From assembly GCF_900090205.1 (NCBI RefSeq), contig NZ_LT607802.1, positions 3,489,923 to 3,553,922 on the forward strand: a DNA stretch of 64,000 nt, written 5' to 3'. The notes beneath the pieces were generated by a model. It had not been told where the DNA came from. It saw only the letters and a list, made by a program, of their open reading frames with translations, and searched no databases. The translations under genes and the position numbers were made by a program. Below are positions 1 through 64,000 of this stretch, piece by piece. This DNA comes from Vogesella sp. LIG4. Lineage in GTDB: Bacteria > Pseudomonadota > Gammaproteobacteria > Burkholderiales > Chromobacteriaceae. Position 1 is the stretch's first letter. Each line of letters begins with the position of its first letter.

Positions 1-54
1 CAGCTTGCCGGCGCGCAACTCGGCGCCGAACGGGCTGATGCGCTGCGGGTGCAT
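1..54 (-). CDS. 5' end of an unidentified gene, cut by the window edge
   Basis: A minus-strand ATG at 52-54 directly follows the stop codon of the gene at 55-411 and opens a frame that stays open to the window edge (it begins MHPQRISPFGAELRAGKL). Back-to-back packing on the same strand suggests the second gene of an operon. Only 18 codons are visible and I do not recognise the family. Confidence 0.35.
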   Translation of the reverse strand, partial: MHPQRISPFGAELRAGKL

Positions 55-411
55 TTAAACCGGCGAGGCCGGGCTGTTCATGATGTCCGCGTCCACGGTA
101 TCCAGCAGCGTGGAATGGATCTCCACATCGAACCATTCCCAGAAGGTTTTCAGCGACATGTCCTTCGGCCACAGGTCTTCGTCCTCGTACCAGGACGCCA
201 GTTCCATGCGGAAGATCTGTTCGTACAGTTCGTCGATGTGGGAGATGGCGTCTTCCGGCTCGTCGAACTCCGGCAGCAGCAGCACGGTGCAGTCGGCGCG
301 CAGCGCATCCAGCGACAGGTCGATCATGTCGTTGTCCGGCACGGCGTTCAGCCAGTTCAGGAACGGGGCTTTCGGTTTGATCACGGCAACCGAGCGGTCG
401 ACAAAGTACAT
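55..411 (-). CDS. Conserved hypothetical acidic protein, 118 aa
   Basis: A small, strongly acidic soluble protein with no signal peptide and no membrane segment. It is rich in Asp, Glu and Trp (for example ELYEQIFRMELASWYEDEDLW and TFWEWFDVEIHSTLLDT). The start is supported by an AAAGGA ribosome-binding site about 7 bases upstream on the minus strand. It diverges from uup, and the shared upstream region carries back-to-back TACAAT-like -10 boxes. The look is that of a conserved betaproteobacterial hypothetical, but I cannot attach a function. Gene reality is supported by the start signal and by close packing with the next minus-strand start. Confidence 0.7.
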   Translation of the reverse strand: MYFVDRSVAVIKPKAPFLNWLNAVPDNDMIDLSLDALRADCTVLLLPEFDEPEDAISHIDELYEQIFRMELASWYEDEDLWPKDMSLKTFWEWFDVEIHSTLLDTVDADIMNSPASPV

Positions 412-464
412 GGCAATCCTTTCAGAAACACCGGCACGGCGGGCGGCCGGTCAGGTTGGCGCGC

Positions 465-518
465 ATTGTAGCAGCCGGGGCCGATCAAGGCGAAGGCCGG
501 CTAGCTGCATGCTACAAT
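465..518. promoter_or_regulatory. Divergent promoter region with mirror-image -10 boxes
   Basis: TACAAT lies at 513-518 on the plus strand towards uup. ATTGTA at 465-470 gives TACAAT on the minus strand towards the gene at 55-411. The flanks repeat in inverted form (ATTGTAGC...GCTACAAT). No good -35 hexamer is visible at either, so this rests on the -10 boxes only. Confidence 0.35.
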
Positions 519-558
519 CCGCGCCTTACCGATTCACTACCAGCATTTTGCCCGCACC

Positions 559-2471
<1,913 letters not shown>

Positions 2472-2475
<4 letters not shown>

Positions 2476-2975
2476 GAAACGCCGTCACCGTGCTGCTGCT
2501 CGCCATCGTGGTAACGGCGTGCAGCACCAGCCAGCCACCGGTCAAAAAGGCCAGGGCGCCGGTGCCAACGGTGACGCTTTCCAGCCTGCAGGCCGACGGC
2601 ATCAGCCGCGAGATCCTGCTGTACACCATGAGCATGCTGGACATCGACTACCAGTTCGGCGGCAATAACCCGGAGGCAGGCCTCGATTGCAGCGGCCTGG
2701 TGGCCTACATCTACAAGAATGCGGCCGGCGTCAGCCTGCCGCACAACGCCGCGCAAATCGCCAACCTGGCGCGGCCGATCAGCAATAGCCAGCTGCGTGT
2801 CGGCGACCTGGTGTTCTTCAACACCCTGGGCCGCCCGTTCTCGCACATGGGCATCTATATCGGCGACGGCAAGTTCGTGCACGCACCGCGCAGCCACAGC
2901 ACCATCCGCGTCGAGCGGCTGGACAACAACTACTTCGCCGCCCGCTACCAGGGCGCGCGCACCCTGTTCGACTGA
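2472..2975 (+). CDS. NlpC/P60 peptidoglycan-hydrolase lipoprotein
   Basis: A probable lipoprotein endopeptidase that cuts peptide bonds in peptidoglycan stems. A short signal ends in the lipobox VTAC with the lipidated Cys at residue 17, followed by a Pro/Lys-rich linker. The C-terminal NlpC/P60 domain has the catalytic Cys in LDCSGL (Cys73), His125 in FSHMGIYIGDG and a third polar residue in FVHAP (His137). The size (167 aa) matches small Spr-type proteins. It is translationally coupled to uup (ATGA overlap). Its stop is followed within 2 bases by a palindromic repeat element. Confidence 0.88.
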
Positions 2976-2976
2976 T

Positions 2977-3131
2977 GGACTCCTCGGGAAACCTTCGTCG
3001 CAATACTGCGTTACTCTCGATGGTTCCTCCTTGCATATAAACCATATGCGGCGCCGGAATTTTCCGTTCGCGCCTTGTCTTGCCTAGTCTTGCCTAGTCT
3101 TGTCTACCAACCAGGCGTTTTCGAGGTGCCC
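2977..3131 (-). repeat. MITE-like palindromic-end element, long copy (about 155 bp)
   Basis: The ends GGACTCCTCG (2977-2986) and CGAGGTGCCC (3122-3131) are near-inverted repeats. An inner block at about 2991-3015 matches, in opposite orientation, the inner block of the shorter element at 9835-9910. This copy carries extra sequence, including two perfect 10-bp units TGCCTAGTCT (3081-3100) flanked by partial ones. The right end places GAGGTG just ahead of the next ATG at 3134, where it can serve as a ribosome-binding site. Confidence 0.65.
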
Positions 3132-3133
3132 AT

Positions 3134-3739
3134 ATGAACCCCACCCCCGGCTGGCGCGAACGCTGGCAGAACTTCAGCACCCGCCTGCCGGCGCTGCACC
3201 GCGACGGCATCAGCCTGCCCGCTTCCCTGCTGCTGTCGCAGCTGCAGAAAGCGCTGGACGGCGACGAGCTGGCGGTGGAGGGGCTGCAATTCGACGATAC
3301 CGGCGGCGAGCTACGCCTGCTGCTGAAAAAGCCCGGCCAGCGCCTGCTGATCATCCAGTTCCGCTTTGCACCGGTGGACTGGCCGGCGCGGCGCATCGAT
3401 GTCGAATTCAGCCTGCAGGGCGAGAATCGTGACCGCAGCCTGGCCGGCCGTGCGCTGGGCAAGCTGGTGCAGCTGGGGCTGGAAAGCGGCCTGGGCCTGC
3501 GCGCACTGCAAAGGTTGGCCGCACCGCTGGGCTGGCTGGAACTGCAGGACGGCCGCGCCAGCGTGCACCTGCAGCAGGTGCCGTCCGTCGCCCGCTGGCT
3601 GCAGCAGCCACTGCTGGGCAAGCCGCTGGCCGAGCGGCTGCAGCTGGCTGCCATCGACACCCGCGACAATGCACTGCGCCTGCGGCTGGCGCGCATCTCT
3701 AACCCAGCGGCGCAAAATCCGGACAGTACAGCCGCATAA
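3134..3739 (+). CDS. Hypothetical protein, 201 aa
   Basis: Not recognised. A soluble Leu/Arg-rich protein with no signal peptide, alternating short beta-like segments (ELRLLLKKPGQRLLIIQFRF) and amphipathic helices. The start codon follows GAGGTG supplied by the end of the repeat element upstream. The gene contains one in-frame copy of the dispersed motif (AAGGTTGGCCGCA at 3511-3523, read as RLAA). It ends before a strong terminator. Single-gene transcription unit by position. Coding reality is supported by the Shine-Dalgarno site, the terminator and typical codon use. Confidence 0.7.
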   Translation: MNPTPGWRERWQNFSTRLPALHRDGISLPASLLLSQLQKALDGDELAVEGLQFDDTGGELRLLLKKPGQRLLIIQFRFAPVDWPARRIDVEFSLQGENRDRSLAGRALGKLVQLGLESGLGLRALQRLAAPLGWLELQDGRASVHLQQVPSVARWLQQPLLGKPLAERLQLAAIDTRDNALRLRLARISNPAAQNPDSTAA

Positions 3740-3782
3740 AAACAGACAACAAACCGGCCGCCGGTTTACCAGGCCACTAAAG

Positions 3783-3805
3783 GCCGCACCACGGTGCGGC
3801 TTTTT
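3783..3805 (+). terminator. Rho-independent terminator
   Basis: An 8-bp stem GCCGCACC/GGTGCGGC with a 2-base loop is followed by TTTTT. It lies 43 bases after the stop of the gene at 3134-3739. Confidence 0.85.
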
Positions 3806-3857
3806 GCTTTCATGCCGTCTCTGGCTACAGTGATAGAAACCGCACGCGGAGGCTTAC

Positions 3858-4142
3858 ATGCTGCACAAACGCATCCTGACACTATGGCCGGCCTTCATTA
3901 CCGCCGCCCTGGCCACCACCTGCTTCTTCTCGGTGTTCGACCCGTACGAGCTGACGCTGCACGGCGCGCGGCTGTTCGAGGACAAGCTCACCGCCTACTC
4001 GGTATTCTTCCTGTGCGCCTGGGGCTTTGGCACCCTCAACGCGGCGCTGATCCTGTTCCTGGCACGCGAGCAGCGCGACATCAACGGCTTCGAGCTGCCA
4101 CCGGTGGACCCGGACGCCAAGTACGACCCGGAACCGGACTAG
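3858..4142 (+). CDS. Small inner-membrane protein, 94 aa
   Basis: Two hydrophobic segments (about residues 8-26 and 46-68) with a short loop and an acidic, Pro-rich tail (PPVDPDAKYDPEPD) predict a two-pass inner-membrane protein. An AGGCTT-like site lies ahead of the ATG. The function is unknown. It is convergent with the cupin gene, and a perfect 14-base inverted repeat of the dispersed motif sits between the two stops, where it probably ends transcription from both sides. Confidence 0.75.
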   Translation: MLHKRILTLWPAFITAALATTCFFSVFDPYELTLHGARLFEDKLTAYSVFFLCAWGFGTLNAALILFLAREQRDINGFELPPVDPDAKYDPEPD

Positions 4143-4155
4143 CCGACACAAAACA

Positions 4156-4187
4156 ATGCGGCCAACCTTGTGCAAGGTTGGCCGCAT
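4156..4187. repeat. Inverted pair of the dispersed 14-mer, acting as a hairpin
   Basis: ATGCGGCCAACCTT (4156-4169) and AAGGTTGGCCGCAT (4174-4187) are perfect complements separated by GTGC. The 14-bp stem with 4-base loop lies between two convergent genes. No T-run follows, so it would end transcripts as a stable hairpin rather than as a classical intrinsic terminator. Confidence 0.85.
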
Positions 4188-4203
4188 GCTCGAGACGCTA
4201 CGC

Positions 4204-4566
4204 TCAGCCCTGGCGCTCGACGATCACGTAGTACTTGCGCACTGGTTGCAGCACGCGGAACTCGCCGCGAAAGCCGGCCGGAATCACCGCCGCCTCGCCC
4301 GGGCCGAACTCCCACGCCTCCCCAGCCTCGTTGCTCAGCCGCACCCGGCCGCTGATCACGCAGAAGAACTCGTCCTTGCCTGCCGCAAAGGCAATACGCC
4401 AGGCGCCGGTTTCGCAGCCCCAGATGCCGGCCGAACACACGCCGTCATGGCTATCGAAGGCATTCCAGGTTTCCCGCCGCGGGTTGCCCGCCACCAGCCG
4501 CGCCGGGTTCGGGTAGTCAATGGACGGCGCCTGTGCGCCGGTTTCGATCACGACAATCTGCTGCAT
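4204..4566 (-). CDS. Cupin domain protein
   Basis: A 120-aa single-domain cupin of the EutQ/DUF861-like type. The conserved core (GIWGCETGAWRIAF, EFFCVISGRVRL, GPGEAAVIPAGF) gives the two cupin motifs of a beta barrel. Metal-binding His residues are poorly conserved, as is usual in this subgroup, so catalysis is uncertain. I place the start at 4566 because GGAG sits 5 bases upstream. An ATG four codons earlier (4578) has no such site. A 145-bp palindromic repeat lies immediately upstream. The substrate cannot be named from sequence. Confidence 0.8.
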   Translation of the reverse strand: MQQIVVIETGAQAPSIDYPNPARLVAGNPRRETWNAFDSHDGVCSAGIWGCETGAWRIAFAAGKDEFFCVISGRVRLSNEAGEAWEFGPGEAAVIPAGFRGEFRVLQPVRKYYVIVERQG

Positions 4567-4581
4567 TTCACTCTCCATACA

Positions 4582-4729
4582 TGCAAAAAGCCTGTTTACG
4601 ATCTCGCGAGCTAGAGCGAGACAAGGCGAAAACGGCTGAGGAAGCGGAGTTTACAAATGGTAAATGAGCATTCCGAAGCCGTTTTTAACGCCGTATCGCC
4701 GACGCACAGCAAATCGCAAGCAGGTTCTT
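4582..4729. repeat. MITE-like imperfect palindrome (about 145 bp)
   Basis: The two halves of this stretch are imperfect inverted repeats along nearly their whole length. AGCCTGTTTACGATCT near 4589 pairs with the complement of AAATCGCAAGCAGGTT near 4711-4726, and GGCGAAAACGGCT pairs with AGCCGTTTTTAACGCC. The centre is near GTTTACAAATGGTAAATG. It separates two minus-strand genes and contains no plausible ORF. There is no second copy in this window. Confidence 0.6.
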
Positions 4730-6116
4730 ACAGCCAGCCCAGCCCCTTGAGCATCACCAGCGCGATCAGCAGCGGTGTGATGCACTTGAGCAGCAGGTAT
4801 ACCACGCCTACCACCGCGCCGTTGGCCAGCGTGCCATCGTTGCTCAGCGCCGCCTGCAGCTTGCTCTTGCCCCACACCCAGCCCACGAACAGGCAGATGC
4901 AGATGCCGCCCAGCGGCAGCAGGATATTGGAGCTGAGGTAGTCGAACAGGTCGAAGAAAGTCATGCCGAACAGTTTGACACCGGCCAGCGTGCTATTGGA
5001 CAGCGCACAGCTGGCACCCACCAGCGCCAGCAGCAGCAGGCTCAGCACCGTGGCCCGCAGACGGCTGATGCCCAAACGGCCCACCATCACCGACACCGGC
5101 ACCTCCAGCAACGACAGCATGGCGCCGGTGGCGGCCACTGCCGACAGCACGAAGAACAGCACCATGAACAGGTGGCCCATCGGCATGCTGGCAAACACCG
5201 CCGGAATGGTGATGAACAGCAGCGACGGGCCGGCCTCCGGCTTGAAGCCGAAGCTGAACACCGCCGGGAAGATGGCGATGCCGGCCAGCATCGACACGAA
5301 CAGGTCGGCCGCCATTACCCGCAGCGTGGTGGCAGGCACGTTCTGCTCATCGCGGAAGTAGCTGCCATAGGTGATCATGGTACCCATGCCGATGGACAGC
5401 TTGAAGAACGCCAGCCCCATGGCCACCAGCACCACGCCGGCGTTGAGCTTGCTCCAGTCCGGCGTGAACAGGAAGGACAAGCCGGCGGCGGCACCCGGCA
5501 GCATCAGGCTGCGCACGCCAATCACCAGCAGCAGGATGAACAGCAGCGGCATCAGCTTCTTGGTGACTGCCTCGATGCCCTTGGCCACGCCGCACATCAG
5601 GATGCCGCCGATCAGCAGCAGCACGCCCCACTGCCACAGCAGCGCCTGCAGCGGATCGCTGATCAGCGCGCCGAATGCCGCGGAAGTCAGCTTGGGGTCG
5701 CTGGACAGAATATCGCCGCGCAAGGCCTTGAATACGTAGGCGAACACCCAGCCGGCCACTTCGGAATAGAACGACATGATCAGGAACGCCGCCAGCACGC
5801 CGGCCACCCCGACCAGCCACCACGGCTGCCGCGCCGGCGCCAGCTTGCGCAGCGTACTCACCGCATCGGCCTTGGCACGGCGACCAAGGGTGATTTCGGC
5901 GATCATCACCGGCAGCCCTACCAGCAGGGTTGCCAGCAGGTAGACCACCAGAAAGCCGGCACCGCCGTTGGCGCCGGTAACGTAGGGAAACTTCCAGATA
6001 TTGCCCAGCCCCACCGCCGAGCCCAGGGTAGCGGCCAGGACGCCGAAACTGGAGGTAAAACCGTCACGCGATTTGCCCGCTGCCTCATTGGGCGCGGGTC
6101 TGCCTTGTTTGCTCAT
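4728..6116 (-). CDS. Sodium-dependent transporter of the NSS family
   Basis: An inner-membrane Na+-coupled symporter, most likely for amino acids (bacterial NSS/SNF family, LeuT fold). TM1 carries the family signature GSAVGLGNIWKFPY, with the unwound substrate and sodium site. About 11-12 hydrophobic segments follow, including SIGMGTMITYGSY (TM6 region). The length of 462 aa is normal for bacterial 11-12 TM members. The ATG at 6116 was chosen with GGGAC upstream. A GTG four codons earlier (6128) also stays in frame. The exact substrate (Trp, Tyr or a hydrophobic amino acid) cannot be told. Confidence 0.9.
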   Translation of the reverse strand: MSKQGRPAPNEAAGKSRDGFTSSFGVLAATLGSAVGLGNIWKFPYVTGANGGAGFLVVYLLATLLVGLPVMIAEITLGRRAKADAVSTLRKLAPARQPWWLVGVAGVLAAFLIMSFYSEVAGWVFAYVFKALRGDILSSDPKLTSAAFGALISDPLQALLWQWGVLLLIGGILMCGVAKGIEAVTKKLMPLLFILLLVIGVRSLMLPGAAAGLSFLFTPDWSKLNAGVVLVAMGLAFFKLSIGMGTMITYGSYFRDEQNVPATTLRVMAADLFVSMLAGIAIFPAVFSFGFKPEAGPSLLFITIPAVFASMPMGHLFMVLFFVLSAVAATGAMLSLLEVPVSVMVGRLGISRLRATVLSLLLLALVGASCALSNSTLAGVKLFGMTFFDLFDYLSSNILLPLGGICICLFVGWVWGKSKLQAALSNDGTLANGAVVGVVYLLLKCITPLLIALVMLKGLGWL

Positions 6117-6252
6117 TTCTAGTCCCACAGAAAACCGAACTCACGCCCACATTGCTTGTGGCAACGGGGCAACCTCCCTGCGTCTGGCAGGGAAGCGCGG
6201 ATTCTGCAGTGCACAACAGGCTACGTAAAGCGCTTTGCAGACTTTATACAAT

Positions 6253-7425
6253 TCACACGAGGCGTTGCTGCAAGGCGGACAGCCACCGCTCGCAGGCGGC
6301 CAGCTGCGCCAGCGTCACGAACTCGTCCGGCCGATGCGCCTGCACGATGGAACCCGGCCCGCACACCACGCAGGCAATGCCGGCTTCGGCAAAACGCCCG
6401 GCTTCGGTGGTGTAGGCCACCGCATCGCCCCCCTGGCAGGCGCACAGCGCCGCCACGTGCTGGCGGATTTCGCAACCGTCTTCCGACTGGAACGGCGGGC
6501 AGTTCACCAGCGGCTCGAAGCTGATGTCCGCCTCCGGCGCCACCTGGCGCATCTCTTGCAGCAGGTTGGCCGCATAGTCGCGCACCGAGCTGACGAAACG
6601 CTCGTGCTGGTCGCCCGGCAGCCAGCGTACCTCGAACACGAATTCACAACTTTTGGGCACGATGTTGGCCGCATTGCCGCCGCTGATCAGCCCGGTCTGC
6701 AAGGTGGTGAACGGCACGTCATACAAGGGGTGGCGATTGCCGAACGAGGCCTCGGTATCGGCCAGTTTGCGGATGTGGGTGATCAGCCGCGCCGCGTACT
6801 CGATGGCATTCACCCCCTGCGGCGTCAGCGAGGAATGTGCCGCCCGCCCCTGCACGCTGCAGCGGTAGTGGGCAATGCCCTTGTGTGCCACCACCGGGCG
6901 CATGCCGGTGGGCTCGCCGATGATGCAGCCGGCCACCGGCACCTGCCGCGCCTGCAGGTCGGCAATCAGCCGCCCCACGCCCAGACAGCCGACTTCCTCG
7001 TCGTAGGACAGCGCAATGCCCAGGCTGCGTTGCCAGGACTGCTCGCCCGCCAGCTTCACCCACGCCGGCACCTGCGCCAGCACGCAGGCGATGAAGCCCT
7101 TCATGTCGGCGCTGCCGCGGCCATAGATCTTGCCATCGTGCCGGCTCAGCGCGAACGGCGGGTAGCTCCACAGCTGGCCATCCACCGGCACCACGTCGGT
7201 GTGCCCGGACAGGATGATGGCCGGCAACGCAGCATCGCCGATCGCCGCATACAGATTGGCCTTGCTGCCGTCATCATTGTGCGTCAGCGTGGCACGGATG
7301 CCGTACTCGGCCAGATAGTCGACTACCCAGTCGATCAAGGCCAGATTGGATTCGCGGCTGGTGGTATCGAACGACAGCAGGCGTTCGAGAATGGCAAGCG
7401 TGGCGGCAGCAGGCTGAGCAGACAT
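6253..7425 (-). CDS. argE: Acetylornithine deacetylase
   Basis: An M20-family di-zinc hydrolase that removes acetate from N2-acetylornithine in arginine biosynthesis (cytoplasm). The metal and catalytic residues are visible: His75 and Asp77 in SGHTDVVPVDG, Asp107 in GRGSADMKGF and Glu143-Glu144 in YDEEVGCLG. The dimerisation domain contains GRAAHSS. At 390 aa the length fits ArgE. The start at 7425 (MSAQPAAATL) follows GGAT. Upstream in-frame codons are low-complexity and run towards the SRP RNA. Two copies of the dispersed motif core lie inside (6562-6575, 6664-6674). A related M20 peptidase is possible but less likely. Confidence 0.88.
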   Translation of the reverse strand: MSAQPAAATLAILERLLSFDTTSRESNLALIDWVVDYLAEYGIRATLTHNDDGSKANLYAAIGDAALPAIILSGHTDVVPVDGQLWSYPPFALSRHDGKIYGRGSADMKGFIACVLAQVPAWVKLAGEQSWQRSLGIALSYDEEVGCLGVGRLIADLQARQVPVAGCIIGEPTGMRPVVAHKGIAHYRCSVQGRAAHSSLTPQGVNAIEYAARLITHIRKLADTEASFGNRHPLYDVPFTTLQTGLISGGNAANIVPKSCEFVFEVRWLPGDQHERFVSSVRDYAANLLQEMRQVAPEADISFEPLVNCPPFQSEDGCEIRQHVAALCACQGGDAVAYTTEAGRFAEAGIACVVCGPGSIVQAHRPDEFVTLAQLAACERWLSALQQRLV

Positions 7426-7572
7426 GATGGCGATCCGGCGGGCTCGAATTAAGATGCCCAGCATAACCAATTGCCCGCCCGCTGCAAACGCCGCCCGTGG
7501 CGGATGCGTGCAGAAATAATGCTGCCTGCTCTTGGCAAGCACAGGCACAGCGGGTATTATCCGGTCTCTCTA

Positions 7573-7670
7573 TGGCGGGCCCCCCCGCATTGTACGGTAG
7601 TGAACCTGGTCAGGTCCGGAAGGAAGCAGCCACAGCTATTTAGTGCAAGTGCCGGGGTTCAGGCTCGCCA
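7573..7670 (+). ncRNA. ffs: 4.5S RNA of the signal recognition particle
   Basis: The universally conserved SRP domain IV core is present: CCTGGTCAGGTCCGGAAGG (7605-7623) followed by AAGCAGCCACAG. The ends TGGCGGGCC (7573) and GGCTCGCCA (to 7670) pair with one G-U. This gives the roughly 98-nt bacterial small SRP RNA hairpin that binds Ffh and targets membrane proteins to the translocon. Confidence 0.95.
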
Positions 7671-7771
7671 CCCCTCCCCCTCCTCGCTACAGCCAGATTG
7701 CTTGCTTATTTCATAAAACTGAGCAAGCGCAAACTGTCGATCAAAATCTATCGATAATTCGACGAGCATTT

Positions 7772-7804
7772 TTTGCGTCTGCGCAAACAAAATCCTGCTA
7801 TCAT
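7772..7804 (+). promoter_or_regulatory. Extended -10 promoter with overlapping operator
   Basis: TGCTATCAT (7796-7804) is an extended -10 element. The inverted repeat TTTGCG-tctg-CGCAAA (7772-7787) covers the expected -35 position. This arrangement suits repression of the downstream HTH gene, possibly by its own product (inference). Confidence 0.4.
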
Positions 7805-7913
7805 ATGCATTACACAAGGACGTAAGGCAACGACCTCGCGTCCACTTGGTTTTATTCATTCGTCACTCGGACTTCACGTCCGAATCCCAAACATACATGT
7901 AGCGAGGAACGCC

Positions 7914-8240
7914 ATGAAACTGTTTGAAAAAATCGCGAATCCGCGAGAAATCCGCCGTAAACTGGGCCTCAACCAGCAGGAATTCTGGAGCCGCATCGGC
8001 GTTACCCAATCCGGCGGCAGCCGCTACGAAAGTGGCCGCAACATGCCGAAGCCGGTTCGCGAACTGCTGCGCCTGGTACACGTTGAGCAGATCGACCTGT
8101 CCAAGGTACGCCGCGAAGACTTTGAAATCGTGGAATACCTGAAGGAAACCCATCCGGACCTGTACAAGAGCCTGCGCAAGGCCGTACGCGCCCGCATGGA
8201 AGCACAGGGCGACGTCAGCGCCGAAGCCAGCGAAGCCTGA
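7914..8240 (+). CDS. Small XRE-type helix-turn-helix regulator
   Basis: A 108-aa protein. The N-terminal half is a helix-turn-helix of the Cro/CI (XRE) class (EIRRKLGLNQQEFWSRIGVTQSGGSRYESGR, residues about 10-40). The C-terminal half is helical and charged, ending in an Ala/Glu-rich tail. The start at 7914 has GAGGA 6 bases upstream. In-frame codons further upstream lack a start signal and cross the promoter. It is followed by a perfect bidirectional terminator. Its targets are unknown, though an inverted repeat over its own promoter suggests autoregulation. Similar small XRE proteins occur as housekeeping regulators in Neisseriales. Confidence 0.82.
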   Translation: MKLFEKIANPREIRRKLGLNQQEFWSRIGVTQSGGSRYESGRNMPKPVRELLRLVHVEQIDLSKVRREDFEIVEYLKETHPDLYKSLRKAVRARMEAQGDVSAEASEA

Positions 8241-8260
8241 GCGCTTTCGCATGAAAGCAA

Positions 8261-8288
8261 AAACACCCGCCGCGGCGGGTGTTTTTTT
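8261..8288. terminator. Bidirectional terminator
   Basis: A perfect 24-base palindrome AAACACCCGCCG/CGGCGGGTGTTT is followed by T on one side and preceded by A on the other. It serves the HTH gene (plus) and the universal stress protein gene (minus), which converge here. Confidence 0.9.
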
Positions 8289-8310
8289 ATTGTTCTGCAT
8301 ACGAAAGCCG

Positions 8311-8763
8311 TCAGTCCGACGTCGGGTTGCGCACCAGCAGCACCGGCACATCGGCCTGCTTGAGCACGCCTTCGGCCACGCTGCCCATCAGCAGGTGCAT
8401 CAGGCCGCCCAGACCGTGCGTGCCCATCACCAGCAGATCCCCGCCCCAGCTGTTGGCATCCTCCACGATCACGCTGGCGATACGGTCGCCCCAGCTTTCC
8501 AGGATGGCGGTTTCCGGCTTGATGCCCAGTTCCTCCACCTTGTCGCGACAGGCTGCCAGCACCTGCTCGCCGGCCTTCTTGATCGAGCCCTGCAACTCGG
8601 CCGCATCAAGAAACTCGGCGCCACCCCAGCCAAACTGGGCCAGATCCACCACGTGCACCAGGCGCACCTTGGCCCCAACCTCTTTCGCAAGCTTGCAGGC
8701 CTCGGCCAGCGCCAGTGCGGATGTCGCACTATCGTCCACCGGCACAAAAATTCGCTGATACAT
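8311..8763 (-). CDS. Universal stress protein, UspA family
   Basis: A 150-aa cytoplasmic single-domain Usp. The N-terminus RIFVPVDDS gives the first beta strand and its Asp. The ATP-binding signature G-x2-G-x9-G-S is exact at Gly114, Gly117, Gly127 and Ser128 (GTHGLGGLMHLLMGS), so this is probably a nucleotide-binding Usp. The start at 8763 has a strong GAGGGGGGA site. The family supports survival of stress and starvation. It shares a terminator with the convergent HTH gene. Confidence 0.9.
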   Translation of the reverse strand: MYQRIFVPVDDSATSALALAEACKLAKEVGAKVRLVHVVDLAQFGWGGAEFLDAAELQGSIKKAGEQVLAACRDKVEELGIKPETAILESWGDRIASVIVEDANSWGGDLLVMGTHGLGGLMHLLMGSVAEGVLKQADVPVLLVRNPTSD

Positions 8764-8889
8764 ATCCCCCCTCACTTCCTGCTGATTATGAGACAGTCCC
8801 AGTCTAGCGCAATCCCAGCCAAAGGCATTGATAAACGTTGACTGCATAGGCAGTATGGCCGGGCTTAGCTTTTTCGCATAGAGACCACC

Positions 8890-9336
8890 ATGGCCCGCAT
8901 CCGGCTGGAGCTGCCCTCCCGCTTCATTTTCGATACCCGCATCCAGGTGCACATCGGCGACATCAACTACGGTGGCCACCTGGGCAACGACGCCGTGCTG
9001 CGCCTGGCGCACGAGGCACGGTTGCGCCTCCTGAAACAGCATGGCTACAGCGAACTCGACATCGAAGGCCTGGGCCTGATCATGACCGACGCCGCCGTGG
9101 TTTACCGTGCCGAGGCCTTTCATGGCGACCTCCTGCGCTTTCAGCTTGCGCTGATTGACTTCAATCAATATGGTTGCGACATCGCCTATCTGGTCAGCGA
9201 TGACAAGACCGGTAAAGAAGTGGCAAGATTGAAAACAGGCATCGTTTTCTTCGATTACCAAAGCCGCAAGATTGCCCCGATACCCGCAGCATTCCGCCTG
9301 CGCTTCGAAGAACAACAGACAGGAGCAGCGCCATGA
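8890..9336 (+). CDS. Acyl-CoA thioesterase-like hotdog protein
   Basis: A 148-aa hotdog-fold protein of the 4HBT type. The N-terminal motif VHIGDINYGGHLGNDAVLRLAHEARL fits the Asp-containing helix region of 4-hydroxybenzoyl-CoA-thioesterase-like enzymes, and the rest alternates beta strands as expected. It probably hydrolyses an acyl-CoA of unknown chain. It overlaps the next gene by 4 bases (ATGA), so the two are co-translated. It diverges from the universal stress gene. Confidence 0.82.
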   Translation: MARIRLELPSRFIFDTRIQVHIGDINYGGHLGNDAVLRLAHEARLRLLKQHGYSELDIEGLGLIMTDAAVVYRAEAFHGDLLRFQLALIDFNQYGCDIAYLVSDDKTGKEVARLKTGIVFFDYQSRKIAPIPAAFRLRFEEQQTGAAP

Positions 9337-9749
9337 AAAAATACGCGCCCAATAGCCCGGAAGCCATTGCCCGCATACTCGCCATGTTCATGATCACCGA
9401 CGGCAACATGGACCCGCGCGAGATCGAAACCCTGGAAACCCTGCACGTCTACCAGCTGGTCGGCCTGACCCGCAAGGACTTCATCGGCGTACTGATGGAG
9501 TACTGCGACGACATCTCCGACGAAGCCGAAGCCGACGGCACCATCCACCTGCTGAGCCCGGAACGCATCAACGCCATCCTCGATGCGGTAACCGAGCGCA
9601 ACAAGCGCATGCTGTGCTGCGCACTGGCGCTGGACACCTGCAAGGCCGACAAGGAAATCAGCGATTCCGAGATGCTGCTGCTGCGTCACATGATGGCGCA
9701 CTGGAACATCACACTGGATGACCTGCAGACCGAACTGAGCAAGGGCTGA
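9333..9749 (+). CDS. TerB-like helical protein
   Basis: A 138-aa all-helical acidic protein with the look of the TerB/DjlA-N fold (ARILAMFMITDGNMDPREIETL; CALALDTCKADKEISDSEMLLLRHMM). Two copies of an acidic 'D-x-x-x-x-x-E' loop near residues 22-30 and 100-115 resemble the metal-binding TerB arrangement. It is coupled to the thioesterase. The function is unknown. The family is linked to tellurite resistance and membrane stress, but no other ter genes are present, so I would not assign tellurite resistance. Confidence 0.7.
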   Translation: MKKYAPNSPEAIARILAMFMITDGNMDPREIETLETLHVYQLVGLTRKDFIGVLMEYCDDISDEAEADGTIHLLSPERINAILDAVTERNKRMLCCALALDTCKADKEISDSEMLLLRHMMAHWNITLDDLQTELSKG

Positions 9750-9834
9750 GCCCCGCCGCTACCCGACAGCCACCGACGGGCTTCGTCAACACCCAGCCGC
9801 CGATGGCGGCTGTTTGCATTAGCACGACACCATA

Positions 9835-9910
9835 GGACACCTCGAAAAATCCTGATTTCCAAGTGAGTAACGCAGTATCGCGACGGAAGCGGGAATTTTG
9901 CGAGGTGCCC
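9835..9910 (+). repeat. MITE-like palindromic-end element, short copy (76 bp)
   Basis: The ends GGACACCTCG (9835-9844) and CGAGGTGCCC (9901-9910) are inverted repeats with one mismatch, extended inward by AAAAAT/AATTTT. The inner AGTAACGCAGTATCGCGACG is the reverse complement, with small changes, of sequence at 2991-3015. It lies 25 bases before the MoxR start codon. Confidence 0.65.
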
Positions 9911-9935
9911 CATAACAATACAGGGCCAATACCTC

Positions 9936-10787
9936 ATGAACCCTCGTTTCACCGGCAGCGAGCAGTACGTTGCCACCGACGACCTGATGCTGGCCGTCAA
10001 CGCCGCCATCACCCTGCAGCGCCCGCTGCTGGTCAAGGGCGAGCCCGGCACCGGCAAAACCATGCTGGCCGAGGAGCTGGCCGCTGCGCTGGGCAAGCAG
10101 CTGATCGTCTGGCCGATCAAGTCCACCACCAAGGCACAGCACGGGCTGTACGAATACGATGCCGTATCCAGGCTGCGCGATTCGCAGCTGGGCAGCGAGC
10201 GTGTGCACGACATCCGCAACTACATCATCAAGGGCAAGCTGTGGCAGGCATTCGAGGCCGACGAGGCACCGGTGCTGCTGATCGATGAAATCGACAAGGC
10301 CGACATCGAATTCCCCAACGACCTGCTGCGCGAACTGGACCAGATGGAGTTCTTCGTGCACGAAACCCAGGAATTCGTGCGTGCGCGCCAGCGCCCCATC
10401 ATCATCATTACCTCCAACAACGAGAAGGAGCTGCCGGACGCCTTCCTGCGCCGCTGCTTCTTCCACTACATCCGCTTTCCGGATCGCGACACGCTGCAGA
10501 GCATCATTGACGTGCACTACCCGGACATCGAGCAGGAGCTGGTAGGCGCAGCACTGGAAGTGTTCACCGGCATCCGCGAGCTGCAGGGCCTGAAGAAGAA
10601 ACCGTCCACCTCGGAGCTGCTGGACTGGCTGAAACTGCTGCGGCACGAAACCATCCAGGCGGCACAACTGCGCGAGCAACACGCGCAGCAGCAACTGCCG
10701 CCACTGGCCGGCGCGCTGCTGAAGAACGAGCAGGACGTGCAGCTGTTCGAGCGGCTGATGCAGATGGCCAGGATGCGGCGCGGCTGA
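9936..10787 (+). CDS. MoxR-type AAA+ ATPase
   Basis: A 283-aa AAA+ ATPase of the MoxR group. Walker A is GEPGTGKT at 35-42, Walker B is VLLIDEIDKAD (about 112-122) and the sensor region is IIITSNNEKELP followed by an arginine-finger segment (DAFLRRCFF). MoxR proteins act as chaperone-like activators, usually with a von Willebrand A partner encoded next door. No VWA gene is adjacent here. Instead the stop overlaps the start of xerC by one base, so the two are co-transcribed. The substrate is unknown. Confidence 0.85.
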   Translation: MNPRFTGSEQYVATDDLMLAVNAAITLQRPLLVKGEPGTGKTMLAEELAAALGKQLIVWPIKSTTKAQHGLYEYDAVSRLRDSQLGSERVHDIRNYIIKGKLWQAFEADEAPVLLIDEIDKADIEFPNDLLRELDQMEFFVHETQEFVRARQRPIIIITSNNEKELPDAFLRRCFFHYIRFPDRDTLQSIIDVHYPDIEQELVGAALEVFTGIRELQGLKKKPSTSELLDWLKLLRHETIQAAQLREQHAQQQLPPLAGALLKNEQDVQLFERLMQMARMRRG

Positions 10788-11683
10788 TGGACGCGCACTG
10801 GCAAGGCCTGATCGACGCCTTCGACGACCAGCTGAGGTTGGCCGCACGCAGCGAACACACCCGCCTGGCCTACCGGCGCGACCTCACCCGGCTGGCCGAA
10901 CTGCTGGCCGACACGCCGCCGGCAGAAGTGGACGGCCCGCGCATCCAGCGCGCACTGGGGCAGTTGCGCCGCGAGGAGCTGTCGCCGCGCACCCTGGCGC
11001 GCATGCTGTCCACCTGGCGCAGCCTGTACGACTGGATGCTGCGCCGCGACTGGGTTGCGGCCAACCCTTGTGCCGGCCTGCGCGCACCGCGCGCCGGCAA
11101 ACGCCTGCCCAAGGTGTTGAGCGTGGATGGCGCCATGCAGCTGCTGGACAGCACGCCGGAAGACGAACACGACGTCCGCGACCAGGCTATCTTCGAACTG
11201 ATGTACTCCTCCGGCCTGCGGCTATCGGAAACCGTGGCGCTGAACCTGGCCGACCTGGATCTCGATACCGCGCTGGTGAAGGTGCACGGCAAGGGCAACC
11301 GCGAACGCATCCTGCCGGTGGGCAAGCAGGCACTGGCAGCACTGCGGCGCTGGTTGCCACTGCGCCAGCCGGCGGAAGGCGAAGAGGCGCTGTTCCTGTC
11401 GCGGCGCGGCACGCGTATCAGCAGCCGGCAACTGGCGCGCCGGCTGGAAAGCTGGGCACTGCGCAGCGGCAGCGAGCAGCACGTGCACCCGCACATGCTG
11501 CGCCACTCCTTTGCCAGCCACATGCTGCAATCCTCCGGCGACCTGCGCGCGGTGCAGGAGCTGCTCGGCCACGCCAACCTGGCCACCACGCAGATCTACA
11601 CCAGCCTGGACTTCCAGCACCTGGCCAAGGTCTACGACGACGCCCACCCGCGAGCACGCAAAAAAACCGCTGGCGACGAGTAG
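10787..11683 (+). CDS. xerC: Chromosome-dimer resolvase XerC
   Basis: A tyrosine recombinase (298 aa) that, with XerD, resolves chromosome dimers at dif. The SAM-like N-terminal core-binding domain is followed by the catalytic domain with Arg145 (SSGLRLSE), Lys169 (HGKGN), His236 and Arg239 (HMLRH), His262 (LGHAN) and the nucleophile Tyr271 (QIYTSLD). The C-terminus DFQHLAKVYDDAHPRA is nearly that of E. coli XerC, which decides against XerD. It is coupled to the MoxR-type gene and ends at a strong bidirectional terminator. It contains two motif copies (10835-10846, 11056-11069). Confidence 0.92.
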   Translation: MDAHWQGLIDAFDDQLRLAARSEHTRLAYRRDLTRLAELLADTPPAEVDGPRIQRALGQLRREELSPRTLARMLSTWRSLYDWMLRRDWVAANPCAGLRAPRAGKRLPKVLSVDGAMQLLDSTPEDEHDVRDQAIFELMYSSGLRLSETVALNLADLDLDTALVKVHGKGNRERILPVGKQALAALRRWLPLRQPAEGEEALFLSRRGTRISSRQLARRLESWALRSGSEQHVHPHMLRHSFASHMLQSSGDLRAVQELLGHANLATTQIYTSLDFQHLAKVYDDAHPRARKKTAGDE

Positions 11684-11686
11684 ATC

Positions 11687-11726
11687 ACAAGAAAAAACGG
11701 CACCCGCAGGTGCCGTTTTTTCTTGT
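11687..11726. terminator. Perfect bidirectional terminator
   Basis: 18-base arms (ACAAGAAAAAACGGCACC and its complement) with a CGCA loop form a perfect hairpin, A-rich on one side and T-rich on the other. It ends xerC (plus) and the nucleoside ABC operon (minus). Confidence 0.93.
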
Positions 11727-11741
11727 ACGTTGGCCGCAAGC

Positions 11742-12689
11742 TCAGCGCGACTTCACGAACGGAATGCCGATCGCCTTCGGCGCCACCGCACGACCCATGA
11801 AGCCGGCCAGCAGCACCACGGTCAGCACGTAGGGAATCGCCTGGATGAAGGCATCCGGAATGCTGCCGATCAGCGGCAGCGGCACGCCCTGCAGGCGGAT
11901 CTGGATGGCATCGGTAAAGGCGAACAGCAGGCAGCCGGATACCGCCGCCCACGGCCGCCACTTGCCGAAGATCAGCGCCGCCAGCGCCAGGTAGCCCTTG
12001 CCGGCAGTCATGTCCTGGATGAAGGCGCCGGTCTGCGCCAGCACCAGGTAGGCACCGGCCACGCCACACAGCGCGCCGCTGATCAGCTGGGCGATGTAAC
12101 GCACCCCCTTGACGCTGATACCGGCGGCATCGGCGGCATGCGGGTTTTCGCCCACCGCGCGCAGGCGCAGGCCGAAGCGGCTCTGGTACACCACCCAGCT
12201 CACCACGATGATCAGGGCCATCGCCAGGTACACCAGCACATTGTGGCCGAGGAAGGTTTTCAGCGCCGTGCTCTGCGCGATGGTATCGGCAAACGGCAGC
12301 TGCACCGCGGTGAAGCGCGCGTCGTCGTCCAGCGTCGGCGTGCGACCGCCCTGCTGGAACCAGGCCAGCGCCAGCACCGGCGTCACGCCGGACACCATCA
12401 TGTTGATGGCCACCGCGGAAATCAGCTGGTTGCCGTTGTAGCCGATCGACACCACGCCATGCAGCAGCGCCACCAGCATGCCCACCGCAATGCCGGCGCC
12501 CAGCCCGGCCCACGGCGAATGCGCCAGGTAGGCAACGCAGGCGGCGGCAAACGCTGCGGCCAACATCTTGCCCTCCAACGCCAGATCGACAATACCGGAA
12601 CGCTCGGAGAACAGGCCGGCCAGCGCCGCCAGCACCAGCGGGGTGCTCACGCGCAGCGTGGCATCCAGCACGCTAAAGAAAATCTCCAT
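11742..12689 (-). CDS. Nucleoside-type ABC transporter permease 2
   Basis: An inner-membrane permease of the BPD_transp_2 (LivM/RbsC-like) family, 315 aa with about 8-9 hydrophobic segments. It contains the family loop GENPHAADAAGISV and the conserved sequence ALIFGKWRPW. It is the last gene of a four-gene minus-strand operon (binding protein, ATPase, permease 1, permease 2). Its start lies one base beyond the stop of permease 1. With the BMP/PnrA-like binding protein the substrate is probably a purine or other nucleoside (family inference). Confidence 0.88.
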   Translation of the reverse strand: MEIFFSVLDATLRVSTPLVLAALAGLFSERSGIVDLALEGKMLAAAFAAACVAYLAHSPWAGLGAGIAVGMLVALLHGVVSIGYNGNQLISAVAINMMVSGVTPVLALAWFQQGGRTPTLDDDARFTAVQLPFADTIAQSTALKTFLGHNVLVYLAMALIIVVSWVVYQSRFGLRLRAVGENPHAADAAGISVKGVRYIAQLISGALCGVAGAYLVLAQTGAFIQDMTAGKGYLALAALIFGKWRPWAAVSGCLLFAFTDAIQIRLQGVPLPLIGSIPDAFIQAIPYVLTVVLLAGFMGRAVAPKAIGIPFVKSR

Positions 12690-12690
12690 C

Positions 12691-13794
12691 TCAGCCCTCC
12701 TTCTTCAGCATGCGTTTGAACGCCAGCGACAACGGGGTCTGGAACAGGTTTTCCAGCGCGCCGCAGAACAGGATGATCAGGCCCTGGGTAAAGATGATCA
12801 TCTCGCGGGTGATGGCAGGCTTCTCGAACGACAGGTCCAGGCCGCCCTGGGTCAGCGCGCCGAACAGCAGCGCCGACAGCAGGATGCCCACCGGATGGTT
12901 GCGCCCCATCAGCGCCACGGCAATGCCGACAAAGCCGATGCCGTTGGTGAAGCCCAGGTTCATGCGGTGGGTGGAGCCCAGCAGCTCGTTGATGGATGCC
13001 ATGCCGGCCAGCGCGCCGGATACACACATCACCAGGATGATGATCTTGTCCACCGGCATGCCGGCGTAACGCGCCGCCTTCTCGTTGAGGCCCACCGTGC
13101 GGGTAACGAAGCCCTGCGGGCTATGCCACACCACCACGTAGAACAGCACCAGTGCCAGGATGGCCAGGAAGAAGCTAGCGTTCAGCGGCGTATTCGGCAG
13201 CACGAAGCCCAGCGGTGCAAACACATCCTTCAGCAACGGCACCCAGGCCGTCTGGGCGAAAGTCACCGTGGCCGGCACCTGCGAGCCGGGCATGCGCAGC
13301 TTGTCCACCAGCAGCCAGTTCATCAGCGAGCTGGCAATGAAGTTGAACATGATGGTGGTCACCACGATGTGGCTGCCGCGCTTGGCCTGCAGCCAGGCCG
13401 GCACGAAGGCCCAGGCAGCGCCGAACAGGATGGCGCCCAGCAGCGCCAGCGGAATCAGCAGCCAGCCGGGCAGACCGCCGAACTGCAGGCACACCAGGGT
13501 CACCCCCAGGCCGGACAGATACATCTGGCCCTCGCCGCCGATATTGAACAGGCCGGCATGGAATGCCGCCGCCACCGCCAGACCGGTAAAGATGAAGCTG
13601 GTGGTGTAGAACAACGTGTAGCCGATGCCTTCCGGGTAACCGAAGGCGCCATTGATCAGCAGTTTCAGGCACTCGATCGGGTCTTCGCCGATCAGTGCGA
13701 TCACCAGGCCGGATACGAACAGTGCCGCCACCAGGTTCAGCACCGGCATCAGCCACAGTGCTGCCCAGCGCGGCAGATTGGCAGGCTGACTCAT
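12691..13794 (-). CDS. Nucleoside-type ABC transporter permease 1
   Basis: A 367-aa inner-membrane permease of the BPD_transp_2 family. It has the typical segments FNIGGEGQMYLSGLGVTL and GLNEKAARYAGM (EAA-like loop) and about 9-10 hydrophobic helices. Its 5' end overlaps the ATPase stop by 4 bases and it is followed immediately by permease 2, so the three proteins are translationally coupled. It forms the heterodimeric channel of the nucleoside transporter. Confidence 0.88.
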   Translation of the reverse strand: MSQPANLPRWAALWLMPVLNLVAALFVSGLVIALIGEDPIECLKLLINGAFGYPEGIGYTLFYTTSFIFTGLAVAAAFHAGLFNIGGEGQMYLSGLGVTLVCLQFGGLPGWLLIPLALLGAILFGAAWAFVPAWLQAKRGSHIVVTTIMFNFIASSLMNWLLVDKLRMPGSQVPATVTFAQTAWVPLLKDVFAPLGFVLPNTPLNASFFLAILALVLFYVVVWHSPQGFVTRTVGLNEKAARYAGMPVDKIIILVMCVSGALAGMASINELLGSTHRMNLGFTNGIGFVGIAVALMGRNHPVGILLSALLFGALTQGGLDLSFEKPAITREMIIFTQGLIILFCGALENLFQTPLSLAFKRMLKKEG

Positions 13795-15314
13795 TTATGC
13801 CCCCCCATCAACAGACCCAGCGAGGTAGTGGTGGCCTCTGCCGCCGACAGCTCGCCGGAAATCGCGCCGGCATTCATTACGATGATGCGGTCGCTCAAAG
13901 CCAGAATTTCGTCCAGTTCCACCGACACCAGCAGCAGCGCCTTGCCTTCGTCGCGCAGCTGCAGCAGGCGTTTGTGGATGAACTCGATGGCACCAATGTC
14001 CACGCCGCGCGTGGGCTGGCCGATCAGCATCAGCTCCGGGTTGGCGTGGATTTCGCGCGCCAGGATCACCTTTTGCTGGTTGCCGCCGGAAAACAGGCCG
14101 ATGCGGCGATGCGTCAGCGCCGGGCGCACGTCGAACTCGCGGATGAAGCGGCGGCAGCGCTCGACGATGGCCTTGCGGCTGAACAGCCCGCCACGGCGAA
14201 TGGACGGATCGTTGTGATAACCCAGGATGGCGTTCTCGAAGGTGGAGAAGTCCTTCACCAGCCCTTCGCGCGAACGGTCTTCCGGCACGTGGGCAATGCC
14301 CAGCCTGCGGTAGGCGGCCGCCTTGGGTTCACGGGTCTTCAGCGTGCTCAGTTCGGTGCCATTGAAGTTCACCGAGCCCGAGGTGGCCTCGCGCATGCCG
14401 GACAGCACCTCCAGCAGTTCGGACTGGCCGTTGCCGGACACGCCGGCGATGCCGACGATCTCGCCGGCGCGCAGCTCGAAACCGATGTCTTTGAGCAGCG
14501 CCACGCCGCGCTCGTCCACCAGGTTCAGGCCGGACACCGCCAGCACCGTCTTGCCCGGTCTGGCCGGCGCCTTGTCCAGCTGCAGGTTCACCTTGCGGCC
14601 AACCATCAGGTCGGCCAGGTCTTCCTTGCCCACCTCGGCGGTCACCACCTGGCCCACCACCTCGCCGGCACGCATCACGGTGACGGTATCGGTGATGTCC
14701 AGCACTTCGCGCAGCTTGTGGGTGATCAGGATCACCGTCTTGCCCTGCTGCTTCAGCAGCCGCAGGATGCGGAACAGGTCATCGGCTTCCTGCGGCGTCA
14801 GCACCGCGGTCGGCTCGTCCAGGATCAGCACGTCGGCGCCGCGGTACAGCGCCTTGAGGATTTCCACCCGCTGCTGGCTGCCCACGCCCAGCTCGCCCAC
14901 GATGGCGTCCGGGTCGACCTGCAGGCCGTAGTCGCGGTTGAGGTCCGCCAGGTGGCGGCGCGCGGCGGCCAGGCTGGCATCCAGGCGCACACCCTCTTCC
15001 GCGCCCAGCACGATGTTTTCCAGCACGGTGAACGGGTCCACCAGCATGAAGTGCTGATGCACCATGCCGATGCCCTTGGCGATCGCATCCTGGCTGGAGC
15101 GGATGCGCTCCTCCTTGCCGTTGATGCGAATGGTTCCGGAATCCGCGTGATAGTAGCCGTAGAGGATACTCATCAGGGTGGATTTGCCCGCTCCGTTTTC
15201 ACCGATGACGCCGTGAATGGAGCCCTTGCGGATGCCGAAGCTGATGTTCTTGTTGGCGTGCACTTCGCCGAAGTGCTTGTTGACGCCTATGAGCTCGATG
15301 GCTAATTCGGCCAT
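13791..15314 (-). CDS. Nucleoside-type ABC transporter ATPase (double domain)
   Basis: A 507-aa duplicated ABC ATPase of the RbsA/NupA type. Domain 1 has Walker A GENGAGKST and Walker B LILDEPTAVLTP. Domain 2 has the degenerate P-loop GVSGNGQSE, signature FSGGNQQK and the NPELMLIGQPTRGVD region. It energises import by the two downstream permeases. I start at 15314 (MAELAIELIGVNKHFGEV). Longer in-frame starts lack family similarity. A stem-loop sits between this gene and the binding-protein gene. Confidence 0.9.
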   Translation of the reverse strand: MAELAIELIGVNKHFGEVHANKNISFGIRKGSIHGVIGENGAGKSTLMSILYGYYHADSGTIRINGKEERIRSSQDAIAKGIGMVHQHFMLVDPFTVLENIVLGAEEGVRLDASLAAARRHLADLNRDYGLQVDPDAIVGELGVGSQQRVEILKALYRGADVLILDEPTAVLTPQEADDLFRILRLLKQQGKTVILITHKLREVLDITDTVTVMRAGEVVGQVVTAEVGKEDLADLMVGRKVNLQLDKAPARPGKTVLAVSGLNLVDERGVALLKDIGFELRAGEIVGIAGVSGNGQSELLEVLSGMREATSGSVNFNGTELSTLKTREPKAAAYRRLGIAHVPEDRSREGLVKDFSTFENAILGYHNDPSIRRGGLFSRKAIVERCRRFIREFDVRPALTHRRIGLFSGGNQQKVILAREIHANPELMLIGQPTRGVDIGAIEFIHKRLLQLRDEGKALLLVSVELDEILALSDRIIVMNAGAISGELSAAEATTTSLGLLMGGHK

Positions 15315-15382
15315 ATGTGTGTGCTTTCGCTCGGAATGCGGCCCGGATATTGCTGCGCCGCAAAAACGCCGCATCATGAAAG

Positions 15383-15413
15383 CGCGGCAAGCAGGCCCAG
15401 CCTGCTTGCCGCG
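15383..15413 (-). promoter_or_regulatory. Intercistronic stem-loop between binding protein and ATPase
   Basis: 14-base arms CGCGGCAAGCAGGC/GCCTGCTTGCCGCG surround a CCA loop. On the transcribed (minus) strand no T-run follows, so it probably attenuates read-through or protects the binding-protein message, giving more binding protein than ATPase. Confidence 0.7.
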
Positions 15414-15443
15414 TTGCTTATCCGGATATCGGACTTTTTTGGC

Positions 15444-16448
15444 TTATTTCACCGGGCAGCTGTTGGCCGCACGGTAATCGACAACCTTCACCTTGCCGGA
15501 AATGATGTCTTTCTTGGCCTGGTTGATCTTGCCTTCCATCGCCTTGCTGATCAGCTTGCGGTTGTTGTCGTCCAGCGCCCAGTCCACGCCGCCTTCCTTC
15601 AGGCCCATGGTCACCACACCCGACTTCCAGGTGCCGTTCTTGCCGGCCATGAACAGGTTGTACACGGCGTTATCCACGCGCTTGAGCATGGAGGTCAGCA
15701 CGAAGCCCGGGAACAGGTGGTTCTGGTTGGAATCCACGCCGATGCCCAGCTTGTTCTTGTCCTTGGCGGCCTGCAGCACGCCCATGCCGGTGCCGCCGGC
15801 GGCGTGGAATACCACGTCAACGCCACGGTCGAACTGGCTGCGCGCCAGCTCGCCGCCGCGGGCCGGGTCATTGAAGGCCTGCGGGGTGGTGCCGGTCATG
15901 TTGGAGATTACTTCCACCTTGCTGTCGGCAGCCTTGGCACCCTGCGCGTAGCCGCAATCGAAGGCGCGGATCAGCGGCACGTCCATGCCACCCACGAAGC
16001 CCACCTTGTGCGACTTGGAGGCCATGGCGGCAGCCATGCCCACCAGGTAGGAGCCTTCCTGCTCCTTGAACAGCACGGACTGCACGTTGTCGCCCTTGGC
16101 CACATCGTCAACGATGGCGAATTTCACCTTCGGGAACTCGGTGGCAACGGTCTGCACAGCCTGGGTGAAGGAGAAGCCGACGGCCACGATCAGGTCAACG
16201 TTCTTGCGCGCCAGGTTGCGCAGCACCTGTTCCTTCTGAGCCTCGTTGGCGATCTGGGCTTCGCGGTAGGCCACGCCGGTGGCTTTCTTGAAGCGCTCGG
16301 CGCCGGTGTAGGCGGCTTCGTTGAAGCTCTTGTCGAACTTGCCGGCCTGGTCGTACACCACGGCCGGGGTGAAGGCGAAGCTGGAGGAGGCCGCCACCAT
16401 CATGGCAGCAGCGGCAATGGCGAAGCCCCGTTTCTTGGCATTCAGCAT
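15444..16448 (-). CDS. BMP-family nucleoside-binding protein
   Basis: A 334-aa periplasmic solute-binding protein of the basic membrane protein (PnrA/Med) family. The N-terminal signal MLNAKKRGFAIAAAAMMVAASSSFA lacks a lipobox Cys, so it is a soluble periplasmic protein. Family features include YDQAGKFDKSFNEAAY, IVAVGFSFTQAV and VVFHAAGGTGMGVLQAA. The family binds purine nucleosides. First gene of the operon, with a TATAAT on its strand about 150 bases upstream. Confidence 0.9.
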   Translation of the reverse strand: MLNAKKRGFAIAAAAMMVAASSSFAFTPAVVYDQAGKFDKSFNEAAYTGAERFKKATGVAYREAQIANEAQKEQVLRNLARKNVDLIVAVGFSFTQAVQTVATEFPKVKFAIVDDVAKGDNVQSVLFKEQEGSYLVGMAAAMASKSHKVGFVGGMDVPLIRAFDCGYAQGAKAADSKVEVISNMTGTTPQAFNDPARGGELARSQFDRGVDVVFHAAGGTGMGVLQAAKDKNKLGIGVDSNQNHLFPGFVLTSMLKRVDNAVYNLFMAGKNGTWKSGVVTMGLKEGGVDWALDDNNRKLISKAMEGKINQAKKDIISGKVKVVDYRAANSCPVK

Positions 16449-16601
16449 GAGATTGTTTCTCCCAATGTGCGTATCGTTTGGATTGGCTCAAGCATGGTAG
16501 CGGCAATGCCGCGCAGTCGCATGTCTTGCAGCACTTTAGTATTCGCAGCAGTGCAGGCCGTACGGCGCAAAATCACTGCTCAAATTTCAGGCAGGGGCGT
16601 G

Positions 16602-16607
16602 ATTATA
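16602..16607 (-). promoter_or_regulatory. -10 box for the nucleoside ABC operon
   Basis: A perfect TATAAT on the minus strand, about 155 bases ahead of the binding-protein start. No convincing -35 hexamer is visible at 16-18 bases. The stretch 16449-16694 holds no gene. Confidence 0.4.
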
Positions 16608-16694
16608 CGCATAGCGCCAAAAGTTATCAGGGGATTTTTGCTGCCGGCGGCCAGTCCCTTGGAACAGGTTGCCGCCAGTGGCCCCGCCATTGGC

Positions 16695-17204
16695 TTATTG
16701 TGCCGGCAGCTGTTGCAACAGCGTCGACAACAGCGCGCACACCGACTGCTCGCGCACCGCGTGGCGGTCGCCGGCAAAGTGTTGCGTCCATGTCAAAGGA
16801 CTGGCCAGTGCCGCGCCGGCAATCGCAAAGCACACCATGCCCACCGGCTTGGCCGCCGTACCGCCGCCGGGGCCGGCCACGCCGGATACCGCCAGCGCCC
16901 AGTCGGCGCCGGCCAGTCGCAGTGCCCCCTCGGCCATGGCAGCCGCCACCGGCTCACTGACGGCACCATGCTGTTGCAGCAGCGCCGCCGGCACGCCCAG
17001 CACACGCTGCTTGATCTCGTCGCTATAGCTCACCACCGCCATGTCGAACCAGCCGGAGCTGCCGGCGATCTCGGTGATGGCCGCGGCCACGCCGCCGCCG
17101 GTGCAGGATTCCGCCGTGGTGACACGTTGGCCGCATGCGGCCAACCTTGTACCCAGCTGCGCTGCCAGCTGCCATTTATCCATGCCAGCGCACCCGTTAT
17201 CCAT
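16695..17204 (-). CDS. pncC: Nicotinamide-nucleotide amidase (CinA C-terminal type)
   Basis: A single-domain CinA/PncC protein (about 165 aa), which deamidates nicotinamide mononucleotide to nicotinate mononucleotide in NAD recycling. Family motifs are TTAESCTGGGVAAAIT, WFDMAVVSYSDEIK, GAVSEPVAAAMAEGAL, AVSGVAGPGGG and KPVGMVCFAI. The start at 17204 has GGAG 7 bases upstream and overlaps the pgi stop by 8 bases. An alternative Met is at 17183. The coding sequence holds a palindromic double copy of the dispersed motif near its 5' end, encoding [10 protein letters not shown]. Confidence 0.87.
   Translation of the reverse strand: MDNGCAGMDKWQLAAQLGTRLAACGQRVTTAESCTGGGVAAAITEIAGSSGWFDMAVVSYSDEIKQRVLGVPAALLQQHGAVSEPVAAAMAEGALRLAGADWALAVSGVAGPGGGTAAKPVGMVCFAIAGAALASPLTWTQHFAGDRHAVREQSVCALLSTLLQQLPAQ
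17126..17148. repeat. Head-to-head pair of the dispersed motif inside a gene
   Basis: GTTGGCCGCAT and ATGCGGCCAACCTT overlap at their AT, forming a near-perfect palindrome inside pncC. The full 14-mer is on the minus strand at 17135-17148. Unlike the other pairs it is coding, not intergenic. Confidence 0.8.
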
Positions 17205-18846
17205 GCTTGCGCTCCAGGTAATGCCGCACCAGGCCGGCGGTGGAAGCATCGTGCCGCCCGCCGCCACCGGCATCCATTTCCGTCAGCAGCCGCTTGGCCA
17301 GCTGCTTGCCGTATTCCACGCCCCACTGGTCGAAAGAGTTCACCCCCCAGATTGCGCCCTGCACGAACACCTTGTGCTCGTACAGCGCCAGCAGCATGCC
17401 CAGGCTGTACGGCGTTACCTGGTCCAGCGCAATGGTGTTGGACGGCTGGTTACCGGGAAACAGTTTCTGCGGCAGCAGCATGTCCAGCTCGTCGCCACTG
17501 ACGCCGCCCAGCTCCTGCAACACCTCGGCCTCGCTCTTGCCGCGCATCAGCGCCTCGGCCTGGGCGAAGCAATTGGCCACCAGCACCTGGTGCTGGCCAT
17601 CCAGCGGGTAGTGGCTGTTCATCGGCACGATGAAATCGCAGGGCACCAGCCGCGTACCCTGGTGCAGCAGCTGGAAGAAGGCATGCTGACTGTTGACGCC
17701 CTCCTCGCCCCAGATCACCGGGCCGGTATCGAAGTCCAGCCGCTCGCCGCAGCGCCCCACCCGCTTGCCGTTGGACTCCATGTCCAGCTGCTGGATGTGC
17801 GCCGGCAGCCGGCGCAGGCCGTGGTCGTACGGCATGATGGCGTGGGTGTGCGCACCATAGAAGGTGTTGTACCAGATGCCGATCAGCCCCAGCAGCACCG
17901 GCATGTTGCGGGCGAACGGGGTTTCGAAGAAGTGGCGGTCCATGCGCGCGCCGCCAGCCAGGAACTGGCGGAAGTTGTCGGCGCCGATGGCCAGCACCAC
18001 CGGCAGGCCGATGGCCGACCACACCGAATAGCGGCCGCCCACCCAGTCCCAGAAACCGAACATGTGCGCGGTATCGATGCCGAAGGCCTGCACCGCGGCG
18101 GCATTGGTGGACACTGCCACGAAATGCCGCGGCACCGCCGCCTCGCCGGCGGCCGCCACCAGCCAGCGCCGCGCGGCCTGCGCATTGAGCAGCGTCTCCG
18201 GCGTGGTAAACGATTTGGAGGCGACGATGAACAGCGTGCTGGCCGGGTCGCACTGCGCCAGCACCTGCGCCAGATGCTGGCCATCGACGTTGGAGACGAA
18301 ATCCACCGCCAGCCCCGGCTGGGCGTACGGCTTCAATGCTTCGGCCACCATCAGCGGCCCCAGGTCGGAGCCGCCGATGCCGATATTCACCACCCGACGG
18401 ATGCGCTGGCCGTCATGCCCCAGCCAGGCACCGCTGCGCACCCGCTCGGCAAAGTCGCATACGCGCTGCAGCTCGGCATGCACCTGCGGCACCACGTCCA
18501 CGCCATCCAGCGGCAGCGTGGCGTCCGGCGGCAGCCGCAACGCGGTGTGCAGCACCGCGCGGCCTTCGCTGACATTGATGCGCTCGCCGCTGCGCATCCA
18601 TTGCAGCCACTGCCCAAGGTTGGCCGCATCGGCCAGCTCCAGCAGCAATTCCAGCGTGCGGTCAGTGATGCGGTTCTTGGAGTAGTCCAGCAGCAGGCCG
18701 TCCAGCTCCAGCGAGTAGCGGTCAAAACGCAGCGCATCCTGCGCGAACAGCTCGCGCATATGCACATGACGGGTAGCGCGCTGGTGCTGGTGCAGCCGCG
18801 CCCACACCGGCGATTCGTTGATGGGGTGGAGTCGTTCGCTGATCAT
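17197..18846 (-). CDS. pgi: Glucose-6-phosphate isomerase
   Basis: Interconverts glucose-6-phosphate and fructose-6-phosphate in glycolysis and gluconeogenesis (cytoplasm). At 549 aa it matches the E. coli enzyme. The sugar-phosphate and catalytic segments are present: NIGIGGSDLGPLM, VASKSFTTPETLLNA, GGRYSVWSAIGLP and, near the end, SFDQWGVEYGKQLA. It overlaps pncC by 8 bases, so the two are one unit. A full copy of the dispersed 14-mer lies inside at 18616-18629. Confidence 0.95.
   Translation of the reverse strand: MISERLHPINESPVWARLHQHQRATRHVHMRELFAQDALRFDRYSLELDGLLLDYSKNRITDRTLELLLELADAANLGQWLQWMRSGERINVSEGRAVLHTALRLPPDATLPLDGVDVVPQVHAELQRVCDFAERVRSGAWLGHDGQRIRRVVNIGIGGSDLGPLMVAEALKPYAQPGLAVDFVSNVDGQHLAQVLAQCDPASTLFIVASKSFTTPETLLNAQAARRWLVAAAGEAAVPRHFVAVSTNAAAVQAFGIDTAHMFGFWDWVGGRYSVWSAIGLPVVLAIGADNFRQFLAGGARMDRHFFETPFARNMPVLLGLIGIWYNTFYGAHTHAIMPYDHGLRRLPAHIQQLDMESNGKRVGRCGERLDFDTGPVIWGEEGVNSQHAFFQLLHQGTRLVPCDFIVPMNSHYPLDGQHQVLVANCFAQAEALMRGKSEAEVLQELGGVSGDELDMLLPQKLFPGNQPSNTIALDQVTPYSLGMLLALYEHKVFVQGAIWGVNSFDQWGVEYGKQLAKRLLTEMDAGGGGRHDASTAGLVRHYLERKHG
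18616..18629 (+). repeat. Single exact copy of the dispersed 14-mer
   Basis: AAGGTTGGCCGCAT within pgi (antisense to the gene), read there as part of MRPT-frame codons of the opposite strand's DAANLG. Confidence 0.7.
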
Positions 18847-19063
18847 GCGGAGGGCTTAGCGCCTATTCATGGTTTTTCCGACTGCGGCCGGATTCTGCCG
18901 GATGTAGCGCCAGGAGAGCGCCCCGCTGCAGTGTTATTCACTGCCAGGGGCGATCGACAACGCGATGCGCCGGCAGAACCCGGCCCCGGAGGGCTGGCCC
19001 GTTACACGGCCTCCGCAACACGCAGCCTTGCCAGCGCAGTCGCAAAAGGCCATGAACAGGCGC

Positions 19064-19609
19064 TTACACCTTGAGGAAGTGCTCGCGGTAGTAGCGCAGC
19101 TCGTCGATGGATTCCTGAATGTCGGCCAGCGCCTCGTGCTTACCCTTCTTCACCACGCCCTTGGCGATTTCCGGCTTCCAGCGGCGGCACAGTTCCTTCA
19201 GCGTGGACACGTCCAGGTTGCGATAATGGAAGTACGCTTCCAGCTGCGGCATCCAGCGCGCCATGAAACGGCGGTCCTGGCAGATGGAGTTGCCGCACAT
19301 CGGCGACTTGCCGGACGGCACGTGTTCCTGCAGGAAGGCCACCAGCAGCTCGGTCGCTTTGGCCTCGTCCACGGTGGACGCCTTGACGCGGTCGATGAGG
19401 CCGGATTTGCCGTGGGTGTTCTTGTTCCAGTCGTCCATGGCATCCAGCACCGCATCCGGCTGGTGCACGGCGATTACCGGCGATTCGGCCACGGTGTTGA
19501 GCTGGGAATCAGTGACGATGATGGCGATTTCGATGATGCGATCGCTGTCCGGATTCAGGCCCGTCATTTCCATATCGAGCCAGATGAGGTTGTTTTGATC
19601 TTGCGGCAT
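19064..19609 (-). CDS. orn: Oligoribonuclease
   Basis: A 3'-5' exonuclease that degrades di- to pentaribonucleotides, the last step of RNA decay and of cyclic-di-GMP (pGpG) turnover. DEDDh residues are visible: Asp12 and Glu14 in WLDMEMTGL, the Asp in CQDRRFM, and His/Asp in [12 protein letters not shown]. At 181 aa it matches E. coli Orn. I start at [10 protein letters not shown] (19609). Longer frames run into the divergent protease gene. Confidence 0.94.
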
Positions 19610-19673
19610 AAGTCGGTGTCTTTCAAAATGCGCCCATTTTCCGCGATTTGACCGCCACAGGGCAAACGACTTG

Positions 19674-20918
19674 ATGAATGCATTTACCTGGAGCCTGCTG
19701 CTGGCGCTGCTGCTGAACAGCTGGCTGCGCTGGTGGTTGGCCGCACGCCACATCAGCCATATCCGCCGCCACCGCGGCGCCGTACCCACCGCCTTTGCCG
19801 ACAGCATCACGCTGGAGCAACACCAGAAGGCCGCCGACTACACCTGCGCCCGCGTACGCGTAGCCATGGTGTCCAGCCTGCTGGACGCCGTGCTGCTGCT
19901 GGCCTTCACCCTGGGCGGCGGCATCGAATTCGCCAGCCGCCTGGCCAGCAGCCTGCTGGGCGCCGGCATGCCGGCACAGCTGGCCACCGTTGGCCTGTGC
20001 ACGCTGGTGATGAGCGCCATCAGCCTGCCCCTGTCGCTGTATAGCACCTTCGTGGTGGAACGCCGCTTCGGCTTCAGCAAGGTGGATGCGCGGCTGTTCA
20101 TCAGCGACCTTGCCAAGGGCACCGTGCTATCGCTATTGATCGGCACGCCGATACTGGCGGCGGTGCTGTGGCTGATCCAGCATGGCGGCCAGTATTTCTG
20201 GCTGTGGACCTGGCTGACCTGGTGCAGCTTCAGCCTGCTGATGGTGTGGGCCTACCCCACGCTGATCGCGCCGCGCTTCAACCGCTTCAGCCCGCTGGCC
20301 GACAGCGAGCTGCTGCAACGCATCAACCAGCTGCTGGCGCGTTGCGGCTTTGCCAGCAACGGCGTGTTCGTGATGGATGGCTCGCGCCGCTCCAGCCACG
20401 GCAACGCCTACTTCACCGGCCTCGGCAAATCCAAGCGCATCGTGTTCTTCGACACCCTGCTGGAGCAGCTGAGCCCGGAGGAAATCGAGGCGGTATTGGC
20501 GCATGAACTTGGCCACTTCCACCACGGCCATATCCGCAGCCGCATCCTGCTGACCTTCGCCAGCTCGCTGCTGCTACTGTGGCTGTTCGCGCAATGCCTG
20601 TACCTGCCGGCGTTCTACCTGGGCCTGGGCAGCAGCGCCATGACGCCGGCCACCGGCCTGCTGCTGTTCATGCTGTGCATGCCGGTGTTCACCTTCATCC
20701 TGCACCCGCTGTCCAGCATGCTGTCGCGCCGCCACGAATACCAGGCCGACGACTTTGCAGCCAGCCACAGCAACGCCGCCGCACTGGTGAGCGCGCTGAC
20801 CAAACTCTATCGTGACAATGCCAGCACCCTGACCCCGGACCCGCTGCATTCCACCTTCTACGACTCACACCCACCGGCGAGCCTGCGCATCGCCCACCTG
20901 CAAGGAAGCACACCATGA
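19674..20918 (+). CDS. M48 family integral-membrane zinc metallopeptidase
   Basis: A 414-aa membrane protease of the Ste24/CAAX-protease-1 type. Several hydrophobic helices precede the catalytic motif HELGH (residues 277-281 in [13 protein letters not shown]). The third zinc ligand is Glu355 in [11 protein letters not shown]. It probably degrades misfolded membrane proteins. The start at 19674 follows the weak TTG three bases earlier. The stop overlaps the next gene by 4 bases. Motif copy GGTTGGCCGCA at 19735-19745 encodes part of WWLAARH. Confidence 0.9.
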
Positions 20919-21241
20919 ACCTGCTCGACATGCACTGCGAGCCGCAACACGGCAAACATTCGCTGAGCGCGGACACTGTCAGCGAGCTGCTGACCCACCT
21001 GCCGGGCTGGCAGCTGGAAGGCATCGAACTGGTAAAGACCTTCCGCTTTGCCGATTACTACAAGACCATGGCCTTCGTGAACGCCCTGGCGTGGATCGCC
21101 CACGCCGAGGACCACCACCCGGACATGTCGGTGCACTACAACCGTGCCGTGGTGCACTTCTCCACCCATGACGCTGGCGGCATCACCCTCAACGACTTCA
21201 TCTGCGCCGCCAAGACCGAAGCGCTGGTTGGCCGCGCATGA
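20915..21241 (+). CDS. phhB: Pterin-4a-carbinolamine dehydratase
   Basis: A 108-aa PCD/DCoH protein that dehydrates the 4a-carbinolamine of tetrahydrobiopterin, normally recycling cofactor for phenylalanine hydroxylase. Active-site segment: [21 protein letters not shown], with the His-His-Pro triad, and the closing [12 protein letters not shown]. It is translationally coupled to the protease upstream and to rsgA downstream (4-base overlaps both sides). No phhA is present in this window. Confidence 0.92.
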
Positions 21242-22107
21242 AGCAGGCCGGTCAGATCATCCGTTCCTATGGTCGCCGCTTCATCGTGGAAAGCGGCGAG
21301 CGCACCTACGACTGCACCAGCCGCGGCAAGCGCGTGGACTACGCCTGCGGCGACCGCGTGGACATCACCGTGCTGAACAACGAGCAAGCGGTAATCGAGG
21401 GCCTGCAGCCGCGACACAGCCTGCTCTATCGCCAGGACGACTGGCGCACCAAGCTGATTGCGGCCAACGTGACGCGCATTTTCTTCGTCACCGCCGCGGT
21501 GCCCAGCCCCAGCGAAGAGCTGCTCAACCGCTGCCTGCTGGCCGCCGAGGCCGCCGATATCGACCCGGTGATCGTGGTGAACAAAAGCGATCTGCCGGAA
21601 ACCACGGCCTGGCTGAACAAGCTGCAGCCCTACCAGCAGCTGGGTTACAAACTGGTCACCCTCAGCGCCAAACAGGGTGCCGACGCGCTGCGCCCGTTGC
21701 TGCAGGGGGAGACCAGCGTTCTTGTCGGACAATCCGGCATGGGCAAATCCACCATCACCAACGCGCTACTGCCGGAAGCTGCCGCCCGAGTCGGCGAAAT
21801 TTCCACCGCGCTGGACGCCGGTCGCCATACCACCACCCATGCCGCGCTGTACCACCTGGATGCCGACAGCCAGCTGATCGACTCCCCCGGCCTGCAGGAA
21901 TTCGGCCTGTCCCATATTGGTGCAACCGAGCTGGCCGGGCTGTTTCCGGAAATGCGCGATTACCTCGGCCATTGCCGCTTTCACAACTGCACCCACCGCC
22001 AGGAACCGGACTGCGCCATCAAGCAGGCCAGCAAGGCCGGCCACATCCGGCCGATGCGGCTGGAGCTGCTGCAAAAGCTCACCACGCGTGCCATCGATGC
22101 CCAATGA
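21238..22107 (+). CDS. rsgA: Ribosome small-subunit biogenesis GTPase RsgA
   Basis: A circularly permuted GTPase that assists late 30S maturation. An N-terminal OB fold is followed by permuted G motifs: G4 NKSD at 115-118, G1 GQSGMGKST at 164-172 and G3 DSPG at 215-218. The C-terminal zinc knuckle is [14 protein letters not shown]. At 289 aa it is slightly short, lacking the N-terminal extension of E. coli. It is the last gene of a three-gene coupled unit. Confidence 0.94.
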
Positions 22108-22131
22108 ATAAAAATTAATTGTTACAGCCGA

Positions 22132-22160
22132 TTTACATTTGTTGGTAGCGCTCTTAATCT
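22132..22160 (+). promoter_or_regulatory. Candidate sigma-70 promoter of phbB
   Basis: TTTACA (22132-22137), a 17-base spacer and TAATCT (22155-22160) lie 70 bases ahead of the phbB start, in an AT-rich gap after rsgA. The -35 is good and the -10 is weak. Confidence 0.38.
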
Positions 22161-22229
22161 GTCATTAAAACAAAATATACGAGCCGTAGTCTGCAAACGC
22201 AGATTACATACAGACAAGGAGCCAGCACT

Positions 22230-22967
22230 ATGAGCAAACGCATCGCATTGGTATCAGGGGGCATGGGCGGCATCGGTACCGCCATCTGCAAGGCACTGGC
22301 CGAAGCAGGCCACACTGTGGTGACCACCTACAGTCGCCCGGGCAAGGAAGGCGCCTGGCTGTCCGACATGAAGGGCCTGGGTTTCGACGTACACGCCGTA
22401 CAGTGCGACGTAACCGACTTTGACGCCTGCCAGGCTGCCGTCGCCAAGATCCAGGCCGAGATCGGCCCGATCGACGTTCTGGTCAACAACGCCGGCATCA
22501 CCCGTGACGCGTCCTTCCGCAAGCTGGGCAAGGCCGACTGGGATGCCGTGATCAGCACCAACCTGGATTCGCTGTTCAACCTGTGCAAGCCGGTAGTGGA
22601 CGGCATGACCGAGCGTGGCTTTGGCCGCGTCATCAACATCTCGTCGATCAACGGCCAGAAAGGCCAGTTCGGCCAGACCAACTACTCCGCCGCCAAGGCC
22701 GGCATGCACGGCTTCACCATGGCGCTGGCGCAGGAAGTGGCGCGCAAGGGCGTAACCGTGAACACCATCAGCCCGGGCTATATCGGCACCGACATGGTGA
22801 TGGCGGTACCGGAAGACGTACGCAACAAGATCGTGGCCAACATCCCGGTTGGCCGCCTGGGCAAGCCGGAAGAAGTTGCCGGCCTGGTGAACTACCTGGC
22901 GTCCGACGTGGCCGGCTTCGTGACCGGTGCCGACTTCGCCATCAACGGCGGCCAGCACATGATGTAA
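22230..22967 (+). CDS. phbB: Acetoacetyl-CoA reductase
   Basis: An SDR-family NADPH enzyme that makes (R)-3-hydroxybutyryl-CoA for polyhydroxybutyrate. Residues 1-20 hold the cofactor motif SGGMGGIG. NNAG, the catalytic Ser in INISSINGQKGQFGQ and Tyr/Lys in NYSAAKAG follow, and the C-terminus is GADFAINGGQHMM, typical of PhaB/PhbB. 245 aa is standard. AAGGAG precedes the ATG. Neither a thiolase nor a PHB synthase gene is adjacent, so it stands alone between rsgA and a strong terminator. Confidence 0.92.
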   Translation: MSKRIALVSGGMGGIGTAICKALAEAGHTVVTTYSRPGKEGAWLSDMKGLGFDVHAVQCDVTDFDACQAAVAKIQAEIGPIDVLVNNAGITRDASFRKLGKADWDAVISTNLDSLFNLCKPVVDGMTERGFGRVINISSINGQKGQFGQTNYSAAKAGMHGFTMALAQEVARKGVTVNTISPGYIGTDMVMAVPEDVRNKIVANIPVGRLGKPEEVAGLVNYLASDVAGFVTGADFAINGGQHMM

Positions 22968-22982
22968 CGCCGGTTCAGCCGC

Positions 22983-23014
22983 AAAAAAGCCGACGCAGAC
23001 GCGTCGGCTTTTTT
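22983..23014. terminator. Bidirectional terminator
   Basis: AAAAAAGCCGACGC and its complement (22983-22996, 23001-23014) around an AGAC loop form a perfect hairpin after phbB. Confidence 0.92.
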
Positions 23015-23054
23015 GTTATGCTCTCGCCCCCACACCATCAGCAAAGGATTTCAC

Positions 23055-23540
23055 GTGGCCGAGAATCTCATCATTGCCGGCGAGAGCAAGGAAGAGCGCT
23101 ACCAGCAGCTGCTGCCGCAGGCGCTGGCGCTGATCGACAGCGAAAGCGACCTGATCGCCGCCATGGCCAACAGCTGCGCCGCCATCCAGCAAACCTTCAA
23201 CTGGCTGTGGACTGGCTTCTACCTGGTGAAAAACGAGGAACTGGTACTGGGGCCGTTCCAGGGCCCGATCGCCTGCACCCGCATCCGCAAGGGCAAGGGC
23301 GTGTGCGGCAGCGCCTGGGCACAGGCGCAGACGCTGGTGGTGCCGGACGTGGACGCCTTCCCCGGCCACATCGCCTGCTCCTCGCTGTCGCGCTCGGAGA
23401 TCGTGGTGCCGGTATGCGATCAGCACGGCAGCGTGTGCGCCGTGCTGGACGTGGATTCCATAGAGCTCGGCAGCTTCGACGACACCGACCGCCGCTACCT
23501 GGAACAGATCTGCGCCGCGCTAGGACGCCTGTTCCAGTAA
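23055..23540 (+). CDS. msrC: Free methionine-(R)-sulfoxide reductase (GAF domain)
   Basis: A 161-aa GAF-domain enzyme that reduces free methionine-R-sulfoxide. Family cysteines are present in ACTRIRKGKGVCGSAW and GHIACSSLSRSEIVVP, and the fold closes with LDVDSIELGSFDDTDRRYLE. I start at GTG 23055 because AAAGGA lies 6 bases upstream. The in-frame upstream codons fall within the phbB terminator. Its 3' end overlaps the convergent coiled-coil gene by 21 bases. Confidence 0.9.
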   Translation: MAENLIIAGESKEERYQQLLPQALALIDSESDLIAAMANSCAAIQQTFNWLWTGFYLVKNEELVLGPFQGPIACTRIRKGKGVCGSAWAQAQTLVVPDVDAFPGHIACSSLSRSEIVVPVCDQHGSVCAVLDVDSIELGSFDDTDRRYLEQICAALGRLFQ

Positions 23541-24584
23541 AGCAGCAAAACGCTGTTGCAGCTGGTCGGCATACTCCTGAGCCGGCAGCTGCTGCAGCGC
23601 ATCGCGGTCCTGCTGCAGCCACTGCTGCAACAAGGGCAACTGCTGCTGGCGCCACTGCTGCCGTGCGGCCAACGTTGCCAGTTCCGCAGTCATCTGCAGC
23701 AGCTGCGCCTGTTGCTGCACTCCCTGCTCCCGCGCCTGCTGCAAATCGGCCTCCAGCGCCGCCTGCCGCTGCTGCGCCAGCTCGCCCTGTGCCTGCAGCC
23801 GGCCCTGTTCACGTGCAGCATCGGCCGCCTGCTCGCGCTGCAGCTGACGCGTGGCATCCAGCTCCTGCTGCAGCTGCTGCAACTGCGCCTGCCACTGCGT
23901 CGCCTGCTGCTTGAACGCCGTACGCTCCTCTTCCACCTGCTCATATAAGCGCACGCGCATGCCTTCGAAGCGCTCGTAGGCCAGCGCCTCGCGCTTTTCC
24001 GCCTCCTGCGCCGCCTGCTGCAAACGCTCGTCGTGGCGCTGCTCCAGCGCCGCCACCCGGGCATCGACATCCTTCTGCACCGCCAGCAGCTGCTGGCGTG
24101 CTTCGTCCAGCGAGGCAGTCAGGCCGGTCAGGCTTTCCTCCAGCACCTGGCGGCGGCGGTTTTCCTCGGCATGCTGTTGCTGCAGTTGCTGATGCTGCTG
24201 CTTCAGTGCCTCGTGCTCCTGCGCCAGTGTGGCCAACTGAGCACCGCGTGCATCCAGCTGGCGGTGCTGCTCGGCCAGCTCGCCCACCAGCCGCGCCACC
24301 TCGGCCTTCGCCTCTTCGCGCAGCGTTTCCAGATGCGCCTCGGCCTGGTCGCAGGCACGTTGCCATAGCTGGTCTACCGCCTCCGCCAGCCCCGCCGGCC
24401 AGTCCGGCCGCCGCACATTGCTGGCCATGCGCGCCAGAAACTCCTGCCGCCACTGCTTCAGCGTGTTGTTGATGGTGGTATTGGAACCGGTGCCCAGCCG
24501 TGCGCGCACCTCCACTACGGTAGGCCACTCGCCTTCAGCCACCAGTTCGAACGCCGCCTGGCGGATGCGTGCATAGATATCCAT
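23520..24584 (-). CDS. KfrA/TnpT-like DNA-binding coiled-coil protein
   Basis: A 354-aa protein with an N-terminal KfrA-type DNA-binding domain (residues about 1-75: YARIRQAAFELVAEGEWPTVVEVRARLGTGSNTTINNTLKQW) and an extremely Gln/Ala/Glu-rich coiled coil over the remaining 270 residues. KfrA proteins repress their own promoter on plasmids. Closely similar architecture is known for TnpT, the partner of the tyrosine recombinase TnpS in Tn4651-type transposons. Here too it diverges from a tyrosine recombinase across a 140-base control region with palindromes. I infer an accessory factor for that recombinase. No transposase is nearby. Confidence 0.8.
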   Translation of the reverse strand: MDIYARIRQAAFELVAEGEWPTVVEVRARLGTGSNTTINNTLKQWRQEFLARMASNVRRPDWPAGLAEAVDQLWQRACDQAEAHLETLREEAKAEVARLVGELAEQHRQLDARGAQLATLAQEHEALKQQHQQLQQQHAEENRRRQVLEESLTGLTASLDEARQQLLAVQKDVDARVAALEQRHDERLQQAAQEAEKREALAYERFEGMRVRLYEQVEEERTAFKQQATQWQAQLQQLQQELDATRQLQREQAADAAREQGRLQAQGELAQQRQAALEADLQQAREQGVQQQAQLLQMTAELATLAARQQWRQQQLPLLQQWLQQDRDALQQLPAQEYADQLQQRFAALLEQAS

Positions 24585-24630
24585 AAACCCTCCTGATGTG
24601 GCGATTATACCAGCCAGCTGTTCAGTAATT

Positions 24631-24642
24631 TATTACGTAATA
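24631..24642. promoter_or_regulatory. Palindromic operator candidate
   Basis: TATTACGTAATA is a perfect 12-base palindrome in the AT-rich gap, 47 bases upstream of the coiled-coil gene's start. Similar half-sites (GTAAT, ATTAC) flank it. It is a plausible binding site for the KfrA-like product. Confidence 0.5.
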
Positions 24643-24673
24643 CATTATATTTTACACGACTTGCCAATTATTT

Positions 24674-24697
24674 TTCCGATAACTATTCTTATCGGAA
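24674..24697. other. Perfect 9-6-9 inverted repeat, candidate recombination core site
   Basis: TTCCGATAA (24674-24682), spacer CTATTC, TTATCGGAA (24689-24697). Two inverted recombinase-type arms around a 6-base central region, with inner ends ATAA/TTAT, is the geometry of tyrosine-recombinase sites such as dif. A third related half-site (TTTATCGGG) follows at about 24700-24708. It sits 27 bases ahead of the recombinase gene, between it and its partner, where the rst site lies in TnpS/TnpT systems. Confidence 0.5.
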
Positions 24698-24723
24698 GTT
24701 TTATCGGGAAAACCACACCACAA

Positions 24724-25803
24724 ATGCTGCCCACCACCCCACCCCGCCAGCAGCTGATCCGCGCCGACAGCGAGCAGGACGCCGTACTCGGCTGGTTGGC
24801 GGAATTCAGCAACCGCCCCGCCACCCTGCGCAGCTACCGCAAGGAGGCCGAGCGTTTCATGCTCTGGCTGGCCAGCCGCGATCAGCAGCTGGGCAACGTC
24901 AAACGTCAGGATGTGCTGGATTACGAGCGCTTTCTGGCCCACCCGCACCCGGCAGAGCAATGGATAGGCCCGGCAGTTGGCCGCAAGCACCCGGCGTGGA
25001 AACCGTTCAGCGGCCCGCTGTCCGCCAGCAGCATCCGCCATGCCATGACAGTGCTGGGCAGCCTGTTCAGCTACCTGAACCACGCCGGCGTGCTGACCGG
25101 CAACCCGTTCCGCCTGCTGCGCAAACCGGCAGCCAGCCAGCAACTGGCACTGGAGCGCTTTTTCGATCAGGACTGCTGGCGGCTGATCGTGCAGGCGGTG
25201 CATGCCCTGCCTGCCGGCAGCGCACGGGAAATCGCGCAGCGCGAACGCGCCCTGTGGGTGATCAGCCTGCTGTACTACAGCGGTGCACGGCGCGGCGAAG
25301 CTGCGGCGGCGGTGATGGGGGATTTTTTCCAGCTGCGTCAGCGCTGGTGGTGGCGGGTAAACGGCAAGACCGGGGTGGCGGATATCCCGGTAAACGACGC
25401 GCTACTGGCGGCCCTGCAACGCTACCGCCGGCAGCTTGGCCTGGCGCCGCTACCGGTGCACCAGGAACAGACGCCGCTGATCTGCGCCATGAGCAAGGCG
25501 GGCGAAGTGCCGCGCCCACTGGGCGACAAGGCGTTGTACCTGATTACGCGGGAAATCTTCCAGCGCGCCGCAACGCTGGCGGAAGATGCCGCCAGCCGCG
25601 ACAAACTCACCCGCGCCAGCACCCACTGGCTGCGTCACACCTCGGCCAGCCACCAGCTGCAAGCCGGCATCGACCTGCTGCTGGTGAGCCAGAACCTGCG
25701 CCATCGCAGCATCCAGACCACCCGCCGCTACCTGCACAGCGAGCTGGATCAGCGCCACGATGCGCTACAGAAGCTGAACGGACTGGGCGAGCCGGAAAAC
25801 TAG
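24724..25803 (+). CDS. Tyrosine recombinase (TnpS/integrase-like)
   Basis: A 359-aa site-specific recombinase. The N-terminal SAM-like domain (AEFSNRPATLRSYRKEAERFMLWLA) is followed by a catalytic domain with all key residues: Arg189 (SGARRGEA), His301 and Arg304 (HWLRHTSASH), His327 (LRHRS) and the nucleophile Tyr336 (RRYLHSE). It is longer than XerC and clearly a separate clade. Divergent from a KfrA/TnpT-like gene with a 9-6-9 repeat between them. Its TAG stop is the first base of a duplicated chemoreceptor 3' end, so it borders the 26-35 kb island. It may be an orphan transposon resolvase or the island's integrase. Confidence 0.85.
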   Translation: MLPTTPPRQQLIRADSEQDAVLGWLAEFSNRPATLRSYRKEAERFMLWLASRDQQLGNVKRQDVLDYERFLAHPHPAEQWIGPAVGRKHPAWKPFSGPLSASSIRHAMTVLGSLFSYLNHAGVLTGNPFRLLRKPAASQQLALERFFDQDCWRLIVQAVHALPAGSAREIAQRERALWVISLLYYSGARRGEAAAAVMGDFFQLRQRWWWRVNGKTGVADIPVNDALLAALQRYRRQLGLAPLPVHQEQTPLICAMSKAGEVPRPLGDKALYLITREIFQRAATLAEDAASRDKLTRASTHWLRHTSASHQLQAGIDLLLVSQNLRHRSIQTTRRYLHSELDQRHDALQKLNGLGEPEN

Positions 25804-25947
25804 CCCGCTGCCGCTCAGATGCGGAACAGGTTTACCTCGTCGCGCAGCGCATTGGCGAGGCAGCTCATCTGCTGTGCGGTTTCGGTGGAAAGGTTGGCCG
25901 CATCATGACTGACGCTGGCCAGGCTGGCCACCTGCGCCACGTTCTGC
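25803..25947 (-). pseudogene. 3' fragment of a chemoreceptor gene
   Basis: About 145 bases are close to the 3' end of the intact receptor gene (35004-35155): roughly 90% identical over the first 115 bases, then with a 9-base deletion. The stop codon TCA/TGA is at 25815-25817. Translated, the fragment reads [25 protein letters not shown]...[12 protein letters not shown], matching the intact [25 protein letters not shown]...[12 protein letters not shown]. Everything upstream of the last ~45 codons is missing. It is in the same orientation as the intact gene, so the two form direct repeats around a 9-kb island. Confidence 0.88.
25890..25903 (+). repeat. Exact copy of the dispersed 14-mer in the receptor fragment
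   Basis: AAGGTTGGCCGCAT. The corresponding site in the intact receptor (35091-35104) reads ACGGTTGGCCGCAT, so the fragment carries the better match. Confidence 0.7.
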
Positions 25948-26243
25948 ACCACTGCCGATGCTCAGCCGCACTCCACCCCCGCGACCTGCGACCCTACCTT
26001 CACCCCGACACAGAAAACAGCCACCCCCAGGGAGTCGCCTGACCAGGAAGCACGGCAACATGCACAAGCAAGCGCGATCCTCACCACATGCAAGCGTCAA
26101 CTTCTCCGCAATACAGCACGCGCAAGGCAAAAAACGCGGCTTTACGGATCAAAACCGCAGGTTTTAGAACTTTTTCTGCGAACAGCCTCTGCATAATAAG
26201 TTCATGCCTCCGGGGCCATCCCGCAGCAAGACATGAGGTGCAC
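25948..26243. other. Left junction of the island, no gene seen
   Basis: 296 bases between the receptor fragment and the first island gene. Base composition shifts towards A+T after about 26100. It contains a weak inverted repeat (AAAACGCGG...CCGCAGGTTTT, about 26130-26166) and GAGGTG ahead of the ATG at 26244. I see no insertion-sequence ends or tRNA. Confidence 0.5.
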
Positions 26244-26903
26244 ATGCAAAAAACTCCCCCACTCCTGCTGTCAGCGACACACCAGCGCCTGGTAGAGCTA
26301 AACAATGCCGATACCGCACTACCGATGCAGGCCGGCCCCAAGTGGGCCTGCCTGCTGCTACCCGATACCGGCAAGACATTGCCCACAGCCCAGCTTCACG
26401 CTGCGCAAGCACTACTGACTCTCCTCAAGCCGCTCAACATCACACTCGGCCAACCGAGCCTGCAGAAAGATGGGCAACTTGCTTGTACCGCGCAAGACGA
26501 GAATGGCCGGAGCCGCGCCTATGCCCTACTGCAGGCCGACGGCATGCTTGAGATCGTAGCCGCACTACCCACCGGCTCCTGGCCACCCGAAGAGCGGGTC
26601 TGGTGGCCAGGGAGCTATGAGCAAGCCTTGCTCACACAATTGCAAACGGTTTACCTGCCGCTGGCCCGCGCACTCTACCAAACAGGCGCGAGCTATCTGT
26701 GCATGGGTTTAATAGGGATCGGCGGTACCGCCCTGATAGCCAACGAACGTCCCCACCCGCTGCCAAGCGGCATCGACCTGCTGCAACTGCCGCCGGTTCG
26801 TCTCGACATGCCCGCCAGGCAAATCGAGCAAAAGCTGATCCAGGCCTTCGATCAAGTACGTGCCAGTGCCTGCGTGGCCAGCCCGCACGCTTTCTATCTA
26901 TGA
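26244..26903 (+). CDS. Hypothetical protein, 219 aa
   Basis: Not recognised. A soluble protein with GAGGTG 6 bases before the chosen ATG. It has a possible beta-rich middle (WACLLLPDTGKTLPTAQ; RVWWPGSYEQALLTQL) and a hydrophobic Gly-rich stretch (YLCMGLIGIGGTALI) that could be a buried strand or a single membrane segment. It is the first gene of the island, 19 bases upstream of an Lrp-type regulator in the same direction, so probably co-transcribed with it. Codon use is less GC-biased than in the flanking genes. Confidence 0.65.
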   Translation: MQKTPPLLLSATHQRLVELNNADTALPMQAGPKWACLLLPDTGKTLPTAQLHAAQALLTLLKPLNITLGQPSLQKDGQLACTAQDENGRSRAYALLQADGMLEIVAALPTGSWPPEERVWWPGSYEQALLTQLQTVYLPLARALYQTGASYLCMGLIGIGGTALIANERPHPLPSGIDLLQLPPVRLDMPARQIEQKLIQAFDQVRASACVASPHAFYL

Positions 26904-26922
26904 ACCATGAAATGACCTCGCC

Positions 26923-27417
26923 ATGACCACTTCAATCGATTCCTTCGACCAGAAAATACTCACGCTGATGCAGCGCGATTGCTCGGTCAAGGCCGAAACC
27001 ATCGCCGAACTGGTCGGACTCTCCACCTCGGCAGTACAGAAACGGCTAAAACGCCTGCGCAGCGAAAAAATAATCGTTGCAGAAGTGGCAATCGTCGACC
27101 GTGCCGCGGTAGGCAAACCAATGACATTCGTCGCTGCCATGGAAATCGAGCGTGACAACTACGAAACCGTCGCGCGCTTTCGCGAATGGGCGCGCCAGGT
27201 GGACGAAATCCAGCAGATCTACTACGTCACCGGCGCCGCTGACCTGATCGCCATCGTCACAGCCAAGGACGTCGAGGCCTATGACCGGCTTACAGCGCGG
27301 GTAATGGAGCACAACCCGATGATCCGCCGCATCACCACCAACGTGGTGCTGAACACCCTGAAGACCAACCTGTTCGTGCCGATCGAAAGCGACGAACAAA
27401 ATGCAGCCGGAAGCTAA
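26923..27417 (+). CDS. Lrp/AsnC-family regulator (first copy)
   Basis: A 164-aa feast/famine regulator. N-terminal helix-turn-helix (KAETIAELVGLSTSAVQKRLKRLRSEKII, residues about 24-52), then an RAM-type ligand domain (VTGAADLIAIVTAKDVEAYDRL). Members sense amino acids. It precedes the homoserine dehydrogenase gene by 105 bases, so it is a likely local regulator of the catabolic operon. A second, unrelated Lrp gene closes the cluster at 34432. Confidence 0.88.
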   Translation: MTTSIDSFDQKILTLMQRDCSVKAETIAELVGLSTSAVQKRLKRLRSEKIIVAEVAIVDRAAVGKPMTFVAAMEIERDNYETVARFREWARQVDEIQQIYYVTGAADLIAIVTAKDVEAYDRLTARVMEHNPMIRRITTNVVLNTLKTNLFVPIESDEQNAAGS

Positions 27418-27522
27418 CAGATAGCAATGTTTTAGCTACAAACAACGCCGTTTTTTCTATTTTTACCGGCAATTTGCCGCAGCAGAATGAAGCCTCAACT
27501 CCAAACATGAAAGGGTGTAGCG

Positions 27523-28596
27523 ATGGCTTTTCGATTGGCACTGATAGGCTTCGGCGGCGTTAACCAAGGCCTGGTAGAACTGTTGAAGGCAAAGCAGGAC
27601 ATGCTGCAGAAGGCTGGCCTGCCGGTGAGCATCACCGCGGTAGCCGATCTGCGTCTCGGCCTGATCAGCAACCCGCAAGGAATAGGGCTGGACGCACTAC
27701 TGGACTGCGCAGCCAACGGCTTCTCCACCGATGCCCTGCAACATGAGCCCGGCACCACCGTGCAGCACGAGATCGACCTGCAGCACACACTGGCGCTGAT
27801 CTCGGCCGACTACGTGGACGTGGTGGTCGAGGCCACCTTCACCGACCCCAATAGCGGCGAACCGGCACTTTCGCATTGCCGTGCCGCACTGACCCACGGC
27901 AAGCACGTCATCACCACCAATAAGGGGCCGATTGCACTGGCGCAACGTTCGCTCGCCCAGCTGGCAACCGAACACGGCGTGCAACTCAAATACGAAGGCG
28001 CAGTGATGAGTGGCACCCCCGTGCTGCGTCAGATTTCCACCACCTTGCGCGGCTGCGACATCACCGGCTTTGCCGGCATCCTCAATGGCACGTCCAACTA
28101 TGTACTGGAGCGTCTGGCGCAAGGTCACGAATTTGATGCGGCCGTCAAAGAAGCACAGGCACTCGGTTATGCCGAAGCCAACCCTGCGGCCGACCTGGAA
28201 GGCGCTGACGTACAACTCAAAGTGGTAATCCTGGCCAATACACTCTGGGATGCCGGGCTCACCCGTGCCGACGTGCCCTGCCGCGGCATCAGCGGGCTGA
28301 CAGGTTCCGATATCCGCGCGGCCCGGACCGCCGGTGACAACTGGAAGCTTGTGGGCTCGGCCAGTCGCCATGCCGACGGCACGGTCAGCGCCAGCGTAGA
28401 ACCGCGCCAATTGCCGGCCGGCCACTCACTGCATTCGGTTGCCGGCGTCAGCAATGCCATCAGTTTCGAGACCGACGTGCTCGGCAACATCACCATCAGC
28501 GGCCCGGGTGCCGGCCGGGTGGAAACGGCTTTTGCCATCCTGTCCGACCTGATCGAACTGGCCGAGCAAGCACAGCAGCAGGAGGCATGCGCATGA
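27523..28596 (+). CDS. Homoserine dehydrogenase, short form
   Basis: A 357-aa NAD(P)-dependent dehydrogenase interconverting homoserine and aspartate-4-semialdehyde. Rossmann motif GFGGVNQG (9-16). The catalytic signature is [15 protein letters not shown] followed by [17 protein letters not shown], with the conserved Asp and Lys. It lacks the C-terminal ACT domain that gives threonine feedback control in biosynthetic enzymes. With an adjacent aldehyde dehydrogenase and an amino-acid importer, a catabolic role (homoserine oxidised to the semialdehyde) is more likely than biosynthesis. AAAGGGTG precedes the ATG. The stop overlaps the next start (ATGA). Confidence 0.82.
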
Positions 28597-30008
28597 ATGC
28601 CCCCCTCATGCTCAAGCCGCATCTGCATGAAGTCCGCTCCCCGTTCGATGGCCGCCTGGTGGGCACCGTATCACTCACGCAAGCGGAAGCGCTGCCGCTA
28701 ATCGTACAGCATGCTCAGCACGGCGCCACCCTGGCTGCAGCCCTGCCGCGGTACAAGCGTGCCGAACTGCTGCAGCAAGCGGCAGCACTGGTGGAACAAC
28801 AAGCAGACGAATTTGCGAGCACCATTGCCAGCGAAGCCGGCAAGGCAATCCGCCAGGCACGCAAGGAAGTGGCGCGCTGCATCAACACGCTGCGCTTGTC
28901 CGCCGAAGAAGCCAAGCGCCACGCAGGCGAGACCATTCCATTCGACGCCTACCCGGGCGCAGCCGACCGCACCGGCTATTACACCCACGAGCCGCTCGGG
29001 ATAATCCTGGCGATCACGCCTTTCAACGACCCGCTCAATCTGGTGGCCCACAAGCTTGGCCCGGCGTTGGCGGCGGGGAATGCGGTCATCCTCAAGCCTT
29101 CCCTGCTCGCCCCGCTGTCCGCCCAACGTCTGGTCGAATGTCTGTGGCAGGCAGGCGTGCCGCGTGAAGCGCTACAGATCGTGCACGGCGGCACCGAAGT
29201 GGCCGAGCCGCTAGTACGCGAACGCGCCATCCGCATGGTCAGCTTCACCGGCGGCCCGCTCAGCGGCGAAGCAATCACCCGTGCTGCCGGGCTCAAGAAG
29301 ATCGCCATGGACCTGGGCGGCAATGCACCGGTTCTGGTGATGGCCGACTGCGACCTGAAGGAAGCGGCCGAAGCCTGCGTGTCCGGCGCATTCTGGGCCG
29401 CAGGGCAAAACTGCATCGGCACCCAGCGCATTCTGATCGCACGCCCGGTATACGCAGCATTCACACGCTACCTGGTCGAATTGACTGAAGCCATGAAGGT
29501 GGGGGATCCGCTGGAAGACAGCACCGATATGGGTCCGATGATCAACACCGACCAGGCGCACCGCATCGAAGGCTGGGTAGAGGAGGCGATCTCTCAAGGA
29601 TCAACACTGCTCACAGGACATCGTCGCGACGGCGCGCTGTACGCCCCCACCGTACTTGCCGACGTACCCACCCATGCCAAGGTCTGGCGTGACGAGGTAT
29701 TCGCTCCCGTGGTCTGCGTGGCGCCGTTCGACGAACTCGGTCAGGCGATCACCGCCGCCAACGACAGTGAAAGCAGCCTGCAGGCCGGCATCTTCACCAG
29801 TCACATGGAGACCGCGCTGAGTGTTGCGGACCGCCTGCAGGCTGGCGGCGTGATGATCAACGATTCGTCCGACTTCCGCTTCGATGGCATGCCGTTCGGC
29901 GGCTTCAAATACGGCTCACTCGGGCGCGAAGGGGTGCGCTTCTCCATCGCAGAGATGTCGCAACCCAAAGTGGTGTGCTTCAAGCGCAAACCGCTGGCTA
30001 CACCATGA
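28593..30008 (+). CDS. Aldehyde dehydrogenase family protein
   Basis: A 471-aa NAD(P)-dependent ALDH. The oxyanion Asn is in ITPFNDPLN and the nucleophile is Cys274 (GQNCIGTQR). The usual general-base Glu of the L-E-L-G-G motif is Asp240 here ([11 protein letters not shown]). The start at 28593 has GGAGG 7 bases upstream, and it overlaps the dehydrogenase gene. In context it probably oxidises aspartate-4-semialdehyde to aspartate without phosphate, but other C3-C4 semialdehydes are possible. The Glu-to-Asp change should be kept in mind before calling it fully active. Confidence 0.85.
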
Positions 30009-30013
30009 GCGCC

Positions 30014-30049
30014 AGCCGGCGTTAAGCCACAAACACGCTGACGCCGGCT
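30014..30049 (+). promoter_or_regulatory. Intercistronic hairpin
   Basis: AGCCGGCGT and ACGCCGGCT (9-base arms, 18-base loop) lie between the aldehyde dehydrogenase stop and the transporter genes. No T-run follows, so partial attenuation or processing rather than full termination. Confidence 0.45.
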
Positions 30050-30096
30050 CGCCCACAACAAGAAAACGTCAATAAAGAGAGAAAGAGAGGATACAG

Positions 30097-30891
30097 ATGT
30101 CAACCTTCTCCCCCACCAACACCGAGTCATGCCCGGTGCTGACTATCGAGGATATCTACAAGTCGTTTGGCGGCGTGGAAATCCTCAAGGGCATCTCACT
30201 CAGTGCCAACAAGCATGACGTAGTGTCCATCCTCGGCAGCAGTGGCTCGGGCAAAAGTACCTTGCTGCGCTGCATCAACCTGCTGGAAACACCGGATGCA
30301 GGCCGGCTCACGCTGCATGGCGAGCAACTGGAACTGAAACCGGCCCGCAATGGCACGCTGACACCGGCCGACCCGAGCCAGATCACCCGCATCCGCCGCA
30401 AGCTTGCCATGGTGTTCCAGCAGTTCAATCTGTGGGCGCACATGACGGTGCTGCAGAACGTGATGTTCGTGCCGGTACGTGTACTCGGCATGAACAGGAA
30501 AGATGCCGAACTCAAGGCACTTGCCATGCTGGAAAAGGTCGGCCTGGCCGAGAAGCGCCACCACTACCCGAACCAGTTATCCGGCGGCCAACAGCAGCGC
30601 GTGGCAATCGCCCGCGCGCTGGCAACCGACCCGGAAGTACTGCTGTTCGACGAGCCTACCAGTGCGCTCGACCCGGAGCTGGTAGGCGAGGTGCTCAAGG
30701 TGATGCGCTCGCTGGCCGAGGACGGCCGCACCATGCTGGTGGTAACCCATGAAATGGGCTTTGCGCGCGAAGTGGCCAGCCGCGTGGTGTTCGTTCACCA
30801 GGGCAAGATCGAGGAAGACGGCAAGCCAAACGAAGTGTTCACCCACCAGCAGTCCCCCCGGTTCCAGAAGTTCCTGTCCAGCATCCTGTGA
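30097..30891 (+). CDS. Polar amino-acid ABC transporter ATPase
   Basis: A 264-aa ATPase of the HisP/GlnQ type. Walker [11 protein letters not shown]-loop [17 protein letters not shown], signature LSGGQQQRV, Walker [14 protein letters not shown] and switch His in VVTHEMGFA. It drives uptake through the two permeases downstream. GAGAGGA is ahead of the ATG. The order ATPase, binding protein, permease, permease is typical of polar amino-acid importers. The substrate is probably the amino acid degraded by the neighbouring enzymes. Confidence 0.92.
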
Positions 30892-30916
30892 CCCCACCAA
30901 GCCAAAGGAAAACACC

Positions 30917-31696
30917 ATGAAAAAGCTCATGTTCTCCCTCTCTGTTGCCGCTGCCCTGATTGCTTCCACCGCCCATGCCCAGCCAGTGGTACGCATTGGC
31001 ACACTGGCTGACTACGCACCGTTCGAATACAAGGATGCGACTGGCAAGTTGCAAGGGATGGAAATCGAAATCGGCCAGAAAATGTGCGCATCGCTGAAAG
31101 TCACCTGCCAGTGGGTGACCATGGATTTCGACGCATTGATCCCGGCGCTCAAGGCACACCAGATCGATGCCGTACTGGCACAAATGTCGAAGACACCGGA
31201 ACGTGAGAAATCAGTCGATTTCACCCGCATCTTCACCACCGCGCCAGTACAGCTGGTTGCCAGGAAAGGCAGCAACATCAATCAGATGCCGGCCACACTG
31301 CGCGGCAAGACCATCGGCGTGCAGACGGCCTCCACGCATGAAAGCTACCTGCGCACCCGCTTGCCCAGCAGCAGCTCGGGCATCAACGTCAAGGTCTACC
31401 AGACGCTGGACGAAGCCTGGCTGGATCTGGAATCCGGCCGAGTCGACGCGGTGTTTGCCGACAGCACCGTGGCGTATGACTGGCTGAGCAAGACTGGCCA
31501 GAAGGAAGGCTTCGACTTTGCCGGCCGCCCGATCAACGATGCTGAAATTTTCGGCGCAGGCACCGCCATCGCCGTCCGCAAGGGCGACAGCAAGCTGCGC
31601 GGACAGTTTGACCTGGCCATCGACCAGGTGCACGGCAACGGCACCTTCAGCACCGTCAACAAGCGCTACTTCCCGTTCAGCATCCTGCCCAAGTAA
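30917..31696 (+). CDS. Periplasmic amino-acid-binding protein
   Basis: A 259-aa family-3 solute-binding protein. The signal peptide MKKLMFSLSVAAALIASTAHA is followed by QPVVRIGTLADYAPFEYKD, the hallmark N-terminus of HisJ/ArtJ-type proteins. VDFTRIFTTAPVQLVAR and GRVDAVFADSTVAYDWL complete the two lobes. Start with AAAGGA 8 bases upstream. The ligand is inferred from neighbours (homoserine or a related amino acid) and is not readable from sequence. Confidence 0.91.
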   Translation: MKKLMFSLSVAAALIASTAHAQPVVRIGTLADYAPFEYKDATGKLQGMEIEIGQKMCASLKVTCQWVTMDFDALIPALKAHQIDAVLAQMSKTPEREKSVDFTRIFTTAPVQLVARKGSNINQMPATLRGKTIGVQTASTHESYLRTRLPSSSSGINVKVYQTLDEAWLDLESGRVDAVFADSTVAYDWLSKTGQKEGFDFAGRPINDAEIFGAGTAIAVRKGDSKLRGQFDLAIDQVHGNGTFSTVNKRYFPFSILPK

Positions 31697-31706
31697 CCGT
31701 ATCCAA

Positions 31707-31729
31707 GGGCGGCGCCCTGCCCGCCGCCC
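31707..31729 (+). promoter_or_regulatory. Stem-loop after the binding-protein gene
   Basis: GGGCGGC/GCCGCCC with a 9-base loop in the 51-base gap before the first permease. It probably stabilises the binding-protein message and lowers permease expression. Confidence 0.5.
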
Positions 31730-31747
31730 GTCTGGGAGAAACCCCAT

Positions 31748-32425
31748 ATGGCTGCATTATTCGACTACAGCACGCAGTTGCTGGAAGGCGCCTGGGTGAC
31801 GCTGGAACTGGCATTCACCTCGCTGTTCTTCGGCTTGCTGCTCGGGCTCGCCACTGCCTCGGCCAAGCTGGCCAATATCGTCTGGCTGCGCAAGGCTGCA
31901 TTCCTGGCCAGCGATTTCCTGCGCGGCATCCCTGAATTTCTCATCCTGCTGATCTGCTATTTCGGGCTGTCCAGACTGGTCAACACCTACTTTGCCGACA
32001 CCTTCACACTCAGTCCGTTCGCCGGCGGTGTGGTGGCACTGGCCCTGGTATTTGGCGCGTATTCATCCGAAGTGTTTCGCGGGGCCTTCCTGGCTGTACC
32101 CAAGGGCCAGCTGGAAGCGGCTCGCGCTTATGGTCTGTCGCGCTGGCAGACACTGTGGTACGTGCGCTTGCCGCAGGCCTGGCGCATCTGCCTGCCCAGC
32201 CTCAACAACATGTGGCAGAACCTGCTGAAGGACACCTCACTGGTGTCTATCGTCGGGCTGGAAGACATGCTGCGCAAAGCCAATATCGCTGCCCAGTTTA
32301 CCAAGCAGCCCTTCCTGTTCTACGCAGTGGTCGGACTGATCTACCTGGCACTGCTGGCCGCCTCCAACCCCGCCTTCGCCTGGCTGGAACGGCAGGCCAA
32401 CCGTGGCTACGGCAAGCCGGCCTGA
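31748..32425 (+). CDS. Amino-acid ABC transporter permease (HisQ-like)
   Basis: A 225-aa inner-membrane permease with about five hydrophobic helices and the EAA loop (EAARAYGLSRWQTLWYVRLPQAW) that contacts the ATPase. DFLRGIPEFLILLICYF is the conserved HisM/HisQ N-terminal motif. GGGAG precedes the ATG. It pairs with the next gene to form the heteromeric channel. Confidence 0.9.
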   Translation: MAALFDYSTQLLEGAWVTLELAFTSLFFGLLLGLATASAKLANIVWLRKAAFLASDFLRGIPEFLILLICYFGLSRLVNTYFADTFTLSPFAGGVVALALVFGAYSSEVFRGAFLAVPKGQLEAARAYGLSRWQTLWYVRLPQAWRICLPSLNNMWQNLLKDTSLVSIVGLEDMLRKANIAAQFTKQPFLFYAVVGLIYLALLAASNPAFAWLERQANRGYGKPA

Positions 32426-32435
32426 AAGGACCATC

Positions 32436-33119
32436 ATGGATGAATTGCTCTCTCTTCTGCATCAAAGCGGTTCGGAATTGCTGGCCGGCTTGTGGACCTC
32501 ACTCGAACTACTGGTGTGCTCCTGCCTGCTTGGCTTCCTGCTGGCCGTGCCACTGGCGGTGGCCCGCTCCTCTCCCAGCAGCTGGATGGCCACGCCCAGC
32601 CGGATGTTCATGAACCTGTTCCGCGGCACCCCGCTGCTGGTGCAAATCTTCGTGCTGTACTACGGCCTGGCCCAGTTTGCCTGGCTGCGGGACTCGCCAC
32701 TGTGGTTGCTGATAGGCGGCTCATTCTCCTGTGCGCTGCTGGCGCTCACGCTTAACCTGGCCGCCTATATGGCCGAGGATATCCGTGGCGGCATCAACGG
32801 CGTACCTGCTGGCGAAAAAGAAGCCGCAGCCAGCTTCGGCATGAGTCGCTTCATGATTACCTGGTTCATCGTGGTGCCGCGCGCCATTGGCATCGTGGCG
32901 CCCACGCTTGGCAACGAAGTGATCCTGCAGCTCAAATCCACCGCACTCGCCAGCACCATCACCGTGCTGGATCTCACCGGCGTTGCGCGCAGGTTATCCA
33001 TCCAGGCCTACACCACCGACGCGCTGCTGCTGGCCGGCCTGATCTACGTCGGCGTCACCGCCCTGCTGTCCAGCCTGCTCAAGCTCGGCGAGAACAGGCT
33101 TAACCGGCACCTGCGCTAA
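32436..33119 (+). CDS. Amino-acid ABC transporter permease (HisM-like)
   Basis: A 227-aa inner-membrane permease. NLFRGTPLLVQIFVLYYGL is the family signature and EKEAAASFGMSRFMITWFIVVPRA is the EAA loop. Start at 32436 with AAAGGA upstream, 10 bases after the preceding stop. With the HisQ-like protein and the ATPase it completes the importer. Confidence 0.9.
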   Translation: MDELLSLLHQSGSELLAGLWTSLELLVCSCLLGFLLAVPLAVARSSPSSWMATPSRMFMNLFRGTPLLVQIFVLYYGLAQFAWLRDSPLWLLIGGSFSCALLALTLNLAAYMAEDIRGGINGVPAGEKEAAASFGMSRFMITWFIVVPRAIGIVAPTLGNEVILQLKSTALASTITVLDLTGVARRLSIQAYTTDALLLAGLIYVGVTALLSSLLKLGENRLNRHLR

Positions 33120-33159
33120 TCGAACAGCCATGCACCGCCAAGCACAAAGCGAGAACACT

Positions 33160-34329
33160 ATGGAATACCAAATGGAAACCCTGGCCATCCACGCCGATGG
33201 CACCGTCTGCGCCGAGAAAACCGTGGCTCCAGCCATTCACTACTCGGCGGTATTCAAGGCCGATGACAGCGCCGAATTCATCGAGATGTCCAGCGTGCCG
33301 CAACACCCGCGTAACTACACACGCTACGGCAATCCGGTACACGAGCGGGTGAAGAAACTTGTGGCCGACCTGGAAGGCACCGAGACCGCGCTGGTCACCG
33401 CCTCCGGCATGGGCGCAATCGCCACCACCATCCTGGCGCTGGTAAAAGCCGGCGACCACGTGATCGGCCAGACGCGCCACTATATGAGCACCGCCAAGAT
33501 GCTGGACGACATGCTGCAGCGCTTCGGCGTCGAAGTGACGCTGGTGGACCAGACCGATGCAGCCGCGTTCGAGCGGGCGATCCGCCCCAATACCAAGTTG
33601 ATCGTGCTGGAAACACCGGTCAACCCCCTGCTGATGCTGACTGATATCGAGGCTGTCACCCGCGTGGCCAGAGCGCGCGGCATCCTCACCATGGCGGACA
33701 ACACCTTTGCCTCCCCGATAAACCTGCGCCCGCACACACTCGGCGTCGACATCGTGGTTCATAGCGCCACCAAGTACCTGGGCGGTCATCATGATATGAC
33801 CGGAGGCGTCATCTGCTGCAGCAAGGCACTGGCCGAGGACATCTGGCACACCCATATCACACTCGGTTCGGTGCTATCGCCGATGGATGCCTGGCTGCTA
33901 CTGCGCGGCATGCGCACCCTGCCGATGCGCATCGAGCGGATCAACGCCAACGCGCTGGAACTGGCAGCTTTCCTTGAGCAGCAGCCACAGATCGAGCGGG
34001 TGTATTACCCTGGGCTTGCGAGCCATCCGCAGCACGCACTGGCGTGTCGGCAGATGAAAGGCTTCGGCGGCGTCGTGGCCTTCGGCGTCAAAGGTGGCTA
34101 TGCCGAAGCGGAGCGGCTGGTATCTGCACTCAAGGTGCCACACAACGCCGGCAACCTCGGCGGGGTGGATTCGCTGGTCATCCATACTGCGGCAATGTGG
34201 GCCGGCACCATGAGTGCGGCACAGATGGCGGCAGCCGACATCCCGGTCAACTTCATCCGCTACTCGGTCGGCATCGAGCATATCGACGATCTCAAAGCCG
34301 ATCTGCTGCAAGCACTTGCCACGCTGTAA
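33160..34329 (+). CDS. Trans-sulfuration family PLP enzyme
   Basis: A 389-aa Cys/Met-metabolism PLP enzyme (cystathionine gamma-synthase / gamma-lyase fold type I). The PLP Lys is Lys205 in HSATKYLGGH. YTRYGNPVHERVKK, ALVTASGMGAIATTI and the Asp-containing ADNTFASP are present, and the C-terminal NFIRYSVGIEHIDDL is typical. The family performs beta- or gamma-elimination or replacement on cystathionine, methionine or acylhomoserine. In this cluster a gamma-elimination or deamination of a C4 amino acid is likely. The exact reaction cannot be read. Start taken at 33160. A Met four codons later is an alternative. Confidence 0.87.
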   Translation: MEYQMETLAIHADGTVCAEKTVAPAIHYSAVFKADDSAEFIEMSSVPQHPRNYTRYGNPVHERVKKLVADLEGTETALVTASGMGAIATTILALVKAGDHVIGQTRHYMSTAKMLDDMLQRFGVEVTLVDQTDAAAFERAIRPNTKLIVLETPVNPLLMLTDIEAVTRVARARGILTMADNTFASPINLRPHTLGVDIVVHSATKYLGGHHDMTGGVICCSKALAEDIWHTHITLGSVLSPMDAWLLLRGMRTLPMRIERINANALELAAFLEQQPQIERVYYPGLASHPQHALACRQMKGFGGVVAFGVKGGYAEAERLVSALKVPHNAGNLGGVDSLVIHTAAMWAGTMSAAQMAAADIPVNFIRYSVGIEHIDDLKADLLQALATL

Positions 34330-34334
34330 ACCGT

Positions 34335-34358
34335 CAGGGCGGCGCTGCCGCCCTGTTC
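34335..34358 (+). terminator. Hairpin after the PLP-enzyme gene
   Basis: CAGGGCGGC/GCCGCCCTG with a GCT loop, followed by TTCGTC. The T-run is short, so termination may be partial. Confidence 0.5.
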
Positions 34359-34431
34359 GTCAAATGTGGTCCCACCACGCCATTGGTTCCAAACTGCGGC
34401 GTGGCCGCCCTATTTCCATCCGCGGGGAAGT

Positions 34432-34869
34432 ATGAAACTGGATACCCTCGACCACAAAATCCTCGACGCGCTGGGCGCAGATGCCCGCCTCCCGCTCGCC
34501 ACACTGGCCAGCCAACTGGGCTTGTCACGCCAATCGGTACGCCAGCGCATAGATAGGCTGGAGGGCCATAAGGTCATTGCCGGCTATACCATTCGTCGCG
34601 CCACGCCGGAGGCCGCCGAGCAGGTGCGGTCGGTACTGCTGGTTTATCGCAAAGATCGCATGCGGGGCGCCGACGTCACCAGCGCCATTGCCAAAATTCC
34701 GGAGGTGACCAGTTGCGTGGTGCTAAGTGGAGAGATTGACCTGATGGTGCAGCTTAATGCTGACTCCCATGCACGGGTAAATCAGATCTGGAGCGAGATC
34801 AGCGCGCTTGCCGGCGTGCAGAACATTACTACCTGCTTCGTGCTGGCGATGCTGGTAGACAGGCAATGA
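34432..34869 (+). CDS. Lrp/AsnC-family regulator (second copy)
   Basis: A 145-aa feast/famine regulator. HTH in LPLATLASQLGLSRQSVRQRIDRLEGHKVI (residues about 18-48) and an RAM domain containing VVLSGEIDLMVQLNADSHARV. It differs strongly from the Lrp protein at 26923, so this is not a recent duplication. It closes the island, 103 bases after the PLP-enzyme gene, and is followed by a terminator and the receptor repeat. Two Lrp genes bracketing one catabolic cluster is unusual. Confidence 0.87.
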   Translation: MKLDTLDHKILDALGADARLPLATLASQLGLSRQSVRQRIDRLEGHKVIAGYTIRRATPEAAEQVRSVLLVYRKDRMRGADVTSAIAKIPEVTSCVVLSGEIDLMVQLNADSHARVNQIWSEISALAGVQNITTCFVLAMLVDRQ

Positions 34870-34947
34870 TTTGGATATGAGGCATTCAAGCAGATAGCAA
34901 CTGGTCGGATTCGCTACCACCAAATGATGTACATACGCTGCATATAA

Positions 34948-34983
34948 AAATGGCCGACTCATTTATTGAGCCGGCCATTTCTT
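34948..34983. terminator. Terminator at the right end of the island
   Basis: AAATGGCCGACTCA and TGAGCCGGCCATTT (one mismatch) around TTTAT. A-rich before and T-rich after, so it can serve the Lrp gene and the convergent receptor gene. Confidence 0.8.
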
Positions 34984-35015
34984 AATAGCGAGCAGAAAAA
35001 CCGGCCCGTTGCCGC

Positions 35016-37052
35016 TCAGGTGCGGAACAGGTTTACCTCGTCGCGCAGCGCATTGGCGAGGCCGCTCATCTGCTGCGCGGTTTCGGCGGAACGGTTGGCC
35101 GCATCGTTGCTGATACTGGCCAGGCTGGCCACCTGCGCTACCTGCGCCACGATCTGCTCCACGCTGGCGCGCTGATCCACCAGCCGCTGGTGAATCTGCG
35201 TCACCACCGCCATGGTTTCGCGCGAGGCATCCAGGATGCTGTCGATGGCCAGTCGCGCCTCGCCGGTGATGGCGGCGCCGTTGGCAGCCAGCGTCACCGA
35301 CTGGCGCATGGCATCCACCGCCGAGCCGGTGGCCGTCTGCATGGAGCCGATCATGCCGGTGATTTCGCCGGTAGCGGCACTGGTGCGCTCGGCCAGCTTG
35401 CGCACCTCGTCGGCCACCACGGCGAAGCCGCGCCCGAACTCGCCGGCGCGCGCCGCTTCGATGGCGGCATTCAGCGCCAGCAGGTTGGTCTGCTCGGCAA
35501 TGTCATGAATCACATTGATGATGGTGGAAATCTGCCGCGCGCTGTCTTCCAGGCTGCGCAGGCTGCCCGCCGCGGCATCCAGCGTGCCGGAGATGCGGTT
35601 TACCTCTTCCACCGCCGCCACTAGGCTGCGGCTGCCCTGGGTTGCCGCCTCGCCGGAAGCGTTGGCCGCACGGCTGGCTTCACCAGCCACCTGCTCGATG
35701 TGCAGCACGCTGCCTTCCAGCTGCTGACCATAGCCATGCATCAGCGTGGCGCTTTCGCGCTGCTCGCCGGAGGAATGCGCCGCCGCCGCAGCCTTGTCGG
35801 CCAGCTCGCGTGCGGCCAACTCCAGGTCGGTGGCGTGCCCGCTGGTGCGGTTCAGCGCATCGCGGAAGTTTTCCAGCAGGCTGTTGATGGCATCCGCCAC
35901 CTCGCCCACCTCGTCGCGGCGCGCCACTTCGATGCGCCGGGTCAGGTCATGGCTGTCACGCACCTCGCCCACCGCGCGCACAAGGGTACGCACCGGGCGC
36001 CCCACCAGGCGACCGGTAAGCAGCCACAGCGCCAGCGACATCAGCACCAGCAACAGCACGCAGCCGCCGATCAGCCCCTGCAGCAGCAGGCGGTTGTCGC
36101 GCTGCAGCTCGCTGGACAGCTCGTCGCTGACGATCAGCCAGCCCCAGGCATCCAGCCGCTGCCAGCTCAGCATGTGCTCCACCGGCTTGCCGTTGTCGCC
36201 AGGCAGGCGCACCGTCATGCTGCCTTCCTTGCTGTCCAGAATGCTCTTCAGGTACGGCTGGCCGCCGGCATCCAGGTCCTTTTCGATGCTGCGCCCGGAC
36301 AGCTTGTCGTGCAGCACGAAGCGGCCGTAATCGCGGCCTCCCTTGTTCACATCCACGATCCGGATGTGGCCGGAATCGCCGATGCGCACCTTGGTCAGGC
36401 GTGCCAGCAGGCCGCCCACCCCTTCGCTGGCCCCCACCGCCACCGAGGTGGCGCCGATCACCTTGCCCTGATCGTCCTTGATCGGGCTGAAGCTGACCAC
36501 GTATTCCTTGTCGTACAGCACCATCTTGCCCTGGTATGGCATGCCCTCCAGCAGGCGCTGGTAGGCGGCGCTGTCGCGCTCCAGCTTGGTGCCGACCGCG
36601 CGCTTGCCGTCGCCGGTAAGCATCGAGGTGGAAACCCGAATGAAGTCGTCGCCCTGGCGCACCAGCACGGCGGAGCCGTTGCCGCTGCGCACCATGAATT
36701 CGCTGGCCAGGTCGTGATTGTTATTGATCACCAGGCTGCCGGATTTCAGCATCGGCAGCGCGCCGGCACCTTCCACCTCGGCCGTCTGCCCCGGCGTCAG
36801 CTGGATGGGGGCGGGAAAGCCGGCCACGAACATGTGCTCGAACTGCGCGGCGGAAATCTTCAACGCATCGTCAAAGCCGCCGATCATATTGATGGACTGG
36901 CTGATCAGCTGCTGCTGCACCGCCTGGGTACGCGCCATCAACAGCTTTTGCGAGAAGTAATAGGCCGGCAGCATGAAAGCGGCTACCAGTAGAACCATCA
37001 ACACGACCTGGGCCAATACCAGTCGCGTGCCGATACGCATCGCGTGCTTCAT
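35016..37052 (-). CDS. Methyl-accepting chemotaxis protein
   Basis: A 678-aa inner-membrane chemoreceptor. TM1 about 8-30, a periplasmic Cache-type sensor (about 35-320; contains [20 protein letters not shown]), TM2 about 325-346 ([20 protein letters not shown]), HAMP, then the signalling hairpin with tip [21 protein letters not shown]...[16 protein letters not shown]. No C-terminal CheR/CheB-tethering pentapeptide. GGAGA precedes the ATG at 37052. Its last ~150 bases (35004-35155) are duplicated at 25803-25947, on the other side of the metabolic island. Several dispersed-motif cores occur inside (35093, 35661, 35811). Confidence 0.94.
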
Positions 37053-37406
37053 TTCTGTCTCCACGTTTTGGGCGGTGGCGTCACGGCGTGCATGCGCCAC
37101 ATCTGTAATAGACCTCTGATTCTATAGGGTCTATTGAAGCCGACATGCAAAATATCGGCCAGCCCGCCAGCCCTCGGCATGAGCTGTCGATTGTAGACAA
37201 GCGAATATCTATACAATTCATGCGCTTGCCGGCTTTCCCGCACATTCGATAGCTGTGCCTTGCACACCACACCCCTGCCGCCGCGCCGCCACAGGCCACT
37301 GCCGCGCCCTGATCTGGAGCAAGTTCCAAACGCCGGCCATACCTCGCCAGCGCGGGCAAGGGCATACTATGCATCTTTGTGCAGCATTACCGACCCGAAC
37401 ACGACC
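37053..37406. promoter_or_regulatory. Divergent control region of the receptor and mnmC
   Basis: 354 bases with no gene. It holds AATAGACC/GGTCTATT (37107-37114, 37128-37135; 13-base loop), an inverted repeat 55 bases ahead of the receptor start and a candidate operator or 5' hairpin, and an AT-rich stretch at 37185-37222. No clear -35/-10 pair could be assigned. Confidence 0.45.
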
Positions 37407-39401
37407 ATGCCTTCCCCCACACAGCCCGCCCGCCTCGACTGGAGCAGCGGCCAACCCGTGTCCAGCGATTACAACGACATTTACTTCTCCCGCGACAGCG
37501 GCCTGGACGAAACCCACCACGTTTTCATTCACCACAACCAGCTGCCACAGCGCTTTGCCGCATTGGCAGATGGCGCCTTGTTCAGCATCGGCGAAACCGG
37601 CTTTGGAACCGGCCTCAACTTCCTGGTGGCATGGCAGAGCTTTCTGCAGCACGCCCCGGCCGGCGCCCGGCTCGCCTTCGTCAGCACCGAAAAGCACCCG
37701 TTGCTGCCGGATGACCTGCAACGCGCACTGGCCATGTGGCCGCAGCTGGCGCCGCAGGCGCAGCAACTGCTGCAGCAATACGCCGAGCTGCCTCCCGGCT
37801 GGCACCGCTTCGTGCTGCAGGATGGCCGCATCAGCCTGACGCTGCTGGTAGGCGATGCGCTGGACACCCTGCCGCAGCTGGATGCCAGCATCGATGCCTG
37901 GTTTCTGGACGGCTTCGCGCCCAAGCTCAACCCGGACATGTGGCAGCCGGCGCTGTTCGCACAGCTGGCGCGCCTGTCGGCACCGGGGGCGACGCTGGCC
38001 ACCTTCACCTGCGCCGGCATCGTGCGCCGCGGGCTGGCGGAAGCAGGTTTCAGTGTAGAAAAGGTGGCCGGACATGGCAGCAAACGTACGATGACCCGCG
38101 GCCAACTGCCGCAGCCTCCGGCGCAGGGCTGGCAGGCGCCTTGGTATGCGCGGCCACAACCGGCAGCAGGCGAGCGCAGCGCGCTGGTAATCGGTGCCGG
38201 CATTGCCGGTGCCAGCGTGGCACACAGCTTGGCCGTGCGCGGCTGGCAGGTTACCGTGCTGGAGCGCCAGCCGGCGCCGGCCAGCGAAGCCTCCGGCAAC
38301 CCGCAGGGCGTGCTGTACACCAAGCTGTCGCCGCACTTCACCCCGCTTACCCGCCTGCTGCTGTCCGGCTACAGCCACAGCCTGCGCATGCTGGCGCAGC
38401 ACCTGCCGCCGGGCGAAGACAGCTGGCAGCAGTGCGGCGTGCTGCAACTGGCCTACGATGCCGACGAAACCAAACGCCAGCAGGGGCTGGCGGGCGCCGG
38501 CCTGCCCGATGGCGTGCTGCGGGCGGTGGATGCCGGGCAAGCCTCCACCATTGCCGGCATCGCGCTGCAGCAGTCCGCGCTGTTCTTTGCGCAAGGCGGC
38601 TGGCTGCACCCGCCGGCACTGGTGCGGCAGCTGCTGAGCCACCGCAATATCCGGCTGGTAACCGGCGTCAGCATTAGCGAACTGAGCCGCGAACCGGGCA
38701 GCGGGCAATGGCTGGCCACCGCAGCGGACGGCAGCAGCTACCGCGCCCAGGTGGCGGTCCTGGCTACCGCCAACGATGCGCGCCAGTTCACCGCCGCCAG
38801 CCACCTGCCGCTGAAGCCGATACGTGGCCAGGTTTCCACCCTGCCGGCCACCGCTGCCAGCCGTGCCCTGCGCAGCGTGATCTGCGGGGAAGGCTATATT
38901 TCCCCGGCGCGCCACGACAGCCACTGCCTGGGCGCCACCTTCAAGTTCGAGCAGCCGGCCGGTGCCACCACGCCGGGCGAGCACGAGGAGAACCTGGCGA
39001 TGCTGGCCGGCATGGCGCCGGCGCTGTACCAGGCGCTGGGCGGCGACAGCCTGGGCGCGGCAGATTGCGGCGGCCGCGCCGCGCTGCGCTGCACCAGCCC
39101 GGACTACCTGCCGCTGGCCGGCCCGCTGGTGGACAGCGCCGCCTTTGCCGCGCAGTACGCCATGCTGGCGCGCGATGCCACCTTGCAACCGGACACCCCC
39201 GCGCCCAACCTGCCCGGTCTGTATGTCACCACCGGCCACGGCTCGCGCGGCATGGTAACCGCCCCGCTGTGCGGCGAGGTGCTGGCCAGCCTGCTGGAAA
39301 ACGAACCACTGCCGCTGCCCAAGCCACTGATGGACGCTCTGCACCCCAGCCGCTTCCTGCTGCGCGGCTTGATCCGCAACAAAAAGCCCCAGCCCGGCTG
39401 A
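37407..39401 (+). CDS. mnmC: Bifunctional tRNA mnm5s2U biosynthesis enzyme MnmC
   Basis: A 664-aa fusion that finishes 5-methylaminomethyl-2-thiouridine at tRNA position 34. The N-terminal SAM methyltransferase domain (about 1-240; [29 protein letters not shown]) is followed by an FAD-dependent oxidoreductase domain (about 260-664) with dinucleotide motif [12 protein letters not shown] and C-terminal [20 protein letters not shown]. The start at 37407 ([12 protein letters not shown]) fits the family. Upstream in-frame codons do not. It is followed directly by a motif pair and a terminator. Confidence 0.93.
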
Positions 39402-39402
39402 C

Positions 39403-39428
39403 AAGGTTGGCCGCATGCGGCCAACCTT
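39403..39428. repeat. Head-to-head pair of the dispersed 14-mer
   Basis: Two exact copies, AAGGTTGGCCGCAT (39403-39416) and ATGCGGCCAACCTT (39415-39428), overlap by AT and form a perfect 26-base palindrome one base after the mnmC stop. Confidence 0.88.
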
Positions 39429-39435
39429 TCTCCAC

Positions 39436-39465
39436 CAGCCCGCGCCCAGCGCGGGCTGTTTTTTT
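39436..39465 (+). terminator. Rho-independent terminator of mnmC
   Basis: CAGCCCGCGC/GCGCGGGCTG with a CCA loop, followed by seven T. It lies just after the motif palindrome. Confidence 0.92.
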
Positions 39466-39514
39466 GTCTACCATCAAACCACGCAGCATTCGCGACCACC
39501 GCACATGGCAGGAG

Positions 39515-39542
39515 CTTGAAATCCGGCAACCCCCTCCCAAAC
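39515..39542 (+). promoter_or_regulatory. Candidate heat-shock (sigma-32) promoter of clpB
   Basis: CTTGAA (39515-39520), 14-base spacer, TCCCAAAC. The -35 is a full match to the sigma-32 consensus and the -10 keeps the CCCA core. It lies 36 bases ahead of the clpB start. Confidence 0.55.
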
Positions 39543-39577
39543 TTGCAGGTATTCAAGCTTTAGACGAGGAGCACAGC

Positions 39578-42151
<2,574 letters not shown>

Positions 42152-42170
42152 GCCTGTCCGCTTGCCAAGC

Positions 42171-42203
42171 ATGCGGCCAACCTGCCAAGGTTGGCCGCAT
42201 TTT
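42171..42203 (+). terminator. Terminator made of an inverted pair of the dispersed motif
   Basis: ATGCGGCCAACCT (42171-42183) and AGGTTGGCCGCAT (42188-42200) are perfect 13-base complements with a GCCA loop, followed by TTT. The right arm belongs to a full 14-mer (42187-42200). It lies 19 bases after the clpB stop. Confidence 0.88.
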
Positions 42204-42397
42204 CCAGCCGGCAGCCATGCCGGGTGCAAGAAATTATTGAACTCCGGCCTGCATACGCTTGTCTGTAACGAAGCCTGTTCAGGCTATTCGCCTGGCGCCC
42301 TGCCCCCTGCGCAGCCGCGCCACTTGCCTTGTCACCCCCGTCCGCCCAGCCCAAGGCGCCATGATGCGGACGAACCACCCCTCATTCTGGATACCGC

Positions 42398-44380
42398 ATG
42401 GATCAACTGCTCGACAGGCTGACCACACGTCAGCCGGATGAATCCCCCGTTGCCGCGCTCACCGCGCTGCTGGCCCAGCTGCGCCCGGACGATGCCGGCG
42501 ATTTCGTGCAGGCCACCAGCAACCTGCGCGCGCTCACCTATCTGCTCGGCCGCAACGCCGAGCACCGCGCCGGCCTGCGCCGCGCGCTGATCGACCTGAT
42601 GGCGCAGTCGCGCCAGGTTCAGCTGTACACCGACACCGGCCTGCTCTCCAACGAAACCTTCGCCCAGGTGATCAAGCGCCGCATCGGCGAACGCCTGCTG
42701 CCGCCGGCGCGCTCCAGCAGCCACCTGGCCGACCAGTTCGGGCTGATCTTCAGCGGCAAGAAAGACTATCGCTGGGTAGCCTCGGTGGAAACCGCCGTGT
42801 GGCAGCAGCTGTGGCAGGCGCTGGCCTGGCAGGAGGAAACCGCCGCTGCGGCCAACCCTACCCGGCTGCAGCTGCTGGAGGCGGTGCAGGTGCTGACGGC
42901 GCGCATCTCCGCCATCGGCCTGGAGCCGGAGCTGGTGCGCGTCTACCCGGACATCGAACGCTTCGAGTCGCCGTTCCTGCACCTGTCGGCGGAGGCGCTG
43001 CAGTTCGTGGAATCGGCACGCGCCGCCATGACCGACCCGGCACTGCAGGCCGAGGACGACCGGCAGATGCTGGTGCTGCTGGAGCAGTGCGAGCAGCTGA
43101 TCTCCCGCCTGCGCAAGGTAGCCGGCGAGAGTGGCGTGTCGATCAGCCTCACCTACCACCTGCTGCGGCTGGAGCAGCACATCGAGCGGCTGCGCAGCGT
43201 GCTGCGCCTGCTGGACCCTGGCCTCGGCCCGGCCACCGACGGCACGCTGTTCACGCTGCTGGCCGAGCTGGTGCGTGCCGAGAACCGCAAGTACAGCGTG
43301 CGCGACGTGTTCACCGGCACCACCGAGCTGCTGGCGCGCCAGGTCACCGAGCATGCCGGCCGCCACGGCGAGCATTACATTGCCGAGAACCGTAGCGAAT
43401 GGAAGGACATGGCGCGGGCGGCAATGGGCGCCGGCCTGATCGTCGGCTTCATGGCGCTGTTCAAGCTGCTGCTGGCCAAGCTGCATCTGCCACTGATCTG
43501 GGAAGCGCTGGCCTTTGGCCTCAACTACGCACTGGGCTTCATGCTGATCCACGTGCTGCACTTCACCGTGGCCACCAAGCAGCCGGCCATGACCGCGGCG
43601 CGCATTGCCGCGGTGATCCACCAGGGCAACGGCAAGCCGCATATGCGCGAGCTGGCCGAACTGGTGGCCAAGGTGGCGCGCACCCAGCTGGTGGCCATTC
43701 TCGGCAACGTGCTGGTGGCGATACCGGTGGCGTGGCTGATTGCGGTGGGCTGGAAGGCCGTTACCGGCGCGCCGGTGATCGACGTGGCCAAGGCCGGTCA
43801 CCTGCTGGCCGACCAGAACCCGGTGGGCAGCCTGGCACTGCTGCACGCCGCCATTGCCGGGGTGTATCTATTCCTGGCCGGACTCATCGCCGGCTACTAC
43901 GACAACAAGGCCATCTACCGGCAGATACCGCAAAGGTTGGCCGCATTGCCGTGGCTGAACCGCCTGCTGGGCGAAAAGCGCACCCGGCGGCTGGCGCACT
44001 ACGTGGAACACAATCTGGGCGGCCTGGCCGGCAATTTCTACTTCGGCATGCTGCTGGGCATCACCGGCACGGTGGGCTTTCTGCTGGGGCTGCCGCTGGA
44101 CATCCGCCACATCACCTTCTCCTCGGCCTACCTGTCGTACGCGGCGGTGAGCTACGACTACCAGATGCCGCTGCAGCTGATACTGCCAGCGGTGGGCGGC
44201 GTGGTGCTGATCGGCATGACCAACCTGCTGGTGAGCTTCAACCTGGCGCTCTGGGTGGCACTGCGCTCGCGCAAGCTGCGGGGCCACGATGCCCTGCCGC
44301 TGCTGCCGGCGGTGCTGAAGCTGGCCATCAGCAAGCCGCGCGACTTCCTGATTCCACCGCCGCAGCGCCACGACCCCTGA
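42398..44380 (+). CDS. Gcr-type 'site-specific recombinase' membrane protein
   Basis: A 660-aa protein of the family annotated as site-specific recombinase Gcr (first named from the gonococcus). The N-terminal ~340 residues are helical and soluble. The C-terminal half has about six strongly hydrophobic segments (GLIVGFMALFKLLLAKL; LGFMLIHVLHFTVATKQPAM; LLGITGTVGFLLGLPLDIRHITFSS). None of the tyrosine- or serine-recombinase motifs is present, so I regard the inherited name as doubtful and the protein as an inner-membrane protein of unknown function. It contains two motif copies (42847-42859, 43933-43946). Confidence 0.82.
   Translation: MDQLLDRLTTRQPDESPVAALTALLAQLRPDDAGDFVQATSNLRALTYLLGRNAEHRAGLRRALIDLMAQSRQVQLYTDTGLLSNETFAQVIKRRIGERLLPPARSSSHLADQFGLIFSGKKDYRWVASVETAVWQQLWQALAWQEETAAAANPTRLQLLEAVQVLTARISAIGLEPELVRVYPDIERFESPFLHLSAEALQFVESARAAMTDPALQAEDDRQMLVLLEQCEQLISRLRKVAGESGVSISLTYHLLRLEQHIERLRSVLRLLDPGLGPATDGTLFTLLAELVRAENRKYSVRDVFTGTTELLARQVTEHAGRHGEHYIAENRSEWKDMARAAMGAGLIVGFMALFKLLLAKLHLPLIWEALAFGLNYALGFMLIHVLHFTVATKQPAMTAARIAAVIHQGNGKPHMRELAELVAKVARTQLVAILGNVLVAIPVAWLIAVGWKAVTGAPVIDVAKAGHLLADQNPVGSLALLHAAIAGVYLFLAGLIAGYYDNKAIYRQIPQRLAALPWLNRLLGEKRTRRLAHYVEHNLGGLAGNFYFGMLLGITGTVGFLLGLPLDIRHITFSSAYLSYAAVSYDYQMPLQLILPAVGGVVLIGMTNLLVSFNLALWVALRSRKLRGHDALPLLPAVLKLAISKPRDFLIPPPQRHDP
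43933..43946 (+). repeat. Exact copy of the dispersed 14-mer in a gene
   Basis: AAGGTTGGCCGCAT, in frame, encoding RLAA of PQRLAALPWL. Confidence 0.7.
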
Positions 44381-44381
44381 A

Positions 44382-44450
44382 CGCTGCCTGCCCGGCCCAA
44401 CGGGCAGGCAGCGCCGGACACAAAAAAGCCCCGCCTTGGCGGGGCTTGTT
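44382..44450. terminator. Tandem hairpins, the second a bidirectional terminator
   Basis: First hairpin 44382-44413 (13-base arms CGCTGCCTGCCCG and complement, 6-base loop). Second hairpin 44426-44447 (AAGCCCCGCC/GGCGGGGCTT, TT loop) with AAAA before it, giving a T-run for the minus-strand small gene that converges here. Confidence 0.85.
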
Positions 44451-44467
44451 GCATGCGGAATTGACGT

Positions 44468-44692
44468 TCAAGCCTGCGGGTCGCTGCCGTCGCCGGCATC
44501 GGCAACATCAGCGGCATCAGCTGCCGGCTCTTCCTTCTTCTCCAGCATTTCTTCCAGCGCGCCAACACCTTTGAAACCGGCGATAGCCGCTGCGCCCTTG
44601 GCGAGCAGCCCTGCATCCGGATCCACTTTTTCCAGCGCTTCTACAGCGGCAACAGCGCCTGCGATTTCACCAACGGTATCGAGAATGCCCAT
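44468..44692 (-). CDS. Small hypothetical protein, 74 aa
   Basis: Not recognised. The N-terminal half is Gly/Ala/Val-rich and amphipathic (TVGEIAGAVAAVEALEKVDPDAGLLAKGAAAIAGFKGV). The second half is Glu/Asp/Ala-rich and probably disordered. GGAGG lies 7 bases ahead of the ATG (minus strand), and a good terminator follows, so expression is likely. The composition is reminiscent of small granule- or membrane-associated proteins but gives no firm assignment. Confidence 0.65.
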   Translation of the reverse strand: MGILDTVGEIAGAVAAVEALEKVDPDAGLLAKGAAAIAGFKGVGALEEMLEKKEEPAADAADVADAGDGSDPQA

Positions 44693-44992
44693 ACAGACCT
44701 CCTACTAAAGTGAATGAAATGGACGCTCATTATCATCCGGCCTGCACCGCGCCCCACAAGGCAGACCGCCAGGCAAATGTTTGTTAAGAAAGCGCCGATC
44801 AAATCAGCCATCGCACCTTGAAACCCGGGGCAGATAGATACCGTTCGCCCGGCTTGCGCCAACGGATTCGGAGCAGATGGCAACCGCTCCAGCTACGTTG
44901 CATGAGACAGACCCCGGGGTGCGTTCAAACACTTCGCCTCATCGATATTGTAGTTGCCGGCTGCCAATTTTTTGCGCCACAGCAAAATATGC

Positions 44993-45042
44993 CATGTGTT
45001 TTTTGGGAAACACATGATGCAGATCATGGAAAACATGTGTTT
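44993..45042. promoter_or_regulatory. Three alternating CATGTGTTT half-sites
   Basis: CATGTGTTT (44993-45001), six bases, AAACACATG (45008-45016), then CATGTGTTT again (45034-45042). The first two form a perfect 9-base inverted repeat with a 6-base gap. They look like a cooperative operator or alternative hairpins upstream of cyoA. Confidence 0.5.
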
Positions 45043-45100
45043 TTCATGAATGTTTTTTGCAACCGTTTGTAACACGGCAACAAAATGCACAAGGGATATG

Positions 45101-45114
45101 TTGATTTATATCAA
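45101..45114. promoter_or_regulatory. FNR/ANR-type binding site
   Basis: TTGATTTATATCAA matches the FNR consensus TTGAT-N4-ATCAA exactly. It is about 470 bases ahead of cyoA. No -10 at the standard distance was found on either strand, so the regulated transcript is unclear. A 7-base hairpin (TTGCTGC/GCAGCAA, 45119-45135) follows. Confidence 0.6.
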
Positions 45115-45581
45115 TTGCTTGCTGCAAAGCAGCAAAATCCGGCGGCCTGCGCAAGCTCCACAAACGACTTTTTTGTATCAAAATATTAGCCAACAACCTT
45201 GAGCCCACCCGCAAAATCGCGTCCAATCGCGCCCGTCCACTACAAGCCAAGGATGGAATGACCACCCATTCCATTCGCTTTTCAGCTTCAAAGCGAAGTA
45301 CTGACTCGTTTCGCCAGCCCTCACCCGGCATGGCAGCCGCCAGGCACAGGTACCCCTGCTGCACAAGGCTGCTGCCCTGGCCCCAGTCACCAGTCGGGCA
45401 GTGAATGCTCACTGTCATGCCATCAGGTTTGGACAGCCGCCGGGCCAGCCCGCTGCGGCGGTGTTCCGCGTACGCCAGACCTGCACGTTCCGGCCCAGAT
45501 CCGCCTTTCACCGCCCGCCGCATCCGGCCCTTCGCGCTGCTTGCCGCTAACCCAGAATTTCATAACCACCAAGGTCGCAGG

Positions 45582-46514
45582 ATGATAAAACGTACTGTTG
45601 CACACATTTCGAGAGGGCTCGTCGGGCTTGGCTTTGCCGCCTTGCTCGCCGGCTGCAAGGAGGGGATTTTCGAGCCCAAGGGCCAGGTCGCTGCCGATGA
45701 AAAATCCCTGATCATCACCGCCACGCTGCTGATGCTGCTGGTCGTGGTGCCGGTCATCCTGATGACCCTGGGCTTTGCCTGGAAGTATCGCGCCAGCAAC
45801 CAGAACGCCACCTACACCCCGAAATGGTCGCACTCCGGCAAGATCGAAGCCGTGGTGTGGATCATCCCCATCATCATCGTGTCCTTCCTGGCCGTGATCA
45901 CCTGGAACAGCACCCACAAGCTGGACCCGTACCGCCCGCTGGATTCGGCCGTGAAGCCGATCAACGTGCAAGTGGTGGCGCTGGACTGGAAATGGCTGTT
46001 CATCTACCCGGATCTGAACATCGCCTCCGTGAACCAGCTGGCGTTCCCGGTGGGCACCCCGGTGAACTTCAAGATCACCTCCGATGCGGCGATGAACTCC
46101 TTCTTCGTACCGCAGCTGGGTGGCCAGATCTACGCCATGGCCGGCATGCAGACCAAGCTGCACCTGATCGCCAACGAAGCCGGCAGCTATGACGGCATGT
46201 CCGCCAACTACAGCGGCGCAGGTTTCTCCGGCATGAAGTTCAAGGCCCTGGCCATGAACAGCCCGGCCGAGTTCGACAACTGGGTGAAACAGGCCCGCGC
46301 CGCCAAGCCGCTGGATGCGGCCAGCTACGCCAACCTGCTCAAGCGCAGCGAGAACAACCCGGTGCAGTACTTCTCTTCCGTCACCCCGGGCCTGTTCCAC
46401 GGCGTGCTGAACAAGTACATGGCCGGTCACCAGACCGCCATGGAATCCGGCCTCAGCGCCAGCCAGCTTGCTGCGCTGAGCAAGAGCCTGTGTGCCCCCG
46501 TAGTCAAGGAGTAA
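45582..46514 (+). CDS. cyoA: Cytochrome bo3 ubiquinol oxidase subunit II
   Basis: A 310-aa lipoprotein subunit of the proton-pumping quinol oxidase. Signal with lipobox LLAGC, two TM segments (about 45-67 and 87-109), then a periplasmic cupredoxin-like domain ([23 protein letters not shown]) lacking the CuA ligands of cytochrome c oxidases, as expected for a quinol oxidase. The start at 45582 ([13 protein letters not shown]) opens the signal peptide. In-frame codons upstream are not family-like. First gene of cyoABCDE. Confidence 0.94.
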
Positions 46515-46521
46515 TCAAGCA

Positions 46522-48561
46522 ATGTTCGGAAAACTGACTCTGGAAGCGATACCCTTCCACGAGCCCATCATCATGGGGGCGCTCTCGGGCGCCGGCCTGC
46601 TTGGCCTGGCCATCATTGCCGCCATCACCAAGTTCGGCAAATGGGGCTACCTGTGGAAAGAGTGGCTGACTTCGGTCGACCACAAGAAAATCGGCGTGAT
46701 GTACATCGTTGTAGCGCTGGTCATGCTGCTGCGCGGCTTTGCCGACGCACTGATGATGCGTACCCAGCTGGCCATGGCCACCGGCGGCGCGCACGGCATC
46801 TTCCCGCCTGAGCACTACGACCAGATCTTTACCGCCCACGGCGTGATCATGATCATCTTCATGGCCATGCCGTTCATGACCGGCCTGATGAACATCGTGG
46901 TACCGCTGCAGATCGGCGCCCGCGACGTGGCCTTCCCGTTCCTGAACTCGCTGAGCTTCTGGCTGCTGGTAGCCGCTGCGGCGCTGGTTAACCTGTCGCT
47001 GGGCGTGGGCGAATTCGCCAAGACCGGCTGGGTAGCCTACCCGCCGCTGTCCGAGCTGGCCTACAGCCCGGGCGTGGGGGTGGATTACTACATCTGGGCA
47101 CTGCAGATATCAGGTATCGGTACCACGCTGACAGCCATCAACTTCCTGGTGACCATCCTCAAGATGCGCGCACCGGGCATGAAGCTGATGCAAATGCCGA
47201 TCTTCACCTGGACCTGCACCTGGGCCAACGTGCTGATCGTAAGCTCGTTCCCGATCCTGACCGGCGCGCTGGCGATGCTGACTCTGGACCGCTACCTGGA
47301 CTTCCACTTCTTCACCAGTGAAGCCGGCGGCAACCCGATGATGTACCTGAACCTGTTCTGGGCATGGGGCCATCCGGAAGTCTACATCCTGGTTCTGCCG
47401 GCCTTCGGCGTGTTCTCCGAAGTGATCTCCACCTTCTCCGGCAAGCGCCTGTTCGGCCATACCTCGATGATCGTCGCCTCCGGCGTGATCACCGTACTGG
47501 GCTTCATGGTGTGGCTGCACCACTTCTTCACCATGGGTTCCGGCGCTGATGTAAACGCCTTCTTCGGTATCGCCACCATGGTGATTTCGGTACCCACCGG
47601 CGTGAAGCTGTTCAACTGGCTGTTTACCATCTACCGCGGCCGCCTGCGCTTCACCGCGCCGGTACTGTGGACCCTGGGCTTCATGGTGACCTTCTCCATC
47701 GGCGGCATGACCGGCGTGCTGATGGCAGTACCGGGCGCCGACTTCATGCTGCACAACAGCCTGTTCCTGATCGCCCACTTCCATAACACCATCATCGGTG
47801 GTGCGGTGTTCGGCTACCTGGCCGGCTTCGCCTTCTGGTTCCCGAAAGCCTTCGGCTTCAAGCTGGACGAGCGCCTGGGCAAGGCATCGTTCTGGTTCTG
47901 GCAGACCGGCTTCTACTTCGCCTTCGTGCCGCTGTACGTGCTGGGCTTCATGGGCATGACCCGTCGCCTGAACCACACCGACAACCCGCTGTGGACCCCG
48001 TGGCTGTACGTGGCCGTTATCGGCGCACTGCTGATCGCTGTCGGCATCGGCTGCCAGCTGCTGCAGCTGTTCGTGAGCCTGCGCAACCGCAAGGCACTGG
48101 CCGATGTGACCGGCGACCCGTGGAATGGCCACACCCTGGAGTGGTCCACCTCCTCGCCGCCGCCGTTCTACAACTTCGCTACCCTGCCGCAGGTGCATGA
48201 CATCGATGCATTCACCGACATGAAGGAAAAAGGCGTGGCCTACGACATTCCCAAGCAGTACGCGCCGATCCACATGCCGAAGAACACCGCGGCCGGCGTC
48301 TACATCGGCGGCTTCACCCTGGTATGCGGCTTTGCGCTGATCTGGCACATCTGGTGGCTGTCCATCGTTGGCCTGGTAGGCATCATTGCCAGCATGCTGG
48401 CCCGCGCCTACGACAACGACAAGGACTACTACGTGCAGCCGGAAGAAGTGGAAGCCATCGAGCGCGAGCGCTTCGAGAAGATGGGCATCGACTTCGACCG
48501 TTACGAGGAGCGCGACAACAGCGCCCGTCCGCACAAGGCCAAAACTCTGGAGCAGGTGTAA
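46522..48561 (+). CDS. cyoB: Cytochrome bo3 ubiquinol oxidase subunit I
   Basis: A 679-aa heme-copper oxidase core with about 15 TM helices. Low-spin heme and CuB ligands are visible: [15 protein letters not shown] (heme b), [11 protein letters not shown] with the cross-linked His-Tyr, WLHHFF (CuB) and [10 protein letters not shown] (heme o3 and b ligands). It reduces O2 with ubiquinol and pumps protons. AAGGAG 12 bases before the ATG, 7 bases after cyoA. Confidence 0.97.
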
Positions 48562-48567
48562 TCAGCC

Positions 48568-49185
48568 ATGACTTCGCAAGTAAACGCATTGCATGACCAC
48601 GATCATGTTCACGACCATGAGCATCACGACAGCGGCGCCAGCGTAGAGCTGGGCTTCTGGCTGTACCTGATGACCGACTGCATCCTGTTTGCCAGCGCCT
48701 TTGCCGCCTACGCGGTACTGGTGGGCAACGTGGCAGGCGGCATCAGCGGCCACGACATCTTCGAGCTGAAGTACGTGCTCGTGGAAACCTTCGCGCTGCT
48801 GTTCTCTAGTATCACCTACGGCTTCGCCATGATCAGCGGCCACAAGGGCAGCAAGGCCGGCCTGCTGGGCTGGCTGGCGGTGACCTTCCTGTTCGGCGCC
48901 ACCTTTATCGGCATGGAGGTGAACGAGTTCCACCACCTGATCGCCGAGGGCCACGGCCCGGACAAGAGCGCCTTCCTGTCCGGCTTCTTCGCCCTGGTAG
49001 GCATGCACGGCCTGCATGTGACCGCCGGCCTGTTCTGGATGGCGGTAATGATGCTGGAAGCGCTCAAGACCGGCCTTACCGGCCGCGTGATGACCCGCCT
49101 GAACTGCCTGAGCATGTTCTGGCACTTCCTGGATATCGTGTGGATCTGCGTGTTCACCGTTGTGTACCTGAAAGGGGTGATCTGA
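48568..49185 (+). CDS. cyoC: Cytochrome bo3 ubiquinol oxidase subunit III
   Basis: A 205-aa five-helix membrane subunit. The His/Asp-rich N-terminus ([15 protein letters not shown]) precedes [24 protein letters not shown], and [16 protein letters not shown] and [18 protein letters not shown] are subunit III hallmarks. The stop overlaps cyoD by one base. Confidence 0.95.
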
Positions 49186-49511
49186 TGAGCCACACTCACG
49201 ACCACGCCGCCAGCCACGGCAGCGTTTCCTCCTACCTGACCGGCTTCGTGCTGTCGGTAATCCTGACCGTGATTCCGTTCTGGCTGGTAATGAACGGCGG
49301 CCTGAACCCGCACGACACCCTGCTGACCATCGCCGGCTTCGCCGTCGTGCAGATCCTGGTGCACCTGAAGTACTTCCTGCACCTGAACTTCAGCAGCGAA
49401 GGCCGCATCAACAGCCTGGCCTTCCTGTTCACCGGCCTGGTGATCGTGCTGCTGGTGGCGCTGTCGGTATGGATCATCTTCAGCGCCGACGCGCTGATGA
49501 TGCCGAGCTGA
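49185..49511 (+). CDS. cyoD: Cytochrome bo3 ubiquinol oxidase subunit IV
   Basis: A 108-aa three-helix accessory subunit. The His-rich start [25 protein letters not shown] and the segment [19 protein letters not shown] are typical of CyoD. It overlaps the cyoC stop by one base (TGATG). Confidence 0.94.
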
Positions 49512-49522
49512 GTGCGGCCAAC

Positions 49523-50434
49523 GTGAAGCTCAAGCGCTATCTGCAGGTCACCAAGCCGGGCATCATCTTCGGCAACCTGATCTCCACCGCCGGCGGTTAC
49601 CTGCTGGCGGCACAGGGTCATGTCGACCTGCTGCAGATGCTGGCCACCCTCATCGGCCTGTCGCTGGTGGTGGCCTCCGGCTGCTCGCTGAACAACTGCG
49701 TGGACCGCGACATCGACAGCAAGATGGCGCGCACCAAGGGCCGCGTGCTGGTTACCGGCGTAATGTCGGTACGCGCGGCGCTGGCGCACGGCATCGTGCT
49801 CGGCGTCGCCGGCTTTGCCACGCTGTGGTTCGGCACCAATGCGCTGGCTACCGCCTGCGCACTGTTCGGCTTCGTGATCTACGCCGGCGTGTACAGCCTG
49901 TACATGAAGCGCAAGTCGGTATACGGCACCGTGGTGGGCAGCCTGTCCGGCGCGGTACCGCCGGTAGCCGGCTACTGCGCCGCCACCGGCCGCTTCGACA
50001 TGGGCGCGGCGATTCTGCTGCTGATGTTCTGCCTGTGGCAGATGCCGCACTCCTACGCGATTGCCATCTTCCGCTTCCAGGACTACCAGGCAGCCGGCAT
50101 CCCGGTACTGCCGGTGGTGCGTGGCGTATCCGCGGCCAAGCGCCAGATCGTGCTGTACATCCTGGCCTTCATGGTGGCGACCATCATGCTGATGCTGGGC
50201 GGCTACGTGGGCTACGGCTACCTGGTGGTGGCAGTGGCCACCAGCCTGTGGTGGCTGAAGATGGCGCTGTCCGGCCACAAGGCCGAGGACGACCGCGTGT
50301 GGGCGCGCCAGGTGTTCGCCTTCTCCATCGTCACCATCACCGCCCTGTCGGTAATGATGGCAGTGGACAGCCGCATGGCGGTGCCCGGTGCTGCCGGCAG
50401 CCAGCTGGCCAGCCTGCTGCACGCACTGGCCTGA
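49523..50434 (+). CDS. cyoE: Protoheme IX farnesyltransferase
   Basis: Makes heme O from heme B for the bo3 oxidase. A UbiA-family membrane enzyme (303 aa, about 9 helices) with the prenyl-diphosphate motif [15 protein letters not shown] and second loop [10 protein letters not shown] start at GTG 49523 ([21 protein letters not shown]), which aligns with the E. coli N-terminus. No ATG lies in a usable position and the ribosome-binding site is weak. The ten bases just before the start are the dispersed-motif core TGCGGCCAAC. Confidence 0.93.
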
Positions 50435-50456
50435 AGCGTTTCCGATCAGTAACAGC

Positions 50457-50489
50457 AATCGGCCGCAGAGCAATCTGCGGCCGATTTTT
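50457..50489 (+). terminator. Terminator of the cyo operon
   Basis: AATCGGCCGCAGA and TCTGCGGCCGATT around GCAA, followed by TTT. Confidence 0.93.
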
Positions 50490-50552
50490 ATTTGCCGCCG
50501 CGCCAGGGCGAGCCTCTCCGAGACAGTGACTCCGGGCACCCTGCGGCCAACA

Positions 50553-50587
50553 TAAAAAAACTCCCGGCACGGGTTTCGCGCCGGGAG
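50553..50587 (-). terminator. Terminator of the polyamine-binding-protein gene
   Basis: CTCCCGGC/GCCGGGAG (50561-50568, 50580-50587) with seven A on its left, which is a T-run on the minus strand, just after the stop at 50611. Confidence 0.85.
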
Positions 50588-50610
50588 CAAGTGGATGGCC
50601 GGTAACGGAA

Positions 50611-51717
50611 TCAGCGCCCGTTTTTAAGCTGGGTCCACAGCCGGTTTTCCAGCCGCTGGATTTCCGCCGATATCGCTTTTTCCAGGAACAGGGTCTTCAA
50701 CACCGATTCCGGCGGGTACACCGAGGCGTCCCTGGCGATCTCGGGCTTCACGTACTTGAGCGAGGCCGCATTGGCGTTCGGGTAGAACACCTCGTTGGTG
50801 ATGCCGGCGTGCACCTCCGGCCGTTCGATGTAGTTGATCCACTTGTAGGCGGCCTCTACGTCCGGGGCGCCTTTCGGAATGGCCATCATGCTGAACCAGA
50901 TCGGCGCCCCGCTCTTGGGAATCACGTAACGCAGCTCGTAGGGCTTGCCGGCTTCCCGCGCCCGGCGCTTGGCCATGGCCACGTCGCCGGACCAGGCAAA
51001 GGCGAAGCAGATGTCGTTGTTTGCCAGGTCGTTGATATAGCTGGTGGTGTTGAACTGCGAGATATACGGGCGAATCTTCTTCAGCTGTTCGAAGGCGGCC
51101 TGGTAATCCGCCGGGTTATTGCTGTTCGGGTCCTTGCCGAGGTAATGCAGGGTAACGGCAAAGACATCCAGCGGCGAATCCAGCACAGAGACACCACAGG
51201 GTTTCAGCCTGGACAGGTACTCCGGCTTGAAGAAGATATCCCAGCTATCGTACGGCGCATTCTTGCCAAGAAGCGGCTGCACCTTGCTCATGTTGTATCC
51301 AAGCCCGGTGGTGCCCCAGGCCCAGGGCACGCCGTATTTGTTGCCCGGGTCGCCGTCTTCCGCCAGCTTCATCAGCGTCTTGTCCAGATTGGCCAGATTG
51401 GGCAGCTTGCTCTTGTCCAGCTTCAGGTAGATGCCGGCCTGAATCTGCTTGGCCATATAGCTGCTGGTTGGCACTACCACGTCGTAGCCGGATTTGCCGA
51501 TGAGCATCTTGGCCTGCAGGGTATCGTCGGAATCGTAGACGTCGTAACGCACCTTGATTCCCGTTTCCTTCTCGAAATTCTTTACCGTGTCCTTGCCGAT
51601 GTAGTCGGAAAAATTATAGAGATTCATCACCTGCTCGCCGGCATGCGCCGTCACGCTCAGCAGGCCGAGTGCCAGCGGCAGCAGCAGTTGCTTCAGTTGT
51701 TTGCCATGGTTTTCCAC
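50611..51717 (-). CDS. Periplasmic polyamine-binding protein (PotF-like)
   Basis: A 368-aa family-1 solute-binding protein of the PotD/PotF type. A signal peptide ends at TAHA, followed by GEQVMNLYNFSDYIGKDTVKNFEKETGIKV. YDVVVPTSSYMAKQIQAG and the C-terminal PNANAASLKYV are typical of putrescine/spermidine-binding proteins. The start is GTG 51717 with AGGAG 7 bases upstream. A 9-codon out-of-frame ATG ORF (MKWKTMANN) overlaps it. No ABC permease or ATPase gene is adjacent, so it is an orphan. Downstream of the ureohydrolase on the same strand. Confidence 0.9.
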   Translation of the reverse strand: MENHGKQLKQLLLPLALGLLSVTAHAGEQVMNLYNFSDYIGKDTVKNFEKETGIKVRYDVYDSDDTLQAKMLIGKSGYDVVVPTSSYMAKQIQAGIYLKLDKSKLPNLANLDKTLMKLAEDGDPGNKYGVPWAWGTTGLGYNMSKVQPLLGKNAPYDSWDIFFKPEYLSRLKPCGVSVLDSPLDVFAVTLHYLGKDPNSNNPADYQAAFEQLKKIRPYISQFNTTSYINDLANNDICFAFAWSGDVAMAKRRAREAGKPYELRYVIPKSGAPIWFSMMAIPKGAPDVEAAYKWINYIERPEVHAGITNEVFYPNANAASLKYVKPEIARDASVYPPESVLKTLFLEKAISAEIQRLENRLWTQLKNGR

Positions 51718-51737
51718 TTCATTGCTCCTAGCAGTGC

Positions 51738-52715
51738 TCACCGTTGCCGGTAGTGTTTTTTCAGCCGCAACACGCACAACAGGTCGTAGGCGATGTGTGC
51801 GGCCGCCAGGGCGGTGATTTCGCTCTGGTCGAACGGCGGTGCCACTTCCACGATGTCCATGCCAACCAGGTCGAGCGCCCCCAGGCCGCGCACGATGGTG
51901 AGCGCCTGCGCCGTGCTGAGCCCGCCAGCCACCGGCGTACCGGTACCGGGTGCGAAGGCGGGGTCGAGACAATCGATATCGAAGGTCAGGTAGGCGGGTG
52001 CATCACCAACGATGGCCAGGATTTTTTCCAGCGTCTTTTTCGGCCCATCCAGCTGCACCGACTCGGCATCCAGCACCTTGATGCCCATGAAGTCGTCGTT
52101 CCAGGTACGGATGCCTACCTGCACCGAGTGCTCGACATCCACCAGGCCGTCCTTGACTGCCTTGTAGAACATGCTGCCGTGGTTGAGCGAATGCGGGCTG
52201 TCATCCGGCCAAGTGTCGCAATGGGCGTCGAAGTGGATCAGCGCCACCGGCCGGCCGAGTTTTTCCACGTGTGCGGCCAACAGTGGGTAGGTGATGTAGT
52301 GGTCGCCACCGAAAGTAAGCATCCGCGCACCGGATGCCAGAATGTGGCGCGCGTGGGCAACGATGCTTTCGTGGATGGTGTGCGGGTTGTGCGCGTCGAA
52401 CCAGCAATCGCCGTAATCGATCACCGCCAGGTCGTCGAAGGGGTCGAAACCCCAGGGGTAGCCTTTCAGATCGCTCAGCGTGACCGAAGCGGCACGCACG
52501 GCTGCCGGCCCCAGGCGCGCACCTGGGCGAAAGGTGGTGGCCAGGTCCAGCGGCACCCCCGACACCACCACGTCGGCCCCCGTCAGGTCGCGGCTGTAAT
52601 TGCGGCGCAAAAACGAGAGCACACCCGCATAGGTGTTTTCCACTGCGCCGCCACACAGCTCGCGGCGGCGGATCGCCCCGTCACCGAATATCGTTTCATC
52701 CATCTTGTCGTCCAT
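51738..52715 (-). CDS. Agmatinase / guanidinobutyrase family ureohydrolase
   Basis: A 325-aa Mn-dependent ureohydrolase that releases urea from a guanidino compound. Metal ligands are in TFGGDHYIT, HFDAHCDTW and FDIDCLDPAFAPGTGTP. It could be agmatinase (speB, giving putrescine) or guanidinobutyrase (gbuA). The divergent LysR regulator next door matches the gbuA-gbuR layout of Pseudomonas. GAGGAGGAG precedes the ATG at 52715. An in-frame ATG at 52736 is less well placed. The adjacent polyamine-binding protein supports a polyamine/guanidine role. Confidence 0.9.
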   Translation of the reverse strand: MDDKMDETIFGDGAIRRRELCGGAVENTYAGVLSFLRRNYSRDLTGADVVVSGVPLDLATTFRPGARLGPAAVRAASVTLSDLKGYPWGFDPFDDLAVIDYGDCWFDAHNPHTIHESIVAHARHILASGARMLTFGGDHYITYPLLAAHVEKLGRPVALIHFDAHCDTWPDDSPHSLNHGSMFYKAVKDGLVDVEHSVQVGIRTWNDDFMGIKVLDAESVQLDGPKKTLEKILAIVGDAPAYLTFDIDCLDPAFAPGTGTPVAGGLSTAQALTIVRGLGALDLVGMDIVEVAPPFDQSEITALAAAHIAYDLLCVLRLKKHYRQR

Positions 52716-52805
52716 CTCTCCTCCTCGGCTTTTCATGCCTGTCTAAGGTGGGAGGATGGTGACGCCAGTGACGGCTGGCGAAAAGCGATGTATTTTGCTC
52801 GTACT

Positions 52806-52820
52806 ATTAAAATTTTTAAT
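52806..52820. promoter_or_regulatory. AT-rich near-palindrome, LysR operator candidate
   Basis: ATTAAAATTTTTAAT, 8 bases before the regulator start and 91 before the ureohydrolase start, in the intergenic region shared by the two divergent genes. The position and symmetry fit an autoregulatory LysR site. Confidence 0.4.
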
Positions 52821-52827
52821 ATCAGTG

Positions 52828-53709
52828 ATGCGCCGACTCCCTCCCCTGCAGTGCATGCTGGCCTTCGAGGCATCCGCCAGGCTTGGCAGCTTTTCCCGTG
52901 CCGCGGCCGAACTGGCCCTGACACAATCGGCCATCAGCCACCAGATCCAGCATCTGGAAGAATGGGTGGCACAACCGTTGTTCCGCCGGATCGGCCGCGG
53001 TGTTGCGCTGACGGCGGCGGGCGAGCTGTTCCTGCAAACCGTGCAGGACACCATCAAGCTGCTGAGCAACGGCCGCGACCGCATCGAGCCTTACGGCAAC
53101 CTCAATTCAGTGCTGCTGTACAGCCCGCCGCACGTGACATATGGCTGGCTGATGCCGCGCCTGCCGGCGCTGAAAGCACGCTATCCGGAACTGGAGATCT
53201 GGCTGCTGTCGGAGCGGGAAATCCGCGAGATAGACCGCATCGATGTCGACCTGATCATCTCGGCCCACCCGAGCAACAGCCCCGACATGGTTTGCATGCC
53301 GCTCATGAACGACGGTGCCGTGGCGGTATGCGGGCCGCAAACGGCGCAGCGGCTGGCGGCGCGCCCCTTTCCGCAGGTGCTGAGCGAGGTGCCGCTGCTG
53401 AGCGACGAGGCACGGCCGGAATGGGCGCCGTGGATGCCGGAACTGCGCCGGCAAGGGTTGGAGATCACCCGGGCGCTGACAGTGGAAGATCAGCGCCTGC
53501 TGCTATCGGCAGCGGAACAGGAAATGGGCATCGCCATGGTCTCGCGCCTGCTGGCGGACGATGCCTTGCGGCACGGCAGGCTGGTGGAGCTGACGCAAAT
53601 CCCAGGCTTTGCCCTGCCGCCGCTGTGGCTGAAGAAATCACGCCTGCCACCACGTACCGAAGCGGCCGAAGTCACCTTCGACTGGCTGCTGGCGGCGGCG
53701 ACCGGCTAG
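52828..53709 (+). CDS. LysR-family regulator, divergent from the ureohydrolase
   Basis: A 293-aa LysR-type regulator of the GcvA/GbuR-like subgroup. N-terminal HTH: MLAFEASARLGSFSRAAAELALTQSAISHQIQHLE (residues about 10-45). The effector domain begins at about 90. The start at 52828 (MRRLPPLQCM) fits the family. No strong ribosome-binding site is present, so a near-leaderless message is possible. It probably activates the divergent ureohydrolase gene in response to its guanidino substrate (inference from gene order). Confidence 0.88.
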   Translation: MRRLPPLQCMLAFEASARLGSFSRAAAELALTQSAISHQIQHLEEWVAQPLFRRIGRGVALTAAGELFLQTVQDTIKLLSNGRDRIEPYGNLNSVLLYSPPHVTYGWLMPRLPALKARYPELEIWLLSEREIREIDRIDVDLIISAHPSNSPDMVCMPLMNDGAVAVCGPQTAQRLAARPFPQVLSEVPLLSDEARPEWAPWMPELRRQGLEITRALTVEDQRLLLSAAEQEMGIAMVSRLLADDALRHGRLVELTQIPGFALPPLWLKKSRLPPRTEAAEVTFDWLLAAATG

Positions 53710-54025
53710 CCCGGTAGAGCATCAACACAGGATGCCCAGCAAAACGCCCATGCTGGAGCTATGTAAACTTTTAATGGGTTACTCGCCTGTGTAACAGGGC
53801 TCAGCGGCAGTGCTATCGGCGTGTCATCGGCCACTGCAGGCTGCCGCCCCATATGGGCCGAGCGTCCATGCAGGACCACAGACTTGCTGCTTGCACCAAA
53901 GCCCACGCTTGGCTATTCGCCTGCATAAGGACAAATGGCAGCTTCCATAGTGGAAGCCGCCATTAAAGGTGAACCAGAGAAAATCTACTTCTATCTACCA
54001 GCCTTGCGGCCAACTCTTTATCCAG
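53710..54025. terminator. 316-bp gap with a minus-strand terminator at 53931-53963
   Basis: ATGGCAGCTTCCA and TGGAAGCCGCCAT (53935-53947, 53951-53963; one mismatch, TAG loop) with AAA to the left end transcription of the GntR gene on the minus strand. The remaining sequence (53710-53930) shows no ORF with a start signal and no repeat I can name. Confidence 0.75.
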
Positions 54026-54778
54026 TCACACCTGCGTGTTAGCCCTCATGCGCTCCAGTTCCTGGCTATCGACCAGGATGCGTACCGCGTCATGGCGCCA
54101 GTACTCATGATCGCAATCGATGATCTCGCCGTGCTGGTCATAGTTGACGCAGGAAATCAGCAGAATCGGGCTCCCCTCGGTCAGCATCAGCGCCTGCGCT
54201 ACTTCGCCCCACGCCGCAGTAGGGTTGATTTCGAAGCGGGAGCGGCCATAACGCACACCATACTGCTGCTCGTAAAGGGTGGTCAGCGACTGGCTAAGAT
54301 CATGCTCCAGAATGCCGGGAAACCGCTCCGGCTTCAGGTAATGCCGCGCCAGCAGTACCACGCGGCCATCCAGCTTGCGTAGCCGCGTGACCTCGTTCAC
54401 CCGCGACAAGGTTGGCAGAGACAGCTCCTGACACAGTGCCGGCGTGGCCACAATGGAGCGGGATGACAACACCAGCGTTTCAAGCTGTCGCTTCTGCTCA
54501 GTGACAATCTGATGGAAGGGTGAGCGATACAGCGGGTTGTAGATTAGCCTCGGCGGCGCAACGAACCAGCCACGTCGGTCCTCACAATAAATCCTCCCCT
54601 CTGCCTCCATCGACAGTAGCGCCTCCTTCACTGTTATCCGGGTGGTATCGAACAGCTCGGACAGCTCACGCTCCGACGGCAACTTGACCCCAGGCAGCAG
54701 CATTTTGCTATCGATCTGCATCTCTAGTGACTGCCTGATCTGGGTGGCAAGAGTGGTATTGCGCTCAACTGCAGCCAT
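54026..54778 (-). CDS. GntR-family regulator with UTRA domain (PhnR-like)
   Basis: A 250-aa HutC-subfamily regulator. Winged helix in LPSERELSELFDTTRITVKEALLSMEAEGRIYCE (residues about 33-66), then a UTRA ligand domain (about 90-240). GGAG precedes the ATG. It diverges from the transporter-phosphatase operon across 285 bases. Regulators with this architecture and position control phosphonate and organophosphate uptake operons (PhnR type), so I infer it represses the operon until a small phosphorylated ligand binds. Confidence 0.88.
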   Translation of the reverse strand: MAAVERNTTLATQIRQSLEMQIDSKMLLPGVKLPSERELSELFDTTRITVKEALLSMEAEGRIYCEDRRGWFVAPPRLIYNPLYRSPFHQIVTEQKRQLETLVLSSRSIVATPALCQELSLPTLSRVNEVTRLRKLDGRVVLLARHYLKPERFPGILEHDLSQSLTTLYEQQYGVRYGRSRFEINPTAAWGEVAQALMLTEGSPILLISCVNYDQHGEIIDCDHEYWRHDAVRILVDSQELERMRANTQV

Positions 54779-54992
54779 CTGGACTACTCCAATGTTTCAA
54801 TATGGTGACAAATCTATCACGGAACAATGATTTCTCAAAGACATGTCAAGGTAATGACAGCGCTATTCAACTGGTAACCCCACACAGAAAACCACACCAG
54901 AAATTTTCATGCATTTTCTTGCAAATCAATATGTTGTGCAAAATAAAATCTTGCCGACTCCATTTTTTACGGCCTGGAAAAACACAACACAA

Positions 54993-55022
54993 TTGACAGT
55001 TGGAAAGCCTCTCGACTATGGT
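54993..55022 (+). promoter_or_regulatory. Promoter of the organophosphate operon
   Basis: TTGACA (54993-54998), 18-base spacer, TATGGT (55017-55022). The -35 is perfect and the -10 matches 4 of 6. GGAG follows at 9 bases before the ATG at 55064. The rest of the 285-base region (54779-54992) is AT-rich, without a gene. Confidence 0.6.
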
Positions 55023-55063
55023 TCGCCTGCAGTTCAAATCTGGACTAGACCAAAGGAGTAATC

Positions 55064-56113
55064 ATGAAGAATTTGCTGGTTACCGTTGTATCCGGGGGGC
55101 TTTGCCTCAGCGTGGCACCGGCCAAGGCCGAGAACCTCAATGTGCTGATCCAGGCCGCCAAGAAAGAAGGCGCCGTTTATAGCGTGGGCATGCCGGACGA
55201 CTGGGCCAACTGGAAAGACACCTGGGCGCAGATTACCCAGAAATATGGTCTGAGTCACCGCGATACCGATCTGAGTTCGGCAGAAGAGCTGGCCAAGTTC
55301 GATGCGGAAAAAACCAACGCTACGGCAGATATCGGCGACGTTGGTCACACTTTCGGCCCGGTGGCACTGCAAAAAGGGCTGACCCAGCCGTACAAGCCCA
55401 GCACCTGGGGTGATATTCCGGCCTGGGCCAAGGACAAGGATGGACAATGGGTACTGGCCTATACCGGCACCATTTCCTTCATTACCAATAACCAGCTGGT
55501 GAAAGAGCCGCCCAAATCCTGGGCCGACCTGCTCAAAGGCAAATACAAGGTCACGCTGGGTGCCGTCGGGGTATCCGCTCGCGCCAACAGCGCGGTACTG
55601 GCGGCCGCGCTGGCCCGAGGCGGCGACGAGAAAAACCTGAAACCCGCACTGGAGCTCTTCAGCCAGCTGGCCAAGCAGGGCCGCCTGTCGCTGATCGACC
55701 CGAGCCTGGCCAACCTGGAAAAAGGCGAGATCGAAGTGGGCATCCTGTGGGACTTCACCTCGCTGAGCTACCGCGACCGTATCGACAGCAAGCGCTTTAC
55801 GGTAAGCATCCCGACCGACGGCTCGGTGACTACCGGCTACACCACCATCATCAACAAGTACGCCAAGCACCCGAATGCGGCCAAGCTGGTGCGTGAATAT
55901 GTGCTGAGCGATGCCGGCCAGGTCAACCTGGCACGCGGCTATGCCCGGCCGATTCGCGGCAATGTAACGATTCCGGCAGACGTGCAGGCCAAGTTGCTGC
56001 CAGCCAGCCAGTACCGCGTCGCCAAGCCGATCCGGGATTTTGCTGCGTGGGAAGAGTCAACCAAAAACCTGCCGCGCCAATGGCAGGAAACGGTCATGGT
56101 GAACATGCAGTAA
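55064..56113 (+). CDS. Periplasmic binding protein of an organophosphate/phosphonate-type ABC transporter
   Basis: A 349-aa extracellular solute-binding protein of the FbpA/PhnS-like family. Signal MKNLLVTVVSGGLCLSVAPAKA, then ENLNVLIQAAKKEGAVYSVGMPDDWANWKDTW. Phosphate- or anion-contacting candidates lie in YTGTISFITNN and VGVSARANSAV. It opens an operon with two single-domain permeases and an ATPase (the set used by 2-aminoethylphosphonate-type importers) plus hydrolases. The ligand is inferred only. Confidence 0.88.
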   Translation: MKNLLVTVVSGGLCLSVAPAKAENLNVLIQAAKKEGAVYSVGMPDDWANWKDTWAQITQKYGLSHRDTDLSSAEELAKFDAEKTNATADIGDVGHTFGPVALQKGLTQPYKPSTWGDIPAWAKDKDGQWVLAYTGTISFITNNQLVKEPPKSWADLLKGKYKVTLGAVGVSARANSAVLAAALARGGDEKNLKPALELFSQLAKQGRLSLIDPSLANLEKGEIEVGILWDFTSLSYRDRIDSKRFTVSIPTDGSVTTGYTTIINKYAKHPNAAKLVREYVLSDAGQVNLARGYARPIRGNVTIPADVQAKLLPASQYRVAKPIRDFAAWEESTKNLPRQWQETVMVNMQ

Positions 56114-56122
56114 GGAGCGGTC

Positions 56123-56932
56123 ATGTCCAGCAAGGTCATCCTGGTATTGATCGACGGCCTGGCCTGGCAGGCGGCCCATGACGGCATGGGCTACCTGCAG
56201 GGCTTGTGCGAGGCGGGTCAGGCCGCTCTCTATCAGCTGCGGTGCGAACTGCCATCGCTGTCGCGCCCGTTGTACGAGTGCATTCTCAGTGGTGTGGCAC
56301 CTGTGCACAGCGGCATCGTGCACAACTACGCCGGCCCGGCATCCTGCCAGCAAAGCATTTTCCACCTGGCACGCGATGCCGGCCTGACCACCGCGGCAGC
56401 GGCTTATCACTGGATCGCCGAACTGTACAACCGGGCACCGTACGTTGCCGTGCGCGACCGTTTTACCGACGACAGCCAGTTGCCAATCCAGCATGGCGTG
56501 TTTTACCACGGTGACGACTACCCGGATGACCACTTGCTGCTGGACGCCGAAGCCATGCGCTTGAAACACCAGCCGGACTTGCTATTGGTGCACCCGATGG
56601 AGACCGATGTGGCTGGACATCGCCACGGCTACGGCAGTGCGCAGTACCGCAATTCGGCACGCCGCTTTGACAAGCGGCTGGCCGAGTACCTGCCCGGATG
56701 GTTGGCCGCAGGCTATCAGGTGCTGGTCACCAGTGACCACGGCATGAACCACGACGGCAGCCATGGCGGCCTGCTGCCGGAAGAGCGGCTGGTGCCACTG
56801 TTCGTGATCGGCCAGCGTTTCAGCAAATTGCCGGACATCCAAGTGCAACAGACCGAGCTATGCGGCCTTGTCGCCGACCTGCTGGGGCTGATGCACACCA
56901 AACCGCGCCACCCGGAGTTACTTTTGCCATGA
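56123..56932 (+). CDS. Cytoplasmic alkaline-phosphatase-superfamily hydrolase
   Basis: A 269-aa metal-dependent hydrolase of the alkaline phosphatase / nucleotide pyrophosphatase-phosphodiesterase superfamily. Metal ligands: Asp in VILVLIDGLAW, Asp and His in METDVAGHRHG, Asp-His in TSDHGMNHDG. A Ser/Thr nucleophile is expected in ELPSLSRPLYECILSG. It has no signal peptide, so it acts in the cytoplasm on the imported compound, probably cleaving a phosphoester or C-P bond (phosphonoacetate hydrolase belongs here too). It sits between binding protein and permease and overlaps the permease start. Confidence 0.85.
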   Translation: MSSKVILVLIDGLAWQAAHDGMGYLQGLCEAGQAALYQLRCELPSLSRPLYECILSGVAPVHSGIVHNYAGPASCQQSIFHLARDAGLTTAAAAYHWIAELYNRAPYVAVRDRFTDDSQLPIQHGVFYHGDDYPDDHLLLDAEAMRLKHQPDLLLVHPMETDVAGHRHGYGSAQYRNSARRFDKRLAEYLPGWLAAGYQVLVTSDHGMNHDGSHGGLLPEERLVPLFVIGQRFSKLPDIQVQQTELCGLVADLLGLMHTKPRHPELLLP

Positions 56933-57819
56933 AAACCACTTCGCTACCCCTGACCGGCAAGGCGGCCACGCCACACCTGGTGCGCGGCAGGCTGCGGCAC
57001 TGGCCGGCAGCGCTGTTGCTGCTGCCCTTTTTTGCCATGCTGACCCTGTTCTGCCTGGCGCCTATGGTGTGGGTGCTGATCAACAGCGTGCATACCGAGC
57101 AAGGCCTGTCACTGGCCAACTACAGCGACATCCTGTCATCCCCGTTCTATCGCCAGGCCTTTGACAACAGCCTGCGCATTTCCGTGTGGTCCAGCGTGAT
57201 CGGGCTGGTGATTTCGCTACTGGGCGCCGCCTCGTTGCGGCGGGTTTCCGGCCGGTTGCGCCGACTGGTGGTGTCCATTACCAACATGACCAGCAACCTC
57301 ACCGGCGTCCCGCTGGCCTTCGCCTTCATCATTCTGGTGGGCACCAATGGCGCGCTGACCCTGCTGCTGCGCCAGTGGGGGCTGATCGAGGACTTCCGCC
57401 TCTACTCCAGCAACGGCGTGATCCTGATCTACACCTACTTCCAGATTCCGCTGGGCGTGCTGCTGCTGTACCCGGCATTCGATTCGCTCGACGACGACTG
57501 GCAGGCCGCCGCCTCGCTCTTGGGTGCCAGGCTGTGGCAGTACTGGCGCTACGTGGGTTTGCCGGTGCTGGCCCCCGCCATCCTCGGCACCTTCATCCTG
57601 CTGTTTGCCAATGCCATCGGCGCCTATGCCAGTGCCTATGCGCTGACGCAGGGCAACTTCAACCTGATCACGGTGCGCATTGCCAGCCTGGTTTCCGGCG
57701 ACATCTCGCTGGAGCCGAACATGGCCGCCGCGCTGTCGGTATTGCTGATGCTGATGTTGCTGCTGGTCACTACCGTCAACCAGTGGCTGCTGAAGAAAGG
57801 AGCCCGCCATGCGCGCTGA
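56929..57819 (+). CDS. ABC transporter permease 1
   Basis: A 296-aa inner-membrane permease with about six helices of the binding-protein-dependent type. EAA-like loop DDDWQAAASLLGARLWQYWRYVGLP. It resembles the PhnU/FbpB half-permeases. The start (MKTTSLPLTGKAA) overlaps the preceding stop by 4 bases, and its 3' end overlaps permease 2 by 11 bases. Confidence 0.9.
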   Translation: MKTTSLPLTGKAATPHLVRGRLRHWPAALLLLPFFAMLTLFCLAPMVWVLINSVHTEQGLSLANYSDILSSPFYRQAFDNSLRISVWSSVIGLVISLLGAASLRRVSGRLRRLVVSITNMTSNLTGVPLAFAFIILVGTNGALTLLLRQWGLIEDFRLYSSNGVILIYTYFQIPLGVLLLYPAFDSLDDDWQAAASLLGARLWQYWRYVGLPVLAPAILGTFILLFANAIGAYASAYALTQGNFNLITVRIASLVSGDISLEPNMAAALSVLLMLMLLLVTTVNQWLLKKGARHAR

Positions 57820-58579
57820 CCTCTATCACCGCAGCGTGGTTGCCGTGCTGATCCTGCTGCTGACCGTGCCGGTGCTCGCCACCTTGCTGTATTCGCTATC
57901 CGAACACTGGGGCGCCACCATCCTGCCGGATGACCTGTCGCTGGCCTGGTACCTGCAACTGTGGCAGGACAGCGCCTTCCTGGCCGCCTTCGGCCGCTCG
58001 CTGGCGGTGTGCCTGGGCACCCTGCTGCTGAGCACGCTGATCATTGTGCCGGCCGTATTCGTGGTGTTTTACCGCTTTCCCGCGCTGGACAAGCTGATGA
58101 ACGGCCTGATCCTGATTCCGTTCGCGGTGCCGCCCGTGGTGACCTCGGTAGGCTTGCTGAACATCTATGCCGATGGCCCGCTGAACATCACCGGTACGCC
58201 ATGGATTCTGGTGGGCTGCTATTTCACCATCGCCCTGCCGTTCATGTACCGCTCGCTGGCCAACAGCCTGAGCAGCATCAATGTGCGTGACCTGATGGAT
58301 GCCGCCCACTTGCTGGGTGCCAGCACACCCGTGGCCTTTTTGCTGGTGATCCTGCCCAACCTGCGCAAGGGGCTAATGGCTTCGTTGTTCCTGGCGTTTT
58401 CCTTCCTGCTGGGCGACTTCGTGTTTGCCAACCTGCTGGCAGGCTCCCACTACGAAACCCTGCAGGTCTACCTCTACAACATGCGTCAGACGAGCGGCCA
58501 CTTCACCAGCGCCATCGTCATGAGCTACTTCCTGTTCACATTGTTCCTGACGTGGCTCACCGCCCGTTTCAGCAAATAG
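57809..58579 (+). CDS. ABC transporter permease 2
   Basis: A 256-aa inner-membrane permease, six helices, with EAA loop LMDAAHLLGASTPVAFLLVILPNLRKG. Together with permease 1 it forms the channel. GGAG is 8 bases before the ATG inside the preceding gene. Confidence 0.9.
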   Translation: MRADLYHRSVVAVLILLLTVPVLATLLYSLSEHWGATILPDDLSLAWYLQLWQDSAFLAAFGRSLAVCLGTLLLSTLIIVPAVFVVFYRFPALDKLMNGLILIPFAVPPVVTSVGLLNIYADGPLNITGTPWILVGCYFTIALPFMYRSLANSLSSINVRDLMDAAHLLGASTPVAFLLVILPNLRKGLMASLFLAFSFLLGDFVFANLLAGSHYETLQVYLYNMRQTSGHFTSAIVMSYFLFTLFLTWLTARFSK

Positions 58580-58589
58580 GATGACTGCC

Positions 58590-59606
58590 ATGAGTTACGT
58601 CGAAGCTAGCGGACTGGCCAAGAAATACGGCGCCGCCACCATTTTCCAGGACATCAATTTCTCGCTGCAGAAAGGCGAGTTCGTCACCCTGCTGGGGCCT
58701 AGCGGCTGCGGCAAGTCCACCCTGCTGCGCAGCCTGGCCGGGCTCACCGACATCGATGCCGGCTGCATTCGCGTCGCTGGCGAGGACATTACCCGTGCCG
58801 CGCCGCAAAAACGCGGCATCGGCATGGTGTTCCAGAGTTACGCGCTGTTCCCCAACATGACGGTGGAGCAGAACATCGCCTTCGGCCTGAAGCTGCAAAA
58901 GCTGCCCGGCGGCGAGATTGCCCGCAAGGTGGCCGAGGTGATCAAGCTGGTGGCACTGGCCGGCAAGGAGCAGCACTACCCGCACGAACTGTCGGGCGGC
59001 CAGCGCCAGCGCGTGGCACTGGCACGCGCACTGGTGGTGGAGCCGCGCATCCTGCTGCTGGATGAGCCGCTGTCGGCACTGGATGCGCGCATCCGCAAAT
59101 CGCTGCGCGAGCAGATCCGCGACATCCAGCAACGCCTGGGCCTGACCACGGTGTTTGTTACCCACGATCAGGAAGAAGCGCTGACCATGTCCGATCGCAT
59201 CTTCGTGATGGATCAGGGCCGCATCGTGCAGGAAGGCACCGCCGAGATGATCTATACCCGCCCGGCCACCGAATTCGTGGCGCGCTTCATGGGCAGCTAC
59301 AACCTGCTGGCGCCAACCGACGCCCGCCACCTGCTGGGCCTGGACGTCCGGGGGCATCTGGCCATCCGGCCGGAGGCGATCCAGATCTTCACCCCGGAGC
59401 AAGCCTGCCCGGCGCACCTGGGCGCACCACTGCCGGCCACCGTCCGTCAGCACCAGCTGCTGGGCAATGTCATTCGCTACCAGGTGCAGGCCCAGGGCAT
59501 CACCCTGCAGGTGGACCAGCTGAACCGCCGCGCCGAAGACCTGCTGGCCGCCGGCACAGCAGTAAACCTGATGATCGATCAACAACAAATGCGGGAGGTG
59601 CACTGA
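58590..59606 (+). CDS. ABC transporter ATPase
   Basis: A 338-aa ATPase of the PotA/FbpC type. Walker A GPSGCGKST, Q-loop VFQSYALFPNMTVEQN, signature LSGGQRQRV, Walker B ILLLDEPLSALDARI and switch VTHDQEEAL. The C-terminal third is a TOBE regulatory domain (LAIRPEAIQIFTPE...). Start at 58590 with AGGA nine bases upstream. An ATG three codons earlier lies too near the site. Confidence 0.92.
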   Translation: MSYVEASGLAKKYGAATIFQDINFSLQKGEFVTLLGPSGCGKSTLLRSLAGLTDIDAGCIRVAGEDITRAAPQKRGIGMVFQSYALFPNMTVEQNIAFGLKLQKLPGGEIARKVAEVIKLVALAGKEQHYPHELSGGQRQRVALARALVVEPRILLLDEPLSALDARIRKSLREQIRDIQQRLGLTTVFVTHDQEEALTMSDRIFVMDQGRIVQEGTAEMIYTRPATEFVARFMGSYNLLAPTDARHLLGLDVRGHLAIRPEAIQIFTPEQACPAHLGAPLPATVRQHQLLGNVIRYQVQAQGITLQVDQLNRRAEDLLAAGTAVNLMIDQQQMREVH

Positions 59607-59607
59607 G

Positions 59608-60276
59608 ATGGCACTGGGAATTTTCGATATGGACGACACCCTGGTTGACGGCGACAGCGCCAACCTGTGGATGCACTACCTGGTGGAACGCGGCCTGGCG
59701 CCAGCCGAGATGTTGCCGCGCGAGGCGGAGCTGCTGCAGGCCTACCGCGATGGCCAGGTAGACATGCACGAGTACATGCGCTTTGCCCTGATTCCGCTGC
59801 GCGGCCTGAGCCTGGAGACCGTGCAGGGCTGGCTGACGCCGTTTGTGGAGCAAGTGATCCTGCCACGCATTTTCCCGCAGGCACTGCAGCAGCTGGCGTG
59901 GCACCGCGCCCGACAGGACCGCCTGCTGGTGATCTCCGCCACCGGCGAGCACCTGGTCAGCGCCATCGCCCGCCGGCTGGACGTAGCCGACGCCATCGGC
60001 ATCCAGCTGGAAACCCGCGACGGCTGTTACAGCGGCGATACCCATGGCGTGCTGAGCTACCGCGAAGGCAAGGTGACCCGCCTGCACGACTGGCTGCGCC
60101 AGGAGAACGAATCCCTGCATGACAGCTACGGCTACAGCGACTCGCTGAATGATGTGCCGCTGCTGGAAGCCGTGACGCATCGCCATGCCATCAACCCGGA
60201 CGCCACGCTGCAGCAGATTGCCGGCGAACGAGGCTGGCAGATACTGCGCTGGCAGCACGCTGCGCAGCAGGCCTGA
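59608..60276 (+). CDS. HAD-IB family phosphatase
   Basis: A 222-aa HAD-superfamily hydrolase, subfamily IB (phosphoserine-phosphatase-like). Motif I FDMDDTLVDGDSAN (Asp7, Asp9), motif II Ser in LVISATGEH, Lys in YREGKVTRL, motif III YGYSDSLNDVPLL. It probably dephosphorylates the monoester released by the upstream hydrolase. Classical PhnX also is a HAD enzyme but of a different subfamily with a Lys cap motif, which is missing here. One base after the ATPase stop. Confidence 0.88.
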   Translation: MALGIFDMDDTLVDGDSANLWMHYLVERGLAPAEMLPREAELLQAYRDGQVDMHEYMRFALIPLRGLSLETVQGWLTPFVEQVILPRIFPQALQQLAWHRARQDRLLVISATGEHLVSAIARRLDVADAIGIQLETRDGCYSGDTHGVLSYREGKVTRLHDWLRQENESLHDSYGYSDSLNDVPLLEAVTHRHAINPDATLQQIAGERGWQILRWQHAAQQA

Positions 60277-60321
60277 TCCGGCAACCATTGTCACGCCGGC
60301 AAGGCGTAAGTGAGGTCAAGC

Positions 60322-61947
60322 ATGTTCACAGTACTCCTGCACCTTGCCGGCGGCGTCGCCCTGCTGACCTGGGGTCTGCATATGGTGGAATCCGGCATCA
60401 TGCGCGCCTGGGGCGCCAGCCTGCGCCAGGTGATGGCCGGCAGCCTCAGCAACCGCTTCAAGGCTTTCATCGCCGGCATGGGCGTAACCGCCGTGCTGCA
60501 AAGCAGTACCGCCACCGGCCTGATCGCCTCGGCCTTTGCCGGCCGCAAGCTGATGACACCGGTTACCGGCCTGGCCATCATGCTGGGGGCCAATGTCGGC
60601 TCCACGCTGATTGTGCAGGCGTTTTCGCTGGACTTGAGCTGGCTGTCGCCGGCCTGTCTGATCATCGGCATGGCCATGTTCGAGCGTGGCAAGGGCTCGC
60701 AACACGGCAACGTTGGCCGCGCGCTGATCGGCCTTGGGCTGATGCTGCTGGCGCTGTCGCTGCTGGTAAGCAGCATGCGGGGCGCGGAAAACACGCCGGC
60801 CATGCACAGCATTCTGGCCCTGCTATCCAGCCAGCCCCTGCTCACCGCCGTCATCGCCGCAGTACTGACCTGGGCGGCGCACTCCAGCACCCCGGTAGTG
60901 CTATTGGTTATGTCGCTGGCCGGCAGCCACGCCATGCCGCTGGACAGTGCCCTGTCCATGGTGCTGGGTGCCAATATCGGCAGTGCGCTGAACCCGTATA
61001 TCGAAGGCAGCAAGAGCGAAGACAATCTGCGCAAGCGCCTGCCCACCGGCAACCTGCTGCTGCGCGGCGGCGTCTGCCTGCTGCTGTTGCCGTTTGTCTC
61101 CCTGCTGGCATCGTTGCTGCAGTCGAGCAGCAGCAATGCCAGCCAGCTGATCGCCCATGTACACACGCTACTCAATCTGGCGATTGCCCTGCTGTTCATC
61201 GGCCTGCTGGATCCGCTGGCGGCGGCCCTGGAGCGACTGCTACCGGACAACCGTGAAGCGGAAAGCCCGGATGCACCGCGCTATCTGGACCCATCCGCCA
61301 TCGCCTCCCCGTCACTGGCGCTGGCCTGCGCCACACGCGAAGCGCTGCACATGGGCGACGTCGTGGGCGACATGCTGCGTCGCAGCCTGCCCGCCCTGCT
61401 GCAAGGCGATCGTCGCGCAGTAAACGAGGTAATGCGCCGCGACGATGCGGTAGATAGCCTGCACGAAGCAATCAAGCTGTATGTCACCGCGGTGACTAGG
61501 GAAGGACTGGAGCCAGCCGATGCGCGCCGCGCCATGGCCATCATGGCTTTCGTCATCAACATGGAGCATATCGGCGACATCGTGGACAAGAATCTGATGG
61601 AACTGGCCAGCAAGAAGATCAAGGGCAAGCTGAGCTTTTCTGCCGAAGGTGCCACCGAACTGCAAGCGCTGCATGAACAGGTACTGGAAAGCTTTCAGCG
61701 CGCCCAGGCTGCGTTTGTCTCCAGCTGCGTAAAAACGGCCGAGCGCATTCTGGACGACAAGGTCACCGTGCGTGGCCTGGAGCGCGAAGGCGCCGACAAC
61801 CATCTGCTGCGCCTGCGCGACGGCCGCCCGGAAAGCATTCTGTCCAGCTCGCTGCATCTGGATGTGCTGCGGGACCTGAAGCGCATTCACTCGCATATCT
61901 GCGCCACCGCCTACCCGATTCTGGAACAGCAGGCACCCCTGCCCTAA
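60322..61947 (+). CDS. Na/Pi cotransporter with C-terminal PhoU-like domain
   Basis: A 541-aa inner-membrane protein. The two inverted NptA repeats are visible as QSSTATGLIASAFAG...GANVGSTL and WAAHSSTPVVLLVMSLAG...GANIGSAL, with the QSS/HSS substrate motifs. The C-terminal ~200 residues are a PhoU-like helical bundle (VMRRDDAVDSLHEAIKLYV). The family moves phosphate with sodium and in many bacteria lowers cytoplasmic phosphate. In this operon it probably expels phosphate released from the substrate. Start at 60322 with GAGGT upstream, not the earlier GTG 60310. Confidence 0.9.
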   Translation: MFTVLLHLAGGVALLTWGLHMVESGIMRAWGASLRQVMAGSLSNRFKAFIAGMGVTAVLQSSTATGLIASAFAGRKLMTPVTGLAIMLGANVGSTLIVQAFSLDLSWLSPACLIIGMAMFERGKGSQHGNVGRALIGLGLMLLALSLLVSSMRGAENTPAMHSILALLSSQPLLTAVIAAVLTWAAHSSTPVVLLVMSLAGSHAMPLDSALSMVLGANIGSALNPYIEGSKSEDNLRKRLPTGNLLLRGGVCLLLLPFVSLLASLLQSSSSNASQLIAHVHTLLNLAIALLFIGLLDPLAAALERLLPDNREAESPDAPRYLDPSAIASPSLALACATREALHMGDVVGDMLRRSLPALLQGDRRAVNEVMRRDDAVDSLHEAIKLYVTAVTREGLEPADARRAMAIMAFVINMEHIGDIVDKNLMELASKKIKGKLSFSAEGATELQALHEQVLESFQRAQAAFVSSCVKTAERILDDKVTVRGLEREGADNHLLRLRDGRPESILSSSLHLDVLRDLKRIHSHICATAYPILEQQAPLP

Positions 61948-61969
61948 ACCCTTTCATGGAGGACACCGC

Positions 61970-62968
61970 ATGTTAACCACGGCCAACGCCGCCAAGGTAG
62001 TACAGCGCATCGACAGCATCCCGCTATTCCTGCATGCCTACGCCTACCACTTCAACATGCGTTGCGGCAGCATCCTGCCTGCCGACCTGCTGGACATCGC
62101 GCACCGGCAACAGCTGGCCGGCGTGAAAATCCATGTACTGGATGGCGAAGCCGCCGCCCTGCGCCATGCCACCCCGGCACAGCTGCAAGCATTCGGCGAG
62201 CGGGCGGCTACGCTGGGCCTGGCGTTGCATATCGAAACCAGTTCCTCCAGCGCTGCCGCCATCGATGAGGCCGTGCATATCGCGCGTCATACCGGCGCCA
62301 GCTCGGTGCGTTTCTATCCGCGTTACGAAGGCCACCTGCAACAGGTATTGCAGCTGGTAGCTGCAGACATTCAGTACATGAAAACACGTCATGGCGACAG
62401 TGGCCTGCGCTTCACCATCGAACAGCACGAAGACCTGACCAGCCATGAGCTGGTAGCACTGGTAAGCGCCAGCGACTGGCCGCAGTTGTCGATCCTGTTC
62501 GACTTTGCCAACATGATCAACGCCAATGAAGCCCCGCTGGCCGCGCTGGACATCATGGCTGGCCATATCACCGAAGTGCACATCAAGGACGCGCGCATCG
62601 TGGCCGAGGCCAACGGCAGCGGCCACCTGGCCTGCCGCTCCGGCCAGGGCGAGCTGCCGATGCGCGCATTACTTACCCGCCTGCTCTGCCTGGGCGATAC
62701 GCAGGCACAGGTCAGCGCGTATGGGCTGGAAGAAGAAGTGGATTACTACGCCCCGCCCTTTCGCCACGACAACGAAGGCCCGGACCCATGGATTCCCTGG
62801 CGCGAAATGAGCGAAACCCCACTGCCGGAGCACGATCTGCCCGCAAGACTGCAGCAGGAAATCGACGATGCCGCCGCACAGCTTGCCTTCGTGCGCCAGA
62901 CACTGGCACTTATTCGCCTTGAAGCCATGGGCTTGCTCGAAGGGGAAAGCCGAGCTGAGCATTCTTGA
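61970..62968 (+). CDS. TIM-barrel sugar-phosphate isomerase/epimerase-like protein
   Basis: A 332-aa protein of the AP-endonuclease-2 / xylose-isomerase-like TIM-barrel family. Metal-binding acidic and His residues are suggested by RFTIEQHEDLTSHEL, LSILFDFANMINANE and ITEVHIKDARIV, in the usual order of strands 5, 6 and 7. Such proteins isomerise sugars and polyols. GGAGG is 8 bases upstream. It is the last gene of the operon, so it probably acts on the carbon skeleton left after dephosphorylation. Confidence 0.85.
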   Translation: MLTTANAAKVVQRIDSIPLFLHAYAYHFNMRCGSILPADLLDIAHRQQLAGVKIHVLDGEAAALRHATPAQLQAFGERAATLGLALHIETSSSSAAAIDEAVHIARHTGASSVRFYPRYEGHLQQVLQLVAADIQYMKTRHGDSGLRFTIEQHEDLTSHELVALVSASDWPQLSILFDFANMINANEAPLAALDIMAGHITEVHIKDARIVAEANGSGHLACRSGQGELPMRALLTRLLCLGDTQAQVSAYGLEEEVDYYAPPFRHDNEGPDPWIPWREMSETPLPEHDLPARLQQEIDDAAAQLAFVRQTLALIRLEAMGLLEGESRAEHS

Positions 62969-63146
62969 CTAGCTGGCCTTGTGAGTCGCCATGGGTCTAT
63001 CACTTCCATCCATTGGCGACAAAACAAGGCCATTAGCTGTCGATATCTCGGTGAAGCCGCACCGTAGCTTCAGCCAAGCTTAGTCAGGGCAATACCGTCG
63101 CCACCCGGTTTTCGGCCGAAGCTGTCGGTGCGTTCTTCAAAGAAAT

Positions 63147-63175
63147 ATGGCCGGTTCTGTTTACAAACCGGCCAT
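63147..63175. terminator. Hairpin at the end of the organophosphate operon
   Basis: ATGGCCGGTT/AACCGGCCAT with a 9-base loop, with a short T-run after position 63180. It lies in the 294-base gap 62969-63262 between convergent genes. A second, weaker repeat (GTCGCCA/TGGCGAC) is at 62985-63020. No gene seen in the gap. Confidence 0.6.
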
Positions 63176-63262
63176 TGCCATTTTCCCTAGGTCAGGGCGA
63201 CCTACAAGAGTCGGGGCGATTCAATCCCAGAGTGCCCATGTGGATGCTGGGCTGTAACGGGG

Positions 63263-64000
63263 TTACAACTGCATGGCTGAAAGTCGCTCAATGCCGGACC
63301 AGACTTTTCGAGAGTAATGGGGATCGAAAAGGGAATGATATCCACCGGTGTGCCAGAAAACGACGGGGCCCTCCAACTCCTTCTTTGCGGCAAGATCGAT
63401 GAGGGCGGCGACAGCTTTGGCACTGTAGACCGGATCCACGAGGATACCTTCAGTTGTGGCGAGAAGATCGATCGCTTCCATAACCCCGGGAGCAGGCAGG
63501 CCGTAACCCTCCCCGAGATAATCCTCTGTGAGATTGATATCACTTCGCGTCAGCTCAAGCTCGGCACCGATCAGACGGGCACCACCCTGTGCAAAAGCGA
63601 GGTATTGACCCGGCACATCGTCGTATACCTCGCCTGCGACGACGACACCCCTGATTGTGCTTGGCGAGCCGAACAGTGCATTGCCAAGCACCAAGCCGGA
63701 GTGGGTTCCCCCCGATGAACTGGCGTGCAGGACCGTTCCTACCTCGCGTCCCTGCTTAGCCATTTGCTCGCGAAGTTCTGCATATGCAAGGGCAAAGCCC
63801 AATGAGCTTCTCGCAGAGGCACAACCGATGGGAAGCCGGTAGACCTGCTCACCGGCATTCTCGAGTTCGGTCACTACAGCCTCCGCATGCAGGGCAAGTT
63901 CAGCCCAGCTGGCATTGCCAACAAAGCGTAGATTCGCTCCGTATAAACCATCCAGTAGCAGATTACCCACTGCTTCACTTGGCTCATCGTGGCACAGCAC
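63263..64000 (-). CDS. D-cysteine desulfhydrase / ACC deaminase family PLP enzyme, partial
   Basis: The C-terminal 245 residues of a fold-type II PLP enzyme. The phosphate-binding Gly/Ser loop is in LHASSSGGTHSGLVLGNALFG, and AATTEGILVDPVYSAKA plus VVFWHTGGYHSLF are typical of DcyD/ACC deaminase proteins. The N-terminal ~80 residues with the PLP lysine lie beyond the window edge. Codon use is visibly less GC-biased than in neighbouring operons, hinting at transfer. It converges with the organophosphate operon. Confidence 0.82.
   Translation of the reverse strand: MLCHDEPSEAVGNLLLDGLYGANLRFVGNASWAELALHAEAVVTELENAGEQVYRLPIGCASARSSLGFALAYAELREQMAKQGREVGTVLHASSSGGTHSGLVLGNALFGSPSTIRGVVVAGEVYDDVPGQYLAFAQGGARLIGAELELTRSDINLTEDYLGEGYGLPAPGVMEAIDLLATTEGILVDPVYSAKAVAALIDLAAKKELEGPVVFWHTGGYHSLFDPHYSRKVWSGIERLSAMQL

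Follow-up and report, generated by a model that had tools for sequence, protein, structure and literature searches.

Background

To our knowledge, uptake sequences have been described in two families, the Pasteurellaceae and the Neisseriaceae. The DNA uptake sequence (DUS) of the Neisseriaceae has, across all its dialects, CTG at positions +6 to +8 and A at +10, according to the available part of PMC3630211, which also describes overlapping DUS dyads for Simonsiella. In the published account, as far as its accessible text goes, the Neisseria-type DUS originated once the lineage had parted from that of Chromobacterium violaceum, and its CTG core does not vary; the accessible text reports no obvious DUS in five related genomes outside the present Neisseriaceae. 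Table S1D of Frye 2013 gives over-represented 10-mers of five related genomes and may include one of the words treated below, not as a DUS. For the uptake signal sequence (USS) of the Pasteurellaceae, the receptor candidate is ComN/PpdA and not a ComP-like pilin (PMC12616744, available sections). Literature searches outside the subscription journals, including searches for the exact word and its complement, found no earlier report of the motif analysed here; searches for Vogesella and uptake sequences found nothing, and those for Vogesella and natural transformation returned work on resistance genes in food and on the metagenome of a snail.

The repeated word and its copies

The window is the whole 64-kb stretch of Vogesella DNA that was analysed. 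An earlier note had described in it a dispersed 14-mer, exact nine times, with about 35 copies of a 9-mer core on near-even strands (about 18:17), and had read it as an undescribed uptake sequence. The 9-mer TTGGCCGCA was found 36 times in the window, on both strands (18:18), compared with a mean of 1.88 and a maximum of 6 in 100 dinucleotide shuffles of the window; one copy, at 55876(-), had been overlooked, and the starts given earlier were correct within 1-2 bases. The nine exact 14-mers were recovered, and the GC content, assumed to be about 63%, measured 63.5% in a 464-kb sample.

The 10-mer GTTGGCCGCA accounts for 35 of the 36 window sites, the remaining one (55876..55885, minus strand) being a near-site, CTTGGCCGCA (the 9-mer core minus the leading G). 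Single copies of the 10-mer lie on the plus strand at 3514..3523, 6565..6574, 6664..6673, 10837..10846, 35094..35103 and 56701..56710, and within exact 14-mers at 18619..18628, 25893..25902 and 43936..43945; on the minus strand they lie at 891..900, 2199..2208, 11056..11065, 14594..14603, 23664..23673 and 42847..42856. Further sites, assigned as full 10-mers from strand counts, are at 11729..11738, 15462..15471, 19736..19745, 24976..24985 and 35661..35670 (plus) and at 12555..12564, 21459..21468, 35811..35820, 49513..49522, 50542..50551, 52272..52281 and 54005..54014 (minus). The others form inverted pairs. The pair at 4157..4186 (minus 4157-4166, plus 4177-4186), with both sites in exact 14-mers, occupies an intergenic region that is convergent by the gene caller, and the pair at 42172..42199 (minus 42172-42181, plus 42190-42199) has its plus site in an exact 14-mer. 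Two pairs abut as 20-bp palindromes: GTTGGCCGCATGCGGCCAAC at 17126..17145, with its minus site in an exact 14-mer, and 39406..39425, with both sites in exact 14-mers.

The whole genome contains 2,895 copies of GTTGGCCGCA (strands 1,458:1,437), far over expectation, and 8 of the reversed-word control; the exact 14-mer occurs 193 times (100:93), and its reversed control 0 times. The 30 one-mismatch variants of GTTGGCCGCA total 111, against 94-108 expected, so that the enrichment is in practice confined to the exact word, apart from two variants at +10 that exceed expectation (G, 22 against 4-5; C, 16 against 6-8). The unit is the 10-mer, and the 14-mer is its preferred context, a correction to the earlier note, whose observation is confirmed and proves to be more extensive than it had described.

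Genomic arrangement and codon use

In a sample of 11% of the genome, all 36 close pairs of sites are inverted; 16 of the 36 abut as 20-bp palindromes, and 9 of the 36 are intragenic by the gene caller used. Sites belonging to such pairs number 72 of the 329 sampled, and 215 of the 329 are within predicted genes. Site density is three-fold higher between genes than within them and highest in gaps between convergent genes, as with Neisseria DUS; inverted pairs at gene ends, a feature of the uptake-sequence class, are present. The spread is even (9-19 sites per 20 kb), with 171 sites on the leading and 158 on the lagging strand of the sample and no polarity relative to origin and terminus. The coding sites prefer three frames, translated AAN, LAA and VGR (182/215), and the sampled genes contain 216 sites, compared with 7.2 +/- 2.5 after synonymous shuffling, a difference that codon use does not explain. 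As in the uptake-sequence class, the copy number on both strands is far above chance and codon bias. The earlier reading of the word as an undescribed uptake sequence, here taken as a candidate function, is supported by the outcomes for count, codon use and polarity.

Taxonomic range and dialects

All 13 Vogesella genomes compared carry GTTGGCCGCA. The genus was judged from a protein of the window that is 97% identical to one of Vogesella facilis and 95% to one of V. oryzae (83% coverage), the nearest named match elsewhere being Paludibacterium at 86%. Sister genera have the dialects GTTGGCCGAA (8 genomes) and GTTGGCCGAG (2 genomes), and 38 of the 61 genomes of the family have none of the words. 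The Chromobacteriaceae have at least three related dialects: GTTGGCCGCA, GTTGGCCGAA and GTTGGCCGAG. At +9 the GAA dialect has A where the GCA dialect has C, the same change as between kingDUS and king3DUS. Positions +6 to +8 are CCG in these dialects, not the CTG of Neisseriaceae DUS, and +10 is A in two dialects and G in the third, departing from the invariant A of the Neisseriaceae. The GAA dialect matches AG-simDUS in register at 9 of 12 positions (P 0.003) and the Vogesella word at 8 of 12 (P 0.021), the dialects for this comparison having been picked post hoc. The word does differ from DUS and USS, but this apparent in-register resemblance to Neisseriaceae DUS (8-9 of 12) makes the earlier statement that it is different from both too strong. 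In-place dialect replacement was considered as the chief mode of change and was not supported (2/21 in genome G021, 1/19 in G024 and 0/6 in G016).

Competence genes and candidate receptor

Genome G000 has a competent type IV pilus set: ComEC (346.6 bits), DprA (258.4 bits), PilQ (467.5 bits) and minor pilins, including a ComP-like one; the earlier note had proposed looking for comEC, pilQ and comP-like minor pilins. Of its 17 N_methyl matches, 16 exceed the cut-off. For one minor pilin, the closest PDB match by both sequence and fold is the DUS receptor ComP of Neisseria (including 5hz7); among the 16 other matches, pilins L010, L013 and L014 and the FimT-like L021 gave no ComP match in the PDB. 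The C-terminal Cys pair is invariant in the ComP-like pilins. None of the 28 has a Cys near beta1, and the second disulfide of ComP, whose DD region has four Cys, is missing; the extra Cys of the G000, G017, G069 and G074 proteins is in the N-terminal helix only. A pilin of G023 (group g3) is identical to one from Crenobacter sp. SG2303.

Directly upstream of the ComP-like gene is a FimT/GspH-type gene (PF12019). In G000 the FimT-like and ComP-like genes are a stand-alone pair, convergent with aroB-aroK-pilQ. The globular part of the FimT-like protein has a net charge of +8 and a pI of 9.8; the ComP-like pilin has a charge of +3 in G000, and most others are near neutral or negative. Several possible markers were rejected. 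Pfam ComP_DUS was dropped as a diagnostic because the ordinary PilE-type pilins L010 (53.1 bits) and L014 (72.1 bits) outscore the ComP-like candidate (23.8 bits; cut-off 27.3). The presence of ComEC or of a ComP-like pilin, which is also found in motif-less genera, fails to discriminate motif genomes, and net charge does not part motif from motif-less genomes. Similarity to ComP separates them well with the N. subflava fragment and weakly with the N. meningitidis fragment.

Interpretation and alternative explanations

The high copy number and even spread would also suit a chromosome-maintenance signal (Chi, KOPS, or a nucleoid or division-site motif), a reading that is nevertheless very improbable given the lack of strand polarity (171:158), the three-fold higher density between genes, the inversion of every close pair (36/36), and the other dialects, or none, of sister genera. 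Slightly more remote is a bias in codons or dipeptides, or a site that a DNA methylase recognises and maintains: three frames do take up most of the coding sites, but the count in sampled genes falls from 216 to 7.2 on synonymous shuffling, one-mismatch variants do not rise above background, and restriction sites generally tend to be avoided rather than enriched. The least credible proposal is that the word is a stem of rho-independent terminators whose numbers grew through selection or copying. Convergent gaps are indeed densest and the 36 inverted pairs could form hairpins, but 72 of 329 sites are in pairs, 215 of 329 are inside predicted genes, and the intragenic sites far exceed the codon-use null; the terminators more likely borrowed the word, as the available part of PMC3630211 describes for DUS.

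GTTGGCCGCA is probably the DNA uptake sequence of Vogesella, one of the at least three dialects of the family, with the ComP-like pilin as its candidate reader. A variant that overlaps this explanation, possible although doubtful, keeps the uptake sequence and makes the receptor the basic FimT-like pilin, or both pilins together at the pilus tip. The charge contrast with the ComP-like pilins (+8 and pI 9.8 against +3 in G000), the stand-alone gene pair convergent with aroB-aroK-pilQ and the DNA binding of Legionella FimT (PMC8897410) argue for it. Against it, FimT-type genes are near the ComP-like gene in genera with the motif and in genera without it, the available part of PMC8897410 reports no sequence selectivity for Legionella FimT, and ComP is called the sole minor pilin with established DNA-binding specificity in the accessible part of PMC12616744.

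On balance, the best reading is that these are undescribed DUS dialects of the Chromobacteriaceae whose reader is a ComP-like pilin, perhaps aided by FimT. GTTGGCCGCA looks like a self-recognition tag for the uptake of kin DNA, much like that of Neisseria. The analysis establishes the enrichment, exactness, arrangement, taxonomic limits and dialects of the word, together with the ComP-like homology; the role of the pilin as its reader and its promotion of uptake are inferred. A type IV pilus with the ComP-like minor pilin would bind extracellular DNA best when the cognate 10-mer is present, perhaps assisted by the strongly basic FimT-like pilin whose gene lies immediately upstream. Retraction of the pilus would pull the DNA through PilQ, ComEC would pass one strand to the cytoplasm, and DprA and RecA would recombine it, following the established competence pathway. 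Recombination would have spread the word and kept it genome-wide, on the proposal that word-bearing kin DNA is taken up more often.

The bacteria with these dialects are environmental and not known to be host-bound. The dialects of this sister family, together with a ComP homologue still in a minor-pilin operon, challenge both the post-split origin of the DUS and the invariance of its CTG, and provide an outgroup for the joint evolution of tag and reader; dialect switching becomes testable in environmental bacteria via one pilin. We tentatively suggest, as a history somewhat short of an even chance, that sequence-tagged uptake predates the split of the Neisseriaceae and Chromobacteriaceae, the ancestral reader being the pilin encoded last in the fimT-pilV-pilW-pilX minor-pilin operon. 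Neisseria ComP would be a relocated descendant with an added DD disulfide, and Vogesella would have moved reader and FimT beside pilQ. Tag and reader would since have evolved together through single-base changes, with A to C at +9 occurring on two occasions; g7 (probably Chromobacterium) and the greater part of g6 (probably Aquitalea) would have lost the tag.

Comparison with known uptake systems

Like Neisseriaceae DUS, the Vogesella word is a 10-mer core with an AG extension, present in around two thousand or more copies on both strands with inverted pairs at gene ends; its single-base dialects follow genera, one change (A to C at +9) is that of kingDUS to king3DUS, and a ComP-type minor pilin is in the genome. 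It differs from DUS in the word itself, in CCG replacing CTG at +6 to +8, in having A or G at +10, and in the abutting of 16 of 36 Vogesella pairs as 20-bp palindromes; the ComP-like pilins of the Chromobacteriaceae, unlike Neisseria ComP, are without the second disulfide. With the Pasteurellaceae USS it shares the character of an abundant, dispersed self-tag on both strands, although the words are unrelated. With the Legionella FimT system, for which no sequence preference is reported in the available part of PMC8897410, it shares a FimT/GspH-type gene (PF12019), here paired with a ComP-like gene and accompanied by a genome-wide tag.

The Vogesella uptake-like word

The dispersed core proposed in the earlier note, the 9-mer TTGGCCGCA, is enriched in the window (36 copies, 1.88 expected), and the longer 14-mer is exact there nine times, as had been stated. 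The window was combined with 20 further 20-kb stretches at even spacing into a 464-kb sample, which covers about 11% of the genome. Among words 8 to 12 bases long, the most strongly over-represented in this sample are all parts or extensions of the 10-mer GTTGGCCGCA. An order-3 model predicts 3.6 copies of this word in the sample (2.6 to 3.6 with the motif masked), and the observed number is 329; its 30 one-mismatch variants sum to a background level (111 copies versus 94 to 108 expected). The flanking bases A-3 A-2 G-1 and W+11 G+12 C+13 are favoured, more strongly at intergenic sites; the 14-mer is the preferred flanking context of GTTGGCCGCA. The enrichment extends to the genome as a whole (4,147,242 bases, one contig), which contains 2,895 copies, 1,458 and 1,437 on the two strands, and 8 copies of the reversed control.

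The enrichment is not due to codon use, which the earlier note had raised as another possible source: shuffling of synonymous codons within genes yielded 7.2 copies (sd 2.5, maximum 17, 100 runs), against 216 counted over the gene sequences. Nor is the word polar with respect to origin and terminus, in line with the near-even strand balance given in the earlier note: there are 171 leading and 158 lagging sites with strand assigned by local GC skew. Genes were predicted with a simple caller of our own, which found 381 genes covering 86% of the sample and missed some. The 329 sites have the genic and intergenic placement mentioned in the earlier note (215 in genes, 113 between genes, 1 at an edge), with densities of 0.54 per kb in genes and 1.71 per kb between them. 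They are spread evenly (9 to 19 per 20-kb stretch, mean 14.7, variance 8.9), with a mean gap of 1.3 kb in the sample. The longest motif-free gap of the sample, 9.2 kb at positions 25903-35093 of the window, encodes homoserine dehydrogenase, aldehyde dehydrogenase, an amino-acid-type ABC transporter, a Cys/Met metabolism PLP enzyme and two AsnC-type regulators, and is possibly an acquired amino-acid catabolism cluster.

The inverted arrangement of pairs described in the earlier note holds for the sample, in which all 36 pairs of neighbouring sites within 60 bp are inverted and none is direct; exactly abutting sites form 20-bp palindromes in 16 of these pairs. Sixteen pairs lie in tandem gaps, nine in convergent gaps and nine inside genes according to our caller, and two are unclassed. 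Intergenic sites are densest in convergent gaps, at 4.79 per kb; tandem gaps have 1.68 per kb and divergent gaps 0.39 per kb.

Dialects among the Chromobacteriaceae

The source genus is taken as Vogesella from the cytochrome o oxidase subunit I encoded in the window, which shares 97% identity with its counterpart in Vogesella facilis, 95% with that of V. oryzae (83% coverage) and 86% with that of Paludibacterium; NCBI taxonomy places Vogesella in the Neisseriales, Chromobacteriaceae. All 13 Vogesella genomes compared contain GTTGGCCGCA in 1,871 to 2,895 copies, and 48 genomes of nine other Chromobacteriaceae genera in 8 to 58 copies. When words were searched anew in one or two genomes per other genus (40 to 80 kb each) and then counted genome-wide, two sister motifs were found: a GAA dialect, GTTGGCCGAA, in G014 (2,168 copies), G021 (1,851), G017 (1,368), G016 (1,245), G013 (1,104), G022 (893), G023 (579) and G029 (183), and a GAG dialect, GTTGGCCGAG, in G024 (1,940) and G015 (1,590). 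One dialect is present in 23 of 61 family genomes and none in the other 38, which comprise 19 of 19 genomes of genus g7, 9 of 10 of g6, 6 of 6 of g8 and 4 of 4 of g9. Within otherwise motif-less g8, G027 and G036 have a weak excess of GTTGGCCGAG (92 and 85 copies). The low-copy GAA dialects of G029 and G023, the latter with 165 GAG copies besides, are possibly decaying or young tag systems. Subtraction of dialect counts from counts of GTTGGCCGMR leaves about 623 copies of GTTGGCCGCG in the Vogesella genome G006 versus about 160 to 270 in five others; this surplus may mark a dialect that is emerging at +10.

An order-wide search for GTTGGCCGMR in 399 genomes of 159 genera gave as outliers only the eight sampled Chromobacteriaceae motif genomes (1,304 to 3,107 copies), the maximum in 386 genomes outside the family being 223. 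Families f49 and f23 are mildly above the reversed control (e.g. 139 versus 31 in G284), far below the motif genomes.

Nucleotide alignments of the source genome with three other Vogesella genomes show 11 of 18 sites exact and 2 of 18 as GCG; codon alignment with G003 covered two sites, neither exact. Sites aligned to other genera carry GTTGGCCGAA in 2 of 21 (G021), GTTGGCCGAG in 1 of 19 (G024), and the dialect word in 0 of 6 (G016) and 0 of 3 (motif-less G035), so that turnover of coding sites between genera is almost complete. By our estimate, at about 0.5 sites per kb, only about 0.02 chance matches are expected among 46 aligned sites; therefore a few were probably converted in place between dialects, most having arisen anew. 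This turnover fits a word maintained via continuing biased uptake and not via inherited places.

A candidate receptor

The predicted receptor of the Chromobacteriaceae words is probably a ComP-like minor pilin. Fourteen loci were compared, with genes provisionally named from order and similarity. In other genera the ComP-like gene is usually the last of a minor-pilin cluster (fimT, pilV-, pilW- and pilX-like genes), preceded by a pilY1-like gene in g2, g5 and g10; a gene lying upstream in g2, g3, g6, g7 and g8 is presumably polA. This placement is common to motif-bearing and motif-less genera. In the source genome, the ComP-like gene and a FimT/GspH-type gene form a stand-alone two-gene unit (L121:9469-10421; G000:C1:1558469-1559421), convergent with aroB, aroK and pilQ, which were named by family search; other minor-pilin sets lie apart at 2.15 and 4.145 Mb. 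Of the three Vogesella genomes compared, G011 keeps the gene order of the source genome across homologues of the unit and of aroB-aroK-pilQ, and the upstream side is also found in G010. A tandem pair of adjoining ComP-like/PilE-like pilin genes occurs in G021 (L130:9651-10639). No ComEC match over the cut-off was found in the drafts G001 and G008, which have the motif at full number; assembly gaps may be responsible.

Two observations count against a simple assignment to ComP: the net charge of the ComP-like pilins is not consistently positive, the FimT-like partner being the basic one (+8), and motif-less genera also have clear orthologues. That the word is the uptake sequence of Vogesella, with the ComP-like pilin as candidate receptor, is our best explanation, held with good confidence, slightly reduced because similarity to a Neisseria meningitidis ComP fragment separates motif from motif-less genomes weakly.

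Comparison with the Neisseria DUS

In the hallmark of ComP, the DD region is closed by two disulfides (PMC4906244), a closure described as essential for DUS-specific binding (PMC12616744). The Chromobacteriaceae ComP-like pilins lack the second disulfide: a C-terminal Cys pair with a spacing of 9 to 10 residues is present in all 28 examined, a Cys near beta1 in none of them, and the extra Cys of four pilins, including that of the source genome (four Cys in total), are in the N-terminal helix only. The words themselves have CCG at +6 to +8, where Frye and colleagues report CTG as invariant across DUS dialects (PMC3630211). Because CTG core and second disulfide are not matched, strict membership in the Neisseriaceae DUS/ComP system fails. 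Frye and colleagues further state that Laribacter, Lutiella, Pseudogulbenkiania and two genomes of Chromobacterium have no obvious DUS, and conclude that the DUS system is younger than the split from C. violaceum.

Compared with AG-simDUS, AG extension included and without shift, the GAA dialect matches at 9 of 12 positions and the Vogesella word at 8 of 12, which random 12-mers equal with P of 0.003 and 0.021, respectively, over five dialects and two strands; this in-register likeness is only suggestive, because the comparison was picked post hoc. Going from GAA to GCA replaces A by C at +9, which is also the change from kingDUS to king3DUS in the Neisseriaceae, and inverted pairs of Neisseria DUS are described at terminators (both PMC3630211). 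The Chromobacteriaceae words form a hitherto undescribed set of DUS dialects; they are very likely uptake sequences and would behave like the DUS.
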